Origin: Tetradesmus obliquus
Lineage: Eukaryota; Chlorophyta; Chlorophyceae; Sphaeropleales; Scenedesmaceae
DNA length: 64,000 nucleotides
Assembly (NCBI GenBank): GCA_030272155.1
Contig: CP126196.1
Coordinates: 1,364,001-1,428,000, forward strand
Direction of reading: 5' to 3'
Shown: positions 1 through 64,000 of the stretch, in pieces
How the letters are laid out: the number at the start of each line of letters is the position of its first letter
How positions within the stretch are numbered: position 1 is the first letter of the stretch
Made by a program: the position numbers and the translations under genes
The notes under the pieces: generated by a model
Seen by the model: the letters and a program-made list of their open reading frames with translations, nothing else
What the model was told of the DNA's origin: nothing
Databases searched by the model: none

Positions 1-1
1 C

Positions 2-38
<37 letters not shown>

Positions 39-123
39 CGCAAGCTGAGCAGCCTGCCATGCGTGATGCTGCAGCAGCAAGTTCAGCCTGTGCAGATTGG
101 GCCCTGAAGCTGGCTGCTGGCAT

Positions 124-156
<33 letters not shown>

Positions 157-804
157 AGGTCTGCTTGCACTTCTGGGACACCACCGGTGGGCATGCTCAA
201 CTGTAACTGCTGTAGGTGGTCAGCTGCAACTCGCTTGTCTGCTTCAGCTGCAGCAGCTTCTGCTGCACGTATGCTGTGCAGTAGCAGGTGCGCATCAGCT
301 GCTGATGGCGCATCACCCGCCTGCTGTGCTGCAGCTGCTGCTGCTTGGGCGTCCTCTGCAGCTGCTGCATACTGCTGCAGCAGCAGCCGCGCCCTGCCAC
401 GCCTGAACAGCACCTGCAACAGTGGTGAGCAGCGACTAACGTTAACAAAGGGCAACGCATGCATGCTCTGCTGGTGTGCAAGCATGCCATGCCGATGGCG
501 TGTATGGCCAGATGCACACTACCATGCACCCAGTGCCCTTGCCCTTGCCACAATGCAGCATTCAGAAACAGCGGACTCATCATGGAGACCATAAAGATTA
601 CAAAACCACAGACAGCACGCCCACTATATACACAAGAGTTGTAAGCTTTTCAATCAGCAGCAGCAGGAGCAGCAGCAGCAGTCGCAACAGCGCGACGCCC
701 GCACCCACCTTGCCTGCAAGGCTGTCTGCACATGTGCCGCACGAAAGTGCAGCAGTGCAGTCCTGCTCAGCTGCACGCGCTAGCACAGCCGCATCACAAG
801 CGTC

Positions 805-840
<36 letters not shown>

Positions 841-1407
841 TCTGCCGAAGCTGCTCCCTTTGCTGCAGCTGCTGCATGTGCAAGAGCCCGCCAGCTGCAG
901 CAGGGACAGTGCCCTGTTGGAGTGTATCCTTGCGGCCTCCAGCGGCTGTTCCGCAGCTGGCAGCCATCTGAGTGCCTCTGCAGCAGACCCACAAAGCTAT
1001 TGATGGGTTTTGATGGATTTTGATGGATTTTTATATGTGTTTGGTGTCTTCAGAGCTCCGATGCTTACAAAACCCGCACAGTAGCTGGTCAGCGGTGCAG
1101 CGGGCTGGGCAGTGCACATGTATGGCATGGGCACTGGACTTGCAGGATACAGCTGACGAGTCTGGGGTTATGCAGAACAGTCGCACAAATGCTGTTCCCT
1201 TGGTATGTGAAGTACACACTGCGTACCAGAGTAGGTGCATGCTGCCTGCCTGAAGCACCCAGCAAGATGGCTCTTGTTGCCTTCTGTTTTGAGATAAAGA
1301 GCCCTGTTGATATCCTTGGTGCAGCCCTGCACCAGGGAAATTAGTTCAAGGAGTATGCTTTGGGGTGTTGCAGATGATGGCTCTGCTGCTGCGTGCTGCT
1401 GCTGCTG
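1..1407 (-). CDS. TPR-repeat protein, internal exons only (both ends missing)
   Basis: Three exons join in phase: 1227-1407, 709-977 and 1-413 (the last runs off the window). The first starts with a short poly-Gln and continues into a TPR-like helix pair (LYLKTEGNKSHLAGCF, then ACTYS). The second gives ALRWLPAAEQPLEAARIHSN followed by RALSLLQLAG, a typical TPR B helix with the SNRA signature. It then has a Cys/Ser-rich insert encoded by a CAG run and ends ADSLAGK. The third resumes with VLFRRGRARLLLQ and then becomes Ala/Gln-rich, with long poly-Gln. TPR motifs mediate protein-protein contacts, and no catalytic domain is seen. Junction phases are 1 and 0, with GTACGC and GTGGGT donors. The start exon was not found upstream of 1407, so partner and role are unknown. 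Confidence 0.6.
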
Positions 1408-2705
1408 CTGGAATGGCAACGCACAGCATGATCACCTGAGTGCCTAGACAATCTATGGAATGTTTAGTTCTATGTACTCACTTCTAGGTCGTTGGATGAT
1501 AGCTGCTGCACAGCCTGCACGTACAACAGGCACTCGGACAGCAACCCCCTGGCACCGATCAGGCTACTGCGATCGGCCGTGCCATCGACGTGCAATGGAT
1601 CGAGGGCTTGCTGAAGTTTCCGAAGCATACGAACGCTTGTTCTAGTTCAAACGCCGTAGCTTAGACGCATGGTGTACTGCCGCATGTTGCCAGCTGCATC
1701 ATGAATATTCATGGCTGACGCAGCTCTGCAAGGCCATATCCAGCGGCAACAAAAAAAGCATGAATATCCAAGAGGTGTTGCAGGGATCATGGAGCGCCAA
1801 CGCGATGGAAGGCTTCGATGCACCTGCACGTTAACTTCTGTCATCCTACTGTACCACAAACCACAGTACAGTACTAGTACTGGGATTAGCAATCCCTGCG
1901 CTGGTGACAAACTTGCGGGTGTTTTATTACGGTGCAGGGTTGTGTGCTCCAACTACCATACTTCAGCTAGCTATCAGAAGCATTGATGGTAGCTGCTGTG
2001 CTGCAAAGCAAGAGACACCATCATCAGCACGACGTTACAGCGTCAACCGTTGACAGCCAGCCATTCGAATTTCACCACCAAATCTGCAACCCATCATCCA
2101 GAACTGTTGATCAAGGACTGAGAGAGCCTGGGACGTATTGGATGCACAAGAAGATAGCAACCCAAAGCACAACGAAAGTCATGCCTTGAGTCAGGCTGCT
2201 GGCGGGCCAATGATACATGCTGCTAGCATGCGCACATGATATTGTGCAGAGTTCATAGATAGCAAGTCGTACACGGCCTTGCAGCACTTCAAGGTGCACC
2301 AGTAGCACGAGTACACTGATTCTATGCGATTGAGGCTGAGTTCATCATGCTCTCAGCAATCACAGACGGCAGCTGCAGGTGGAGACTGTTCACTTCTTGA
2401 AACTCATCTGAGGAGGTGCTAGCTAGTATCAAGACATAGGAACAGCAGTACGATTCTATCTATCAAAAACATGGAGCCTACAATATTGAAGCAACAAGCC
2501 TGATCATTTAGTCTGGTTGACCTGGCAACCACTACAGCTGAGCCAGGTGCTACCACAGCAATATGCAGCATCAGGCAAAGCACTGCCAGCTGTGGAAAGT
2601 GTTTGGAGTAGCAGCACCTCTGGGATCAGCTCAAATAGGGGCAGAGACGCGTGCAGAGAAGCCATGCTCTGTGCCTGACTGCAGCAGAGGGCCAAGGCAT
2701 CATCC
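1408..2705. other. Stretch without a recognised gene
   Basis: This 1.3-kb stretch lies between the TPR exons and the first Cys-rich gene. It should hold the 5' exon(s) of the TPR gene and the 3' untranslated region of the Cys-rich gene. Base composition is less GC-rich than the coding exons. Only short open frames occur, and none resembles a known family. Confidence 0.4.
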
Positions 2706-5181
2706 TTACTTGACCTTGTTGCAGCGGCTCAGTCCAATCTGGCCATCAGTGCCATAGCCAGGAGGGCATGGCAGGCAGGAAGTGCGGTCACGAGAAGGGT
2801 AGTGATCCACTGCACACGCTGCACACACGTTGCTGCCACCTGAGGATACACGGCCTGCCTTGCATGGCATGCAGCGCCTCTGGGTCACGCTGTAGCCGGC
2901 GCCTGCCTTGCAGAGTGGTGGCGGCAGCGCCACGCAGCGGTAGTCACAAGACTCCGGGTCTGCCTGGCACACGGTCTTGTAAGCAGACTGCTCGCAGCGC
3001 ACCCTGCACACGACAAGTGGTATGCTCAGTTCTGGACTTGATACAAATCAGAGGGCCAGCTGCTGTGATCATAATGTCGTGACAGAAGGTTATGAAGCAC
3101 TGATCCTTCGACCTGCTGCTGCTGTGCTGCTGCTGTTTGCTAAGGGCGGCCTGCAGTGTCTGCTTGCAGGAAACCGACTGGCTGGCTACCATTCATTCTG
3201 CCTCAATCAATGCGCCTTTGCTGGAGGCTGATGGACACTGGTGCTGTCCTCACCTGGAGCACGCATTGTAGGGGCAGATGCTGTTTGAAGTGCGTGCCTC
3301 GCAATTGTAGCCACATGTGCCGCAGTAGGTGGGCTTGCACACCTGCAACATAACAGCGTGACACAACATCCTTTGATACACAGTTGCTGTGGAATCATTG
3401 CACGAGCATAGCTCTGCCTTCACATGGATGCAGTACCAGTGATTAGGGTATGATACACACATGCAGCAGCTCTTTACACACAGTTTGCCGACATCAGCGC
3501 TTCATGTGCAGGGTTGCCGTCGCACAAGAGGCCACTGCAGTGTTGGCACAAGCAGCAGCTGATGCTTGGGTCACTGGCCTAGCAGGCAACTTGATTGCAA
3601 CTACCTGGCAGCAGCAGCCCACGGGAATATGATCAGCCATCGAGACCGTTTACACGCCCCTGAAGCTGTGTGTTGCTTTTTATTGCCTGCTCACCTTGCT
3701 GCCAGGGCACTCCACGTTGTCACAAGGGTTGAAGTTGCAATCCACCAATGGCTTATCAGCAGGGCACTGTTCTGCTTGACTGGGGGCGTTGGGGCCTGTG
3801 GTGCCGTCTGGATTTGATGGCCCTGTAATGGAGTTGCCTGTGATGTTGCTAGGCGATGCCACACACTTTGCGGTGCATCCTGCAAGCAGACAGTCAATGT
3901 AGAACGTCAGAAGAGGGTGTGTGGTGCAGCAGACACCTGAAAGACTGCTTGCAGGAACTTCTTGAGCATATCAAGGGGCCAAGAACACAGTGATGCAGTG
4001 ACGGACGTGCAGCAGCTGGTACTGCTGTCACTCAGTGTTTGGAAGCAGCCCAGCATGGTCGGGGTGGCTGCTGCTGCTGCACAGGTACAGCATCGTGCGA
4101 GGTGTTCCTGCAAGATTCTGTATGCTACGGATTCACCATGTCAGTACTGCATCAGCTGCCATAGCAACTCCGTCACAGCACCAGGTCAGTGTATCTATAC
4201 TGCCATGAGACCTACCTCCACAGTAGTCTGAGACGCACTGCTGCCCTGCTTGGCATGTTTTTGTTGCGCAGGGATCAATGAAGCAGTTGACAGCGCTGCT
4301 GCCATCTGGGCAAACACATTGGGTGTTGCAACCTACAACAGGCAGTGCAGCAGTTGCAGCATCGCAGGAATCACCTTGAACAAGTGTTGCCAAGCTCCTG
4401 GATGCGCATGCGTAATCTGCAGGTGAATGCCGTACTACTTGCAGGCAACACAGCCTGACTGCGCTGCATGGCTCATACGTGCCATCCAGGGTTCGCTTAA
4501 CAAAGTCAAGCCCTGCAAGTTGATTGCTCACCTCCACAGTAGTTGGAGACGCACAGAGTGCCCTTCAGGCACGGTGAAGCAGCACATGGGTCAGCCAGGC
4601 ACCTGACCTGAGGGCTGCCGTCTGGACAGGAGTTGCTGCCTGCACTGCTGCTAATGCTCCCAGCAAGGTTGCTGGCTGGCACGCTTGCAGAGCTGCCCAG
4701 CACATTGCTAGCGGGTGATGACGGGCTGCTGGACAACTGGATCACTATTGGACTGGGCAATTCAGTGGGAGGGACGGTGACTGGCACAGTTGCAATGCCT
4801 GAGCTGCCACTGGGGACGTCAGTCACTACTGCCGTGTTGCTGGGCTCCTCCATGTCCATGCCAGTGATGCGCACTGTCTCATCTGGTATGCATGAGACTT
4901 CGCACAGGTCGCCATAGCCACATGCATCACGCTCACAGTGCGTTCCAGGCTCACACGCTTTGCCCTTGCATGGGTCCACAGCAGGCCCTGCACAGACGAG
5001 CAGTTGTTGATTGTGGCAGAACTCGACCTTTGGCGGGATAGAGCACCACATGGTTGAAACTGGACGTACCGCAAGGCTGCGCAATTTTCGAGCATGTTTC
5101 TTTGAATGATGCTTCAACGCGGCAAGCCGTGCAAAGGACGACTGCCAGCAGAGCGACAACAAGCCTACGTTTGGCGACCAT
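2706..5181 (-). CDS. Secreted cysteine-rich protein A, ephrin-receptor-like (GCC2/GCC3) C-terminus
   Basis: Six exons (5070-5181, 4532-4987, 4216-4332, 3695-3879, 3254-3342, 2706-3003) join in phase to a 418-residue protein. It begins with a signal peptide (MVAKRRLVVALLAVVLCTAC). Then come three Cys-rich modules of the pattern CPDGS..V.C..DPC....C..G..CVS.YCGG or a variant (DKPLVDCNFNPCD), separated by a Pro/Ser/Val-rich linker around residues 75-145. The last exon carries a GCC2/GCC3-like module (CPPGYG, CAACAVDHY). Introns fall between modules in the same places as in the neighbour at 6566-8965, so the two are tandem duplicates. It is probably an extracellular matrix, cell-wall or adhesion protein. 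No transmembrane segment or enzyme motif is visible, and the function is not known. Confidence 0.85.
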
Positions 5182-6565
5182 GATGAGTGCTGCACAGCTG
5201 ACGCCTTTAATAGTAAAATCTCGTGTCCAAAGTAAGCTCTCTGGTCAGAAGTGCTAGGCGTGTGGTTGCTTTGTCAACTTTGAATGCTGGAGAAATGACA
5301 ACTCGGCCAAGTTGTAGCAGCAGTTGTAACAAGCTGTAGCCAGGCTAGCGTTCGAGAAGCATATTGAGCCACGATGTGTATGCTAGACGCGATTCGGCAG
5401 CTTGATGGATTGCCATGCCGTGCTGAATGGGATCTGATGGTCTCATTCCACTTAACAGAACCAAGTATCAACTAGTAACACACAGTGTTATGCCTTCCTG
5501 CTGGTTGTTAGGCAGAGCTGCATCCAACACAGGTTTGCATGCATATCAACAAAATCACGGATGTGATTGAGGCATTACAACCGTTCTGCAGCTCAAGCTG
5601 CAAGGTTCAACATGGCAGCTGCTTGCCATTGGCACTGCTGCGTGCTGTTAACAGCAACGTTGCTCTGCTGGCCCCATGGCGCTGCTTTCAGCTGAGTCGC
5701 CACTGCTGTGCTGCTGCAGTGACTACACTTTGCCAGTATGAAAGTTGATGTTTGGTTACAGTTTGTGTGCCGCGTGCCAGAAGGTGTCCTTCATCCCACC
5801 ACTCAAACATTCCAGCCGCCTTCTCTACCACACATGTGACTGAATGCCAAGGGGCAATGCCATGACAAACCACCTGGCAACAAGCATTGCTATGCCAAGA
5901 AGAAACACAACAGCGCAGCAAATCACGCGCAATTACTAGGCCAACATCTGATGCAGGCATTGTGGTTGTGCACAGTTCTCAGGCCCTTTGCCGCTCGCTG
6001 AGCAGAGATCTGTGCAGGCTGTGAACACCAGGTCATACAATGGAAAGTGTCTCAAGTATCAATTGATACAGCAACCCAATCTATCCCAGCATCATCATAT
6101 CTGCTGATGTACACAGGCAGAGTAAGCAAGGTTACTATAGACTCCTTAAAAGCAAAACTCGAACATTCAATGCTTGGTTGAGCTGCCAACATCAACAGCT
6201 CCTGCCAGGCAGTTCCGTGTTGCTGCCACTTGTAATGCACAGCACATGGATGCCAGCCCATACAGCTTGGTTTCGTGCTGCCTGAGGCGATATATGACCA
6301 CTCGACGGACATATTGCCTGTATAGGACGGCGTGGCAATGCTGATCAGTTGTTATTGGTGTGAAAAGATATCTGGAGAGTTTCAGCAGCCATCAACATCC
6401 GACCATGCCAGGCCCCACAGCTGCCTACGCCATTAGGTAGTGTTCACGCTGCAATCATACCACATGAAGGTCCATCCAGCTTTCATTGCCTCCAGCTGTG
6501 AGCCTTGCAGGAACGGATGAACACATGCGCTACAGTGTTCAGCCCACAGGGATACTCATCTGCCG
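5182..6565. other. Spacer between the two Cys-rich paralogues
   Basis: The stretch holds the promoter of the left paralogue (just above 5181) and the 3' untranslated region of the right one (below 6566). Only short open frames are present, with no recognisable domain, RNA gene or repeat array. Confidence 0.45.
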
Positions 6566-8965
6566 CTAGCCGTCAATTGTCTTCACCTTGCTGCAGCGGC
6601 TGACACCAAAGAGGCCGTTGGTGCTGTAGCCGGGAGGGCACGGGAGGCAGGTGGTGTGGTCCCTAGAGCTGTAGTAATCCACTGCACACGCAGCACACAC
6701 ATTACTGCCAGCAGAAGACACATATCCTGCCTTGCAGGGCTTGCAACGCCTGCTGGTTGCACTGAAGCCACTGCCAGCCTCGCATGGTGGCGGCTGCAGG
6801 GCAACGCAGCGGTAGTTGCAGGAGCGGCTGTCCCTCTGGCACACGGTCTTGTAGGCGGATGGCTCGCAGCGCACCCTGCAGCAACAGATACAAAACAGTG
6901 GTGAATGCTGTGTCACGGTGCACCTGCCCATCTGCATTGTGTGCATAAGCCTATTGAAGACGCAAATGCTGTGCAATGATTGCCATCCTGCAGGGAACTG
7001 GCTCACATCCTACCACCTTGCTGCAACAAACACCAAATGTGATTCAACTAATGCGCTGCTATGCATGCTTGCAGGAAAACCAAGAGCGAGTGGCCCATGT
7101 AGCCTAGGCTCACCTTGAGCAGGCATTGTAGGGGCAGGCAGCACTTGGGTCCACTGGTGCCCCATGGGGCTGACACGTGTACCCGCATGTGCCACAGAAT
7201 GTTGGCTTGCACACCTGCACAATGACATCAGCGCAATCGCATGATGAAGTGCAAATTGCGATGAAATGACTTGGGAAGCTAGTTTCACACCTGCAGCTAT
7301 AGACATGCAATTGCAGGTGAGCAAAGGCAACACAAAAGCTGGCTGCGTCATGCATCTGCTGCACATCATGTGCCACATGTTATGATAACATGTGCTGCTG
7401 ACACTGCAGGGACTGGATTGCTTGCCTGCACAGTGCATTTCTGCTGTGTTCTGAGCGGTCTGCTGTTATTTTTCCTGCAAGTTGACCAACTGGGACTACA
7501 CAGCCTACTACAAGCAGTTGGAGCCGCAACAAAAAGATGCTGAACGCGCAAGATTTGGAAGCTGGCGTCTCAGCTGCACGCCTCATTGCAGCTAGCAGCT
7601 CACCAGGCCATCGAGGCACCTGACTCCATCACAGGGGTTGAAGTTGCAGTCAACAGGCGGCTTGTCAGCAGGGCACTGCTCCTCTTCTGGTGCAACATTC
7701 GGGCCTGTGATGACGCCAGGGCCAGAAGAACCTGCTGTGGAGTTGACTGTACTGTCTGTGGGCACAGCCACACACCTGGCATTGCATCCTGCAAGCAGCC
7801 AACAGACACATACCATGCGTATGTGAGGCTATGTTACAGGTGTACGTTTCAAACAGCAGAAATGTGTAGGTGTTTTGGTTTGTGCAGCTATGTATGACAC
7901 ACGAAGCTCGGCTGCAACAGGTCCAGGTTGTGGCATTTGCCTAAGGTCAGCGCACAGCTGCCAGGTCAGCAGCAAGCACTCTACAGCACTCACCTCCACA
8001 GTAGTCGGACACACACTGCTTCCCAAGGGGACACAGAGTTGTGGAGCAAGGGTCGACCAAGCAGTTGACAGGACTGCTGCCATCTGGGCATTGTGGGACA
8101 CATTCAGCATTGCATCCTGCAGTATGCAGCACCGCCTATCCTTAGATGAAGTTGACGATGTTGAAACCACCACGCCTTTCAGCACACGCGCACGGCTCAA
8201 TAGACAACCAACCGCTGCATGAACTACAGGTCACCATGAACAACAGACCTGCAGTGTCCAAGGGACTTGCTCTCTGTGTGTGGCTGCTGCCAGCTGCTGG
8301 CCTGCAGGCTGCCCGCAGGTTATACTTCAGGCACTGACAACAACTCACCTCCGCAGTAGTTGGAGACACAGGTTGTGCCCTTCAGGCATGTTGTAGCAGC
8401 ACAGGGGTCAACACAGTTGACTGGAGAATTGCCGTCTGGACAGATGCTGCCTCCAGCACTGTTGTTTCCTGGAGCCACAGGCATGCCACTAAACTCTGGC
8501 TCCTCCAGGCTAGGAACTGTAACAATGCCAGGGATGCTGACAATGTCAGCAGCATCATTGCCTGGTGACGCGTTGTTGTTGCCACTGACTTCGACAGTGT
8601 CCATAGGCACCTCTATCATGCCTGTAATTGATGCCATGTCATCCTTCCTGCAGGAGATGTTGCACAGTACGCTGTTGTCGTCCCCACATGCCTCATACCA
8701 GCATTGGTGCCCAGCCTCGCCCTTGCAGGGGTTGTAAGATAAGTTCTCACACGGGTTGACGCCAATTCCTGCATTCAAGCAAAGGCTTTTGCTTCAAACA
8801 GGCTGTGAGCTGCCACAGCAGCACTTTCGGTCACACAGACGCATCTGTTGTCTCACCGCACGGCACAGATTTGTCGTTACAGGCCTGGATAGAGGCCTTG
8901 ACGAGGCAAAAGGCAGCGCAGGTAACCAAGACGGTAGCTAAGCCGACTTGCTGTCTTGGACGCAT
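6566..8965 (-). CDS. Secreted cysteine-rich protein B, tandem paralogue of A
   Basis: Six exons (8857-8965, 8349-8768, 7994-8116, 7604-7788, 7114-7214, 6566-6875) join in phase to 415 residues. The start is fixed by a signal peptide (MRPRQQVGLATVLVTCAAFC). The modules follow in the same order as in protein A: NPCKGEAGHQCWYEACGDD, an acidic Val/Asn-rich linker, CPDGNSPVNCVDPCAATTC, CPDGSSPVNCLVDPC, DKPPVDCNFNPCDGVRC, CKPTFCGTCGYTCQ, and a C-terminal GCC2/GCC3-like module ending VKTIDG. Exon 4 is 185 bases in both paralogues and all intron phases match (1,1,1,0,2). The linker and signal peptide are much less alike than the Cys modules, so this is not a recent copy. The role is inferred to be extracellular; the family function is unknown. 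Confidence 0.85.
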
Positions 8966-9353
8966 CGTGGAGGTTGGGTAGAGCGTGTCCAGTGTTGCGT
9001 TGAAGACACCTGCTGGTTCGTGGCGAATGCGCAATACATACAAAAAAATCTTACGCCACTGCATTGTGTCACCACGAGCGTCTTATAGGACGGTGTCCAG
9101 CAGGTTCGTACATTAGCAGCAGCGGTTGTAACATGTCCGACCAGTTGCTGCTCCTCGGTCGGCTCAGCAAGTATCTTAACAAGCAAAAAAGAACGCTCAT
9201 TCACGATTCAAAAAGTTTTTGACTCCAAGATAGCCGCGGACACTGCAGGTATCAGCTACATCTTCAAGAAAGGGTGGTGTGCACCACAGCATACCCTGGC
9301 CAGCGATGGATGGCTCGGTCTTCTTACGAGTGCAGGCATATGAAGCCACTGAG
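8966..9353. other. Spacer between Cys-rich gene B and SUA5
   Basis: These 388 bases contain the promoter of gene B and the 3' end of the SUA5 transcript. No open frame or repeat stands out. Confidence 0.4.
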
Positions 9354-11863
9354 CTACAGGTCCACAGACACACGCCTGCTTGCTGCCTTCTGCAGCCGAT
9401 TCATCACAGCCAAGCCCGTGCCTACTGGCGGCAAGCCCTGCACCAAAATCACGCCAGCACCCGCATCATCTGCTGCTCGCAGCGCACCAAACAGCTGCTG
9501 TGCCACCAGCTCAGGCTGCTGCCAGCTGCCAAGCACATACTCCAGCACCACAACGCTGCTGCTGCTGCTTTTGATAGCACTAGAGCCATCACCGCAGCCA
9601 TCACTGCCGGCACTCTTGCTATGACCTGCAGGAAGAGCAACCGGCTCAGCATTGCACTGCTGGCCTTGCTGCTGTTTCTGCTGCTGCATCTGCAGCAATG
9701 CCAAGCTCTCAGGCGTCCAGCCGACATCAACGTGCTCCTTACTGCCTGTGCTGCTGCTGGCCTTGCCGGCTGCACACGTGCTCAGCAGCACCACCCGCTG
9801 AACTTTGCTATCTGACCTGGCAGCTGCCAGCTCCTGCAGCTGACCCTGCTGCACACTCTGCAGCAGCTGCTGCGTAGCGTCTGACACAAGCTGCTGCAGC
9901 AGTGAGCTACTGTGCAGTTGCGCCTGCTGCTGCGATTCACCCTCCTGCTGCTGCTGCTGGTGCTGCCAGGCTGGTGCTGGGTCTAGCAGCAACACTGGTG
10001 CGCTGGGGCTGTAGTGCCTGTACTTCATGCCAGGTGTAGTGGGCGCTGCCTCCAGTGCACTGTCCCTGAAATCACGCGCATACACCTGCAGGCATAGGTA
10101 GCACCACAAAACAAGCAGCAGAGTGGGTCTATACATGGTGTCTAGCAAGGGGCAAACACCCACGCTGCCACCCTCACAGCAGCTGTGTCTGGTCCTGCTG
10201 CTGATCACAAAAGAAGGCTGCAGGCCTGCTGTCCCTGATGCTGCAGTCACCTTTCCTGCGATCACCCCGCCAGGTCCTGCATCACATGAACAGCATCATC
10301 ATCAACAACCACACTGGCCCCACCTGCAGGCCTGCCATCTCTGGTGCTGCTGCCAGCTGCTCAGCAGTCACCCCTCCAGGCCGCAGCACCACAGGTGGCA
10401 CCCGCAGCCCATCCAGCACAGTGCTCTCAACCCCAAAACCACAGCCGCCGCCATCTACTACTGCTGGAACCCTGCCCGCCAGGTCATCTAACACATGCTG
10501 GGCACTGGTAGGGCTGGGCCTGCCGCTGGTGTTGGCAGAAGGCGCTGCAAGCGGCACGCCTGCTGCTGCGATCAGCGCACGTGCTACTGGGTGGGCTGGC
10601 ATACGCACTGCGACAGTCGGCTGGCCTGCTGTTACGGCTGCTGGCAGCAGCGGGCTTGCAGGAAGCAGGATGGTCAGCGGGCCTGGCCAGAAGGCTGAGA
10701 TCAAGCGGTGGTACTGCTGCGGGATGATGTCAGCAATACGTTGTGACCTGGCACCGCCGCCGCCGCCGCCGCTGCTGCTGCATGAGCTAGGGTCTGGATG
10801 CACACCCCGGGGTGCAGGGTATAGTGCAGCCAGCATGTCCAAGTCGCTGACATGCACAATGAGTGGGTTGTCTGCTGGCCTGCCCTTGGCTGCAAAGATG
10901 GAGGCAACAGCTGCGCCAGACAGTGCATTGCCAGCGAGCCCATACACTGTCTCTGTGGGCATTGCTACAGGCAGCCCGGCACGCAGAAGCGCAGCAGCCT
11001 GCTGCAGCGCCGCTGCACTGCTACTGCTGCTGCTGCTGGTGGGTATGCTGTCCCCTGCCTCGTCAACTATCTGCTGCTGCTGCTGCTGCAGCAAGTGCTC
11101 TGGCAGTGTGTAGTAGAGGTGTGGGCAGGCCTCCCGGCTTAGCTCCGGTGCAGTGTACGCTGCCAACAGCTGCTGCGCCAGGTCCGCAGCAGGCGGCTCT
11201 GCAGCTGGCAGCTCAGCAGGGTTGACAGCCAGCAGCTGTGTGCGGTATGCTTGCCCAGCTGATGCTACAGCCTCGCCCACAACCATCTGGTGCTGCTGCT
11301 GCTGACCGAGGCAGTGTTGCTCTGCTGCGGGTTCTGCTACTGCTGCAGCAGCTACCGCCTGCATCTTGATGGCTGCAGCTGCGTGCAGCTCCTGCATTAA
11401 TTTGCTGGTGCTGGCCAAGCTGCAGCTGTTGATCTGCTCCACTGCTTGTGACATTGTGTCAACTGTGCTCACGTGCTCTGCTGCTGCTGATGCAACCATG
11501 TCAACTGCTTGCAGTGGTGCTTGCTGCTGCGTGGTGGTGCAAGTGGCACCACTGGCAAGGCCTGCTGCTTTCAGACTTCTAGCTGAGCTGCTGTTGTGCA
11601 GCACCTGCAAGCAGGTGTGAAGACGAGTGCAAAAAGTTGAATAGTAGCAATTTACACCGACCAAGGAGTGCGAAGGCAACGTGCCCGCCAGGTCATATTC
11701 GGAACTTCACCAACACTGAAAAGCTGCCGAAAGTGTGGCTTAAGCATCACGCATCGACCATATAGTGACTCACCAACGAGCTTCGTAGCGTTGACGACCT
11801 CAAGTCTTTCAGCTGGCCGCGCACCACCCGTGCTCCCGCTGCCGGCTGCCTCTTAAGTAGCAT
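9354..11863 (-). CDS. SUA5: Threonylcarbamoyl-AMP synthase, SUA5/YrdC type
   Basis: Makes threonylcarbamoyl-AMP from Thr, bicarbonate and ATP, the first step of t6A at position 37 of ANN-decoding tRNAs. Three exons (11774-11863, 10324-11604, 9354-10085) give 700 residues, phase 0 at both joins. The N-terminus (MLLKRQPAAGARVVRG) is basic and Ser/Arg-rich like an organelle transit peptide. About 200 low-complexity residues follow. The YrdC domain (about 240-440) shows PTETVYGLAG, KGRPADNPLIVHV, FWPGPLTILL, VAVRMPAHPVARALI, APSANTSGRPSPT and ESTVLDG. The last exon is the Sua5 C-terminal domain, opening with the linker motif PGMKYRHYSP, interrupted by Gln-rich inserts and ending VMNRLQKAASRR. The protein is about twice the usual 350 residues because of the inserts. 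The YrdC and Sua5 motifs look intact. Confidence 0.93.
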
Positions 11864-11989
11864 GGGCACCAGCCACATGCATCGGCCCTAAACGCCTCTT
11901 CAGACTCAGTAAAAGACCAAAACCATGCAGGTATTCGTGTCCGATCCCCAACAGCAGGTGGAGCACGGTCACTGCACAACACTGAGATA

Positions 11990-12032
<43 letters not shown>

Positions 12033-12492
12033 AACAGCAAGATCAGCAACTAGGTAATCTGTAGAGGAAAGCCACAAACAAACTTTGCGAGCCTTAACTT
12101 AAACTACTGGCCTCAACTGGGTATGGCAATGTACAGGCTATGCACATGTACACGTTGCTGCCTCAGGCTACGACAGTCTGTTACTTAGGATTCAGGCCTT
12201 GGCATCAGGCCTAAACACTGCTTCACATTGATCACATGGTCACTGTACTGTCACAGGCAATCGAGCTTTGCTCATGCGCTTGGAAGTGCTGCTGTTGCGC
12301 AGTGGTGTTGCCAGGTTAGTTGGCATGTGCTGACTGTGTCTAGGGTTTCGCGACATGGCGTGTACAGCTAGCCTGCATAGGCTAACTCTGCGTTGCTTGT
12401 GCGCAACAGAACAAACCCAGTGCTTCAGATGCTCGATTGATACAGGCCCTGCTGGCAATCAATAGACAGTGCCAGCGTTGATCGAGCTCAAA
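11864..12492. promoter_or_regulatory. Shared promoter region of a head-to-head gene pair
   Basis: About 630 bases separate the start codons of SUA5 (minus) and the thiolase-like gene (plus), so both promoters and 5' leaders must lie here. A pure CTG run occupies about 11995-12033. I see no clear TATA box or other named motif. Confidence 0.5.
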
Positions 12493-14830
12493 ATGGTTAG
12501 CAAGCAAGGCAACCGCGTTGCTCGCATCATAGGCTGCGGCATGACTGCTCTACGTAGCGGAAAGGTAGCGCGAGAGCAGCCAAGCGATGCTGTAGCGCTC
12601 ATGGTGCAGGCACTGCAGCTTGCTGTACGAGATGCTGGTGTACAGATGAGCGAGCTGGACACGCTGATCGCACTGCCCAGCTTAATGTGTGAGCAGCACT
12701 TCATGATTGGGCACGCTGTGGCCCAGCAGGTGGGTTCAGGCAGGACCTTGGGAACGTAGCTGATGTGTGCCTCACTGTTGCTGCTGCTGCTCCTGCTGCT
12801 GCTGGTGACGCTGTGCACCGTGTACACATGCAGCCTTGGTTTGTAATACAACAAGCGCATCCTTTGCTATAACTCTTGGGACTGCTTCCTGCCATGCTCT
12901 CACTACATGCTGCCTGCAACTCCCTTTTGGTGCAACGCAGGCCCGCCTCACACCACACAAGGGGATGTTGGTGCGCACACTGGATGTGGGTGGTGCAGGC
13001 CCAGTGGCAGCACTACTGGCAGCAAAGCACGCCATAGAACACGAAGGCAGGCGAGCAGTAGCCATAGTAGCAGGCGACACAGTAGCATCTGTGCCCACGG
13101 CAGAGTTCCTGGCGCGGGCAGATGGCAGCTGCCGTCCGAAGCAGCCCAACAGCAGCAGCAGCACTAACACAGAACATGGCTCGACCAGCAGCAGCAGCAG
13201 CAGTAGCAGTAGCAGTAGCAGCAGAGATGGCAGCAGCAGCAGCAGTCTAAATGCTTGGGTGCCATCGCCTGTCATCCCGAACCTGTACGACCGTGTGGCG
13301 CGCTGGCACATGCAGCAGTACGGCACCACACGGGAGCAGCTGGTGAGAGGGAGGCGGCTGCAGCAGACGCTATAACAGCAGCAGACGATGAAATGCAGTT
13401 GGCATCCTCCCAGCTGGGGTGGATCCTTGCCGACCGCAGCGCATGTGTCAGCACTTCTTGTTCAGGGCAGTCCTGTTTGTGTGATCTATTGAGGAGCAGA
13501 TGCTGCTGCAGTTATGCCGTCGCAAGGGATGCTTGCTTTTACAATGCAATTAGCATACTTGTTGTGTCCTGCAGGCGATGTGCGCGAGCCTGATGACACA
13601 CCAGGCCAGCCGCCACCCAGCAGCACTGCACAGGAGGCCCAGGCTGCTGCAGGTGCGGCATGCAGCGAGTGTGCGTGCGTTGTGCGGGTGCAAGGTGATG
13701 CTGCACAACCCAAACCAAACAATGCAGCCGGCGTTTGTGTGTGGGAAGCGCTGCTGCAGCCATGTTGGGTGTGCCTGCATTTCACTCATCCTGGTGGGCA
13801 CCCACCCCCCGTGCCTCCCCACATGCACAACACCAGCCTGCTGATATCACAACACAACTGCAACATATACATGTCTTATGTTTGCACGTTACTTTGTTAC
13901 ATCACGCAACAGGAGGTGCTGGCATCTGAGCCTGTGGCGCCAGTGACCACCAAGCTGGAGTGTGCCAAGCTGGCAGACGGCGCGGCATGCCTGCTGCTGG
14001 TGCCAGGGGAGCACCCCCATGTCAGCAGCAGCAGCAGCAGAGGTGGGGCTGCTGACGCACCGCAGCACTGCATCTCCTCACTCCGCCAGTCCGCCAGTGT
14101 CCATATCCTCGTGATGCATAGGACCAGATTACTGCCGTACACGCACTAGCGCACCTGTTGGCCACCCCTGCAGTGGTATGAGCCTGAGTGGAACATTGCT
14201 GCGTGCGTGGTGCAACATCTGCTAACACAGCTGGCTCCAGCTCCCTTGCTGTGCTGACCCTGCCGATCTACTTGCTCTGCTTGCCACCTCTGCTGCAGCT
14301 GTGTCAGTGCTGGCTGGTGGCGAGGGCTCAGGGCCGCTGTACCCTCCCCGAGACATAACAGAGGATTGCTTCTCTGCCGGCGAGGCTGCTGCTGCTGCGT
14401 ATGCTGGGGCTGGGCTGGGGCCAGAAGATATTGACTACTGGGGGCTGTACGACTGCTTCCCCATCTGCCTCATACGGTGCGTGCTAACACGCATGTGTTC
14501 TGCATTCATAGCATGCTTGCATGCAGTTGCGCGCTGCTGTGCCCTGGTGCGGGTGTTGCGGGGGCGTTGAGTACAGCAGGTGCGGAAGTACACTGCATAA
14601 AGCAGTCTGAATTGCAAGGAAGCCTGCAGTCTTGTGCCTTGCGGAACACCGCTGCTGTGCCAATTTGGAGCTCGGCAACAACTCGGGGGCCAGCCCAGCA
14701 GCTCAAGTTCAACGGCCTGCGCATGTACTGCTGCTACATGTGTGCAGGGCTGTTGAAGCTGCTGGGCTTGCACAGAAGGGCATGGGCGGTGCATACATCC
14801 AGCAGCAGTACACACGCCTGCTGGGACCAC

Positions 14831-14892
<62 letters not shown>

Positions 14893-15144
14893 AGAGCCGC
14901 AGCAGCAGTGTGGCCGGTCAACACGCATGGGGGCCTGCTAGGGTTTGGTGCTCCCTGGGAGGTTCCTGCCATGCACAGCTTAATAGAGGCAGTGACACAG
15001 CTGAGGGGAGAGGCAGCAGGCAGGCAGGTGGCTGGGGCTAGGAGGGCACTGGTGTATGGCAATGGTGGCGTTTTTAGTGCGTCTGCTGTAGCGATACTGG
15101 AGGGCTGCAGGAAAGAGGGTCGGGTGGCGACAAGCAAGCTCTGA
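12493..15144 (+). CDS. Thiolase-superfamily protein (acetyl-CoA acetyltransferase/SCP2-thiolase-like)
   Basis: Six exons (12493-12729, 12941-13342, 13575-13652, 13913-14042, 14299-14476, 14748-15144) give 473 residues. The order matches bacterial-type thiolase-like proteins: N-terminal RVARIIGCGMTALRSGK, then LVRTLDVGGAGPVAALLAAK, VAGDTVAS, YDRVARWHMQQYG, EPVAPVTTKLECAKLADGAA, DIDYWGLYDCFPICLIR, and the C-terminal NTHGGLLGFGAPWEVPA and LVYGNGGVFSA. Poly-Ser and poly-Gln inserts are encoded by CAG runs near 13180-13250 and 14830-14890. The NxHGG histidine is present. The usual nucleophile Cys (position of VGGAG) and the C-terminal CxG Cys (GNGG here) are not seen. Joining exon 4 to 5 uses a GTGGGG donor in a Ser run and is the least certain junction. 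It may bind acyl-CoA without classic thiolysis. Confidence 0.85.
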
Positions 15145-15424
15145 TGCGGGATGAGGTTGCAGTATGTAGAACAGTAATGGCGCTTGTGGATGTGAGGGCC
15201 GGTACAAGTGCGTCATGCCGGGTTGCTGTGCCAAACTCCTGGGCTGGTGCTGTGAGTCAATCCCCGAATTTGAATCATGTTTGAAGCATGTCATTGTCAT
15301 GTGTTACTTGCGGAGGAACAGCAACACATCCATGTGTCTGTGATTTCCTGTTTACAAAGCATTTCTGCAGAGGTTGCAGAGCTAGTCAGCCACAGCATCC
15401 ACTCTAGGACACTGCTAACATAGC

Positions 15425-18400
15425 ATGGAGGCAATGCAACAGGCCAAGCAGGCTGCTGATCGAGCATTTAAACAGCAGCAGTACCAGCAAGCCATAAACA
15501 AATACTCAGAAGCGCTTAAAGCCTCCGAGGACAGCCTGATAGCGGACTTGCTGCACGTGCTTTACAGCAACAGGTACTGCAAGGGATAGGGGCTGTCCTG
15601 CCTGGCCTCGACCACAAAATTCGAGTTCGCAAGCAAGCCGCAACAGCTGTCAAACAAACGGTTTTGTTGTGTTTACAAGTCTAGTCGGAAATCCTTGAAA
15701 TATCGTCATGTCACCCGTGTTGCCAAGGTTGCTGCTACTGCTGCTGGTACTGCTGCTGCTGCTACTGCCACTGCTGCTGCCGCAACTGCTGCCTCTCCTC
15801 ATGAATGCAGAGCTGCCGCAAAGCTCGCTGTGCAGGACTTCCATGGAGCTCTTGCGGATGCACAGTCTGCAGTTGCTGTTGATGACAAGTGAGTGCTGCA
15901 GCTGGTGCAGCAGGCACAGCGGGTGACAGTGATGCCCACGCCTCTGTTGGCACGGCGCTGCTCAGGTCACTAGGCTATCAAGAGGTGCATCACCAGACAT
16001 ACAGAGCACAAGCAAGGAAGCAGCAGCAGCTCTGCTGCAGATGCATAACGCAAACTGCCACATGCGTCAGGCAGGATGCTGCACAGGATGTGTAGATGCC
16101 TTATTCCCCCCCACTGGAGGCTTAACTGCTGCACTGCGTGTCATGCTGCCCAGCAGTACAGATGGTGCACCCACAATCCACCCACACTGTGCATCTGCTG
16201 CTGCTGCTGCTGCTGTTGCAGGTGGGTGAAGGGCTGGTACCGCTCTGCGAAAGCGCTGCAGGGCCTGGGCAGGCTGGAGGCTGCAGCGCAGGCAGCAGGC
16301 AGGGCACTGCAGCTGGAGCCAGGCAACAGAGAGGTGCGGAGAGGCCTGTCACTATGTCGCTATGGGTCACATATTCTGAACTCATGATTTTGATTATGTA
16401 CTTGCCATGTGCTGTCCAGAGGCCCAAGCCTTTGGAAGTTTGGCCACCGCCGTGCCGTGTGTTGCTGGCCATGCTTTCCAGGTTGCTGCAGGACCCTGCT
16501 TGATTGTACTGCGGTTGTTGATGTTGCAGCCCATGGTTTGAATTTTTGGCAAGCACATTCTCACACACACGATGCTGCCCATGCTGCTTCACTGCTGCAG
16601 GTCAAGGCGCTGCTACAGGCATTGAAGCAGCAGCATGACAGCAACACAAGCAGCAATCCAGCCAGCCAGCCAGGTCAGCTTGCAGGACTCACCCAGCAGC
16701 AGCAGCAGCAGCAGCATCAGGCCGCTCCTGCTGCTCAATCATTGCGCTGGCAGCAGCTGAATGCGCTGCGTCAAACCCTAGACCTAGCGCTGCTGCCGCG
16801 CCAGCTGGTGGCTGGCTCGCGGTACCTGCCCTCGCCAGATGGCCTCAACAGCAACCTGATGCTGCTGCTGCACGGGCTAGGCGACAAACCAGCTGCATTC
16901 ACAGGTGTGCAAGCTGTGCCAGAAAGGGGCTTGCAGGAATGGGTTGAGGTGGCCACAGGTGCTGCGAGCATCTCGACATTGTAGTGGGGATCCTCAGATG
17001 CACAGCCTGAGACACAAAGTGGGCAGCTGCTTGCTGCGTTTGTGTCTGCTGTGCACCTCACCTGCTGTGCCGCCACGCACTTGCTAAGCTCGGTGCATAG
17101 GGTGAAGAGTCAGCATTAGGACCAGGGTGTTGCGTATGTTTAGTTGACAAGTCATGACCCCCTGCTGTGCCTCATGTGCTGCAGCGCTGGCGCAGCGCAT
17201 GCAGGCACCCAGGATGTGGGGCATAGGGTTGTAGGTTTTTTAGGGTTGTAGATCAGGGTTGAGCCTTAAACCCCTGCTGTGTCTCATGTGCTGCAGCGCT
17301 GGCGCAGCGCATGCAGCTGCCGCAGACGGCCTGCCTGGCGCTGTCTGGCCCCCTGGAGGTGCCGGAGACTCGCGGGGGCAGGGCGTGGTTTAGGGCTTTT
17401 GATGATGACTGGGAGCTCATACAGGTGTGTAGAGGCTTGCCTGAAGCCTCGTGTATTGCAGACACACATACGACTGAAAAGGGGTGTGTGTGTGTGTGTG
17501 TGTGTGTGGCTGCATAAGTGAGACTGTCAGGGGCGGTCATGGTTCAGCGCCTCTGAAGATGAGTGGAAGTGAATGTAGGTAACAGGGTTTGCTGTCAATA
17601 CTGCTCAACTGTGCAAGCATCACCACCTGTGGTTGCGCCATGCATCTGCATCAGCAATTAGCTTGCTGGCAGCAGCTGCGTCTCATCATACCATCGTATG
17701 TCACACGTGCATGCAGCCCCAACCAGCAGCACATACACGGCCGTCTGCATTGCCTCTCTGATCTGCTGATACTACCTGCGTCTCACAGTGCACCGTATGC
17801 CTGTCATCATACATTACTCGCCTGCCTGCAACCTTCCCAGGCGCACTCACAGGCCTCTGCATCATGTCTGATGCTGTGCTGACACTAGCTGTCCCTCATC
17901 ACGTATTAACTGCCTCATCACTGTATGTATCGCTTGCCTGCCTGCAGCCCCAACCAGGCGAGAAACGCCGCCTGAACTCCCTAGCCAGCACGCTGGCGCT
18001 GCTGACGCAGCAGCTGCTGCCAGCTCTCTCAGCAGCTGGCGGCTGGCAGCCGGATCAGATTCAGCTGCTGGGGTTCAGCCAGGGCGGCAGTGTGGCTCTT
18101 GAGCTGGCACGGTGCTGCACAGGGAGCCAGCGGCTGGGCGGGTGAGTGTTTGCTTGTGCCGACTTTATGCATAGCAAACATGCTCTGATACACCCATCAG
18201 CGATCACAGACAGACTTCAAGAAATCTGTCTGTGATCGCTGATGGGTGTATCAGAGCATGTTGGTCGTGCTGTAATGAAACATTAGTAAGGCAGCCAACT
18301 ACAGTTGGGCATCTTGCCGTCAACGGATCGCGCAATGATGTGTTAGCTGCTGGGTTCAGCCAAGGGGGGCGTGTGGGTCTTGAGCTGGCACGGCACTGCA

Positions 18401-18723
18401 CAGGGAGCCAGCGGTTGGGCGGGTGAGTCAGCATCTTGGCGGCTACGTCAGTGGCTGTGAAACTGCCGAATGTGAACTTTGGCACATCCTCCCTGGCCCA
18501 TGCGTATGGCTGCTCGGAGCGCTCAACACGTGTAGCTGTTCAAAAGCCACCTGCAGCCATGTGCTGAGGTCTGCTTAAAAGGTGGCCGCTGCCTGCGCAA
18601 TGCTGCTGCATACTTTGCTGCTGCTGCAGAATGGTATGCAGCTGTGCTGCTGTGGCCGGCATGTGCCACTGGCAGCAGCCCTTGCAGTGGCATGTTGTCT
18701 GCTATGATAGGCTGCATCGCGCC

Positions 18724-18754
<31 letters not shown>

Positions 18755-19549
18755 TGCTGCCGCTGTGCTGCCTGCAGGGTGGTGGCTATCTCAGCTGCTT
18801 TGCTTGAGGAGCAGCTGGAGCAGCATGCGGCACCCAACGGCAGCAGCAACAGCAGTACGGCAACCAGCAACAGCAGCAGTAGTAGTCCTGTGGAGGCTGG
18901 CACAGACGCCTTGATCACGCATGGTGACAGGGATGAGGTTGTGCCGCGGTCTTTGGTAGAACGGTGAGCTGCGCACTTCCAGCGCAGCAGCACTGCCCTA
19001 GCTGCTGCTGTTTGCCTGTCACCCCTCCCTGCGGCAGCCTTGCTGTACTGCCATAGACAGACAAGCTCGCTCTGAAACCCAATATGCATGCACTTTGCAG
19101 CAGACTGACTACGGTGCCCTGTCAGTCAGCGCACTGCGCAGAACCTGATGCCACAGCAAGTCTTGTACCCCACAGACTGCCCGTCACCCATGCGCTTTTG
19201 ACGCTGCTCAAGACATACCTACCTTCTGTTATGCTCAAGCAAAGAATCCTCCACCTGCCATTGCACTGTTCTAGCCTGCCTGCCTGTATGCCTGCTAATG
19301 CCTACCATACACATGTCACTAAACACCCCTCGCAGGTCCGTAGCGGTGCTGCGCAAGGCCGGCTGCAATGTGTCGCTGCAGCCGCTGCCTGGCAAGGGCC
19401 ATAGCATGATCAGCGGGCCCGCTGAGATGCGCGCCTGCATGGCCTTCTGGGCTGGCCGGCTGAAGATGCGGCCGCCGCAGGCGGATGCGTCGTACATGGA
19501 GGTACCGCAGGAGGTTGCTGCTGCTGTGCTTGGCGACCTGAAAGTATAA
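15425..19549 (+). CDS. TPR domain fused to a phospholipase/carboxylesterase (acyl-protein-thioesterase-like)
   Basis: Eight exons (15425-15573, 15811-15888, 16222-16333, 16601-16904, 17297-17424, 17948-18141, 18778-18963, 19336-19549) give 454 residues with consistent phases. Residues 1-112 are a TPR block (FKQQQYQQAINKYSEAL, YSNRAAAKL, ALADAQSAVAVDD, GRLEAAAQAAGRALQLEPGN). A Gln-rich linker follows. An alpha/beta hydrolase runs from about 190 to 454: LMLLLHGLGDKPAAF (oxyanion region), LGFSQGGSVALELA with nucleophile Ser301, THGDRDEVVP with Asp374, and LPGKGHSM with His406. The family (Abhydrolase_2) cleaves carboxyl esters or thioesters, including palmitoyl-Cys. The TPR part may place the enzyme on a partner such as a chaperone C-terminus, which is an inference. 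Several exon edges are copied nearby (see repeats). Confidence 0.9.
17158..17205 (+). repeat. Copy of the 3' splice site and start of esterase exon 5
   Basis: This intron segment is nearly identical to 17272-17317, covering the CTCATGTGCTGCAG acceptor and the first exon bases. Downstream it diverges and no donor follows, so it is a decoy acceptor about 113 bases before the real one. Confidence 0.85.
18177..18262. repeat. Perfect 38-bp inverted repeat (hairpin) in an intron
   Basis: The left arm 18177-18214 is the exact reverse complement of the right arm 18225-18262, with a 10-base loop (CTTCAAGAAA) at 18215-18224. It lies in intron 6 of the TPR-esterase gene, between exon 6 and a duplicated piece of that exon. 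The transcript would fold into a long perfect stem, like a small-RNA precursor. It could equally be a fold-back left by template switching. Confidence 0.95.
18346..18427 (+). repeat. Second copy of the esterase nucleophile exon end
   Basis: The segment repeats the last part of exon 6 (about 18066-18147), again encoding GFSQGG and ending in the same GCGG|GTGAGT donor. Changes (RVGLELARH for SVALELARC) keep the frame open. An AG acceptor precedes it in TTAG. It could act as an alternative 3' part of the exon, but it lacks the first hundred bases of exon 6 and is more likely an intron relic. Confidence 0.85.
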
Positions 19550-19654
19550 GCCGGGCTGCATGGGCCATGCTCTGGGCTGTTACGCTGTTGAGCGTGATTG
19601 ACCCTGGACAAAGTGGTTCTATGGGGGAGTTCTCACAGCTGATATGCGGTACAC

Positions 19655-20300
19655 ACATTTCATGGCCTGCTGAGATGCGCGCCTGCATGGCCTTCTGGGC
19701 TGGCCGGCTGAAGCTGCGGCCGCCGCAGGCGGATGAATCATATGTGGAGGTACCGCAGGAGGCTGCTGCTGCTGTGCTTGGAGACCTGGCTATATGAGGG
19801 TGCAGAGCCTTCTGTGCTGTCTGGTTGACAGTGTGGCCTCTGCAGGTGGATGAGGCGTACGTCGAGGTACCGCAGGATGCTGCTGCTATGCTTGGCAGCA
19901 TGCAGGCGTTGACAGCGTGAGGCAGCATGGCCTTCTGGGCTGGCCGGCTGAAGATGCGGCCCCCGCAGGCGGATGCGTCGTACGTGGAGGTACCGCAGGA
20001 GGCTGCTGCTGCTGCTATGCTTGGCAGCATGCAGGCGTGAGGCTGCATGGCCTTCTGGGCTGGCAGGGTTGAGACTGAGGCCACTGCAGGCAGATGAGTC
20101 GTACGTGGATGTACCGCAGGAGGCTGCTGCTGCTGTGCTTGGCGACCTGTCTGCACGAGGTGCTTGGGCGGCATGCGGGCGTGAGGCTTCTGCGCTGGCA
20201 GGCTTAAGTTGAGGCCCCCGCAGGCGGATGAGTCGTTTGTGGAGGTACCGCAGGAGGCTGCTGCTGCTGTGCTTGGCGATCTGGCAATGTGAGGCTGCAT
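19655..20300 (+). repeat. Five tandem copies of the esterase terminal exon end
   Basis: After the stop at 19549, the last 110-130 bases of the coding sequence recur at about 19661-19800, 19803-19920, 19921-20042, 20043-20160 and 20165-20300. The first copy encodes MRACMAFWAGRLKLRPP, QADESYVEVPQEAAAAV and its own stop. Others carry small indels and lose the frame. All retain the GAGGTACCGCAGGA block. They may be transcribed as 3' untranslated sequence. Confidence 0.9.
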
Positions 20301-20944
20301 GGCCTTGCTCTGGGCTGTTGGGCTGTTGAGCGCGGTTGCTTTGAGCAGAGTGGTTGTTTGAACAGAGTGGGGGTTTGAAGGGGAGGCGCTTGACAGGTGG
20401 TGCAGGACTGCTTGAAAATCAAGCCCTCTTTATATTTGCATGCACCAAAGTCCCCGTATCAGTACATGTCGTGTCATGCACGGTGGCACTCTAACACAGG
20501 GCCAGCGTCCTCGCCAGCCTTTGGGCTAGCCTGGGGCAGACAACTGTACTGCCGACTTCTGGCAGCCAGCATTGCTGGGCAATTGGCGCCAACTGCTCAC
20601 GTTGAAGCCTATCCACAGCTAAACCTGCCAACTCATCCCATCACCTCGGGCGTGGAAACACAAGGGCCAGTGGAAGGCCAGGTAGAGCATCGCCTGCAGG
20701 CTGTACATCGCCTGCTGTACACATACCGTGATAAGGTGTGACACAACGCACAGGACGACTTGTAGAGCCATGTTTACCTTACGAATCAGTGCTGGCATCT
20801 TCAATGCGGCGTTGTGCGTCGTGCTCATTTGGTATCACTACAACTAGGCAGTGACTGGCTGCAACTCGAGATCTGTTCAAAGAGCGACGATGCGCTGCTA
20901 ACACAACACGGCAGTACTACTATCAAATACTTTAGGATTGCATA
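20301..20944. other. Spacer between the TPR-esterase and COQ2
   Basis: It follows the copied terminal exons and precedes COQ2. It contains the COQ2 promoter region and short open frames without recognisable domains. Confidence 0.4.
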
Positions 20945-21434
20945 ATGCTTGCTGTGTTGCAGCTGGCGCTCAGCAGGACCCGCCCAGGTCACCCATGCTT
21001 GGCTGCTGTGCAGCATGAGGTACTGGCCACTTTGAGCTCGCTTACGACTCCCACCGCCCCTCAACAGGATGCCTGTAACAGTATAAGCACCTTCAGCAAA
21101 CATGAAGATGCACCTGCAGCAGCAGGATGGAGCAGCAGCAGAAGCAGCAGCAGCATGCAAGGCGTGCTGTATCGGGAGCAGGCACATGGCCAAGAGAAGC
21201 AACTACAACAGCTGTGGCCACAGCAAGCGCTGAGGCTACAGCAGGCGTGTGGCCTGCAACAGCTGCGCAGGAGGCCACTGCAGTGCCTGCTGCTGCAAGC
21301 AAACCAGCACATGCCAGCATGTGCCTTCAGCATTAGCAGCAGCAACAGCTTGCACAGCATCAACAGCAGCCGAAGTTCTGGGACATCTTTATCAGCGTCT
21401 TTGCCAGCACTAGCAATATCACAATTACTCACTC

Positions 21435-21468
<34 letters not shown>

Positions 21469-23537
21469 CAGCAGCAGGGGCATGTACACCAGCAGCAGCA
21501 GCAGCAGCAGCAGCACGCCGGGCGGCAGCTGGGTGGAGCGTGCGCTGCCCACCCCCGTGGTGCCGTATGCGCAGCTAATGCGGCTGGACAAGCCCATCGG
21601 CTCCTGGCTGCTGGCCTGGCCCGGACTCTGGTGAGTTGCACTTATGCTTACTGTCTTTAGGGCCTCTGGCTCCTGGCCTTCTGCAGTTGAGGTTGTGTGT
21701 GACTTGCAGGAACAACAGCACTTGACATACCCTCTTCTGTGCGTTTATAACTTGAAACCGGTTTGTGTGCAGGTCCATTGCGCTAGCTGCAGGGCCAGGG
21801 CAGCTGCCCGACCTGTGGCTCACTGCGCTGTTTGGAGTGGGTGCCGTGGTGAGTGCAACGCTTGAGGGCAGGCGGGGTGACAGGCTGAGGCAGCCGGCAG
21901 ACTGTGTGCCTCATTGAGCAGCAGCAGCAGCAGCAGCAACAGCAACAGCAGCACTGGCAGCACATCTGCTGTGTACCTGAATGTCATCTGGAGGCTGCAG
22001 GAAAATGATGACAGCCATCGTGCAGCTGCAGCTAAAGGTTGTGCAGCTGAGGTGTGGTAAGCGCTGCTCAGCTGCAGCACACATCACTGCGGCATGCTGC
22101 GTGTTGGCACCGTCGCGAACGCTGGGGATAATAGGTTGACTCAAGTCCTCCTGGTCTTGCTGCCGCGCACTTCTACTGCACTTTGCAGCTGATGCGTGGT
22201 GCCGGCTGCACCATTAATGACCTCTGGGACAGGGACATAGACAAGCAAGTGGCACGCACCCGCAGCAGGCCCCTGGCTGCCGGTGCTGTCACCCCCACTG
22301 CTGCGCTGGTGTTCTTAGCCGCACAGCTGAGCCTCAGTTTGAGCATCCTGCTGCAGCTAAACACATACACACAGGTAAGCAGCTAAGCACATGTGGGTTG
22401 GCCGGCCTGCCTAGGGGTGTACTTACAGCAGCAGACGCGCGTGCGCAGGATTCCTGGGCAGCTGAGCCTCAGCCTTGGCCATGCTGCTGCAGCTCAACAC
22501 ATACACACAGGTGAATACCTGCACACACTTGTGGGGTAGGCTGGTATGGCTAGGGGTGTGGTTGCAGCAGCAACCCCACTGCTGCAGTGGCCTTCCTGGC
22601 TGCACAGCTGAGCCTCAGCCTTGGCCATGCTGCTGCAGCTCAACACATACACACAGGTGAGTCTTCTGGGAGTGGGCGGCATTATCCTTGGCTGGAGGTT
22701 CAGGTGTGTAAGAGGTGTGCGGCGTGAAGCACCAGGGAGACGGACTGCGAGCATGTTGTGTCTTTGGGTGTAGGGGAGTCAGCGGGTATCTGTAACAGTA
22801 TACACCGCTGCACAACCAGGGGAAGGTCAGGATGGTGATGTCCCGCTCCGCTGATAAGCGTTCCTCCAGCTGCTGCTGCCAAGTTTTGCACACTGCAACT
22901 GCACGCAGGAGCTGGACGTGGCCTCGCTTGCTCTTCATTAAGCCACTGATCCGGCTGCTCATGGCAGCGCCCCTGCTGACTCATCCTGCTCATGTATGGC
23001 ATCTGCTAATGCATGCAGGTTCTGGGCGTGGCCTCACTGCTGCTGGTGGGCACCTACCCCTTGATGAAGCGCGTCACCTGGTGGCCGCAAGCTTTCCTAG
23101 GCCTTGCCATGAACTATGGGGCCTTGATGGGCTACTCCGCTGCTGCTGGGGCCTGCGACTGGGGCATCGTGCTGCCGCTGTACGCTGCCGGTGTGAACTG
23201 GACGCTTGTGTATGATACAATCTACGCCCACCAGGATAAAGCGGATGATAAACTGGTCGGTGTGAAGTCTACTGCATTACTGTTTGGGGATGATACAAAG
23301 AAGTGGGCCGCAGGGTTTGGGGCTCTGCAGGTGCTTGGTTTAGGGTTTGCCGGGGCCGCGGCCGGCTGTGGTGTGCCGTATTATGCGGCGGTGGCGGCTG
23401 CCAGTGCGCATCAGGCGTGGCAGGTGGGCAGCGTGGATTTGGACAATGGCCCGGATTGTATGGCTAAGTTTGTGTCGAACAAGTGGTATGGCGCGGTGCT
23501 GTATGCCGGCATTGTGGCTGACAGGCTGCTGGCTTGA
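20945..23537 (+). CDS. COQ2: 4-hydroxybenzoate polyprenyltransferase (ubiquinone biosynthesis)
   Basis: COQ2 attaches the polyprenyl tail to 4-hydroxybenzoate in the mitochondrial inner membrane, the first committed membrane step of ubiquinone synthesis. Four exons (20945-21630, 21773-21848, 22189-22374, 23019-23537) give 488 residues. The first 200 residues are Ser/Gln-rich and probably include the mitochondrial targeting sequence; a CAG run encodes poly-Ser. The enzyme core starts at [20 protein letters not shown]. The first Asp-rich motif NDLWDRDID is at about 264-272 with the preceding [31 protein letters not shown] and the second Asp-rich motif [13 protein letters not shown] (Asp at about 382) follow, then [11 protein letters not shown]. 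All UbiA signature residues look intact. The chosen ATG could have an upstream alternative because TTGCAG lies just inside the exon. Confidence 0.95.
22451..22660 (+). repeat. Two copies of the COQ2 exon 3 end with donor site
   Basis: The end of exon 3 (about 22318-22378), encoding [18 protein letters not shown] plus its GT donor, recurs at 22451-22516 and 22574-22660 in the following intron. The copies resemble each other more than they do the original ([10 protein letters not shown]), which suggests successive duplication. Each keeps ACACAG|GTGA, so each offers a decoy 5' splice site. Confidence 0.9.
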
Positions 23538-23741
23538 GTGCAGTTTCAGGTCGGTTGATAGCAGACTGTTTGAGCAAGGCTGCAATGTGACTGCCAATAG
23601 CTCTTGCTCGTTCGTTTTGGTTCAAACCAGTTCTGGCAGCAGAAGCTGGCTGTTTGCACCCGCCGCTGGCAGTGACGCGAGGGGCGCGTGGGACGGTCAC
23701 TGCGTCAGCAAGGCTAGAGGATGACCGTGTCACCAGCATAA

Positions 23742-23746
23742 TGTAA
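23742..23746 (+). terminator. Possible COQ2 poly(A) signal TGTAA
   Basis: TGTAA is the common poly(A) signal of chlorophyte mRNAs. This one is about 205 bases after the COQ2 stop, in the short convergent spacer. Confidence 0.4.
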
Positions 23747-23805
23747 CACGCAGTGGAGTATACAGGCAGTTTCAACCTTGACCAAATCATCGACAAGCAA
23801 CAGTG

Positions 23806-23810
23806 TTACA
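23806..23810 (-). terminator. Possible ZRF1 poly(A) signal TGTAA (reverse strand)
   Basis: TTACA on the plus strand reads TGTAA on the minus strand, about 165 bases past the ZRF1 stop. With the COQ2 signal at 23742 it would end both convergent transcripts inside the 437-base spacer 23538-23974, which holds nothing else I recognise. Confidence 0.4.
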
Positions 23811-23974
23811 ATTGCCAGCAAATCCATGCACCCGCCTACACTACACCGCCACCGCAACAACCAAAGCCTACTCCTACTGCAGAAGCTCCAAGATTGCATC
23901 CAGCTCCCTACTCCTACTGACAGCTCAACCGCTGACTTGGCACAAAGCTAGCTTTCAAGGGGCCCCTTGAGGGC

Positions 23975-26900
23975 TCACGCTGCGCCGTCCTTCTTGGCCC
24001 TGAACACGTCCCGCAGCTCTTTGAAGCGCTTGAAGCACGCCGCCTTGCCCTTACCAGGCACCACAGTGGCAATGCGCTCCCAGCGGTCAGGCAACTCCTT
24101 ACCAAACTGCTTCAGCGCCTGCACCAGAGCAAGTTCCTGCTCCTCATTCCACTCGCCAGAGTCTGTTGCTACTACCTTCTTAGCAGCAGCAGGCTTGGCA
24201 GCAGCAGCAGCAGCGGCGGCTGGCTGATCTGCGGCAGCAGCAGCTGGTTTGGCAGCGGCAGCAGCAGCAGCAGCTGGCTTGGGTGCGGCTGCAGCAGCGG
24301 CAGCTGGCTTGGGTGCGGCTGCAGCAGCTGCAGCAGGCTTTGCAGTGCCGTTCGGCACCGCTGCCGCTGCGGCGCCGCCGCCGCTGCTGCTTTTACTGCT
24401 GCTGGTGTCTGCTGCTGCTGCTGCTGGTGGTGCGCCGGTGGCGCTGCTTCGTCTGCTGTTGTCTGCGCTGCTGCTAGGGGTGCTGGCGCCGCCGCTGCTG
24501 TTGGTGGCGCCTGGCACGAGCACTGTGGCTGCCTCCCGGGTGATGTTGACCTGCGGATGGTACACAGGCGCAGCGCAGCAGCTAGCAGTGAGTGTCCCGA
24601 GCCGGAGCAGCAGCTGCTGTGCAACACAGTGCAGCTGCGCCGCAAACGGTTGCTGTGCCAACCAGCAGCTTGATGCCATCAGCCTATCTTCTCATGTAAA
24701 CAGCCTTGCAGATAGACTCTGCCAAGGGCCATCATCCTAACACCCTACTCACGTTCACGTCAGTGAAGGCCGCCACGCGCAGGTCTGCTTCTGAGGTCAC
24801 GTCTGCGCGCTTCTTGGCTGCGCCCTTCCAGTCCTCCTGCTTGGCCATGCGTGTGCTGCTGGCGCCCTGGTGCTCCTTCACCATGAGCAGCACCTCGTCT
24901 AGCGTCCTCGTGCGCACGTATGCAGCCACCTGCATGCAGCAACAAGTATATATTACTGCCTATGATACAATAGCTTAGGTGATCTGTTTGAGCCATGCTC
25001 CTCGACCATGAGCAGCATCTCGTCAAGTGTCCGGGTGCGCACATAAGCAGCCACCTGCATGCAGCAACAGTTGGGTTTGTTGATAGTGCCTAGCGTGCAG
25101 TGTGCTGCTGGCCCCTTGGTGCTCCTTGACCATGAGCAGCACCTCATTCAGTTCCAGGTGCGCACGTACGCGGCCACCTGCATGCAGCAACAGTGATTTG
25201 CCACTGCCAGTTAGGCACTGGCTTTTGTGTTGTGTTTGCAAAATGCTCCTTGACCATGAGCAGCACCTCATCTAGCGTCCGGGTGCACACGTATGCAGCC
25301 ACCTGCACAGCAACCAAGATATGTTACTGCCTATGATGCAATGGCTTAGATGATCTGTTCGAGCCATGCTCCTTCACCATGCGCAGCACCTCATCTAGTG
25401 CGCGGGTGCGCACGTACGCAGCCACCTGCAAGCAGCAGAAGCAAAGGGAATGGCAACCCATTTTTGTATTCATTAAACGCAATGCAGCGTGCGGCTGTGC
25501 ACATACACAGCCAGCTACATGCGCGGAAACAGCGGTTGGCTGATGCGTATTATGTTATGCGTCTCTGTGCAAGGTGCTGCACATCACACTCAACATCGCC
25601 CGAGTGCAGACCCAGACACCGTGCGCTGCTGCCTTAGCCATACACGCAGGCAACACCCCCAACATGTACCACACCTGCTCCCAGCGCCGCGGCGTGCCCA
25701 TGGGGAACTTCTCAAACCCCCAAGATTATGGTCATGGAGCTCAAGCCATCATCCACCTATGTAACATGCCATTAACCACGCCATAAACCACTCAAATCCA
25801 ATGCCGCACCTGCTCCCAGCGGCGCGGCGTTCCCATGGGGAACTTCTTCACCGCCTTGTCCAGCATGCGCAGCTCGTCATCGCCCCACTCACGCATCTCC
25901 TGCATCTTCTTGGCGTGGTCGCGCTTGGCCAGGTTCTGCATGTGACAGGTGGCGGCACCAGCAGCAGCAGCAGAAGGTTTTGAACAGCAAGCTCGTGCAC
26001 GCATCTCTTGCATCTTCTTGGCTTGGTCGCGCTTGGCCAGGTTCTGCATGTGACAGCAGCAGCAGCAGCAGCAGGTGATGTTTGTCTGGTATGTTCAATC
26101 AAGCATCTCCTGCATCTTCTTGGCGTGGTCGCGCTTGGCCAGGTTCTGGGGGAGGGGGCAGCAGCAGGCAGTTGGATGAGCTTTCATCAAGACAACGCAG
26201 TTGGCAAGCTTCGGCACAGCTACACAGTGCTGTTGTTGCTGAAACAGTTTGCATGCAAAGGCTGCCGTTCGGCTGACGGTTGTCCAGCATCAATGTGAAA
26301 CAACTGAAAGGCAACCCACACACACACCTTCAGTGCCGCCTCAGCCTCCCGCTTCTTCTCCTCTTTGAGGCGCTCGGCGTCCTGCTCACGCTCATCCAGC
26401 GAGTCACACCGCATGAAAAGTTGTAGGTAACACAAGATTCCAAACAGACCTCAACAGCAAAGCCTCACCTTGAGAGCTGCTTCAGCCTCCCGCTTCTTTT
26501 CCTCTTTCTGCCGGTCTGCCTGCTCCTCACGCTCATCCAGCGCAGCCACTGCGCCCGCCAGCACCGCAGCACGCGCCGCGGGCTCTGTTGCTGATGTTGC
26601 TGCCTCGCCCAGCTGCTGCATCTGCGAGAGGTCCAGCGACTGGCACAGCCGCTCCGTGTCGTCTGCAGTACGCCAGCAAAAGCAAAGCAAGTCAGAGCAC
26701 AGCAGTCAGTGGGAGAAGAAAGGGAGAAATACTTTGAAGGGATGAGCACATGCACATGCACACAGCACACAGCCATGTGCCGTCTGCAGGGCACATACCC
26801 AAGGCAATGCGTTGACGCCTGTTCTTGCTTCTTGGTCAACTACTACTGAACCGTCACGCCTGCACTGAACAGCGACCAGCTGCATCCATATATACCGCAG

Positions 26901-27561
26901 ACACTGCCCATACTCTGCACACCACAACACTCACAACACAAACCAGCACACCCCCGCACCTATGCTGAGCAGCCGCTGCTGCCCCTCGCCTCCGTCCGCC
27001 AGCTTGCGCAGGCGCTGCCGCTCCTTCTTCATGGCCTGCTTCTCAGCGTCGCGTATCTTCTTGGCCTCCGCTGCTGCTGCCTTGGCTGCCTCCTCCTCGG
27101 AACGCCTGCAGCATTGAACAACGCAGCAGCGACAGTGACAGCACGACACACACTCAGCACAGCAAACTGTCACGTGTCTTGGCCTCTGCTGCTGCTGCCT
27201 TGGCTGCCTCCTCCTCGGCACGCCTGTGTGTGGGATTGGACGAAGCAGCAGCAGCAGCAGCAGCAGCAGCAGTGACAGCACACAGATGCATAGCACAGCA
27301 AACTTGCGTGTACGGTGTTCCCAACACATTCATATTAGGCAGGTTTCAATGGATAGCCACCAATTGATGCATGTACCTATACGCCCAACTGCACATTGAC
27401 TGTACAGCTGTAAAGCAGCAACAGGCTGGGCTGCTTGGCTGCTTGACTTCATAACTTCATGGTCCCCTCACTTGCGCGCCTCCTCTTCCTCTTTCTGCCG
27501 CTGCGCGGCCTGCTCCTGCGCCCGCTTTGCCTCAGCCTTCTCATTTTTCTTGCGCTCACTT

Positions 27562-27612
<51 letters not shown>

Positions 27613-28143
27613 TGAACACGGGCAGGCACTGCAACAGCCAAAGCCAGGGAGCTGATGATCATGCAGCTAGCCCAGATGCCCGCACCAGATATAGCCTGCC
27701 ATCTTATGGCTGCACTACCAACAGACAGCATGCGCCAGCGTTTGACAGATAAGCTCCCCTCGGTACACACGCGCCGCAGCATGATGTGCGATCGCTGCAT
27801 CCATGCGTTGAACAGCATGATATAGTCACACCCCCGAGCTCCTGCACAATCTGCACAACTGCATCAAATGCTCACCGCTCTGCTGCCTGCTCCGCCTTGC
27901 GCGCAGTGACGCGCTGGCTTGCCTAGTATGCTGCGTCCACAACAATACGCATACCTATTCGAACAGTTTCACAAAAACCAGCTCGTGAAGACCAAACAAC
28001 AACTCACCGCTCTGCTGCCTGCTCCGCCTTGCGCGCAGTCACGCGCGGGTCCACCCTGTAGGCCGCGTCCACAAACTCGCGCAGCCGCCTGCCCTCCTCC
28101 TTCTTGCCCTTCTCCCGCAGCTTGGAGTTGATGCTGCGATGTG

Positions 28144-28181
<38 letters not shown>

Positions 28182-30176
28182 GAGAGTCAGTGGAGCGGCA
28201 GCGGCAGCAGAAGGCAGACGGCAAAGGTACAGCACACTCTCAATCTGTCATTCACACAATGCCCCAGCAAGCACGCCACCATCACCATGCAGCACTTGCA
28301 GCAGCACCCGTCAGCAGCTGGCCTCACCGCTCGATCCAGTGCTTGTGCTCGCGGCTCTCTGCGCCCTCCACATCCTCCTCATCCCACGCACTCAACAACC
28401 TTTCACCCCAAGACATACACCCTTCACCCAAGCACAGTTGCTATCACAGCACCCTGCAGCTCTTTGGGGCTCTGGACTCTGCGCTCTGCCTAAGCAGGCA
28501 CACACACACGATCCGTTCCATACAACACAGCCCTAAACACATCACTATCAGGAGAGTGCAACCACAAACAGCATGCGTCAGCAGCAGCCTCACCGCTCGA
28601 TCCAGCGCTTGTGCTCCCTGCTCTCCGCGCCCTCCACGTCCTCTTCATCCGGGTGCGGGAACTCGCGCCAGCTCTTGAAGCCGTACCAGAAGTCGTAAAA
28701 GGCCGACACCTCATCCCAGGGGCTGCCCTCATCGCCCACATCGGGCACCTTGGGGTCCACGGACCAGCGCGCGTTGCGCCGGAACGCCGGCGCAAACACC
28801 TGCGCAAAGACAAGGCATGTCATGAGGTGTGCTGCGAGTGTGCAGGGACTTGTAGTCCGGCGGCAAGTCACCGACAGGGTAGCGGTGCATTTCATAATCA
28901 CACAAGCTTGTGCGCAGGCGAGTGCCTGGGCTTGCGTTGGGCATGCAGTGCTAGCCAAGCCCAGCCGCCTAGCACCATGGCACACTTTAAAGTCGACTGC
29001 TGGCGTGCAGTCCAGCGGCAGGCGGGCGTTGGCATGGACATAGCACAACATATATATGGAGAGAAGCAACAACAAAAGTAACATGCAGCCGCACCTTGAA
29101 GAAGTCTGCGGGGGCGCAGTCCAGCGGCAGGCTGTCTTCCTCATTAACAAAGCACAAACAAAACAACAAAGTAACAAAAAAAGTAACATGCAGCCGCACC
29201 TTGAAGAAGTCTGCGGGGGCGCAGTCCAGCGGCAGGCTGTCGTCGAACTCGTCTGTGCTGTCGTACTCGCGGCGCTTGGCGGGGTCGCTCAGCGTGTCAT
29301 ATGCTGCCTGGATCTGCTTGAAGTGCTCCTCAGCAGCAGACTGCGGCGGCAGCAGCAGCAGCAGCAGCAGGTCCATGTACAGTGCAGATTTACATCAGTG
29401 TTTGCAGCACACCAACTGTTGCGCCGCCTTGGCCTTCTTGCAGTGCTCCTACGCAGCAGCCTGCAGCAGCACGTCAACATCAATTCTAGTAGTACTGTGA
29501 TATCACGCAGCACCCCGCAGCTGCCGCCCACCTTAGCGTCCTCGCAGTCTACGCCCACTAGATGGGTCAAACGTCACATCCCAAAAGTCAAACATAACAT
29601 GCTGCACCATTGCTCACAGCACCCCGCACGCTGCACCCACCTTGGCGTCCTCGCAGTCCACTCCCAACAACTGGGTCAACCGTCATATCTCAAAAATAAT
29701 TAAAAAACATAACATGCTGCACCATTGCTCACAGCAACCAGCACGCTGCACGCACCTTGGCGTCCTCGCAGTCCACGCCCACCAGCTTCTTGTCAGGGTG
29801 GTGCTCCAGGCACGCCTTGCGGTACGCTGCAGCGGCAGCAGCAGCAGCAGGCACGACGTCACAGGATTGCTACGACAACACCGCTTTTCCTGCCAGAATC
29901 CTGCAGATGAGCTACTAGCCACTGCTGCACAGCTGTGTGTCTGCACGCCGTGGTGACAGGGTGATAAGGCAGCGCCTTGCTGCACGGCTTATTGGAGCTG
30001 TCCCCGCTCAGCAAACAAAGCAACCAGGCTGTGAGCCCAGCCGCACTGCTGTGATCGCAGTAGTAGCCCACACTGAGCTATTGTGAGCGCAGGCATCAGG
30101 CAGCTGCTTGCACGGCTCCTGTCCTCTCCGCAACTGCCAGTCATACGGCTCTTGCAGTGCTGCTGAATCTGCTGGG

Positions 30177-30223
<47 letters not shown>

Positions 30224-31593
30224 AGGCCGCTCACCCTGCTTCAGCTGCGCCTCCGTGGCCATGAAGCGCTCATGCTGCAGCCCAAGCAGCTCATAGTAGT
30301 CTACGTCCTTGGACTTGGCCTGCAGCAGAAGCAGCAGCAGCAGCAGCAGCAGCAGTGAACTTCAAGAGCTCATATCTCCTGCTGGACCCTGCTGAAAGAC
30401 TGCGCAGCCCTGAATCTGCTCTCTGAAATCTACTGTTGCAACTGAACATACACCTGGATGCAATGCACATGCTCGGCACGAGGCTGCATATGTAGCATGC
30501 GCATGTACGCGTGCCACATGCCATGTCGGCAGGCTCCATTTGCACACCCCACAGCCACCCAGCATACAATGTCACAATGTCAGTCACACAAACCAGCTGC
30601 AGGCTTCGCAAAATCCGCAGCTGGTGCCCTCAACACCTCCTTGAGAACACAAAACTGGCCAAGTTGAATGACATGCCGCAGGCCACGCAGCAGCTAATGT
30701 GAAGGGCATGAGCCTGCCGCACAGCAGCCATGAAATAAACAGAGCCGCACCTGCTTCTTCTTGGCCTTGCTCTTCTTCCAAGACACGCCTGGCGGCGGCT
30801 GCATGTCGTCCAGGTTGCTGCCCACGCTGCTGCTGGCGTGCACCTTGCTGCTGCCTGCTGCTGAGCTGGCGTCACCGCTGTCCTCATCGTCACTGCTGGA
30901 GGGCTCGGCTGGGGGGTCTGCGGTGCAGTGGGTTGTGCAGTGGCAGGCAGGGAGTTCAGCAGTGCAGTGGGTTGTGCAGTGCATTGCAGGATGCGAGCAA
31001 TGCAATCCGGGTGCAGGTGCAGGAGATATGTGAGTCGGCAACAGAGGTGAAACACGAACTGTGTGTGTCGATGAGGTCCCACGAAGGATGGCGTAACTGA
31101 GAGCAGCTGAGGTGCAAGTTGAGCCGCAAAATGCAGGCACAGGGTTGGGTGTCAGGCCAACGTGTGCAAGCGACTCCGTGTGCAGCTGTTTGCAGCATGA
31201 GCATGCCATGAAGAACCAGCAACTATGAAACATAAGATACTTAAAGACAGTGCACAATAAGTGCTGGGTACTTGGAGGACAAAGCTTGCACACTTCTTTT
31301 CGGGGAATCAGGCTGCTATGTACAGCTGCCGCCGTTGCGCCAAACTGAAGTGCTACTTTGTGAGTAGCACATGGGCAGCTGATAGTTGGTGTACAGCAAG
31401 TGATGTTCCTAATACATCATAACACGCAAAGCTTACCGATCAAGCCCTGCTGCAGCATCACTTTGTAGTGGAAGATGTGACCCACTGGCTCCTTTCTGCT
31501 GTATGCCACCGGGCCGGCAAGCGAGCACAGCACGCCGACATCAGCTGCAGCCACTTCATCGTACTCAAGCAGCAGCAATCTTTTGCGAGCCAT
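23975..31593 (-). CDS. ZRF1: Zuotin/ZRF1/MPP11 (DNAJC2), ribosome-associated J-protein with two SANT domains
   Basis: Zuotin-type J-protein of the ribosome-associated complex, which stimulates Hsp70 on nascent chains; ZRF1 also binds ubiquitinated H2A. Thirteen exons (31437-31593, 30751-30917, 30235-30319, 29756-29826, 29200-29340, 28594-28799, 28008-28133, 27472-27558, 26960-27105, 26469-26662, 25810-25935, 24753-24929, 23975-24550) join in phase to 752 residues. The J domain has DVDYYELLGLQHERF and HHPDKK (HPD at 146-148). The zuotin homology region has FFKVFAPAFRRNARWS and FYDFWYGFKSWREFP. A charged Lys/Glu/Ala helix follows. SANT1 (WGDDELRMLDKAVKKFPMG) is near 477-502. An Ala/Pro-rich linker precedes SANT2 (WNEEQELALVQALKQFGKEL) near 695-740. 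Many introns contain copies of exon edges. Confidence 0.95.
24995..25437 (-). repeat. Four tandem copies of the start of ZRF1 exon 12
   Basis: The acceptor and first 50-70 bases of exon 12 (real copy ending at 24929, encoding VAAYVRTRTLDEVLLMVKEH) recur at about 24995-25067, 25100-25195, 25236-25310 and 25362-25437. Each retains CAGGTGGC at the junction. Flanking intron sequence, including a CCTATGATRCAATGGCTTAG-like block, is shared by some copies, so the duplicated unit included intron. No copy carries the exon 12 donor. Confidence 0.9.
25663..26402 (-). repeat. Exon-edge copies around ZRF1 exons 10 and 11
   Basis: About 25668-25715 copies the 3' end and donor of exon 11 (RRWEQ|GT). About 26000-26055 and 26101-26148 copy the start of exon 11 with its acceptor (NLAKRDHAKKMQEMR). 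About 26320-26402 copies the 3' end of exon 10 with donor (LKEEKKREAEAALK). The last could be a genuine 54-base in-phase exon (26327-26380), because CAG precedes DAERLKEEKK and a GTGTGT donor follows. I left it out of the main model. Confidence 0.8.
27175..29680 (-). repeat. Further exon-edge copies in ZRF1 introns
   Basis: Copies seen: start of exon 9 at about 27175-27228; end of exon 7 at 27872-27915; end of exon 6 at 28321-28381; end of exon 5 (CAPADFFK|GT) at 29078-29141 and a weaker one at 28990-29030; end of exon 4 (DCEDAK|GT) at 29522-29570 and 29630-29676. The exon 4 copies recur with a period of about 115 bases and share the flanking ATAACATGCTGCACCATTGC. The exon 5 intron reads through in frame, giving a repeated SLPLDCAPADFFK. 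Confidence 0.85.
27566..27611. repeat. (CAG)n tract upstream of ZRF1 exon 8
   Basis: About 15 units on the coding strand read (CTG)n and lead into the CTGAAG acceptor of exon 8. Other ZRF1 runs are at 27244-27272, 28147-28180, 29349-29370, 30178-30223 and 30325-30355. Confidence 0.9.
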
Positions 31594-32010
31594 GATGGCG
31601 CTACTGCTGTGTTCTATGCTCTTGGCGGCCCTTCGGCACCCTGATACCGCACTTTGCACAGAGAATCAAGGGTATATGTTGACAGATAAACTATCAGGAA
31701 CCCAAAGTAACCCAACTGGACAAGGTTTCAGCAAAGGCGTTGCGTAGCAGCTGCACGGGGTGTCAGGCTGAAGTATAACTGCACGGGCGGGCTGACGCCC
31801 TGACAGAAAACAGACACGGCAACTTCAAAGACTTGGTTGATGCTACACGATCAACATAGAGTCTTGAAAGGAGGACATTGTCACCTAGGTTTAGTCATCG
31901 CAGGCCGCAGAATGACAGGCATGTAACACTTGGGGGCCTGGACAAGTACCCAGCCCTGCTCGCCAGTTGCCTATGCCTCCTGCCGTCCACCTGCCACCAT
32001 CTAACTGCTC
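31594..32010. other. Spacer between ZRF1 and the ankyrin gene
   Basis: This 417-base stretch holds the ZRF1 promoter and the ankyrin gene's 3' untranslated region (both on the minus strand). No open frame or repeat of note is seen. Confidence 0.4.
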
Positions 32011-35000
32011 TCATGTCACCCTAATCCCAAACGCGCTGGCTGTCTGCGTTGCCTTCATCTTTGCGTCCCACAGCTGGTGGTTCTTCTGCTCCTTGGCCAG
32101 CCTCCAGGCCTCCTCTGCCTGCAAGGGGAAGCAGAAGATGTGTTGGTTTCACGCTACTGGCACAACAAGTATCAGAATTCATCACTTGAAGTCAGCACAG
32201 TAGGCGGCAGTGCCACATGAAGTGCCATTTGCCAGCGACATGCATGTCACGGCTATGGCGATTTCCAGCTTGCAGAACATGGCCTAGAAGTATGGGCAGA
32301 TGAGCAGCTAAAGCATTATGTGATAATCAACAATCATAGACTCCTAAGCTAGCACAGCTGCGGCATTGCAGCCTGAACCCACCTCTGCTAAGTAAGCCTT
32401 TGTCTGCTCAGGCAGCTGTCCAACACACGCAGCACGTATAACAGCAGCAGAGAAAGCAGCACAGACTGTCAGAACATGCTACAGGCTGCAGTAGCTTGCA
32501 GGGATGTGTCGCTTAGTGCTGCATCCTGCCAGAGCCAACTCATGAGCATTCCATGCCTTCTGGCTAGGTAATTTGATCTTGAGCAACCAAATCATCACAA
32601 CCACTGGCTGCTGGGTGCCTATCAACCAAGTCAAAACAGGTAACCGGCTCTCCAGCAATTCTGCTGTCCATGTCTTGCTGCGTTGATCTGTGATCTGACC
32701 GCCCTCACCACACACATGGCTGCTGACAACCACCAAACTGCCATCCCTCTGTCAACATGATTGGCTCACCTTCAGCTGGTTGCCAGGCACCCTGTTCTTG
32801 TTGTTGCGGCGCATCACGTCTGCACCGCCAGCCACCAGCGCCCTGCACGCCTGCACACACATGTTGCAGGAGGCACACTTCAACCCACGCGCAGGACAGC
32901 CATGCATAATGCTTTGCTGGCTCTGCCCTGCCGGGTCGCCGTGATACAGTATTCCTGTGCATCCTGCCAGCAGCAGCTACGTCGTTGCCACACCTGGCTA
33001 TGCCTGGTGTTGCAGGCATCAGCACAGTTGCACTGCTGTCAACCACACTATCTGGCAGCCGCGGGTGATGGTCTACCAGAGCGTCCAGCTGCCAGTCGTT
33101 TCCCTACCTCAACGTGCCCTGCCCTCGCTGCCACGTGCAGTGCTGTGTCTCCATCACCGTTCACTGCATCGGCTGGCAGGCCCACCGCCAGCAGCGCTGC
33201 CACCAGGTCAGGCAGATCCTCTGGGCCAGACACGGCATTGTGCAGGTGCGTGTTGCCGGCTGCATCCTGCAGCACATATGAATCGCAGATGTTGTACATA
33301 CAATGCATATCAGGGCTGGAGCAGGTGTTGCGCTTCAGCTGCGCTTCAGCTGAAGCCTGCAGGGCTTAAACAATCCGAGGGGACAGCCGACAATGGGTTA
33401 CAGCTGACCGCAGCACAAGGGGCTGCAATGGGTGAGTTGCTCAAAATGTATTGCATTGCGCAGGGAGGTTTTGACCTAGTGGGTGTCACGCAGCAGCATT
33501 GGCTGGTGACAACCTGGCGCTTTGAGCAAGAAGCAGCGTCGTGCGGGCCTGCTCCCAGCAGGCCATGCTCATGGCTCCCAACGACGGAAGCAGCAGCTAC
33601 TACTTTGTGCAGCTTGGCGGCGGCCTGGAGAGGGCCCCTTATCACCACTGCTACGCCATCCACCTACTGTGCTACAGCACGCCATGTGCCCACACACCTG
33701 CGGTGCGCCGGGCTCCTTGCCGCTGCTCTTGACCAGGTGTGCCACTGCTGTGCGGTGCAGCTTCAAGCCCAGCAGGCCTTGGAAGGTCAGTGGCTGCGGC
33801 AGGCAGGCTGCCGCTGCTGCACGCGCCACAGCCTCAGCAGGCAGCAGCGCCACCAGCTGCAGGGGAGCCAGCGCAGAGCAGAACAACGATGTCAACCAAC
33901 GTTTGATCTGAATTCATGTAGCCAGCTAACACATGTTTGCAATTAAAACCTGCCTGGACCATGTGTGTATACAAGTGATGGTGCCTTACAGTGACGTACA
34001 AAGCATCAACCGCATATTGCATTTCATCTCTGTTGGCAGACTTCACGACATTTTTTAAAATGTGCATTCACTCAGCAGCTGCGCATGATGCATCACATTT
34101 GCGTCAACCCCGCACCTGAGCTGTGACGGCATCAGGCAGCTTGCCAGACAGTCCCGCCTCCAGCAGTGTTGCGCCCAGCTGCTCAGGCACAGCCGGCCGC
34201 CCTGACAGCACCACTGCCAGCAACTGGTGTGCAGCGTCCACGCTGCTTTGTGCTGCTGCCGCTGCTGCTGCTGCTGCTCCCTTGCCAGCACCCGCTGCGG
34301 GTGCAGCAGCCTTGCCTGCCAGTGCTGCGGCAGCTGCCAGGCTCAGAGCAGTCTCGCCTGCTGCGTTGCTGGCGTTGATGTTGCACCTGTCCTGCAAGGG
34401 AGCATCACCAGGCCTAGCTCTGCCTGCAACTGTTGCAGGTTCTTGACAAGAGCCTGCCTGCAGCAGCAGCTGCGCTAGGGCCACACCTGCAGGCCCCCCT
34501 GCCTTCACTGCCAGCAGCAGAGGCGTGTTGCGCGCCGGGCTGTCTTGTGCTGCTGCGGAGGCTCCTGCAGCCAGCAGGTCTGACACCAGCTGCAGGTCTG
34601 GCGCTGCGCAGCTGCAGGCCAGCAGCAGTGCTGTCTCACCAGTGGGTGCCTACAGGACATTTGCCAAGGGTCAGTTGTTTGCTCAAATGACATGCTGCAC
34701 ATGCACACAGCTCCTGCATTATTCTGACATGTTATGGCATGCCATACTGCGTGCAGCGTGCGAGGCATGCAGCTGTAAAGGAGCACCGCACGCACCTGTG
34801 CGTTCAGGCTGCAGTCGCCTGCTGCCAGCAGCTGCCTCGCGTCTGACCACATGCCACGCTGCAGCAGCCGCATCAGCGCAGTGAACCCAGCTGCGTCCTG
34901 CAAGCAGCACCGTTCATAAACATTTAAGCGGTAGTGGTGCACCCTGCATGGCTCCCAGTAACACATGATGCCTAGCTCATTGCTGGACTTGCTGCTTGTG

Positions 35001-35942
35001 CTGCACTTGTGCACGTTGCCAGCGTTCTTGTTAGTGCATGTGTGTTTCAGTGGGGAGCTTGCTGTTGACATTGCCAATGATGATTGCAGAAGAAGCACTG
35101 CACTGGCCGCGCTCAGCATACCTAGGTGGTACACTCAACATAATCAGCAGGTGCAGCAGGTACACAAGCAGCATAGCTGCTCACTTGCTGCTGCAGTTGC
35201 TCAGATGCTGCCTGCAGCAGCAGCTCCACAACCGGCATGCGTGCCTGCCCGCTGCTGCTAGCCCCCTGGCAGGCGGCATGCAGTGGCGGATAGCCAGGGC
35301 TGCTGTCTGTTGGGCAGGCACCCTTCTGCAGCAGCAGCTGCACAAGGGCTGTGTTGCCTGCTGCAGCTGCTTCATGCAGGGGGGTGGCCTTGCTGCTGCT
35401 GGCTGCTTGGATGTCGATGTCTTTCTGCTTCAGCAGAAGCTCTGCAGGACAGATATAAGCAGGCCATGGAGAAAGAGAAGTGTGCTTCTGCAGCGATCAT
35501 CATCATGCTGTGCATCTATGCTGCGCCTCAGCAGATCTGGACATGGATACCTACCAGAACTAAGGTACCACTGCTAAAAACGGCACCAACAGCGTATATT
35601 ACGGTATTAAGCTAGTTTGTACCATCCACTGTGATGTTGAACATCAGCCACACCTGCGACCTTCAAGTGGGGCTCAGAGTTTGTATGGGATGCCAGCCAG
35701 GCCAGTGGAGTCTTGCCTTTGCTGTCTTTGGCATTCACGTCTGCGCCAGCCTTTAGCAGCGCGGCTGTTATCTCCTGCGAGCCAGTAGCTGCTGCTGCAT
35801 GTAGCAGAGTGTACACTAGCCCCTCTGCCTTGGGATCGCTGTAGCACTGATTAGGCTTCTCCTTCTTCAGACGGTCGTTGACCGCCTTTATGTTCTTGTT
35901 GTTGATGTCTTTGATGAAACCCAGCACTGCTGTGGAAGACAT
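32011..35942 (-). CDS. Ankyrin-repeat protein
   Basis: Nine exons (35654-35942, 35185-35441, 34796-34897, 34116-34649, 33698-33856, 33108-33266, 32770-32850, 32383-32415, 32011-32118) join in phase to 573 residues. Ankyrin repeats are clear at YTLLHAAAATGSQEITAALL followed by KAGADVNAKDSKGKTPLAWL, at ATPLHEAAAAGNTALVQLLL, at AAGFTALMRLLQRGMWSDAR, at TPLLLAVKAG and at GDTALHVAARAGHVEACRAL followed by VAGGADVMRRNNKN. A few are degenerate and are broken by Ala/Gln inserts (residues about 275-330). The C-terminus is a short charged helix (AEEAWRLAKEQKNHQLWDAK). No signal peptide, membrane segment or kinase domain is present. Ankyrin stacks bind proteins; the partner here is unknown. Exon 8 is only 33 bases and is the least certain. 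Confidence 0.85.
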
Positions 35943-36629
35943 GGCTGCTCAACTGAGGCTTGCCCTGGTGTGAACAGCTCTGCAGCAGCAATCAGCTGGT
36001 GCTGCCCCTAGTGCCTCCTGTCAGCACTCCAGCAGCTGCTACAGCAAGAATAGCCACTTATGATTCGCAGCCAGGACGCTGCCGATTCTGTATGACCTGC
36101 TCTTCTCTCGCTCGTGCACACTCGATCAGCAAGCCTCTTGCAGCAGGGTTCAAAGCGGGTCAGATTATGTTCATATATGTGCTTACAATTCATCAAAACA
36201 GACATTCTCTACGACTGGCAAGTACGTGCTTGGGTACTGCTCCTCTTTCGTCAACATGTGCAGGGTTTGGCGGGAGCTGCTGCTGACAGGGCATGCACGC
36301 ACCAATGCATGGCCAGAGCCTCAAGTGCATAAGCTGAATCAAAATAAAGATTCCGCGGCAGATCGCAGGTGAACTGCGTAAGCACATGTTGATCATAGGC
36401 CATCCTGGTCCCCAACCACACTGTGACAGGCCTGTACCTGTGCTGCTGTATGCAAGGCTGCAAGGATGGGCATATACCAGCAAATGCGTGAATATTGAGC
36501 TTACCCTTTTGCCTGTCGAAGCAGCGAAATCCAGGACCAGCCGTACCGCACGCACAAGTAATATGGTTGGTTCAACTGTGCAGCAGATTACTGCAGCATC
36601 AATTGCATAGCTTGCACAAGCCCTGATGC
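35943..36629. other. Spacer between the ankyrin and methyltransferase genes
   Basis: This 687-base stretch contains the ankyrin promoter and the methyltransferase 3' untranslated region. No supported gene is seen. Confidence 0.4.
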
Positions 36630-37409
36630 TCAGTCGAACTTAATGCCTATGGTGTCATTCCCTACAGCTGCCCTGAACGCCATGAACTGCACACCAACGC
36701 TCTGCGTCGTGACACCCCCCTTCATCTCCGGGTCTAGCTGGCTCACATCACACTGGTAAATCCCAGACTCTTCCAGCCTGAGGTTTATGCCGCCTGCTAA
36801 ACCGCCTGACAGCAGCTCCACGAAGCGCTGCCTGTTTGCTGCTGTCCTATTAGGAGGGTCTGCCAGCAGCAGGCTGCTGCCAGAGCCAGGCTTTAGCAGG
36901 CGCCCTACTACTGCTGCAACCGGCTCCACTGCTGTGTCTTCGTACAGCACTGCAGGCACAGCAACACAGGCATCCACATACAGCAAAGTCAACGGCAGCG
37001 GCCCTTTCGTTCTTGCTGCACTAACATCTGTGCACATCTCTCCATGTTGCTGATGATGGCGGCTGCATGCATGCGTACTGTGTAGTTGGCTTCCAGACAT
37101 GGCAGCATGGCAGCAAACACACGAAGCCCTCAGCCCAGTGTGCTGCGCATTGCTGCAGTGCAGAGCTGTGGGTTTTACGGCACAGCAGCGTGGAGCTTCT
37201 TACTTGTTGCTTGTTGCTCACCATCACACGCCAGCACTACGTCAAAACGCTCCGGCACAGTTGGACTGCTCCAGTCAAACGTGCTTGCACGTAGTATGGC
37301 GGCGCTGCTGCTGGTCGTGGTGGTGCCAGGTAGGTTATGCTGTTGTAGACTAGGACTACTGTTGCTGCTATCGCCACTGTGAAGTTCAGCTATGACTGCG
37401 TCACTAGAG

Positions 37410-37460
<51 letters not shown>

Positions 37461-37531
37461 TGTTGCTGCAGCTGCTGCGCTCTCTGCTGCACATACAGCT
37501 GAGTCAACTGCAGCAGCTCAACTGATGCTGC

Positions 37532-37562
<31 letters not shown>

Positions 37563-38742
37563 ACTTCTGCAGCGCCGCTGCCGCCAGCAGTGCTGCCACT
37601 GCGCTGCTGCTGCTGCTGCTGCACTGCAGCCAGCTGCTGCAGCTGCACGCCTCCCAGCCCCTGCACCCCCTGCACCCCTGATGCTGCGCCACTCAGCAGC
37701 GCACACTGTAGTGCCAGAGGCTCCCTGTCTAGCAGCACCACCTCTGCAGCACCTGCCAGGGCAGCTGCAATGCCTGCCACGCCCAGCCCAGCTCCCAGGT
37801 CTGCTACTTTTTTGCCTGCGACAAGCTCCGGCCGCTGCAGCAGCTGCTGTGCAAGTGAGATGGCTGATGGCCACACACGGCACCTGCAGGAAGCACAGTC
37901 AGTACATTCAGCAGGTTGAGGCGTGGTGAGGGAAGGGCAGCGAGACTGAGCTGCCGCCAGGTTACAAGAGTCATCGTTCAACAAGGCAAGTGGTGAATGG
38001 AATGCCGAAAGGCAGCATCACGGCTGTGTGGCAACTGCGAGCTGCATCTGTGTCTCCAGCCAACTGTGCAGTTTTCTCAAGCATGAGCAACTCACCAACT
38101 GCTGCTGTTGCACTCGAGGCATTCAATGCTGACGTGACACCAAGCTCTGCACAGCCCAGCTCACCAGTAGGGCTCTCCATCAATGCCTGCCTCTATGTAC
38201 ATGTCCATCACCTTTTACTAATGCTGGAGCATTGCAAGGCTGCATCTGCATCCTGGACAATCCAAGGCTTTCCCTGACAGCATCAACAGCTGCTGCTGTT
38301 GCACCTTTATCATCTAAGTTGCAGTCAGGCGGCACAGCCCAGCTCACCAGTAGGGGTCTCCATCAATGCCTGCCTCTATGTACATGTCCATCACTGCATC
38401 CACATCCAGCGGCGCCACCAGCCGCAGCACCCGCCCAGCCACGCTGTACTCCTGCTGCATCAGCTGCAGGCCCGGTCCTATGCACACATCCAGGTGGCGG
38501 CCTTCACACGTGCTGCTGCTGCTGCTGGCGCCAGCACTGCTGCTGCCTGGGCTACTGGTGCTCTGGTTGCTGCCATCAGGGCTGCTGCTTGCAGCAGCGA
38601 TGTGCGTAGACTGGCGTAGTGATCTCCGGCTGCTCCAATGCGCTGCCTGGCGCTTTTGAGGGCCTAGGGCGTGGCAGCCCAGCAGCAGTCGGCGAGCAGT
38701 ATGCTGGCTGGCCAACACGGCTGGGGAAGCTATGCCCCTCAT
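36630..38742 (-). CDS. Class I SAM-dependent methyltransferase, lysine-methyltransferase (METTL/Methyltransf_16) type
   Basis: Three exons (38348-38742, 37222-37883, 36630-36949) join in phase to 458 residues. The N-terminus (MRGIASPAVLASQHTARRLL) is Arg/Ser/Ala-rich like a transit peptide. The conserved core starts at GPGLQLMQQEYSVAGRVLRL, then DGDPYWCRVWPSAISLAQQL. SAM-binding motif I VADLGAGLGVAGIAAA is at about 158-172, followed by the acidic post-I VVLLDREPLALQCAL. Long poly-Gln inserts (CTG runs at 37411-37457 and 37531-37562) break the domain before FDVVLACD, and VLYEDTAVEPVAAVVGRLLK follows at the exon 2/3 join. This family methylates protein lysines; the substrate cannot be told. The first exon overlaps another possible coding frame (see 38576-39149), so the true N-terminus is open. 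Confidence 0.85.
38155..38214 (-). repeat. Copy of the methyltransferase exon 1 end
   Basis: The segment matches 38337-38396, including the donor and the codons for the MYIEAGIDGDPYW region. It lies inside the following intron, about 180 bases beyond the real donor. Confidence 0.85.
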
Positions 38743-39149
38743 AATAGCGTAACAGATCAACAATGATTTGAAACTGTGTTAAAACGCCTGCAGACATATA
38801 CAGGCCCGGCTTTCGCGTCAAGCAGTGTCGAGTTACTCACGCAGCTGGGGGCATTGTTGACTTTGTAGTCCCTGTAGCGTGATGGTTTAGCAAACTGAAA
38901 GCTGGAAGCAGGGTGTGATGGACCTACGCGCTCCAATTCGTGAACTCTCAAACCCCAGTTGCCACCCGAAACATCCTCCACCACGGTGACCGTGTCCACA
39001 GAAAGAGACCCAAACACGATCCAGGGAAATCGCTGGCAAGGCTACTTCACATCATCTTCGTGATGCAGGGATGCGTGTTTGAGACCCAGGCTCATGGTGA
39101 CAAGCATCCACCATACACATACATTCAATGTCCAATGATTAAACGTCAT
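38576..39149 (-). CDS. Possible small gene overlapping the methyltransferase start
   Basis: Three blocks (39123-39149, 38841-39032, 38576-38773) join in phase 0 with GTATGT and GTGAGT donors and CCAG/CACAG acceptors, giving 138 residues from MTFNHWTLN to CKQQP. The middle exon (FPWIVFGSLSVDTVTVVEDV, then GGNWGLRVHELERVG) and the start of the last (FQIIVDLLRYYEGHSFPSRV) look like genuine protein, with balanced composition unlike the low-complexity shadows around. I do not recognise the family. The last exon shares 167 bases with methyltransferase exon 1 in another frame on the same strand, so one of the two N- or C-termini may be wrong, or the loci overlap. Confidence 0.45.
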
Positions 39150-39354
39150 GCCACAGCAGCTACTGCATCCTTGCACACAGTGTCAAGGCAGCAGCGTATG
39201 CAACCAACCATGCAACATTCAAAACGAGGTGGCCAACAACGCGGTTTCCACCCAAGTAGCAATGCCTGACACCGTGTCAGCTGAGCAACACCCTGCAACA
39301 ATCCAACTCTGTCCGCAGCAGTGTGTAGCTCTTCACTCTCAAGTCCAATGAAGC

Positions 39355-41923
39355 TCACTGGGTGATCATCAGCTGCAGCTGCAGCTGCAGCTTCGATCTA
39401 CCACCCCGATCAGGGTGCACCAGCCCCTTCTGCCGCAGCTGCCGCTCAAACTCCACATAGCTGCTAAAGCTGCTGATGCCGCAGAAGCCTGGCACACTGA
39501 AGCGCCTGCTCTGGCTCTCTTTGCGCTGCAGCTGTGCTTGCTTCCAGTCCGTGTCGCTGCCTTCAGGGACCTCTGCTGCTGGTGCATCATCATCATCGTC
39601 ATCAGCATCTACAGCAGCAGCACGTGCTGGCTTCGGCAGCACACGGATGCGCACGTTGGCGATGCCTGCGGCACCCTGCAAGCATTGCAGCATGAGGAAG
39701 CGCAAGGAGGTTGGCAAGACCACTTGAAAGTTACAGCGTGTTTTGCGACAGCACATTTTGGGATTACTACTGCTGATACAAATCAGCATTACATATCCAA
39801 CGCCCACAACAACGATGCACTATGTGCTCAGACCAAGTGTTGTTGCGCCACAGCAACTGAGCACCTAGTGCATGTTCTGTTTTACACCGATGCTGTACAG
39901 GCATTGCATGGATCTTCTGGTGTGCCAACCGCAACTGATGCTGCTGTGGCATGCAGCGGCAAGCAACAGTTGTAGTATAGCACTGCAGGCATTGGGTTGT
40001 GGTAACACGCATGCTGTTGGCTGGCCTGCAGCTGCAGTTTTACCTGTGGCATTTCATTGCCAAAGGTGAAGAACAGTGTCAGCTTCCAGCTGCCTGCAGC
40101 TGCAGCTGCTGCTGCTGCTGACGCCGCCGCCGCCGCTGCTGCTGCCGCCGGTGCCGGTGCTGCTGCCTGTGCTGCTGCTGGCGCCCGCGCTGCTGCTGCT
40201 GCTGCTGCTGCTGCTGCAGTTGCTGGCGTTGCCTGCAGCCACGGGCTGTACGTCCTGCCCTGCCATGCAGGGATGCTCCATTGGTACGCCGTAGGTTCCT
40301 GCAAGCCCGCCTCTGCTGCCCCGGGAGCCAGCGCAGCTGTCACTGCTGCTTCCTGCAGCTGCAGCGGCACTGAGTGCTGCAGATCCAGCAGATCAGACAG
40401 ATCAGATGGCATCCTTCTGATGCCCTGCAGCCACAGCCACAGATCTCCATGCTCCGTTCCAGCAAGACCGGAGCCCGTAAACAGCGCCAGCCGCAGCTCC
40501 TTCAACTCTTTGTTATCCACGGCTGACCTGCCGCCTGCCCCTGCCTCATGCATTGCGTCTAGCACGCGAGCACTGCTGGCAGCGAGCGCGGCCAGGGCTA
40601 GTTCCTGTGCGGTGAAGCACTGCGCGATAAACCGCCATCCAGGCAGCACTGACGCGAGGTATACTGCGCTGCAGCTCTGTATGTCGATTGTCTTGCAGAG
40701 CTGCTTCATCTGCTGCAGCGAAGGCTGCTGCTGCTGCGCTGCTGCCCAGCTTTGGATGACATAGATCACTGTGTGCTCGCTTGCTATGCGCGCGCCATTT
40801 GACAGCAGCTTATGCAGTGCCAGCTGCGGCAGCTGCAGCAGCTTTGGCCACAGCACTGCTGTGTCCTGGCACACTACCTCCAGGTCGCCCAGGTCCTGCC
40901 GCACCCTGGCTGCTGCTGCTTCATACAGCGGCTTGTATGCCGCCATCTCAGGGCAGGCAGGGGGCAGGCTGTAGATCTGCAGTGCAGTCTGCCACTGCAG
41001 CTGAGCCGAGGGGTCTGCTGCAAGCAGCTGCAGCTGCTGGCTGGCTGCCTCTGCCACCTTGGGCGCGTCGAGGCTGTCTGCAAGGGTGACCAGCTGCAGC
41101 AGCAGCGGCTGGCTGCACTGCTGCAGCTGCGGCTGCGCCTAGTACATGCAGCGGATGAGCAGCTCACCCACCTCCAGCGAGGGCACCTGCGGGTGTTTGT
41201 GATGTGGGTTTTGTGAGTGCAGGCAGGTGTCGAACCTTGCAGGTGTTTGCAATGTGGTGGGTCTGCACAATGAAGTGCAGGTGATGGATCTTGCAAAAGC
41301 CTGCTGATGCAGCTTTCTTGTGCAAGCTGCAGCGGTCCATGGCGCAGGGCAGGGAGATTTGCGATGCAACGTGCGACTGCATCGCAGTGAGCAGTTGCTG
41401 TACCCTAAGTTAGAGTGCCACAGCAGTACTAGTACAACTGCCAGTGCAATACTCAGCTGCAGCTGTCAGAATTCTGCGTTGCTGCCAAACACACAACCGA
41501 TCCTGTATCAGGTGCTCCTACAACATGCCCTCCGGCTGATGGAATCAGCACCAATGATTGCTGGCTCGCTGTGACATGTCCCACTGCATGCTGGGCACAT
41601 GCCAGGTTCGTTCTCACGTGCAAGACAAGCTCGTTGCCGTCTCCCTCGCTCCAATTTGCTATCCGTGCAGTTATCACGCTGCTGCTGGCGCTCAATATCA
41701 CGTTGTGTCCATGCAGCCTCAGGGACTGCTGATGCTGCTGTTGTGCCTGCTGCTGCATCACAGTTGGCTGCTGGGCGGGCTCTCCGCCCTCCTGCACAGC
41801 TGCATTCTGCTCCGTTCTCTGCTTTGTTGGGCCAGGGCCGTCCGGCGATGGTTCATCGTCCACTACCAACACGATTGAAACATCTGAATGGCGGGGGCTG
41901 TTGAAAAAGGCACTGGCGTCCAT
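39355..41923 (-). CDS. BTB-BACK domain protein with an in-frame TAG
   Basis: Three exons (41618-41923, 40044-41186, 39355-39675) join in phase 0 and total 590 codons. Residues 1-117 form a BTB/POZ fold (HSDVSIVLVVDDE, LHGHNVILSASSSVITARI, NELVLHVPSLEVGELLIRCM), with a Gln-rich insert. The BACK-like helices follow (LLLQLVTLADSLDAPKVAEA, then ARIASEHTVIYVIQSWA), then an Ala-rich stretch of CTG origin. A C-terminal beta-rich domain ends in FERQLRQKGLVHPDRGG. BTB-BACK proteins usually serve as CUL3 ubiquitin-ligase adaptors. Codon 118, right after RCMY at the BTB/BACK boundary, is TAG (41139-41141). Homologous sequence continues in the same frame after it, so this is a premature stop, a sequence error (CAG would fit), or read-through. 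Confidence 0.75.
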
Positions 41924-43214
41924 TGCAATCTACAAGTGCAGATAACCACTGTGTAGAACTGCAGGGTGAAACGTACAAGTCGTGGAAAAGGTGATGTAAA
42001 CGCAAGAGGTGGAAATGTGGTCTGCCGTGCTGTGCTTCAAGGGACTTGTTGCTCATGTACGATTCAGTGCTGTAGTTCATCTCACAGTGTTTCGTCTGCA
42101 CCATTCCAACACTTGTATGTTTGCCAGGTGCACAAGTAGTGTGCCATGTATGTAACCACCGGCATTGTTACATTGGACCGTCCAAGGGGTGACCCGCTGC
42201 CGGTGCTGCGGGTGCGTCCTGCCAAAGCCCTGAGCATAGTTTAAACCCAGCTGCACCAAACTTCACCCATTGGCCCGTGCCATTTACTGTTGGCGTCCCT
42301 GCTCAGCTCAGCTGTCTCCTACAATTGGTTGGGGGCAGCTGCTGCATTCGGTTTACAAAAATGCTTTGATGGGTGACCCCATCACCTCTACTCCCTCCCC
42401 AGACACGCCTACTGGGTTTCGTCGTTTGTATCGTTACAAATTTGTTTGTGTCTGGCAACAGCATCGCCCAGATACCACCACCAGTACAGCTCACAATGTC
42501 CCAGCAGTCAACACAAGCACACACACACACACACGTCTCATTCTGTCAAGTTTGTCATCAATACAGTTTATGCAGGTGCTCGCAGTGCCAAGACTGCACC
42601 GAACACATCTGCTGCCTCTTCTCACACGTACACGCCACTCACCGCTGCTGAGCTGTCACCAGCTAGTCTAGGAGCAAACAATCACTGAATGATCTGTTGC
42701 TCCCTTTCTGAGTGGGCTGCTGCCAGAATGATGGCAGCTGCCAGCACACACAACTACGGCTCTGCTGGCTGCAGCATGCAAGACACGCAGCTTGCTGCCA
42801 CACAGACAGACAAAACAATCACTCCATCCCTTGCCCCTCAAGTACTCCATGCAGCGCTGCTGCACACATATGCATCATGCCCAGAGCAGCAGCAGCAGCA
42901 GTGGCAGCAGCGACGAAAGCACATGCACAGTAGCACCTCTCTCCTGCCTGACACAGCCACACCTCCCTCCGGCCTGACAGCACCTACGCACTCGCTGCGT
43001 TGGTCTGCCACAAGCACTCCCCTGAGTAAACGCACACAGGCACACGGGGTGCCACACTCGCAGCCTGCTCAGGTTCCTCCATGCCTTCTCCAAGCGTGTG
43101 ATGGCAATGCCAACACCCCAAACACCCGGCTACAAGCTGCGCAGCTGTTTTGAACACATTCAAAACCATCCAAACCAGTTCAAATCCAGTTCAAACCTGT
43201 TTGTTCAAATCAGT
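41924..43214. other. Spacer upstream of the BTB gene
   Basis: It should contain the BTB promoter near 41924 and the long 3' untranslated region of the RIQ-type gene ending at 43215. A short (CA)n run lies at about 42515-42533, and a minus-strand TGTAA at 42434-42438 may be a poly(A) signal. No convincing open frame is present. Confidence 0.4.
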
Positions 43215-44792
43215 TTAAACCTTCTGCAGGGAGCCCAGGATGTTTGAGCCGACAAACGCAGCCACTGCAGCAGCACCCAGGCCGGCAGCGCCCACCGCCT
43301 GGGCAGCCACCAGTGCTGGGGTGTCGTCAGGCACAGCAAACACCAGCGCAGCGGCACCAGCAGCAGCCACCAGGCCCAGGGTGCTCAGCAGGCCGGGGGT
43401 ACCCCTGTTGCAGCAGCAGCAGAATAATAATAATATTAAGCATAGGTTTCAGCGACATGTGCAGCGGGAACGGAGCATTGTGGTGCAGGCAGATGCAGCG
43501 TGCTTACGCTTTCCTTGCATCTGGCTGCATGCCAATCAACTGGCCGCAAGTTGATCAACCAATGACAGGCCGCACTTGCGACAGTCGAATTGATGGTGCG
43601 GGGACGCTGGCCCCATAGAGTGTTGCTATGGCTGGTTTGGTCACAAATTCGATTGTAGCCGTGCATCGCTGACATGGTGCGGCTGGTTTGTGGCAGGCAA
43701 GCTCATTTCCTGTCAGCCGCGCCTGCTTGCTGAGACGCCCCTGCTTGCAGGATGCACAGCTTCCAACCCCAGCTCACTTGTCTGCCACAAAAGCATCACA
43801 CACTCACTTGTCAGCCACCAGGGTGAGGATGCCTGCCTTCTCCGCCTTTTGCTTGTTGCTATACATTACCGCCTTGCTTGTTACTACATTTGCCGTTTGT
43901 GATCAGATCATCATGCACTCACTTGTCCGCCACCAGGGTGAGGATGCCTGCCTTCTCCGCCTTGCTGAGCAGGCCGCTCTTCTCGATCTGGCTTAGCGTC
44001 AGCCCGCTGGACTCGAGCTTGGACAGCAGCCCGAGCTCCTCAACCTTGGACAGCAGGCCCAGCTCCTCAATCCTGCGGTTGCAAGAAAAAGTGAGCAAGC
44101 TTTGACAAGCGTGTTTCAGGCGGTGTTTCAGCTGCATGCAGATTAATTGTGATGGGGTGAGGATGGGAGCCCTAGCTGCTGTTGGTTCTAGGAGCACCAT
44201 GGTATATGCTTGCAAACGCTGCTGGCGGCCACCTGCATGCCGCTGCTGCATTGCATGCGCAGTGTGAGGAGCATGTCTAGCTGCGCTGATCGTACCAGCG
44301 GAGAATCAGTGTCACCTGGCCAGCACGGTGAGGCCAGTGGCTGAGTTCTTGGTGCTCTGCTTGGCAGCAGTGGAGGCCCTGGCCACAACGGACACGCTGG
44401 CCCGCCTGGCAGCCCTTGCCGGGGCGACAGCACGCTTCTGCGATACATAACAACGAGAATTGAAGTAGGTGCGTGAAATTGTCGTGCGCTCTGCTGACGG
44501 CACGCAACATGGCTGGCCAGAAATGCACCACCAGCTGCAGGCCCTGCTCCGTGTAACTTGCACCTTGCAGCTGCATGCACGGCTATCTGGATGCGTGAAT
44601 ACAACCAATTTCAGCAGCAAAAAAGGTTATTCTGCAGCTGTATATCCACAAATGCGATTCGCGGCATCGGCAGCTCCACTTGCTCCGACCTGACTGCATG
44701 CATGCTTGCGATCTGCTTATGCTACCACATCAATTTAGCATACAAGATTGCCTGAGGAGCTCACAACCGCTGACCTGCATTGCCAGAGCCAT
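43215..44792 (-). CDS. DUF1118/RIQ-type thylakoid membrane protein
   Basis: Four exons (44775-44792, 44316-44437, 43923-44072, 43215-43404) join in phase to 159 residues. The first exon encodes only MALAMQ; with the second (KRAVAPARAARRASVSVVAR) it makes a chloroplast transit peptide. The third encodes a repeated amphipathic pattern: IEELGLLSKVEELGLLSKLE, SGLTLSQIEKSGLLSKAEKA, GILTLVADK. The last encodes two hydrophobic segments (LLSTLGLVAAAGAAALVFAV and LVAAQAVGAAGLGAAAVAAF) and ends SNILGSLQKV. The architecture fits the DUF1118 family, which includes plant RIQ1/RIQ2, grana proteins affecting LHCII organisation and non-photochemical quenching. I assign the family from memory of these repeats. 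It is encoded near unrelated genes, with no operon-like context. Confidence 0.85.
43796..43851 (-). repeat. Copy of the RIQ-type exon 3 end
   Basis: The segment matches 43916-43971, covering CACTCAC|TTGTC at the donor and the codons for KAEKAGILTLVADK. It lies in the next intron, about 125 bases past the real donor. Confidence 0.9.
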
Positions 44793-46492
44793 TGTGTGTG
44801 TCGGTGTTGGTGCGGGTGAAGAAGGAGCGAAGCAGAGGTGTGGATGGGTGACCTGAGAGCGAGAGTGAAGCTGTAAAGGTGCGTCCTGCAACTGGTTGTA
44901 GGCGCTATGTAGCTGCGGCACAAGCTGTGGTGGTGGTTAGTCAATGACACTGTCACAATCTGAGCGTCAGGCCTCAACTGCTGGCAGTCCAGGTGTTCAG
45001 GCCGGTCCGTACGGCGCCAAAGTCCAGACGATTGTAACCGGAGCACCAAATGCTGTAGGATGCTGTGCAGAACTGTTGGCCATGCTTACAGCCATGCCCA
45101 GCGATGCACAAAAACACGGCGGCCTGAGCAGCAGCCCAGCCTGATACCCTCCGGCTCATTGCTAAAGCAGAGCACACCACACGGTGCGTCATCACATTGT
45201 GACCATACTCAGGCATTGCATCCGTAGCAACCACAAATGCTGCACGCCCTCACATGTCAGTCCAGTACAGCTGTGTGCAATGCAACTTGCATTCTGTTGA
45301 AGTTGCTGACACTGCTGCAGCGCCCAGGGACGGGGCAACAGTAAAACAACACATATAAAGTGATCTCGCCAAAGTGGCACATTCCACTGCACCAGCTGAT
45401 GCACAATCTGTAGGAAACCCGCTGCTGAAACAACATGACAGTCATAGGCATGGTAAATGCACAGCTGTGCACATGCCAGCAATGCTTTGCTGGCCCAGCA
45501 TTGTCCGGGACCAGTTGTCATTCAAGGTATAACGATGCGGATGATTTTCTGAACATCTCCACTGGCAGCCAACATCATTCAAACTGCTGTGCATTTGAGA
45601 TCCGCCCACCAAGCAGTTCACTGTACTGCTGGAAGTGCTGCAATGCCGCATGCCTGTGCACGCGGTACATTGGCAGCAGGTTCGAAAAATCACTGAAAAA
45701 TCTAGGCGCTGCGCAGGCAGCCGCTCTGCGACAAGTTATGGAATTGGCACAAACAATGCTTGACCAAGCAGGCCACCATACTGTGCGCGGCAGTCAAGCC
45801 ACAAATGCTGGTGCGGCAACGCACATGAATGAATCCAGCAGCTACATGCAGAAAATGAAAGAACACCCATTTGTCTGGCCATGGCGGCCATGTCAATTGT
45901 CATATGTCATTTGTCAGCCTGTGCACGCGTTCTGCTGTGCCATGCTATGTGTGTCCTCAACATGTCAACCCTTGGCTGCTCACAGGCGGGCACGGTTGCT
46001 GTCTGTACCATCACAACTGAGCATGTGCGTAGCCACAGCACTTGTTTCCTTCAAGAACACCCTGGCATTGCTGCCATGCATGAAAACCCCAAGTCGGCTC
46101 AGAAGGCTTTCTGTGCACCAACTGCACAACCATTTAATAAGAAATATGACAACCGCCGCCTCCAACACTGTGCCAACATTCGCATGCACAGCAAAGCACT
46201 GGATGGTATGCTGCTGACGTCATCCATACGCGCCATGCATTGCTGGCTGAGACACTCAAACACAGGGTCGCCGTTAAATTTGACGCCCTGCACAACCTAG
46301 CATTAGTAGTACCAACTCATTGCAGCAGGCACGCCACCATTTGGACACCATTGCACAGCTGTTGTCTCGATCACCACGACTGCACCACTCACCCAACCAA
46401 CACAACCATCGCCTACCGCTGCATGCGTGTCGGAACATGGGCAAGTCGTCATATGCCACGCAAGAAATAACAATAACAACGCCAACGCCAGC
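44793..46492. other. Spacer between the RIQ-type gene and the sulfatase
   Basis: It includes the RIQ promoter above 44792 and sequence downstream of the sulfatase stop. An open frame lies on the plus strand (see 45435-46217). A minus-strand open segment at about 46099-46299 (GVKFNGDPVFECLSQQCMAR after a GTGCAG acceptor) could be a further sulfatase exon, but its phase does not match the last donor-like site. Confidence 0.35.
45435..46217 (+). CDS. Hypothetical 260-residue open frame
   Basis: A single uninterrupted frame starts with ATG (MTVIGMVNAQLCTCQQCFAG) and ends at 46217. It is Cys/His-rich in its first third (CCAFEIRPP, YCWKCCNAACLC), with one helical stretch (FEKSLKNLGAAQAAALRQVM). 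I recognise no domain. Base composition is lower in GC than the confident exons and there are no splice features. It may be a chance frame or a real intronless gene. Confidence 0.25.
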   Translation: MTVIGMVNAQLCTCQQCFAGPALSGTSCHSRYNDADDFLNISTGSQHHSNCCAFEIRPPSSSLYCWKCCNAACLCTRYIGSRFEKSLKNLGAAQAAALRQVMELAQTMLDQAGHHTVRGSQATNAGAATHMNESSSYMQKMKEHPFVWPWRPCQLSYVICQPVHAFCCAMLCVSSTCQPLAAHRRARLLSVPSQLSMCVATALVSFKNTLALLPCMKTPSRLRRLSVHQLHNHLIRNMTTAASNTVPTFACTAKHWMVCC

Positions 46493-48437
46493 TCACCCGC
46501 AAGTCTCCATGCATCCGGGAGGGCCGTTATAGATGCAGGGCCGGTACAGCGACCTGAATGTCATCTGGCCTTCCATCCAGTTGTACTTGTGGCGCAGCTG
46601 CTGCCACATATGTTCAGTGCTGCCAGGCCTGCCTGCTGCAGCAGGCGCTGCATTATTTGAAGAGCCCGAGAATTGGAAGTCTGCCCTTGCTTCGGCAATA
46701 GCCTCCTGCCGCACACGCCGCTCAAACTCAACCATGTCATCTGACGGTTTGAAATGCTCGTAACGCGCGGGCTCAGGCGAGGTGCCCAGCGGGCCAATCA
46801 CATCAGCAGGCATACCAACAGGCACACCACTCATGACAGCAGCAGCAGCAGCAGCAGCAGCAGTGTCAGATGCGACTTCTACTGCGGCATCGTCTTCGAC
46901 GCTGCCTGGCCTGCGGACTGGTGCTCGTTTGTCTGGGATGTCAGTCGGCACCAGCCGCATAGCAACCAGGCGGAATAGCCAGCCGCCGTCGCTGCTGCTG
47001 CCGCGGCGGCTGCCGCCTCTTCTGGCTGCCGCTGTATCTGGCCCAGCCGCCGGCCCTGTGCCTGATGCAGCTGTTCCTGCAGCAGTGCCGTTTGCTGCTG
47101 TGGCGTTGTTTTTCACTGGGACGATGTCCACGAGCTTCAAGCAGAGCTCCGAGTCTACTTTTGATGCTTCCATGCGCACGCTGCCGAAATGCGCGCCATC
47201 CCTCTGCAGTAATGCGGTGGAGACAGCAGGCAGCAGCAGCCGTCACCACATGCAGAGCAGAGGAGCTGTGCAACATTGTGCATGGCTGTAGTGTATCATC
47301 CTGTTGAGGCTTTCCGCACACGCGTGGGCGAATGCTGCTCTCAAGGAGCAGGACTAGAGGCGCGGAGTCGCTTTTCCATGCTTAGTGGCCGTTGACACAC
47401 AAAACCCTCTGACCGTATGAGGGATCATAGTTGCATGTGGGTCCTGGCACCACCTTGAGCACCCAGTATGAATATGAGCCACGACGTGCTTGTTCACAGG
47501 TCTACAAGGTCTAAAGCAGAATTTCAATACTAAATACTAGTAAACCTAGTATCAGCGGCTCACCTCATCTGTAACGGACTGCAGCTTTGAAAAGGTGCGC
47601 CGCCGCCGAGCTCCATGCTGGATGATGTCAAGCTGGAACAAGGCACGCAGCCCGGGGAGCTGCACATGATACATGACGATGATTTGATAGGTGGCTGTTT
47701 GCACAGGCTGCACAGCAGCAGCAGCAGCAGCAGAATAGACGAAGACACACACTTGAGGGAGTGTGAGGGGCGTTGTGAGCCAGCCTGAGCATGCGCTGTG
47801 TGCAGCTGTTGTGCTTGCATGCATGGCGTGCGCTGTGCGCAGCTGTGCTTGCATTCATGGCGTACGTGCTGCATCATTGATCGCAGCTACCTTGCACCAC
47901 ACCACCGTGACAGCCGTGCGTGGCCATGCCAGCACTTTGCAAATGCCTTTGCTTTACCCCTGATGTAACAAGCATTCTTATGCATACACCCTTGGCCAAG
48001 CCAGCGCGAGAGAGGAGGCTGAACACCAGCCTCATTGCGACACCATGCCTTCGTTTGAATCGGCAACCAGGTTTGTAACAGTGTTTGTAACAGTGTCAGT
48101 AACACACAAAATAACATCCTCACCCTGATCTTCCAGCAGCCAAAGTCGTTGACCGAGGTGTAGTTCACGATGCTGTCTACCGCCATGCTGCCCCGCCGCA
48201 GCTGCACAATGCCAGAAGCCTCCACATTGCTGGGATCTGTGTCAGTCAGAGCAGCGCCTCCTAGCCCCAGAAGATACACCGGTTTTGTGAAGGAGTGAGG
48301 CTCTGCTAACACAGAGTCCCACCACTCTTTTGCGGCCGTGTTGAACAGCGCCGCGATGCTTTTGCGGCCCTGCTGGTCTGTGATCTCGTTGCAGGGCAGC
48401 TCGATGTATGAGCCGTTGGCCAGCCTGCAAACAGCAG

Positions 48438-48470
<33 letters not shown>

Positions 48471-48668
48471 GTTGCTCAAATGCAGCCGCTTCCCTCCAAC
48501 CTTTCAGGCAGTCTTGCACAGGATGGATGCAGCCGCATTACAAGGCAACAAGATGCAGCGTTGCCGCTTGAGCCATCACATCGCAGAGCTGGCGTGCTGA
48601 AGCGCCGTGCCACAGCCTCACCTGTAGACCTTGTCCGTCCTGCCGTACCACTTGTACTCGCCATACCT

Positions 48669-48710
<42 letters not shown>

Positions 48711-49115
48711 CGCAGCAGCAGCAGCAGCAGCAGCAGCACAAGTCAGTCAGCACCAGCATGGCATGCAGCAGAATCAATGCAAGGGAAGCAGCAGTGTCCA
48801 CAACGCACCTTCCCACAATGCAGTGCTTCATCACATTGTTGCCATCTTCGTCTGTGTATGCCAGCAGCGGCTGCGGCTTCAACACCTCCCTGCAGGGCAG
48901 CAGCAACAGCAGCAGCAGCAGCAGCAGGGCTGGTCACTACATTCGACCCACGTGCACAAACATATTTTGAAGTCTGTAGTGAGTTGAGAACCTCAGGCGA
49001 GCATGCTACAGGTTCAACCGCAGGAACAGGAACAGGAGCAGTAAATGACTGTGCAGTTGGTGCACTTGCTGGCCATCACCATGCAAACTCATCACTGCCA
49101 AGGCTCCTTCTCTGC

Positions 49116-49204
<89 letters not shown>

Positions 49205-49641
49205 CATTATTATTGTTTTGTGTTTGCCGACAAGCTACTTGCTAGCTTTGACAGCGCACCTGTCAGGGCCGAGGGTGGGCAGCAGCTTTGACATAAGCTG
49301 CGTGATTGGCGGGCACTGCTCTGGCTTGCCTGCTGACACCAAGGTGAACTGCACTCGGTTTGTTTGGCGGGGAGTGGCGCTGGCATTCGGCTGCAGCAGG
49401 TTGGCAAAGCTGTGGCCGGACTGCAGATGTAATAAGTTGAAGGCAGCAGAGCAGCCAGCAACCCAGCAGGCAGGCAGGCAGGCAGGCAAGTGATTGATTG
49501 AATGCAGCTCGGCCTGCTGTTGTCAACAACACTGAACCCTGTGAGGGTTTGCATTGGGAGAGCAGACATGCCTGGCAGGGACCACCCTTTCAGAGCACAG
49601 ACAAACATGTAGCACAGCGTGGCGTCACATGCGCTTGTGTC

Positions 49642-49677
<36 letters not shown>

Positions 49678-50149
49678 ACCCAGCGCTCGTGTGTCGTGCC
49701 CTCCGCGCCGGCCAGCTCCGCAATCGTAGGCAGTATGTCAGCCAAGTTAAGTAAGGTGTCACTAACACCTCCCGCCGGCACCCCAGGGCCCCACACTGCA
49801 AGGTGGTTGCGTAGTGAGCCTTCGGTGGCAGCAGCCCCAAACTCAGGGTTGAACCTATTTTTGTCCCCGATCATGCCTGATGGCATGCGTTGCTGCGCAG
49901 CAGCAAGCAGGCAGGGGATTGCATAAAGGAAGGTGAATGCAGCAGGCAGGTGGTGCTGGGTATTGGCGGTTTCAAAACACAGCGCAGTGTGTGCCCGACC
50001 CAGTGACACCAGCAAAACTGTGATCGCCGTTACAGTCACATGCAGACACACTGCTTGAAGGGAAGTGGCAGGATCATGGCAACACGGCAGTACAACTGGC
50101 TGCAGTTCAATGCTGCCGCTGCTGCTGCTGCTGCTGCTGGTGCCGCCGC

Positions 50150-50203
<54 letters not shown>

Positions 50204-52534
50204 ACACTCGTGCAGAGGGCTGGAAGCTCACCAGCCTCTCAGCGGGGTCCTCCACATATGACAGCGAGAGCCCTGCAACACAAGCAGCACAAGTGCACGT
50301 CATAACGAGAGAGGATAGTTGCATGTGGGTCCTGGCACCATCTTAAATGGTATGAGCCACAACAGGTTGAACACAAGGTCTGAGCACCGTAGAACACAAT
50401 GCACACCCATAATGTTGAAGTTTGAGGACGAGCTCAGCAGGTTATACAACTGCACAAGACAGCGGTAGCTGCAGAAAATCCAAGGCAGCGGCAGGTGACG
50501 GCTGGCAGCGGCAGTTTCTAACACAGTTTCAGCTGCAGGTGCATCCTGGCTGCGCTATTTGACAGCCTGGGTGAAGCATACTGCCCGTGGAACCTTGGCT
50601 GATGCGTGCAGAGCGCGAAACAGCTAGGCTGTGGATTCGGCGTGTTTGTTGTGTGTGAGAGCTGTGTGTGTTGCAGGAAAGGCAGAGCAGTGCAATGTGC
50701 AGCTGCGCGTCGCCGCAGCTGCCGAAGTGAAACCTCAAACCTTGACTGGCATATAGGGACAATTTGTGACAGGTGAGGTGAGCTGCCCTGTCACACATCA
50801 GTCGAGTGCTAGTGGTGTAGTGGTAGCACTAGTGGCGGCGGCTGCCGGCCCGTGCACCATTGTCACCGGTGAGCATGATGTGTGTGTGTGTGTGTTATAA
50901 CGTAACACTATTGTTACGTGATAACAATACCGCTGTCATTGCCGCTGTAAGCACTGGCAGTGGCTGCCAGCCCGCGCCCCATTATCGCTGACTCATGATG
51001 TAGGTGTTGTGCTCCAGCTGGAGGCTGCGCGCAGCTGTATGCACTGGCACCAATCTGCAGAGCCAACATCTGAGGGATGTAAGAGCCGCAAATGCCCTCA
51101 CCGTTGTCACTGGTGAGCATGATGTAGGTGTTGCGCCTGAGCACGGGGCTGCTGTCAACGTAGTCAAAGATCTGCAGGCAGTGCAGCACAGCATGGTATG
51201 ATTGAGGTGAAACGGGGGAGTGTGGCTGACTCTCAGGTGAGGGTGTTGTTTCACACAAGAAGAGGCGCTGTAGGCAGCAATCAGCATGCTGTGGCTGGCT
51301 GTGGTACTTCATGTTGTGCTTTGTATGAATCTTACAGCAGCAGCTGCTTTGCGATGAGGGGTGACGCCTGCAGATAGCAGACACACTGCTGCTGGTCCAA
51401 TATCTGAGAGGATAGTTACATGTGGATTATGCAGGCTTTTATGGCTGTTGGGGCAGTGCTGAGAACAAGGACAGCAGCATGTTGTCGGCAGTCAGGTCAT
51501 TCAAGCACATCAATGTATTCCGCGCAATGCATCATACACGCAGCAGTGCAGCGGCATTTTGAGCTTGCTCAGCCAGCAGCCCCACCTTTCCAAGCACATA
51601 ATGCAGGTACAATGATGCATTTGAACGCATTGCATCGATGCATACATTACATTACATTACATGCTCCACTCAACGAGGAGTGGAAACCCCAGTCAGGAGC
51701 CAACGAGAGGCTCATAGGGGGTAATGCATCAATGAATCAATGAATCAATGAATTGCACTAATGCATCCATGCAATGCATGCTCAGCCGGCAGCCTCACCT
51801 TGCCAAGCACATCATCCAGGTACAAGGATGCTTCAAATGCAATGCATCAATGCAGTAACGCATTTCATCTACAGACGGCAGCCTCACCTTGCCAAGCACA
51901 TCATCCAGGTACATCAGGAAAGCCCAGACCTGGCAGCAACACACAGCAGCACACAATCATGGTCAGCACATGTGTGGGCTGCCGGTTTGACTATCATGGC
52001 CGAAAATGTAAGATTCTGAAATAGAGGAATCAATTACAGCTTGATATTTTCATACATTACATTACATTACATGCTCCACTCAACGAGGAGTGGGAACCCC
52101 AGTCAGGAGCCAACGAGAGGCTCATAGGGGGAGGAAACATCGAAGAACAACTCATCATCATCCCAACCGTAAGAAGAAATCGCAGAAAAAAACTCATCAG
52201 CATCATCAATAACTTGAGCAATAGCCTGACAGGACAGAAGGACCTCAGGATCAGTGTCCGGGTGACACCGCATCAGATCAATATCCTCAATATCCTGTAA
52301 ATGTTATCAATATCCTGTATCAATATCCTGTAAATGTTATTCTCAACAAAATGAGTTTTTGACTCTGGCTGTTGCTAGCCTTCTTGCATGCTTGCACCTG
52401 AGATCTCATGTACATCATCTGTCAGCACATGAGACACAGCAGTGAGTGGCCAGTCCTAGCCAATGCACTTGTCTGTGTGCATAATCAACATCTTCATCAT
52501 CGTCAGCAGCAGCAGCAGCAGCAGCAGCAGCAAT

Positions 52535-52567
<33 letters not shown>

Positions 52568-53151
52568 TCACCTTTGCATTGTACTGCCCCGGGGGAGGCT
52601 GCTGCTGCAGGATCTTCGACTTGTAGGGTTCAGGCTGGAAGTATATGCTGGCCTTGGCTGTCTCGTTTGATTTGATGGCAGTGTAGTTGGCAAACCGCTT
52701 GGGGGTGGGGCTGCAGGCGGAAAAGCAGCAGCAGCAGCAGCAGCAGCGGCGGCGGCGGCAGCAGCGGCACCGGTGTCAGGTTGAGGTTGAGCAAGCACGA
52801 AAGGCTGAGTGGACATTGGAGCCTGCTTGCTGCTAGAACCTTCAAGGCAAGTTGCCCCCATCATCATAAACGTTATCATCATCACCAGCAGCAGCAGCAG
52901 TTGCTACACCTGCGCTGCTGCTGTGCTGCCCATCATGCTCTCACGTGGCATCATCATCACTGTCAAAGACCAACTAAGCCATGCCCATATTGCTATCGGC
53001 CCCACTTACGTGGCATGGATGGCGTATGGTGCGTAGTACACCATGAATGGCTGCTTGTCCTCCTCACGCTGCTTCATGAAGCCCAGCATCTTGTCTGCCA
53101 TGATCTGCTCCACAAGGCCCTTGGTCTGAACATACTGCCCGTTGTGCCTGC

Positions 53152-53184
<33 letters not shown>

Positions 53185-53678
53185 TGAGGACGGCCACACA
53201 TACCTGCTACGTGCATGCCTGGCAACACGCCACAGCATCACAACCACAGCAGCACCCAGAGGGGACTTCCATCCGAGTGGCCTCGTGCACACCTTCATTT
53301 GTGGCAATATCTCACACCCGCGCCGCCGCATTGGGGTCTCCTTGTGCGTCACCCCTTGCCTCATCGTGCATCACCCCAAACCTCATCGTGCGTCACCCCA
53401 AAACACAGTACTACGGTTGTTCATAGTATGAACCAAAGAGCGATACATGTGTCAGCAAAACAGCATGTGCCTGCCCCCCCCCCCCTCGCCCACCTCATGA
53501 GGTTGTCCAGCTGTAGGTATGTGTCTGAGGGCAGCCAGCTGGTGTTGAAGCCGCGCCACCACGGCTCGTAGCCCAGCGACCTGCTGTTGTGCCTGGCAGC
53601 AGCAGCAGCAGCAGCAGCAGCGACAAGCAAGGCATGTTGGGTGTTGTGTGCGGCTCACATGTGTGATGCTATGTGGAT

Positions 53679-53742
<64 letters not shown>

Positions 53743-56017
53743 GCTCACCTGCTGGGTATCTGCGATGTGTCGCGGATGCCAAACTGCCCAGACGCACTCG
53801 TTCATGCAGCTGCATGCCTCTTGCACCAAATGCTGTGCTGTGCGCCGCAGCATCGCCTGTGTGTGTTGTGTCCCTGGCCGTCACACACCATTAACTACCA
53901 CCAGCTCTGCCAGAAGCCGCTGCTTTGTGGCTAATGCAGCAGACCAACGCTGGGCTGCAATGCATCAGCAGCAGGAGCAGCAGCCACGCGGCCAGCTGCT
54001 GTCACTCACCACTTGCCGTAGTGTGCTGTGGTGTAGCCGGCTTCCTGCATCACATTGCCGAGTGTGGCCTCACCCAGGTTGATGGCATCATAGCCGTATC
54101 TGCAGCACACGCAACATTATGTATTATGCAGTTCGCATATTTTTGTTAGTCAGCATCTAATTCAGAGGCACAGAGCAGCTCAGGGCTCAGCATGGCAGCT
54201 GCAGACATGCAGCACAGCGCCTCTACAGCAAGGTGTAGCTCCAACTTGCTGCAGCAACAGCAGTAACAGCACAATGCGGCTGCAACTCAAGCCCGCGTAG
54301 CACTGCAGCAGCTGCGGCTCTCACCCATTGAACAGGTTGCCTGTGCGGGGGCTGCAAGCAGCAGAGGTCACAGGCAGCAGCAGGCCAGGGAGTTGATCAT
54401 CATCATCATGTTACCCATCAAGCCATAGCATCAACGCCATCGCCAGGAAGTTGATGCAAGGTCACGTGCTTCAGGGGCAAGCATGCCATACACAATGGTG
54501 GAATGGAACGTCTAAAGCCTGGAGCTGTGCAGGTGCAGCGCGAGGGTGTGGGCGACAGTGCTTTGCTGTCATCAGTGGTGGAGATCTGAGCATTGCACAT
54601 CCAGCAGCACGGATCCTTCTACTGAAGGCACACTGTATGCAGCTGCCTCTCTGCTCGCTGGCATAGGCCTGCCAGGCAGCTGCAATGAGTCTATCAGCTG
54701 CACCGAGTCTATCAGCTGCACCGAGTCTATCAGCTGCTGCTGTGCTTGCTCGCATGCCGGCACCAGACAGCAGCAGCTGCAGCAGCAGAGCAGCAGCAGC
54801 AAGGGCTCACTAGTCTCGCCCCGTCAGCAGCTGCGCGCGGCCCATGGCGCACAGCGGCGCCACGTAGAAGTTGCGGAAGGACATGCCGCTCCTGCGCAAC
54901 AACATACTCTTGAATTGGCGGAAAATCGGGAACGGAAACGCACAACGCAACAACGCAAAAACGCAACAATGCCCCAAGCGCTACTGCTGATCTTTCTTCT
55001 CCGCGTCTCATTGCAGCTACATTCTGCCGTGTCTGTTGCATCACGCCACATCTGCAACGGCTGCTCACACGCTGCAGGCAGTGAGGCCTGCTGCGCTGTG
55101 CATGCTGGCCTTACTCACTTTATCAGCTTGTCTAGATTTGGCGTCTGCGCGCCGGCTGAAGTGACACCATCGGGGCCCCTGGGGTGGTGTAACCCGATGT
55201 CATCCCAGCCCATGTCATCCACCTGGATTACTACAAAGTTGGGCTTGTCACCGGGTGACAGTGGCGGCACCCGCGGCGGCTGCACTGGCCAGCTCTGCAG
55301 ATCTACAGGGCACAGCGCAAAACAGGGGTGTGCGGAGTAGGGATGCGTTGTGTTTGTGAGTGTTGTTGAGGTTTGGCTTCCTGCTAGATTGCAGCAGAGA
55401 GGTTGTGGAGTTCGTGCTGATGCTTGTCAGGAACACCAGGTTGTGCAGGGTTGATGTGATGTGAATTGCCGGCTCGAGCCGGTGCGGCAACTCAGCCTGG
55501 CTCTGCTCAGAAAGCTGTGATGAAGTAAGAGCATGTGCAGCTGCAGGTGTCGCTACAGTTGCACATGCAGCACCGGCAATGATGACTCATCAGGAATAAC
55601 CATGGACCGGAAGAACAGGGACAGACACTGCTGTGGAACAAACGACAAACCAGCAGCACCTTGTGCACTGAAAAGGTATCATTGGTTACAAGGCATCATT
55701 GCAGCAGCAGCCGCAGCGCACTGCTCAGCATCAGCTGCATGTCACATAAATAACTGCAGCAGCCACCTCAACCTGCTGCTGTCAGAATGGCTGTTTGCCT
55801 TACTTTGAAGGAAGGCCTGCCAGCTATAAACGAGTTCAATGAGTTCATTATCAACAATGCAAGATGTTGTACGCTCACTTGGCGGCGTACAGCCTTTTGC
55901 GTAGCCTGGTCCAAGGTCCAGGCGTGCTGCTGCTGCTGCTGCTTCTGCTGCTGCAACTGCAGCCGCGGACACGGCGTAGGCCAGTAGAACAGCCGACGCA
56001 CAAAAAGCGCGGTTCAT
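46493..56017 (-). CDS. Secreted sulfatase with an atypical active-site motif
   Basis: Eighteen exons (55879-56017, 55119-55302, 54811-54891, 54325-54351, 54010-54099, 53494-53592, 53010-53147, 52572-52710, 51888-51929, 51102-51171, 50232-50272, 49680-49892, 49260-49420, 48809-48889, 48622-48666, 48124-48424, 47564-47659, 46493-47203) join in phase to 885 residues. The signal peptide is MNRAFCASAVLLAYAVSAAA. The metal site is NFVVIQVDDMGWDDIG (Asp75/76). The formylglycine region is VAPLCAMGRAQLLTGRD with Cys122. EATLGNVMQEAGYTTAHYGK, LTSDNG (near 335) and LVSAGKPEQC follow. Sulfatases hydrolyse sulfate esters, here probably outside the cell or in the wall. The usual core C-x-P-x-R reads C-A-M-G-R, lacking Pro. 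The stop at 46493 overlaps a donor-like GTGAGC, so the C-terminus could extend. Confidence 0.9.
48668..48736. repeat. (CAG)n tract adjoining sulfatase exon 15
   Basis: Two CAG runs broken by one CACG lie directly next to the acceptor of exon 15. On the coding strand they read (CTG)n-CAG. Similar runs occupy sulfatase introns at 48440-48470, 49644-49676, 50112-50201, 52505-52568, 53156-53182 and 53681-53741. Confidence 0.9.
49119..49213. repeat. (ATT)n microsatellite, about 95 bases
   Basis: A nearly pure ATT/TTA run of about 30 units lies in a sulfatase intron just beyond exon 13. It is the only long AT-only run in a GC-rich window dominated by CTG/CAG. Confidence 0.95.
50848..51016 (-). repeat. 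Two copies of the sulfatase exon 10 end
   Basis: The stretch encoding NTYIMLTSDNG (real exon 51102-51171) recurs at about 50970-51016 and 50848-50884. The nearer copy lost the SDN codons. The farther one reads IMLTGDNGARAGS, which resembles the continuation often seen in sulfatases, so it may once have been, or still be, an alternative exon. Confidence 0.7.
51567..51832 (-). repeat. Two copies of sulfatase exon 9
   Basis: The 42-base exon 51888-51929 (VWAFLMYLDDVLGK) is partly repeated, with donor, at about 51779-51832 and more weakly at 51567-51618. Both copies lie 3' of the real exon on the coding strand. Confidence 0.8.
51641..51721 (-). mobile_element. Short copy of a LINE-like 3' end
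   Basis: About 80 bases are nearly identical to 52051-52131 and end, on the minus strand, in a (ATGTA)n-type tail (CATGTAATGTAATGTAATGT). A shared 3' end and different 5' ends is what 5'-truncated non-LTR retroelements leave. Confidence 0.55.
52051..52300 (-). mobile_element. Longer copy of the same LINE-like 3' end
   Basis: It shares its last 80 bases with 51641-51721 and has the same (ATGTA)n-like tail. Upstream on the minus strand it carries an open frame of about 60 codons with an acidic end (DADEFFSAISSYGWDDDELF, then SSPYEPLVGS and a stop). This looks like the C-terminus of an element-encoded protein, but no reverse-transcriptase motif is included, so the class is an inference. Confidence 0.5.
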
Positions 56018-58233
56018 GTTTTGCGCATGCGTTTATAAACTAATAACTAGTAGACGCTGCAGGGCCTTGACTCGCCGAGCCGACTAGATCATGGCCCCCG
56101 GCAATAGGCCGGGTCTCTGGAACGTAGCAGAATGCCGGTGACACAAACAGATAACAGGCTTCTAATACATCAAATACATCATATGATTGACGTGACAGCA
56201 GCAGCATGCACATGGCGCAGCATGCCTGCAGGATCACATGGTCCTTCAGTGGTGCAGCTAACATTGTGACATATGGTACACGGCGCTGCGCCATGCTTAA
56301 CACTGAGTCAAAATCAAATTCAAGTGATTGCAGGAGCGTTTGACGCACGATCATGCGTGGGTACTCTGAAAGGGCATGGTGGACCCCTCGACTCACCAGC
56401 GATGCTGGCCCCGCAGCGTCTCACACGCACTACTGAGCCTCACGAAACACTATACACCAAGTTCAAGATACGCTTGAACTATGAGATATGTGCATCGATA
56501 ATGCGGGATTCAAGATGCGTTCACTTTGGCGCACAACTGCGTCGCGCCAAAAAGGTCAGCAACATGCGATGATACCCTACTTTTAATACTGATGTAATTA
56601 TGCTTGTTAAAATATTCTAAGCATATATTTGCATCCCATGTGGTAGAGCAACAGTATACACCACTGACACGGAGGCTGCTGTGGGCGCCGCCTTGGGAGC
56701 TGCCACTGCTGCTCTGTTCTGCAGTGTAGCCTGCAGCGATCTGCTCACAGCTGTGCTGTCCACTGCTGTGGGCAGCTGAGGTGCTGCATGCAGCTGCGCA
56801 GGTGCCGCTAGGTCACAGCAGTGGCTGGCAGCTGCTGCTGCGTTGGCAGCTTGACTGCTGCCTGCAGCACTGATGGGAGTCCTATCATGGGTTGTGGCCA
56901 GCAGCTGGCTCAAGCACAGCGTCCTTTGGATCCTGGCTTTGTGTAGAATTCGTCCTTTCACAGCACCTAAAAAGTCTTGATGCATGGGTGGGGCTCGCTG
57001 GCGCCGCTGAAACTGCTGTGCTAGATTGCAACTTTCCAGCAGTTCACAGGCTACTGTAACTGTCGAAACTCACAGACTGTAGATTGACGGAGCACACATG
57101 CCATGCAGTGCAGCAAGGCATGCATGCTATGGCAGGCCCCTGGGGCACTAGGGACCACTGCTAGGGACGCCGGGCTCTCTTCACTGGACTCATTATGCAT
57201 GAAGCAGCTGTCACGGCTGCCTTCTTACCAATCTTGTGCTGCTGAGCGCTGCGCTGTTAAATGTTCACATCTGCCTTTCTTGACCGGCATGCTGCCCGTT
57301 GTGTGCTGCCTGCTGTGTTCTGCCAGGCTGTGCGCTGCCAGGCAGTCCTACAGCAATGCAGCACGACTCAGCAGCTGCCCTGCCTATCTTCTGATATCCA
57401 TCTTGTTGTTTTCGAACTATGACGACCGCTTGCATCGGCTGCACCGCTAGGTGAGATGCCAACAGAGGATTTGAATGGTTGAAAACCTGAACCGAGAGGA
57501 AGCCCTACGCTTAGCCCACAGCCATGCAGGAGCGCAAATGATAATGATATGGCAGTCAACGGTATATGTAAGCATTTGCTGTGTTTGAACGGTCGAGCTG
57601 GTATACTTCTGCGAACGGCACAGTGAAGTGTTCCGTACTCTGCTGTCACAGCTTGCCTTCCCTTGAAATGAAGTTGACGTTGTAACAAAGCTAGACGATT
57701 CGGTATGAATTGCAAAGCACAAGATGCCAGGGCAGCAGCTACAGTGTCTGCAGCATTGCTGTAGACATGCTTCAAAGTCCTGAAGCCGAGGAAGCGCCCA
57801 GCATTTCCCTTGTTGCATAAGCAAGCCTCTGAATAGTAATAAGTAACGAATAACGAACACTGGCAGCTTGCAGCAACTGCACAACTATGACACAGCAGAA
57901 GCAGGAGTAGCAGCAGCAGCAGCAGCAGCAGCAGCGGCAGCGGCAAGCAGGAGAGCAACAGGCGCACGCCAACTAGTGTTGCGATCTGTTGATTTTTTGA
58001 ATCGAAGCTAGAGTAACTTGTTTATCACCCAACGAGGCTCTTGAGAGATGTTTTGCTGCTGTCATCTGCTTTGGGCAGTTCACACGCAGCACACATGACT
58101 GCTGATTGATGCCACCAGCAGCCATGCTACGAGCTAGCCAGCCTGGAGCAGGTACAGCTTCAACAGGCTTTGCCATTCGGTCACCAGCCAGACAATAACA
58201 GCGTCAGGCGCTGCCCTGGCACTTGAGAAGCAC

Positions 58234-58294
<61 letters not shown>

Positions 58295-58312
58295 CTGCTG
58301 CTGCCTGTCGCC
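56018..58312. other. Divergent spacer between the sulfatase and the channel gene
   Basis: This 2.3-kb stretch separates two divergent start codons. It holds a minus-strand ATG frame of 122 codons at 56617-56985 (MHQDFLGAVKGRILHKARIQ, Ala-rich) and a longer GTG-initiated frame at 57368-57967. Neither has a recognisable domain, and I do not call them genes. The right end is the channel leader with a CAG run. Confidence 0.4.
58231..58292. repeat. (CAG)n tract, about 20 units, just before the channel start codon
   Basis: A pure CAG run ends about 20 bases before the ATG at 58313, so it should lie in the 5' leader or at the promoter edge. Length variation there could affect transcription or translation. 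Confidence 0.9.
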
Positions 58313-58559
58313 ATGAAGCGTGATGCCAGCAACACCGACACAGTGTTTGCAGCGTACGCACCGCCCACTGAAGCTCCCTGGCAGCAGCAGCAGCAGCAGC
58401 ATGGTGGTTACCCGCTGCACAAGGTCAGCTCAGGAGGGGCGTCAGCAGCCTCGGAGCGCTTGCAGGACTTGCAGGAAAGCAGCAGCGGGCAGCTGGCTGA
58501 CCCCTGGAGCAGGGAGGCGGGCCCTGAGGATGGCGTGCCGGTGCTCGCAGGTGCGCCGC

Positions 58560-58601
<42 letters not shown>

Positions 58602-58840
58602 AACGGCTGCTTCTGGTACAGCCGCGCTTGTTGCTGCAGGACCTGGCATATAGATCGTAGCATTGCTATTGGTATGTTGAATATTCTAGAATGCTTTGTA
58701 ACATTGTTTTGCTGCATATTTTGCTAATTGTTCTGATGCTTCAGTTTGCTGCGCGCCTTTGGTGCTGATGGTGTGCTGAGTTGTGCCGTACCGTACCGCA
58801 ACGCATGTCTGGCGTTCCAGGACACTGCTGCTGCTGCTGT

Positions 58841-58872
<32 letters not shown>

Positions 58873-61167
58873 TTGTGCTGCAGAGGAAACATTCATGCAG
58901 CATGTCACGCGTGTGTACAAGGTGGGGCGGCAGCACAGCCAGACCAGCACTTGCTGCTCTCCCTGGTTCTCCCGCATTTCACCGTAACTACCTTGTACAA
59001 TGTGCTGAGGAATTGGAGTTGCTGTGTCGCTCTGCATCGTGCCCGGCTGTTGCATTCTGCTGGGTTGCCAGCATGCTGATTCTTTGTTAACTGGGCGGGC
59101 TGTGCGCTGATGTGCAATTCAGGCCAACACAGCCGTCATGTGCGTGTACTGTGTTTTTCTCCTGTCATCTTGCATGTGCCTCATCAAACTGAGTCAACAA
59201 GCACGTGTGAAACTTGTACACTAAGCTCCCAGTAAACCATGTCACCTGCTAGACCTGTTTTTCATATCAAAGTACACATTTCTCCATTCCAGGTCAACAA
59301 GCGTGTGTGCGACTTCTACACCAAGCTCACTGTAAACCATGTCACCTGCTAGACCTGTTGTTTCTTTTACTGTACACATTTTACATGTCAGGTCAACAAG
59401 CGCGTGTGGGACTTCTACACCAAGCTCACTGTGCAGCAGGCGGTGCGCGTGTCGGGCTCTGCTGGAGGTGCTGCGGCGGCGCAGCAGCAGCAGGACCAGG
59501 CCAGCGGTGGCTGGATGGACCCAACAACTTTCAGCTGAGGGGGCCGAGGATGTTGAATATGCCTCGCGGCCGGATGGAACTCAAACCAGCTGGAGGTGAG
59601 GCAGCTGCTGCTGCTGCAGATAGAATATTTACGTGCTTAGTCGCATCATGTGGGCACGCGGTGCCAGCCCCCATCATCAAGCCAAGGCAACACACGCTGC
59701 AGGTTACTCCTGCTATTGCAGCAGATTTCCACTCTCTTGTTCTCTGCAGCTTTATGCCTCAACTGCCTTGCTTAAGCTCCAAATCCATGAATTGCAGGTT
59801 CCGCAGCAGATGGGAGCAGGTGGAGTCTTCTTTGAGAGCCAAGTAGTTCACCTCCGCCATTCCCATCCTTTCACCAGGCTCACTGCAGTTTGGTGCCTCA
59901 ACTGCCTTGCTCACGTGTTCAAACTGCACTGCAGGTTCCGCAGCACATGGGAGGATGTGCCGGCTGATGTGCTGCCCTCCCTATCAACCATCTCCCGCCC
60001 CTTCCCAGCAGCAGCAAGCACCACAGGCCCACCCTCCCTCACCCGCAGCTACAGAGCCCTAGCCACAGCAAGCAGGCCACTGGCAGCAGCAGCAGCAGCA
60101 GCAGCAGCACGCAGCACAGCCGGCAGCGCAGCCAGCGGCGACGCAGGCCACGGCAGCAGCAGGGCAGGGAGCCGGCCGCTGCATGCTGTGTCACTGCCTG
60201 TGAGTGCGGCAGTGCATGGCAGCAGCAGCAGCAGCTGGAGGCTAGGCCGGCCGCCGCTAGCGGCAGCAGGTGCAGGTGCAGCAGCAAGGCCTAGCAATGA
60301 TGTTGCACACGGAGAGAGTGCAAGAGAGCCAAGTTTGGAGCGGCCAAGCTCTATGGCAGCAGCAGCGGCTGCTGACTGGGCATCCCGGCATGACACTGCT
60401 GCTGCTACTGCTGCTGGCAGCACTGCTGCTGCAACACATGGGTCAACCAGTGTGCCGTCGATAGGTCAAGCAGGCAGTTGCACAGCCGCTTCCATAGGCC
60501 AGCCTTTTGTAGCAGCCTGGCAGCAGCAGCAGCAGCAGCAGCAGCTGGAGAAGAGCAGTGCAGCAAGCAGTGCCGGCCGCCGTGGCGGCAGCAGCAGCAG
60601 CACGGCTGGCAGCGAGGCAGCGGGTGCGGGCCAGATGCTGCTGCAGCTGCGGCTGCGGCCGAGTATCTTCCTGCTGCCTGTGCTGCCACCTGAGCATCAA
60701 CTGGCGTGGCTGTGGTCGCTGCTGATGCTGTTCATGGACATGGTGTACGTGGCGTTCATCATGCCCACCAACATGGTGGGTGGCATTTGAAGCTTTTAGC
60801 GCAGCAGTGAGTGCAGCTGCTGCAGTTGTAGTTGCTGCAGCGGTTCATGGACATGGTGTATGTGGCCTTCATCATGCCCACCAACATGGTGAGCCAAAAA
60901 TAACATCCACAGTTGTTGCCGTTATTGCTGTTGTTGTTTTTGTCGCGCTTGTTGTGGTTGTTGCAGGTGATGTAGTCGTTTCAGCTGTTCATGACATGGT
61001 GTATGTGGCATTCATTGCGCCCACTGACACGGTGCGTGCCTTTGCAGCACTTATGCTGCTGCTCCAGCTGCATTTGGGCATTAGGCCACACACTCCGGTG
61101 CTTTGCCAAATTGCTGACAAATCCGTAGGGTCAGCCGGTTGTTGACATGCCCCGCTGTGCTGCTGCT

Positions 61168-61209
<42 letters not shown>

Positions 61210-62260
61210 GCTGCTGCTGGCTGCAGGCATTTTGCCCTGTCGTGTTTGGGCAGCTCAACTGGTGCGGGGCGGTGGACTTGGTAGCAGGTGCGGCTGATGG
61301 CAGCAATGCACACACCCTGTGGCTGCTGAGCACCTTGTCATCCCGGCCATGCATGTGTGTACGGTGCTGCATGAATCTGCATTGCTGTAGATGTGGTTAT
61401 CAGCATCACAAAATCCTCGGATTACAGCTTTGCAGCTGCTCACAGGATCACTCTGCTACCGTCTCTCGTCTGACACTGCGGCACTGACCGTCACTCTTGC
61501 TGCTGCTGCTGTTACTGCTGCTGTTGCTGCTACCGTCAGGCTTGATCTACATGGCAAACCTCTTGATGTCGTTTCAGGTGAGCAGCAGCAGCATTGGCCT
61601 AGATGAGCAGCTGCAGCAGCTGCAGGCTCAGAATTTGCAGCGATCATTGCTGCTGCTCTCAAGCGCACAAACCACCTGCCATAGCTGATTACATACCCTA
61701 ATCGCCTTCTGCCGCACACACCCTCTCACACAGCACATCGTTCCTCACGTCTATTTTGTCGCCTCATGCCTGCATGCAGGTTTGGTTCATCCTGGAGCAC
61801 GACTACAAGAGGCGGCTGCTGCTGGACGCATGCGGCTTGTCTCGTGTCCCCTTGCATCCTGTAGCACCCCCACCTGCCACCGCACTGCTGTGCATTCTCG
61901 ACGCCTGCATGCAGATTGGGTTCATCCTGGAGCACGACTACAAGAAGCGGCTGCTGCTTGATGGGCTGCACGTGGCACGCTTCTACGCGCTGAGGGGCTC
62001 CTTTCTAACGGACGTGCTGGCGGTGCTGCCTGTGGTGTATCAGGTGGGGGCACCACGCCTGTATGTTGGGAGCTATCACTGCTGGTGGTGCAGCAGCTGC
62101 GGGAAGCACCACGCCTGTGCACTGCACAACAATGCTGCCGGTGTTGTCGCAGGTAGGTGGGGAGCACTGGGCGCTGTCATTGCACCCGACATTGCTGCTG
62201 TGCTGCCGCCGGCCAAAGTTACGCTGACTGGTGCTCTGTTGAAACAGAACTGTTGCTTGC

Positions 62261-62330
<70 letters not shown>

Positions 62331-64000
62331 AGATCGTGATGGTCAGCGGGCGCATCGCCAACTACTGGGCCAACCGCTGCCTGACCTTCACCATGCTGCT
62401 GCGGCTGCTGCGGCTGGCTGCGCTGATGAAGGTGCTCTTTGTGGACAGCCTCATCACCAGCGGCAGCAGCGGGCTCTCAAGGTGGGCGCGCTGAGAGCGT
62501 CGACATTTCTTTGTTGGTTGGGCGGGCCCTGGCTCACTCTGGCTGTTTTGCATGCCAGTGAGTCAACAGCCTCATCACCAGCGGCAGCAGCGGGCTCTCT
62601 CGGTGGGCGAGGGTGCATACAATGGCTCCAATCGTTGCTGTGTTTCGCTTGTGGCAGAGGTGTACTCTGGCTTGATCCTGGCGGTGAGTGGACAGCCTTA
62701 TCACCAGCGGCAGCAGCGGGCTCTCAAGGTGGGCGAGGGTGTGTTTCCGATTTGATCCACCTCATGGGATGGGCTCTGCCGGAAACGTTAATAGCGGCAG
62801 CAGCGTGTTACCACGTTTAGCCAGTTCGGCCGCGCATCCTAAGGATGTGAAAGGCTGGGGCATGGCATGTTTTGCGTGAGTTTGCCTGCTCTGGCGCGCC
62901 ACGTCAGCTTCATGAAGGTCCTCTTCATACCAACACTGGTGTCCTCTTGCTCATCCTGGCGGTGAGTGGACAGCCTCATCACCAGCAGCAGCAGCGGGCT
63001 CTCAAGGTGGGCGAGGGTGCATTATGCTGCAACAGCTGCTGTGAAAGACAATTTTGTACAGCTCCTTGACTCCCAAGAGCTCGCTGGAATCATTCATGCT
63101 GGCAACCTGCTGCTTCCTTGCAGGTATGTGTCAGTGCTGGGCCAGTATGCGCTCATCGCGCTGTACGCTGCGGCTGTGCTTGTGCACAACCTGGCCTGCC
63201 TGGCGTGGCTGGTTGCCCTGATGGAGGGCCCAGAGACCAGCTGGTCAGCCCATGTGGAGTGGGCCAGCCAGGGGCCCGGCCAACACATACATGTTAAATG
63301 GGCTTGCCATAACACTGCTGCTTGTGCTTACATATGTGTGATCCCCTGTGCAGGTACGTGTCAGTGCTGGGGCAGTACGCGCTCATTGCACTGTACGCTG
63401 CCGCTGTCCTTGTGCACAACCTGGCCTGCCTGGCCTGGCTAGTAGCACTAATGGAGGGCCCTGAGACCAGCTGGGCAGCCCATGTGGAGTGGGCCAGCCA
63501 GGGGCCCGGCAGCCTGCCGCACTGCCAGCCTGCTGAGCAGTACCTGGCGGGGCTGTACTGGGTGTTCACAACAGTCACAACAACAGGATACGGTGCGCGG
63601 GGAAATCCAAAAGCCCGGCCGTGTAGGGTTGGGCGTGCAGTGTATGTAATTTGTGTTCAGTTTGGAGGCAGTGTACTTGGCTGGGCTGTACTGGGCGTTT
63701 ACGACTGTGACAACGACAGGATATGGTGCGTTGGGTACAATGCTGAAGCAGCCATGAAGGGTGGGACACATGTGTGCATGTGATTTGCATGGACGCAGCG
63801 TGCCTGGCGGCGCTGTACCGGGTGTTCACAACGGTCACAACAACGGGATACGGTGGGCAGGGGCAGGTGGATGAGTCACTTGCACTAGCTGGTGTGTGAT
63901 GTAGTGCCTGTGGCAGGCACTGTGTAGGTTGATAACAGCACGTGAAAGGTGCGTTGTTTGGGATTAAGTTGCGTGAAAGCAGCGTACCTGGTGGGGCTGT
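58313..64000 (+). CDS. Voltage-gated/CNBD-type potassium channel, 5' part
   Basis: Phase-consistent exons: 58313-58550, 58884-58921, 59395 to about 59590 (end unresolved), 59935-60775, 61227-61287, 61540-61577, 61915-62043, 62333-62481, 63354-63592. The N-terminal 350-400 residues are Ser/Ala/Gln-rich. S1 is WLWSLLMLFMDMVYVAFIMP. The S1-S2 loop and S2 are FGQLNWCGAVDLVAG, GLIYMANLLMSFQ. Then come IGFILEHDYKKRLLLDGLHV and GSFLTDVLAVLPVVYQ (S3). S4 is MLLRLLRLAALMKVL, with few basic residues. S5 is YALIALYAAAVLVHNLACLA, and the pore is GLYWVFTTVTTTGYG. The GYG filter indicates K+ selectivity, and the DYKKRLLLDG and FLTDVL blocks resemble KCNH/CNG-family channels. S6 and any cyclic-nucleotide-binding domain lie beyond the window. 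Frames disagree around 59500-59600, so exon 3 may contain an unseen junction or indel. Confidence 0.82.
59193..59822 (+). repeat. Exon-edge copies in the channel N-terminal region
   Basis: The start of exon 3 (GTCAACAAGCGCGTGTGGGA at 59395) is preceded by copies at about 59193-59262 and 59290-59363. These share CACCTGCTAGACCTGTT in their flanks with a period near 100 bases. The acceptor and start of exon 4 (GCAGGTTCCGCAGCA) also have an earlier copy at 59797-59822. Confidence 0.85.
60838..61032 (+). repeat. Two copies of the channel S1 exon end
   Basis: The end of exon 4 (FMDMVYVAFIMPTNM|GT) recurs at about 60838-60893 and, more changed, at 60988-61032 (MVYVAFIAPTDT|GT). Each keeps the GT donor. 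Confidence 0.9.
61774..61837 (+). repeat. Copy of the channel exon 7 start
   Basis: It matches 61905-61970 across the CATGCAG acceptor and the codons for FILEHDYKKRLLLD, about 135 bases upstream of the real acceptor. Confidence 0.9.
62261..62332. repeat. (CTG)n tract of about 24 units running into a splice acceptor
   Basis: A pure CTG run of about 70 bases ends in CTGCAG, the 3' splice site of channel exon 8. It is the clearest case of a CTG run serving as the end of an intron. Confidence 0.95.
62561..63016 (+). repeat. Three copies of the channel S4 exon end
   Basis: The end of exon 8 (DSLITSGSSGLSR|GT) recurs at about 62561-62612, 62686-62740 and 62963-63016. The last two share the preceding CTTGATCCTGGCGGTGAGTG-like block. 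Confidence 0.9.
63118..63280 (+). repeat. Near-complete copy of the S5 part of the pore exon
   Basis: About 150 bases match exon 9 from its acceptor through YVSVLGQYALIALYAAAVLV to EWASQGPG with only a few changes. It then diverges before the pore helix and has no donor in place. It could be a decoy or alternative acceptor 230 bases upstream. Confidence 0.9.
63668..64000 (+). repeat. Three copies of the pore/selectivity-filter exon end
   Basis: After the real exon 9 end at 63592, the stretch encoding LYWVFTTVTTTGYG plus its GT donor recurs at about 63668-63727 (LYWAFTTVTTT) and 63796-63860 (LYRVFTTVTTTGYG). It begins again at about 63974, cut off by the window end. Confidence 0.9.

Follow-up and report, generated by a model that had tools for sequence, protein, structure and literature searches.

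What kind of process fills the introns of neighbouring genes with copies of the ends of their own exons? The window, by which we mean the whole 64-kb stretch of Tetradesmus obliquus DNA presented above, raises this question; a preliminary description had reported about 35 such copies there, nearly all of them with a donor or acceptor site. The window was analysed together with 24 stretches of 10 kb, a sample of 304 kb from 16 contigs, in which exon and intron models are throughout ab initio predictions from a gene finder trained on repeat-masked sequence.

Results

Exon-edge copies in the window

Self-comparison of the window yielded 27 independent local duplication groups, 24 of which start within 17158..64000 (Table 1). 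The aligned copies, about 73-98% identical, take in an exon edge, the splice site there and a number of intron bases, and the best pair spans a predicted splice junction in 21 of the 24 groups, the exceptions being two exonic pairs, at 24279 and 35212, and an intronic one at 51641. The exon-edge copies are thus real, and a by-eye tally of the array copies gives roughly 35 extra copies, close to the number first reported. The presence of a donor or acceptor in nearly all copies holds for 20 of the 24 groups and fails for 19416-20330, the end of an exon with a stop codon, which lies outside an intron. Whole-exon copies had been called rare, and only 60709/60822 and 63119/63349 are of this kind; both exons are single in a relative's transcript-derived protein (P0121 and P0122, respectively), and the exon differences of 63119/63349 are synonymous as judged by eye. 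Among the relatives listed by protein searches there were no T. obliquus isoforms of the channel or the esterase. The sulfatase gene, which had been listed as affected, drops out: at the threshold used, none of its copies contains a junction and a single pair, the intronic 51641/52051, was detected. This pair has a further match on the opposite strand of the sampled stretch L014 (1001-1060) and therefore resembles a dispersed repeat.

Table 1. Local copies of exon edges and whole exons in the window.
Feature	Position	Strand	Gene or region	Source and arrangement	Identity
Decoy acceptor copy, 26 intronic and 20 exonic bases	17159..17204	+	thiolase/TPR/esterase gene	source 17271-17316	97.8%
Decoy donor copy	18345..18428	+	esterase gene	source exon end 18063-18147	90.7%
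Array, terminal coding exon end with stop codon	19416..20330	+	downstream of the gene	no splice-junction case	
Exon-end/donor array	22290..22661	+	UbiA (COQ2-like) gene, UbiA domain found	period ~135-146	
Acceptor and exon-start array	24851..25437	-	ZRF1	upstream of exon 24753-24929; period ~124	
Decoy donor copy	25669..25712	-	ZRF1	source exon end 25804-25847; 91-bp spacer	93.2%
Decoy acceptor copy	25998..26050	-	ZRF1	source exon start 25890-25942	96.2%
Further copy of exon start (NLAKRDHAKKMQE)	26096..26184	-	ZRF1	predicted exon 26098-26145	80% to 25886-25980
Decoy donor copy	26328..26407	-	ZRF1	source exon end 26469-26549	81.5%
Decoy donor copy	27871..27942	-	ZRF1	source exon end 28003-28074	87.7%
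Decoy donor copy	28302..28384	-	ZRF1	source exon end 28569-28650	88.0%
Decoy donor copies of exon ending DSLPLDCAPADFFK	28983..29139	-	ZRF1		
Decoy donor copies	29508..29672	-	ZRF1	below exon 29756-29826; period 109	84.3%
Decoy donor copy	38149..38211	-	methyltransferase region	source exon end 38332-38394; 120-bp spacer	98.4%
Decoy donor copy	43794..43848	-	DUF1118 (RIQ-type) gene	source 43909-43963; 60-bp spacer	94.5%
Two decoy acceptor copies	59193..59391	+	channel gene	upstream of exon 59392-59467; period 100	85.9%
Decoy acceptor copy	59741..59822	+	channel gene	source exon start 59880-59959	79.5%
Most or all of a short exon copied	60709..60891	+		60709-60778 and 60822-60891	87.1%
Decoy acceptor copy	61768..61826	+	channel gene	source exon start 61903-61961; 76-bp spacer	93.2%
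Decoy donor copies	62445..63043	+	channel gene	source end of exon 62333-62481; period ~121	
Whole-exon copy	63119..63510	+		63119-63280 and 63349-63510	91.4%
Donor copies	63540..63862	+	channel gene	source end of exon 63354-63592; period 133	

Decoy sequence is present in two annotated ZRF1 proteins of the window's contig, P0002 and P0003, which end just after NLAKRDHAKKMQE and MLD; P0002, unlike P0003, continues across the spacer as far as the decoy donor near 29095. The ZRF1 protein P0001, encoded in another T. obliquus strain on a contig of 6,180,925 bp, repeats NLAKRDHAKKMQE in frame, and the second strain's ZRF1 protein shares 97% identity with the query. The peptide of the decoy at 26328..26407 is repeated in neither P0001 nor P0003. 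Annotators should be warned, since the annotated ZRF1 proteins on the window's contig seem to be cut short or lengthened at decoys.

Copies cluster at splice junctions

Local direct repeat pairs outnumber local inverted ones by 379 to 4 across the 304 kb and affect 22 of the 25 sequences. Counting exons of at least 100 bp and copies within 330 bp, we found a copy at 92 of 483 junctions. The corresponding counts are 18 of 807 for exon-interior tiles and 2 of 861 for control stretches shifted 1.0-1.33 kb away. About one in five sampled splice junctions is affected, the decoy copy consisting of about 45 exon-end bases with the splice site. The preference for splice junctions, on which the preliminary description had staked its reading beforehand, held in the sample; the clustering is not peculiar to the window and holds in stretches from 16 contigs. 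A position profile in 50-bp windows, made at a looser match threshold than group detection, peaks at offset -40 on the donor side (91/337; 24/318 at offset 0) and at -50 on the acceptor side (near 77/333; 30/268 at offset 0), and none of 547 shuffled queries reached that threshold.

Copies were found for 137 of 629 edge tiles and 18 of 807 exon-interior tiles, for 116 of 2235 intron-interior tiles (15 of these without an exon link) and for 23 of 581 intron-edge tiles (one without such a link), so that purely intronic copies are scarce in the sample. Part of the clustering must be survivorship, because insertions inside exons are purged and copies within introns alone should drift apart at about double the rate. 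Among age-matched copies (exonic divergence at most 8%), 24 of 36 contain a junction, against 10.8 under a uniform null, and 5 are intronic, against 12.7. The youngest class (exonic divergence at most 4%, with 8% allowed for intron-only copies) holds 14 cases, small counts of 8 junction, 1 exon-plus-noncoding, 3 intronic and 2 intergenic copies, where the null gives 4.5 of the junction type and 4.9 intronic ones. Of the 59 single-junction cases, 58 have their decoy on the side of the intron, and exon-side placement accounts for 19 of 100 copies in the junction-rate count. A recognisable copy group overlaps 165 of 405 predicted introns and such groups hold 19% of intronic bases, figures somewhat distorted by decoys predicted as exons.

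Copy, spacer, copy

The common simple event is a copy, an unrelated spacer and a copy, and no plain tandem duplication. A filter for simple events (copy at most 110 bp, gap 25-140 bp, spacing at most 170 bp) kept 51 events from 135 groups, with a copy of 56.9 ± 14.4, a spacer of 63.4 ± 15.8 and a spacing of 120.0 ± 14.3 bp. In the unfiltered set the spacing was 80-159 bp in 92 of the 135 groups and below 80 bp in one, and in the junction-rate count the nearest copy lay at 100-139 bp in 40 of 92 cases and at 200-289 bp in another 40. The ratio of alignment length to spacing clusters near n+0.45; among the 93 groups with a spacing of at most 170 bp it is 0.2-0.7 in 50 and 0.7-1.2 in 9, larger ratios being arrays. 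The arrays resemble multiples of a copy-plus-spacer unit, with diverged homologous units in a row in the manner of a minisatellite.

The ends of the copies are sharp: identity just beyond them is 0.286 on the intron side (n = 35) and 0.264 on the exon side (n = 40), with residual flank similarity in 5 of 33 and 2 of 35 cases, respectively. Where the copies are at least 88% identical, 28 of 41 spacers lack similarity to either flank and 13 are somewhat similar to one, in part through simple repeats. Array spacers are still alignable between units, a result biased by the use of alignability to find those arrays. On these grounds a whole-unit tandem duplication followed by fast intron decay was rejected for most simple events. 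Another match within the 304 kb exists for 3 of the 41 spacers, one of these inside its own array, and for 38 there is none; masked simple repeats matching each other contribute part of the high spacer scores. At the sensitivity of the search tool, none of the three spacers searched has a second place in the genome, and the 66-bp spacer between 17159..17204 and 17271-17316 occupies one genomic place only. We therefore rejected a mobile element as the source of the spacer. Derivation from local patches is not supported, as direct shared 8-mers in 42 events exceed the control by at most 1.7 sd and longer and inverted words equal it, and neither is an inverted copy, which shows no excess against the flanks or the copy. 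Copy length and spacer length are correlated at r = -0.55, which may reflect alignment truncation and is not used as evidence.

Two models of the simple event, a paste model in which the spacer is the original intron and co-insertion, in which an insertion comes with a target-like duplication, have one test each in their favour. Introns that carry a single simple event have a median length of 362 bp (n = 23), against 291 bp for clean introns, and fit the clean introns when the copy is subtracted (KS p = 0.33) and more poorly when the full spacing is subtracted (p = 0.08). In the 20 simple acceptor events the upstream context scores +0.52 at the decoy and +0.97 at the real acceptor, with -0.88 further upstream of the decoy; this acceptor-like context upstream of the decoys favours co-insertion. 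A CTG run continues the copy in several of these events. The acceptor contexts of the 19 array cases score -0.32 and -0.67, neither of which looks native.

Divergence and decoy splice sites

The identities of the junction groups are graded from 67.6% to 98.4%, which speaks for a process of long duration, and the decoys contain gaps as well as changed codons (85 nonsynonymous, 111 synonymous); the copies are diverged, as had been maintained, and very unlikely to be assembly stutter. Between real edge and decoy, codon positions 1, 2 and 3 differ at 51, 42 and 132 of 800, 803 and 799 sites (49 events), a third-position divergence 2.8 times that of positions 1-2, where a neutral decoy beside a constrained exon would give roughly twofold. 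A model with initial synonymous divergence brought no gain with a free slope (p = 0.26) and was better at slopes of 1.9 (p = 0.001) and 2.2 (p = 0.02); an allelic origin was not adopted from this intercept test, whose outcome depends on the assumed slope. Differences between decoys are also rich in third positions (83, 68 and 172 in 24 arrays), and between decoys the exon-derived parts diverge by 0.124 versus 0.199 for the spacers.

Identity of the decoy to the real edge is 0.88-0.92 in the exonic part and 0.76-0.85 in the intronic part from base 7 on. The splice dinucleotides are intact in 52 of 59 single-junction cases, with 111 of 118 GT/AG bases kept, hardly more than the approximately 0.91 of the exonic part. 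As had been proposed, decoy splice sites are produced and many score like real ones: 26 of 30 donors and 28 of 36 acceptors lie above the 10th percentile of real sites, and 20 and 11, respectively, above the 95th percentile of random intronic GT or AG. The decay of the decoys is largely neutral; usable-looking splice sites are nevertheless kept in most.

Discussion

The sample displays the copy-spacer-copy geometry and its spacing, enrichment of both kinds of exon edge, mostly intron-side placement and largely neutral decay. We give about an even chance to a recurrent DNA-level mutation process that copies about 40-60 bp of exon end, splice site and intron bases into the adjoining intron, typically about 120 bp off and with a spacer of about 65 bp. 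Once two copies were present, slippage or unequal exchange could amplify the copy-plus-spacer unit into arrays. The copies would persist since splicing normally removes them, and events in coding sequence would be purged. The weakest step is that, beyond survivorship, the process may favour exon edges; the enrichment there would be only partly mechanistic, because survivorship also places copies at exon edges. The most plausible cause of an edge preference would be template switching or end-joining repair at the exon-intron boundary, which may be marked by a change in base composition, chromatin or RNA-DNA hybrids. We put forward more tentatively, at somewhat below an even chance, that an exon-edge-targeted mechanism, its spacing of about 120 bp built in, makes copy after copy of the final 45 or so exon bases with their splice sites, and is a main source of intron growth and a steady supply of decoys, some of them recruited into transcripts. 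If true, one junction-focused recurrent mutation process would yield much of this lineage's intron length and alternative splice sites, and strains and mutation lines would allow one to follow how cryptic splice sites, mini-exons and long introns arise.

The evidence makes the survivorship, allelic and artefact readings less probable. Random internal tandem duplications of about 100-150 bp could leave a similar picture if those inside exons were purged, those in introns alone faded twice as fast and those straddling junctions stayed visible. The almost exclusively direct orientation, a divergence in the exonic parts of decoys about half that in the intronic parts, and some plain full-unit duplications (9 of 93 groups) speak for this; we hold it unlikely, since most spacers are unlike their flanks while array spacers remain alignable, a contrast that fast intron decay leaves unexplained, few copies are purely intronic, and the spacings fall in a narrow range that hardly ever goes below 80 bp. 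The abrupt end of similarity at the copy ends bears on recombination between diverged haplotypes or cryptic species, which would have joined two alleles, like in exons and unlike in introns, about 120 bp out of register. At about 5-10% synonymous divergence allelic introns should have stayed alignable, yet so few flanks keep residual similarity, and neither acceptor context is native-looking in the arrays, that we judge this origin improbable, even though it would accommodate the third-position excess, the synonymous differences of 63119/63349, the acceptor-like context upstream of both decoy and real acceptors in simple events, the three spacers for which the assembly yielded no second place, and the existence of a second strain with a 97% identical ZRF1 protein.

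Selective maintenance of the decoys, whether as alternative exons or as elements that function in splicing, would agree with their site scores relative to real sites, with the use of some decoys in annotated protein models and with the lower divergence of exon-derived parts than of spacers. It is very improbable in view of the modest numbers above random intronic sites, the amino-acid changes and gaps that decoys gain, and splice dinucleotides hardly more conserved than the exonic part. More improbable still is an assembly artefact, either an unmerged overlap of two haplotype contigs or a polishing error; the copy length does come near common k-mer sizes and the spacing near short-read lengths, which may suggest such a cause, but the graded identities reach as low as about 70%, decoys show gaps and amino-acid changes, arrays consist of diverged units, and NLAKRDHAKKMQE, copied at 25998-26184, is repeated in P0001 from a different T. 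obliquus contig.

Several known systems resemble the mutation process that we propose. In plants, end-joining repair of staggered breaks produces filler DNA and tandem duplications, a direct duplication flanking the filler, and this topology is the same as the copy-spacer-copy arrangement. To our knowledge such repair has no splice-junction focus, and the 42 events examined here gave no clear sign of filler templated from short nearby patches, their shared 8-mers staying within 1.7 sd above control. Introner elements of Micromonas, numerous intron-associated insertions in a green alga (PMC3488318), form a repeated sequence family; here 38 of 41 spacers have no other match in 304 kb, 3 rematch, and the three spacers searched have one genomic place each. 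In the intron gain outlined by Hellsten 2011, an exonic AGGT is duplicated and supplies both ends of a new intron. Splice-site-containing tandem copies occur in both cases, but those reported here lie mostly inside existing introns. One decoy inspected by eye (43794-43848) has no AG before its GT.

Internal gene duplication across an exon-intron boundary was reportedly described by Gao and Lynch in 2009. It is also named for the potato RdRp in passages of PMC4974935, and the earlier statement that no named process does this was therefore too strong. Both systems involve a local direct copy within one gene (379 direct against 4 inverted pairs here) that takes in a splice site together with portions of the exon and the intron and can alter gene structure. 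A head-to-tail duplication of the whole unit is not what we observe (ratios of 0.2-0.7 in 50 of 93 groups; 28 of 41 spacers unlike the flanks), and the absence of a junction preference, as we read the general process, differs from 92 of 483 junctions versus 18 of 807 exon-interior tiles. The relevant passages of PMC4974935 hold neither the spacer geometry nor the 120-bp spacing; here about 65 bp of unrelated sequence commonly separates copies spaced at about 120 bp, at about one-fifth of junctions. Internal gene duplication across the exon-intron boundary is thus the nearest known process, from which the copies described here are set apart by their spacer, their spacing and their density.

Sampling and gene models

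The 104.66-Mb genome of the scenedesmacean green alga Tetradesmus obliquus comprises 17 contigs, among them C6 (6,224,436 bp), which carries the window at positions 1364001-1428000. Twenty-five stretches of 10 kb were taken at fixed positions on 16 contigs; one was all N and was left out, and the remaining 240 kb together with the 64-kb window give a sample of 304 kb, or 0.3% of the genome. Exons were predicted with a hidden Markov gene finder trained solely on the sampled sequence, which returned 445 exons, a median internal exon of 138 bp, a median intron of 295 bp, and the splice consensus CAG/GTGAG for donors and CTGCAG/G for acceptors. Predicted introns free of copies are most often about 180-380 bp long (median 291, interquartile range 227-373). 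Clean introns (178 in the sample) are 6-7 times as rich in (CTG)n words between 55 and 14 bases before the acceptor as in mid-intron, as if CTG repeats were serving as polypyrimidine tracts. Pfam matches back the thiolase/esterase, UbiA, ZUO1/DnaJ/Myb, methyltransferase, DUF1118, sulfatase and ion-channel assignments of the window genes.

Exon edges are duplicated at splice junctions

The copies are real. With simple repeats masked, the 304 kb contain 379 direct repeat pairs no more than 1.5 kb apart, against 4 inverted pairs, and such pairs are present in 22 of the 25 sampled sequences. Once alignments shorter than 30 bp are discarded they form 135 groups, whose best pairs include a predicted junction in 94 cases and are exonic in 28, intronic in 11 and intergenic in 2; random relocation of the groups gives 56.8 ± 5.2, 29, 38 and 11, respectively.

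A 50-bp window was slid along the genes and a second copy sought within 420 bp. The resulting profile is maximal on the donor side (91/337) and acceptor side (77/333) of exons, drops to a chance of roughly one in ten at 100 bp into exons (23/249 and 28/240), stands at 24/318 and 30/268 just within introns, and rises again near +60 to +100, the position of the decoy copies; none of 547 shuffled queries found a second copy. At a stricter score, 137 of 629 edge tiles are duplicated, some of them decoys that the gene finder predicted as exons, compared with 18 of 807 exon-interior tiles; the corresponding counts are 116/2235 for intron interiors (15 without an exon link) and 23/581 for the first intron bases (1 without). 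When only exons 100 bp or longer are counted, copies are present at 54 of 249 donors and 38 of 234 acceptors, compared with 18/807 for exon-interior tiles and 2/861 for control stretches about 1 kb away; 81 of these copies are on the intron side and 19 on the exon side. Among young age-matched pairs, where intronic pairs were permitted twice the divergence, 24 of 36 contain the junction against 10.8 by chance; the youngest class points the same way (8/14 against 4.5), in a sample too small to stand alone. The even spread along genes that would have counted against the preliminary description, which held that exon edges with their splice sites are repeated in adjoining introns across many genes of the window, is not seen in the 304-kb sample.

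Geometry of the copies

The nearest copy lies at an offset of 100-139 bp in 40 of 92 cases, 200-289 bp in 40 and below 90 bp in 1, and spacing is 80-159 bp in 92 of the 135 groups, counting one best pair each. In 51 simple events, selected for a spacing of at most 170 bp, the copy measures 56.9 ± 14.4 bp, the spacer 63.4 ± 15.8 bp and the copy-to-copy spacing 120.0 ± 14.3 bp. Across the 93 groups with a spacing of at most 170 bp, the ratio of alignment length to spacing clusters near 0.45, 1.45 and 2.3-2.7; further values exceed 3, and few lie close to 1. The basic structure is thus edge-spacer-edge, and arrays are repeats of spacer plus edge. Of 26 young single-junction copies, 19 contain 35-60 exonic bases and 22 contain 5-30 intronic bases. 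Similarity is lost sharply at both ends of the copy. Three spacers searched across the genome each matched a single place, in a search that may overlook diverged matches.

Fate of the copies

Across 49 simple events, real edge and decoy differ at 51, 42 and 132 sites in codon positions 1, 2 and 3 (about 800 sites each), so the decoy drifts at every position while the real exon changes mainly silently. The position-3 excess is somewhat above that predicted by a drifting-decoy model, and copies could already have differed at birth; a likelihood test of this was indecisive. Within arrays, decoys likewise differ from one another most often at position 3 (83/68/172), the pattern expected if each decoy recorded the coding edge at a different time.

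Judged by sequence score, most decoys retain plausible splice sites. A score above the 10th percentile of real sites is reached by 26 of 30 donors and 28 of 36 acceptors, but one above the 95th percentile of random intronic GT or AG by only 20 and 11, respectively. Possible decoy use in ZRF1 is seen in protein annotations. A hand-assembled ZRF1 protein omitting the decoys is 97% identical over its full length to P0001, the protein of a second strain, and 100% identical to P0003 across 80% of its length. Of the annotated T. obliquus proteins on contig C6 (OEZ86_003700), the ZRF1 protein P0002 continues across the spacer as far as a decoy donor copy; both P0002 and P0003 terminate just past a copy of the NLAKRDHAKKMQE edge, which is repeated in frame in P0001. 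Since P0002 and P0003 stop early, at a decoy copy, the gene may be split or truncated in public annotation.

Coordinates of decoyed genes and of other repeats in the window and in sampled stretches outside it (L013, L014, L017, L027)
Feature	Location	Observation
ZRF1 gene	window 23978-31593	
Copied channel exon	window 60709/60822	single in a relative's transcript-derived protein, P0121
Copied channel exon	window 63119/63349	single in a relative's transcript-derived protein, P0122
Sulfatase-gene intron pair	window 51641-51721 and 52051-52131	81 bp, 98.8% identity
Match to the sulfatase-intron pair	L014 1001-1060	other contig, opposite strand, 98-100% across 60 bp
Tandem blocks	window 2709-4650 and 6581-8464	70-78% alike, cysteine-rich predicted gene
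Near-perfect palindrome	window 18177-18262	86 bp, 95%; intron directly after decoyed esterase-gene donor
Repeat	L017 932-3661 and L027 5340-8058	2.7 kb, 96% alike, two contigs; apparent 52-bp inverted ends
Direct pair	L013 1-1203 and 1457-2650	1.2 kb, 98.8% alike, about 250 bp between

The sulfatase-intron pair was rejected as an exon-edge copy and appears to be a dispersed repeat, given its opposite-strand match in L014. The L017/L027 repeat and the L013 pair are probably transposable elements.

Origin of the copies

Survivorship is certainly part of the observed pattern, since insertions into coding sequence are harmful, those beside a junction can be removed by splicing, and copies within introns become unrecognizable sooner. 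It explains poorly why purely intronic copies are scarce, why near-identical copies are separated by an unrelated spacer and why the spacing is narrow, and for these reasons we favor a mutation process with its own preference for exon edges. Such a process might act through template switching or the repair of breaks at the exon-intron boundary, after which the unit may be amplified and then decay; the spacer would be either original intron or co-inserted sequence. Exchange between diverged haplotypes is a possible alternative source of the copies, but fits badly with the abrupt end of similarity at the copy.

Relation to known duplications

No account of exon-edge copies in Tetradesmus was found in the literature searched, which was mainly open-access. 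The Raphidocelis genome paper (PMC5966456), a report of splicing variants in Scenedesmus acutus (PMC12899622), PMC4974935 and PMC3488318 describe related but different phenomena. The closest single case found there is a potato RdRp duplication spanning an intron-exon boundary (PMC4974935). We class exon-edge copying as a form of internal gene duplication, unusual in its geometry and density.
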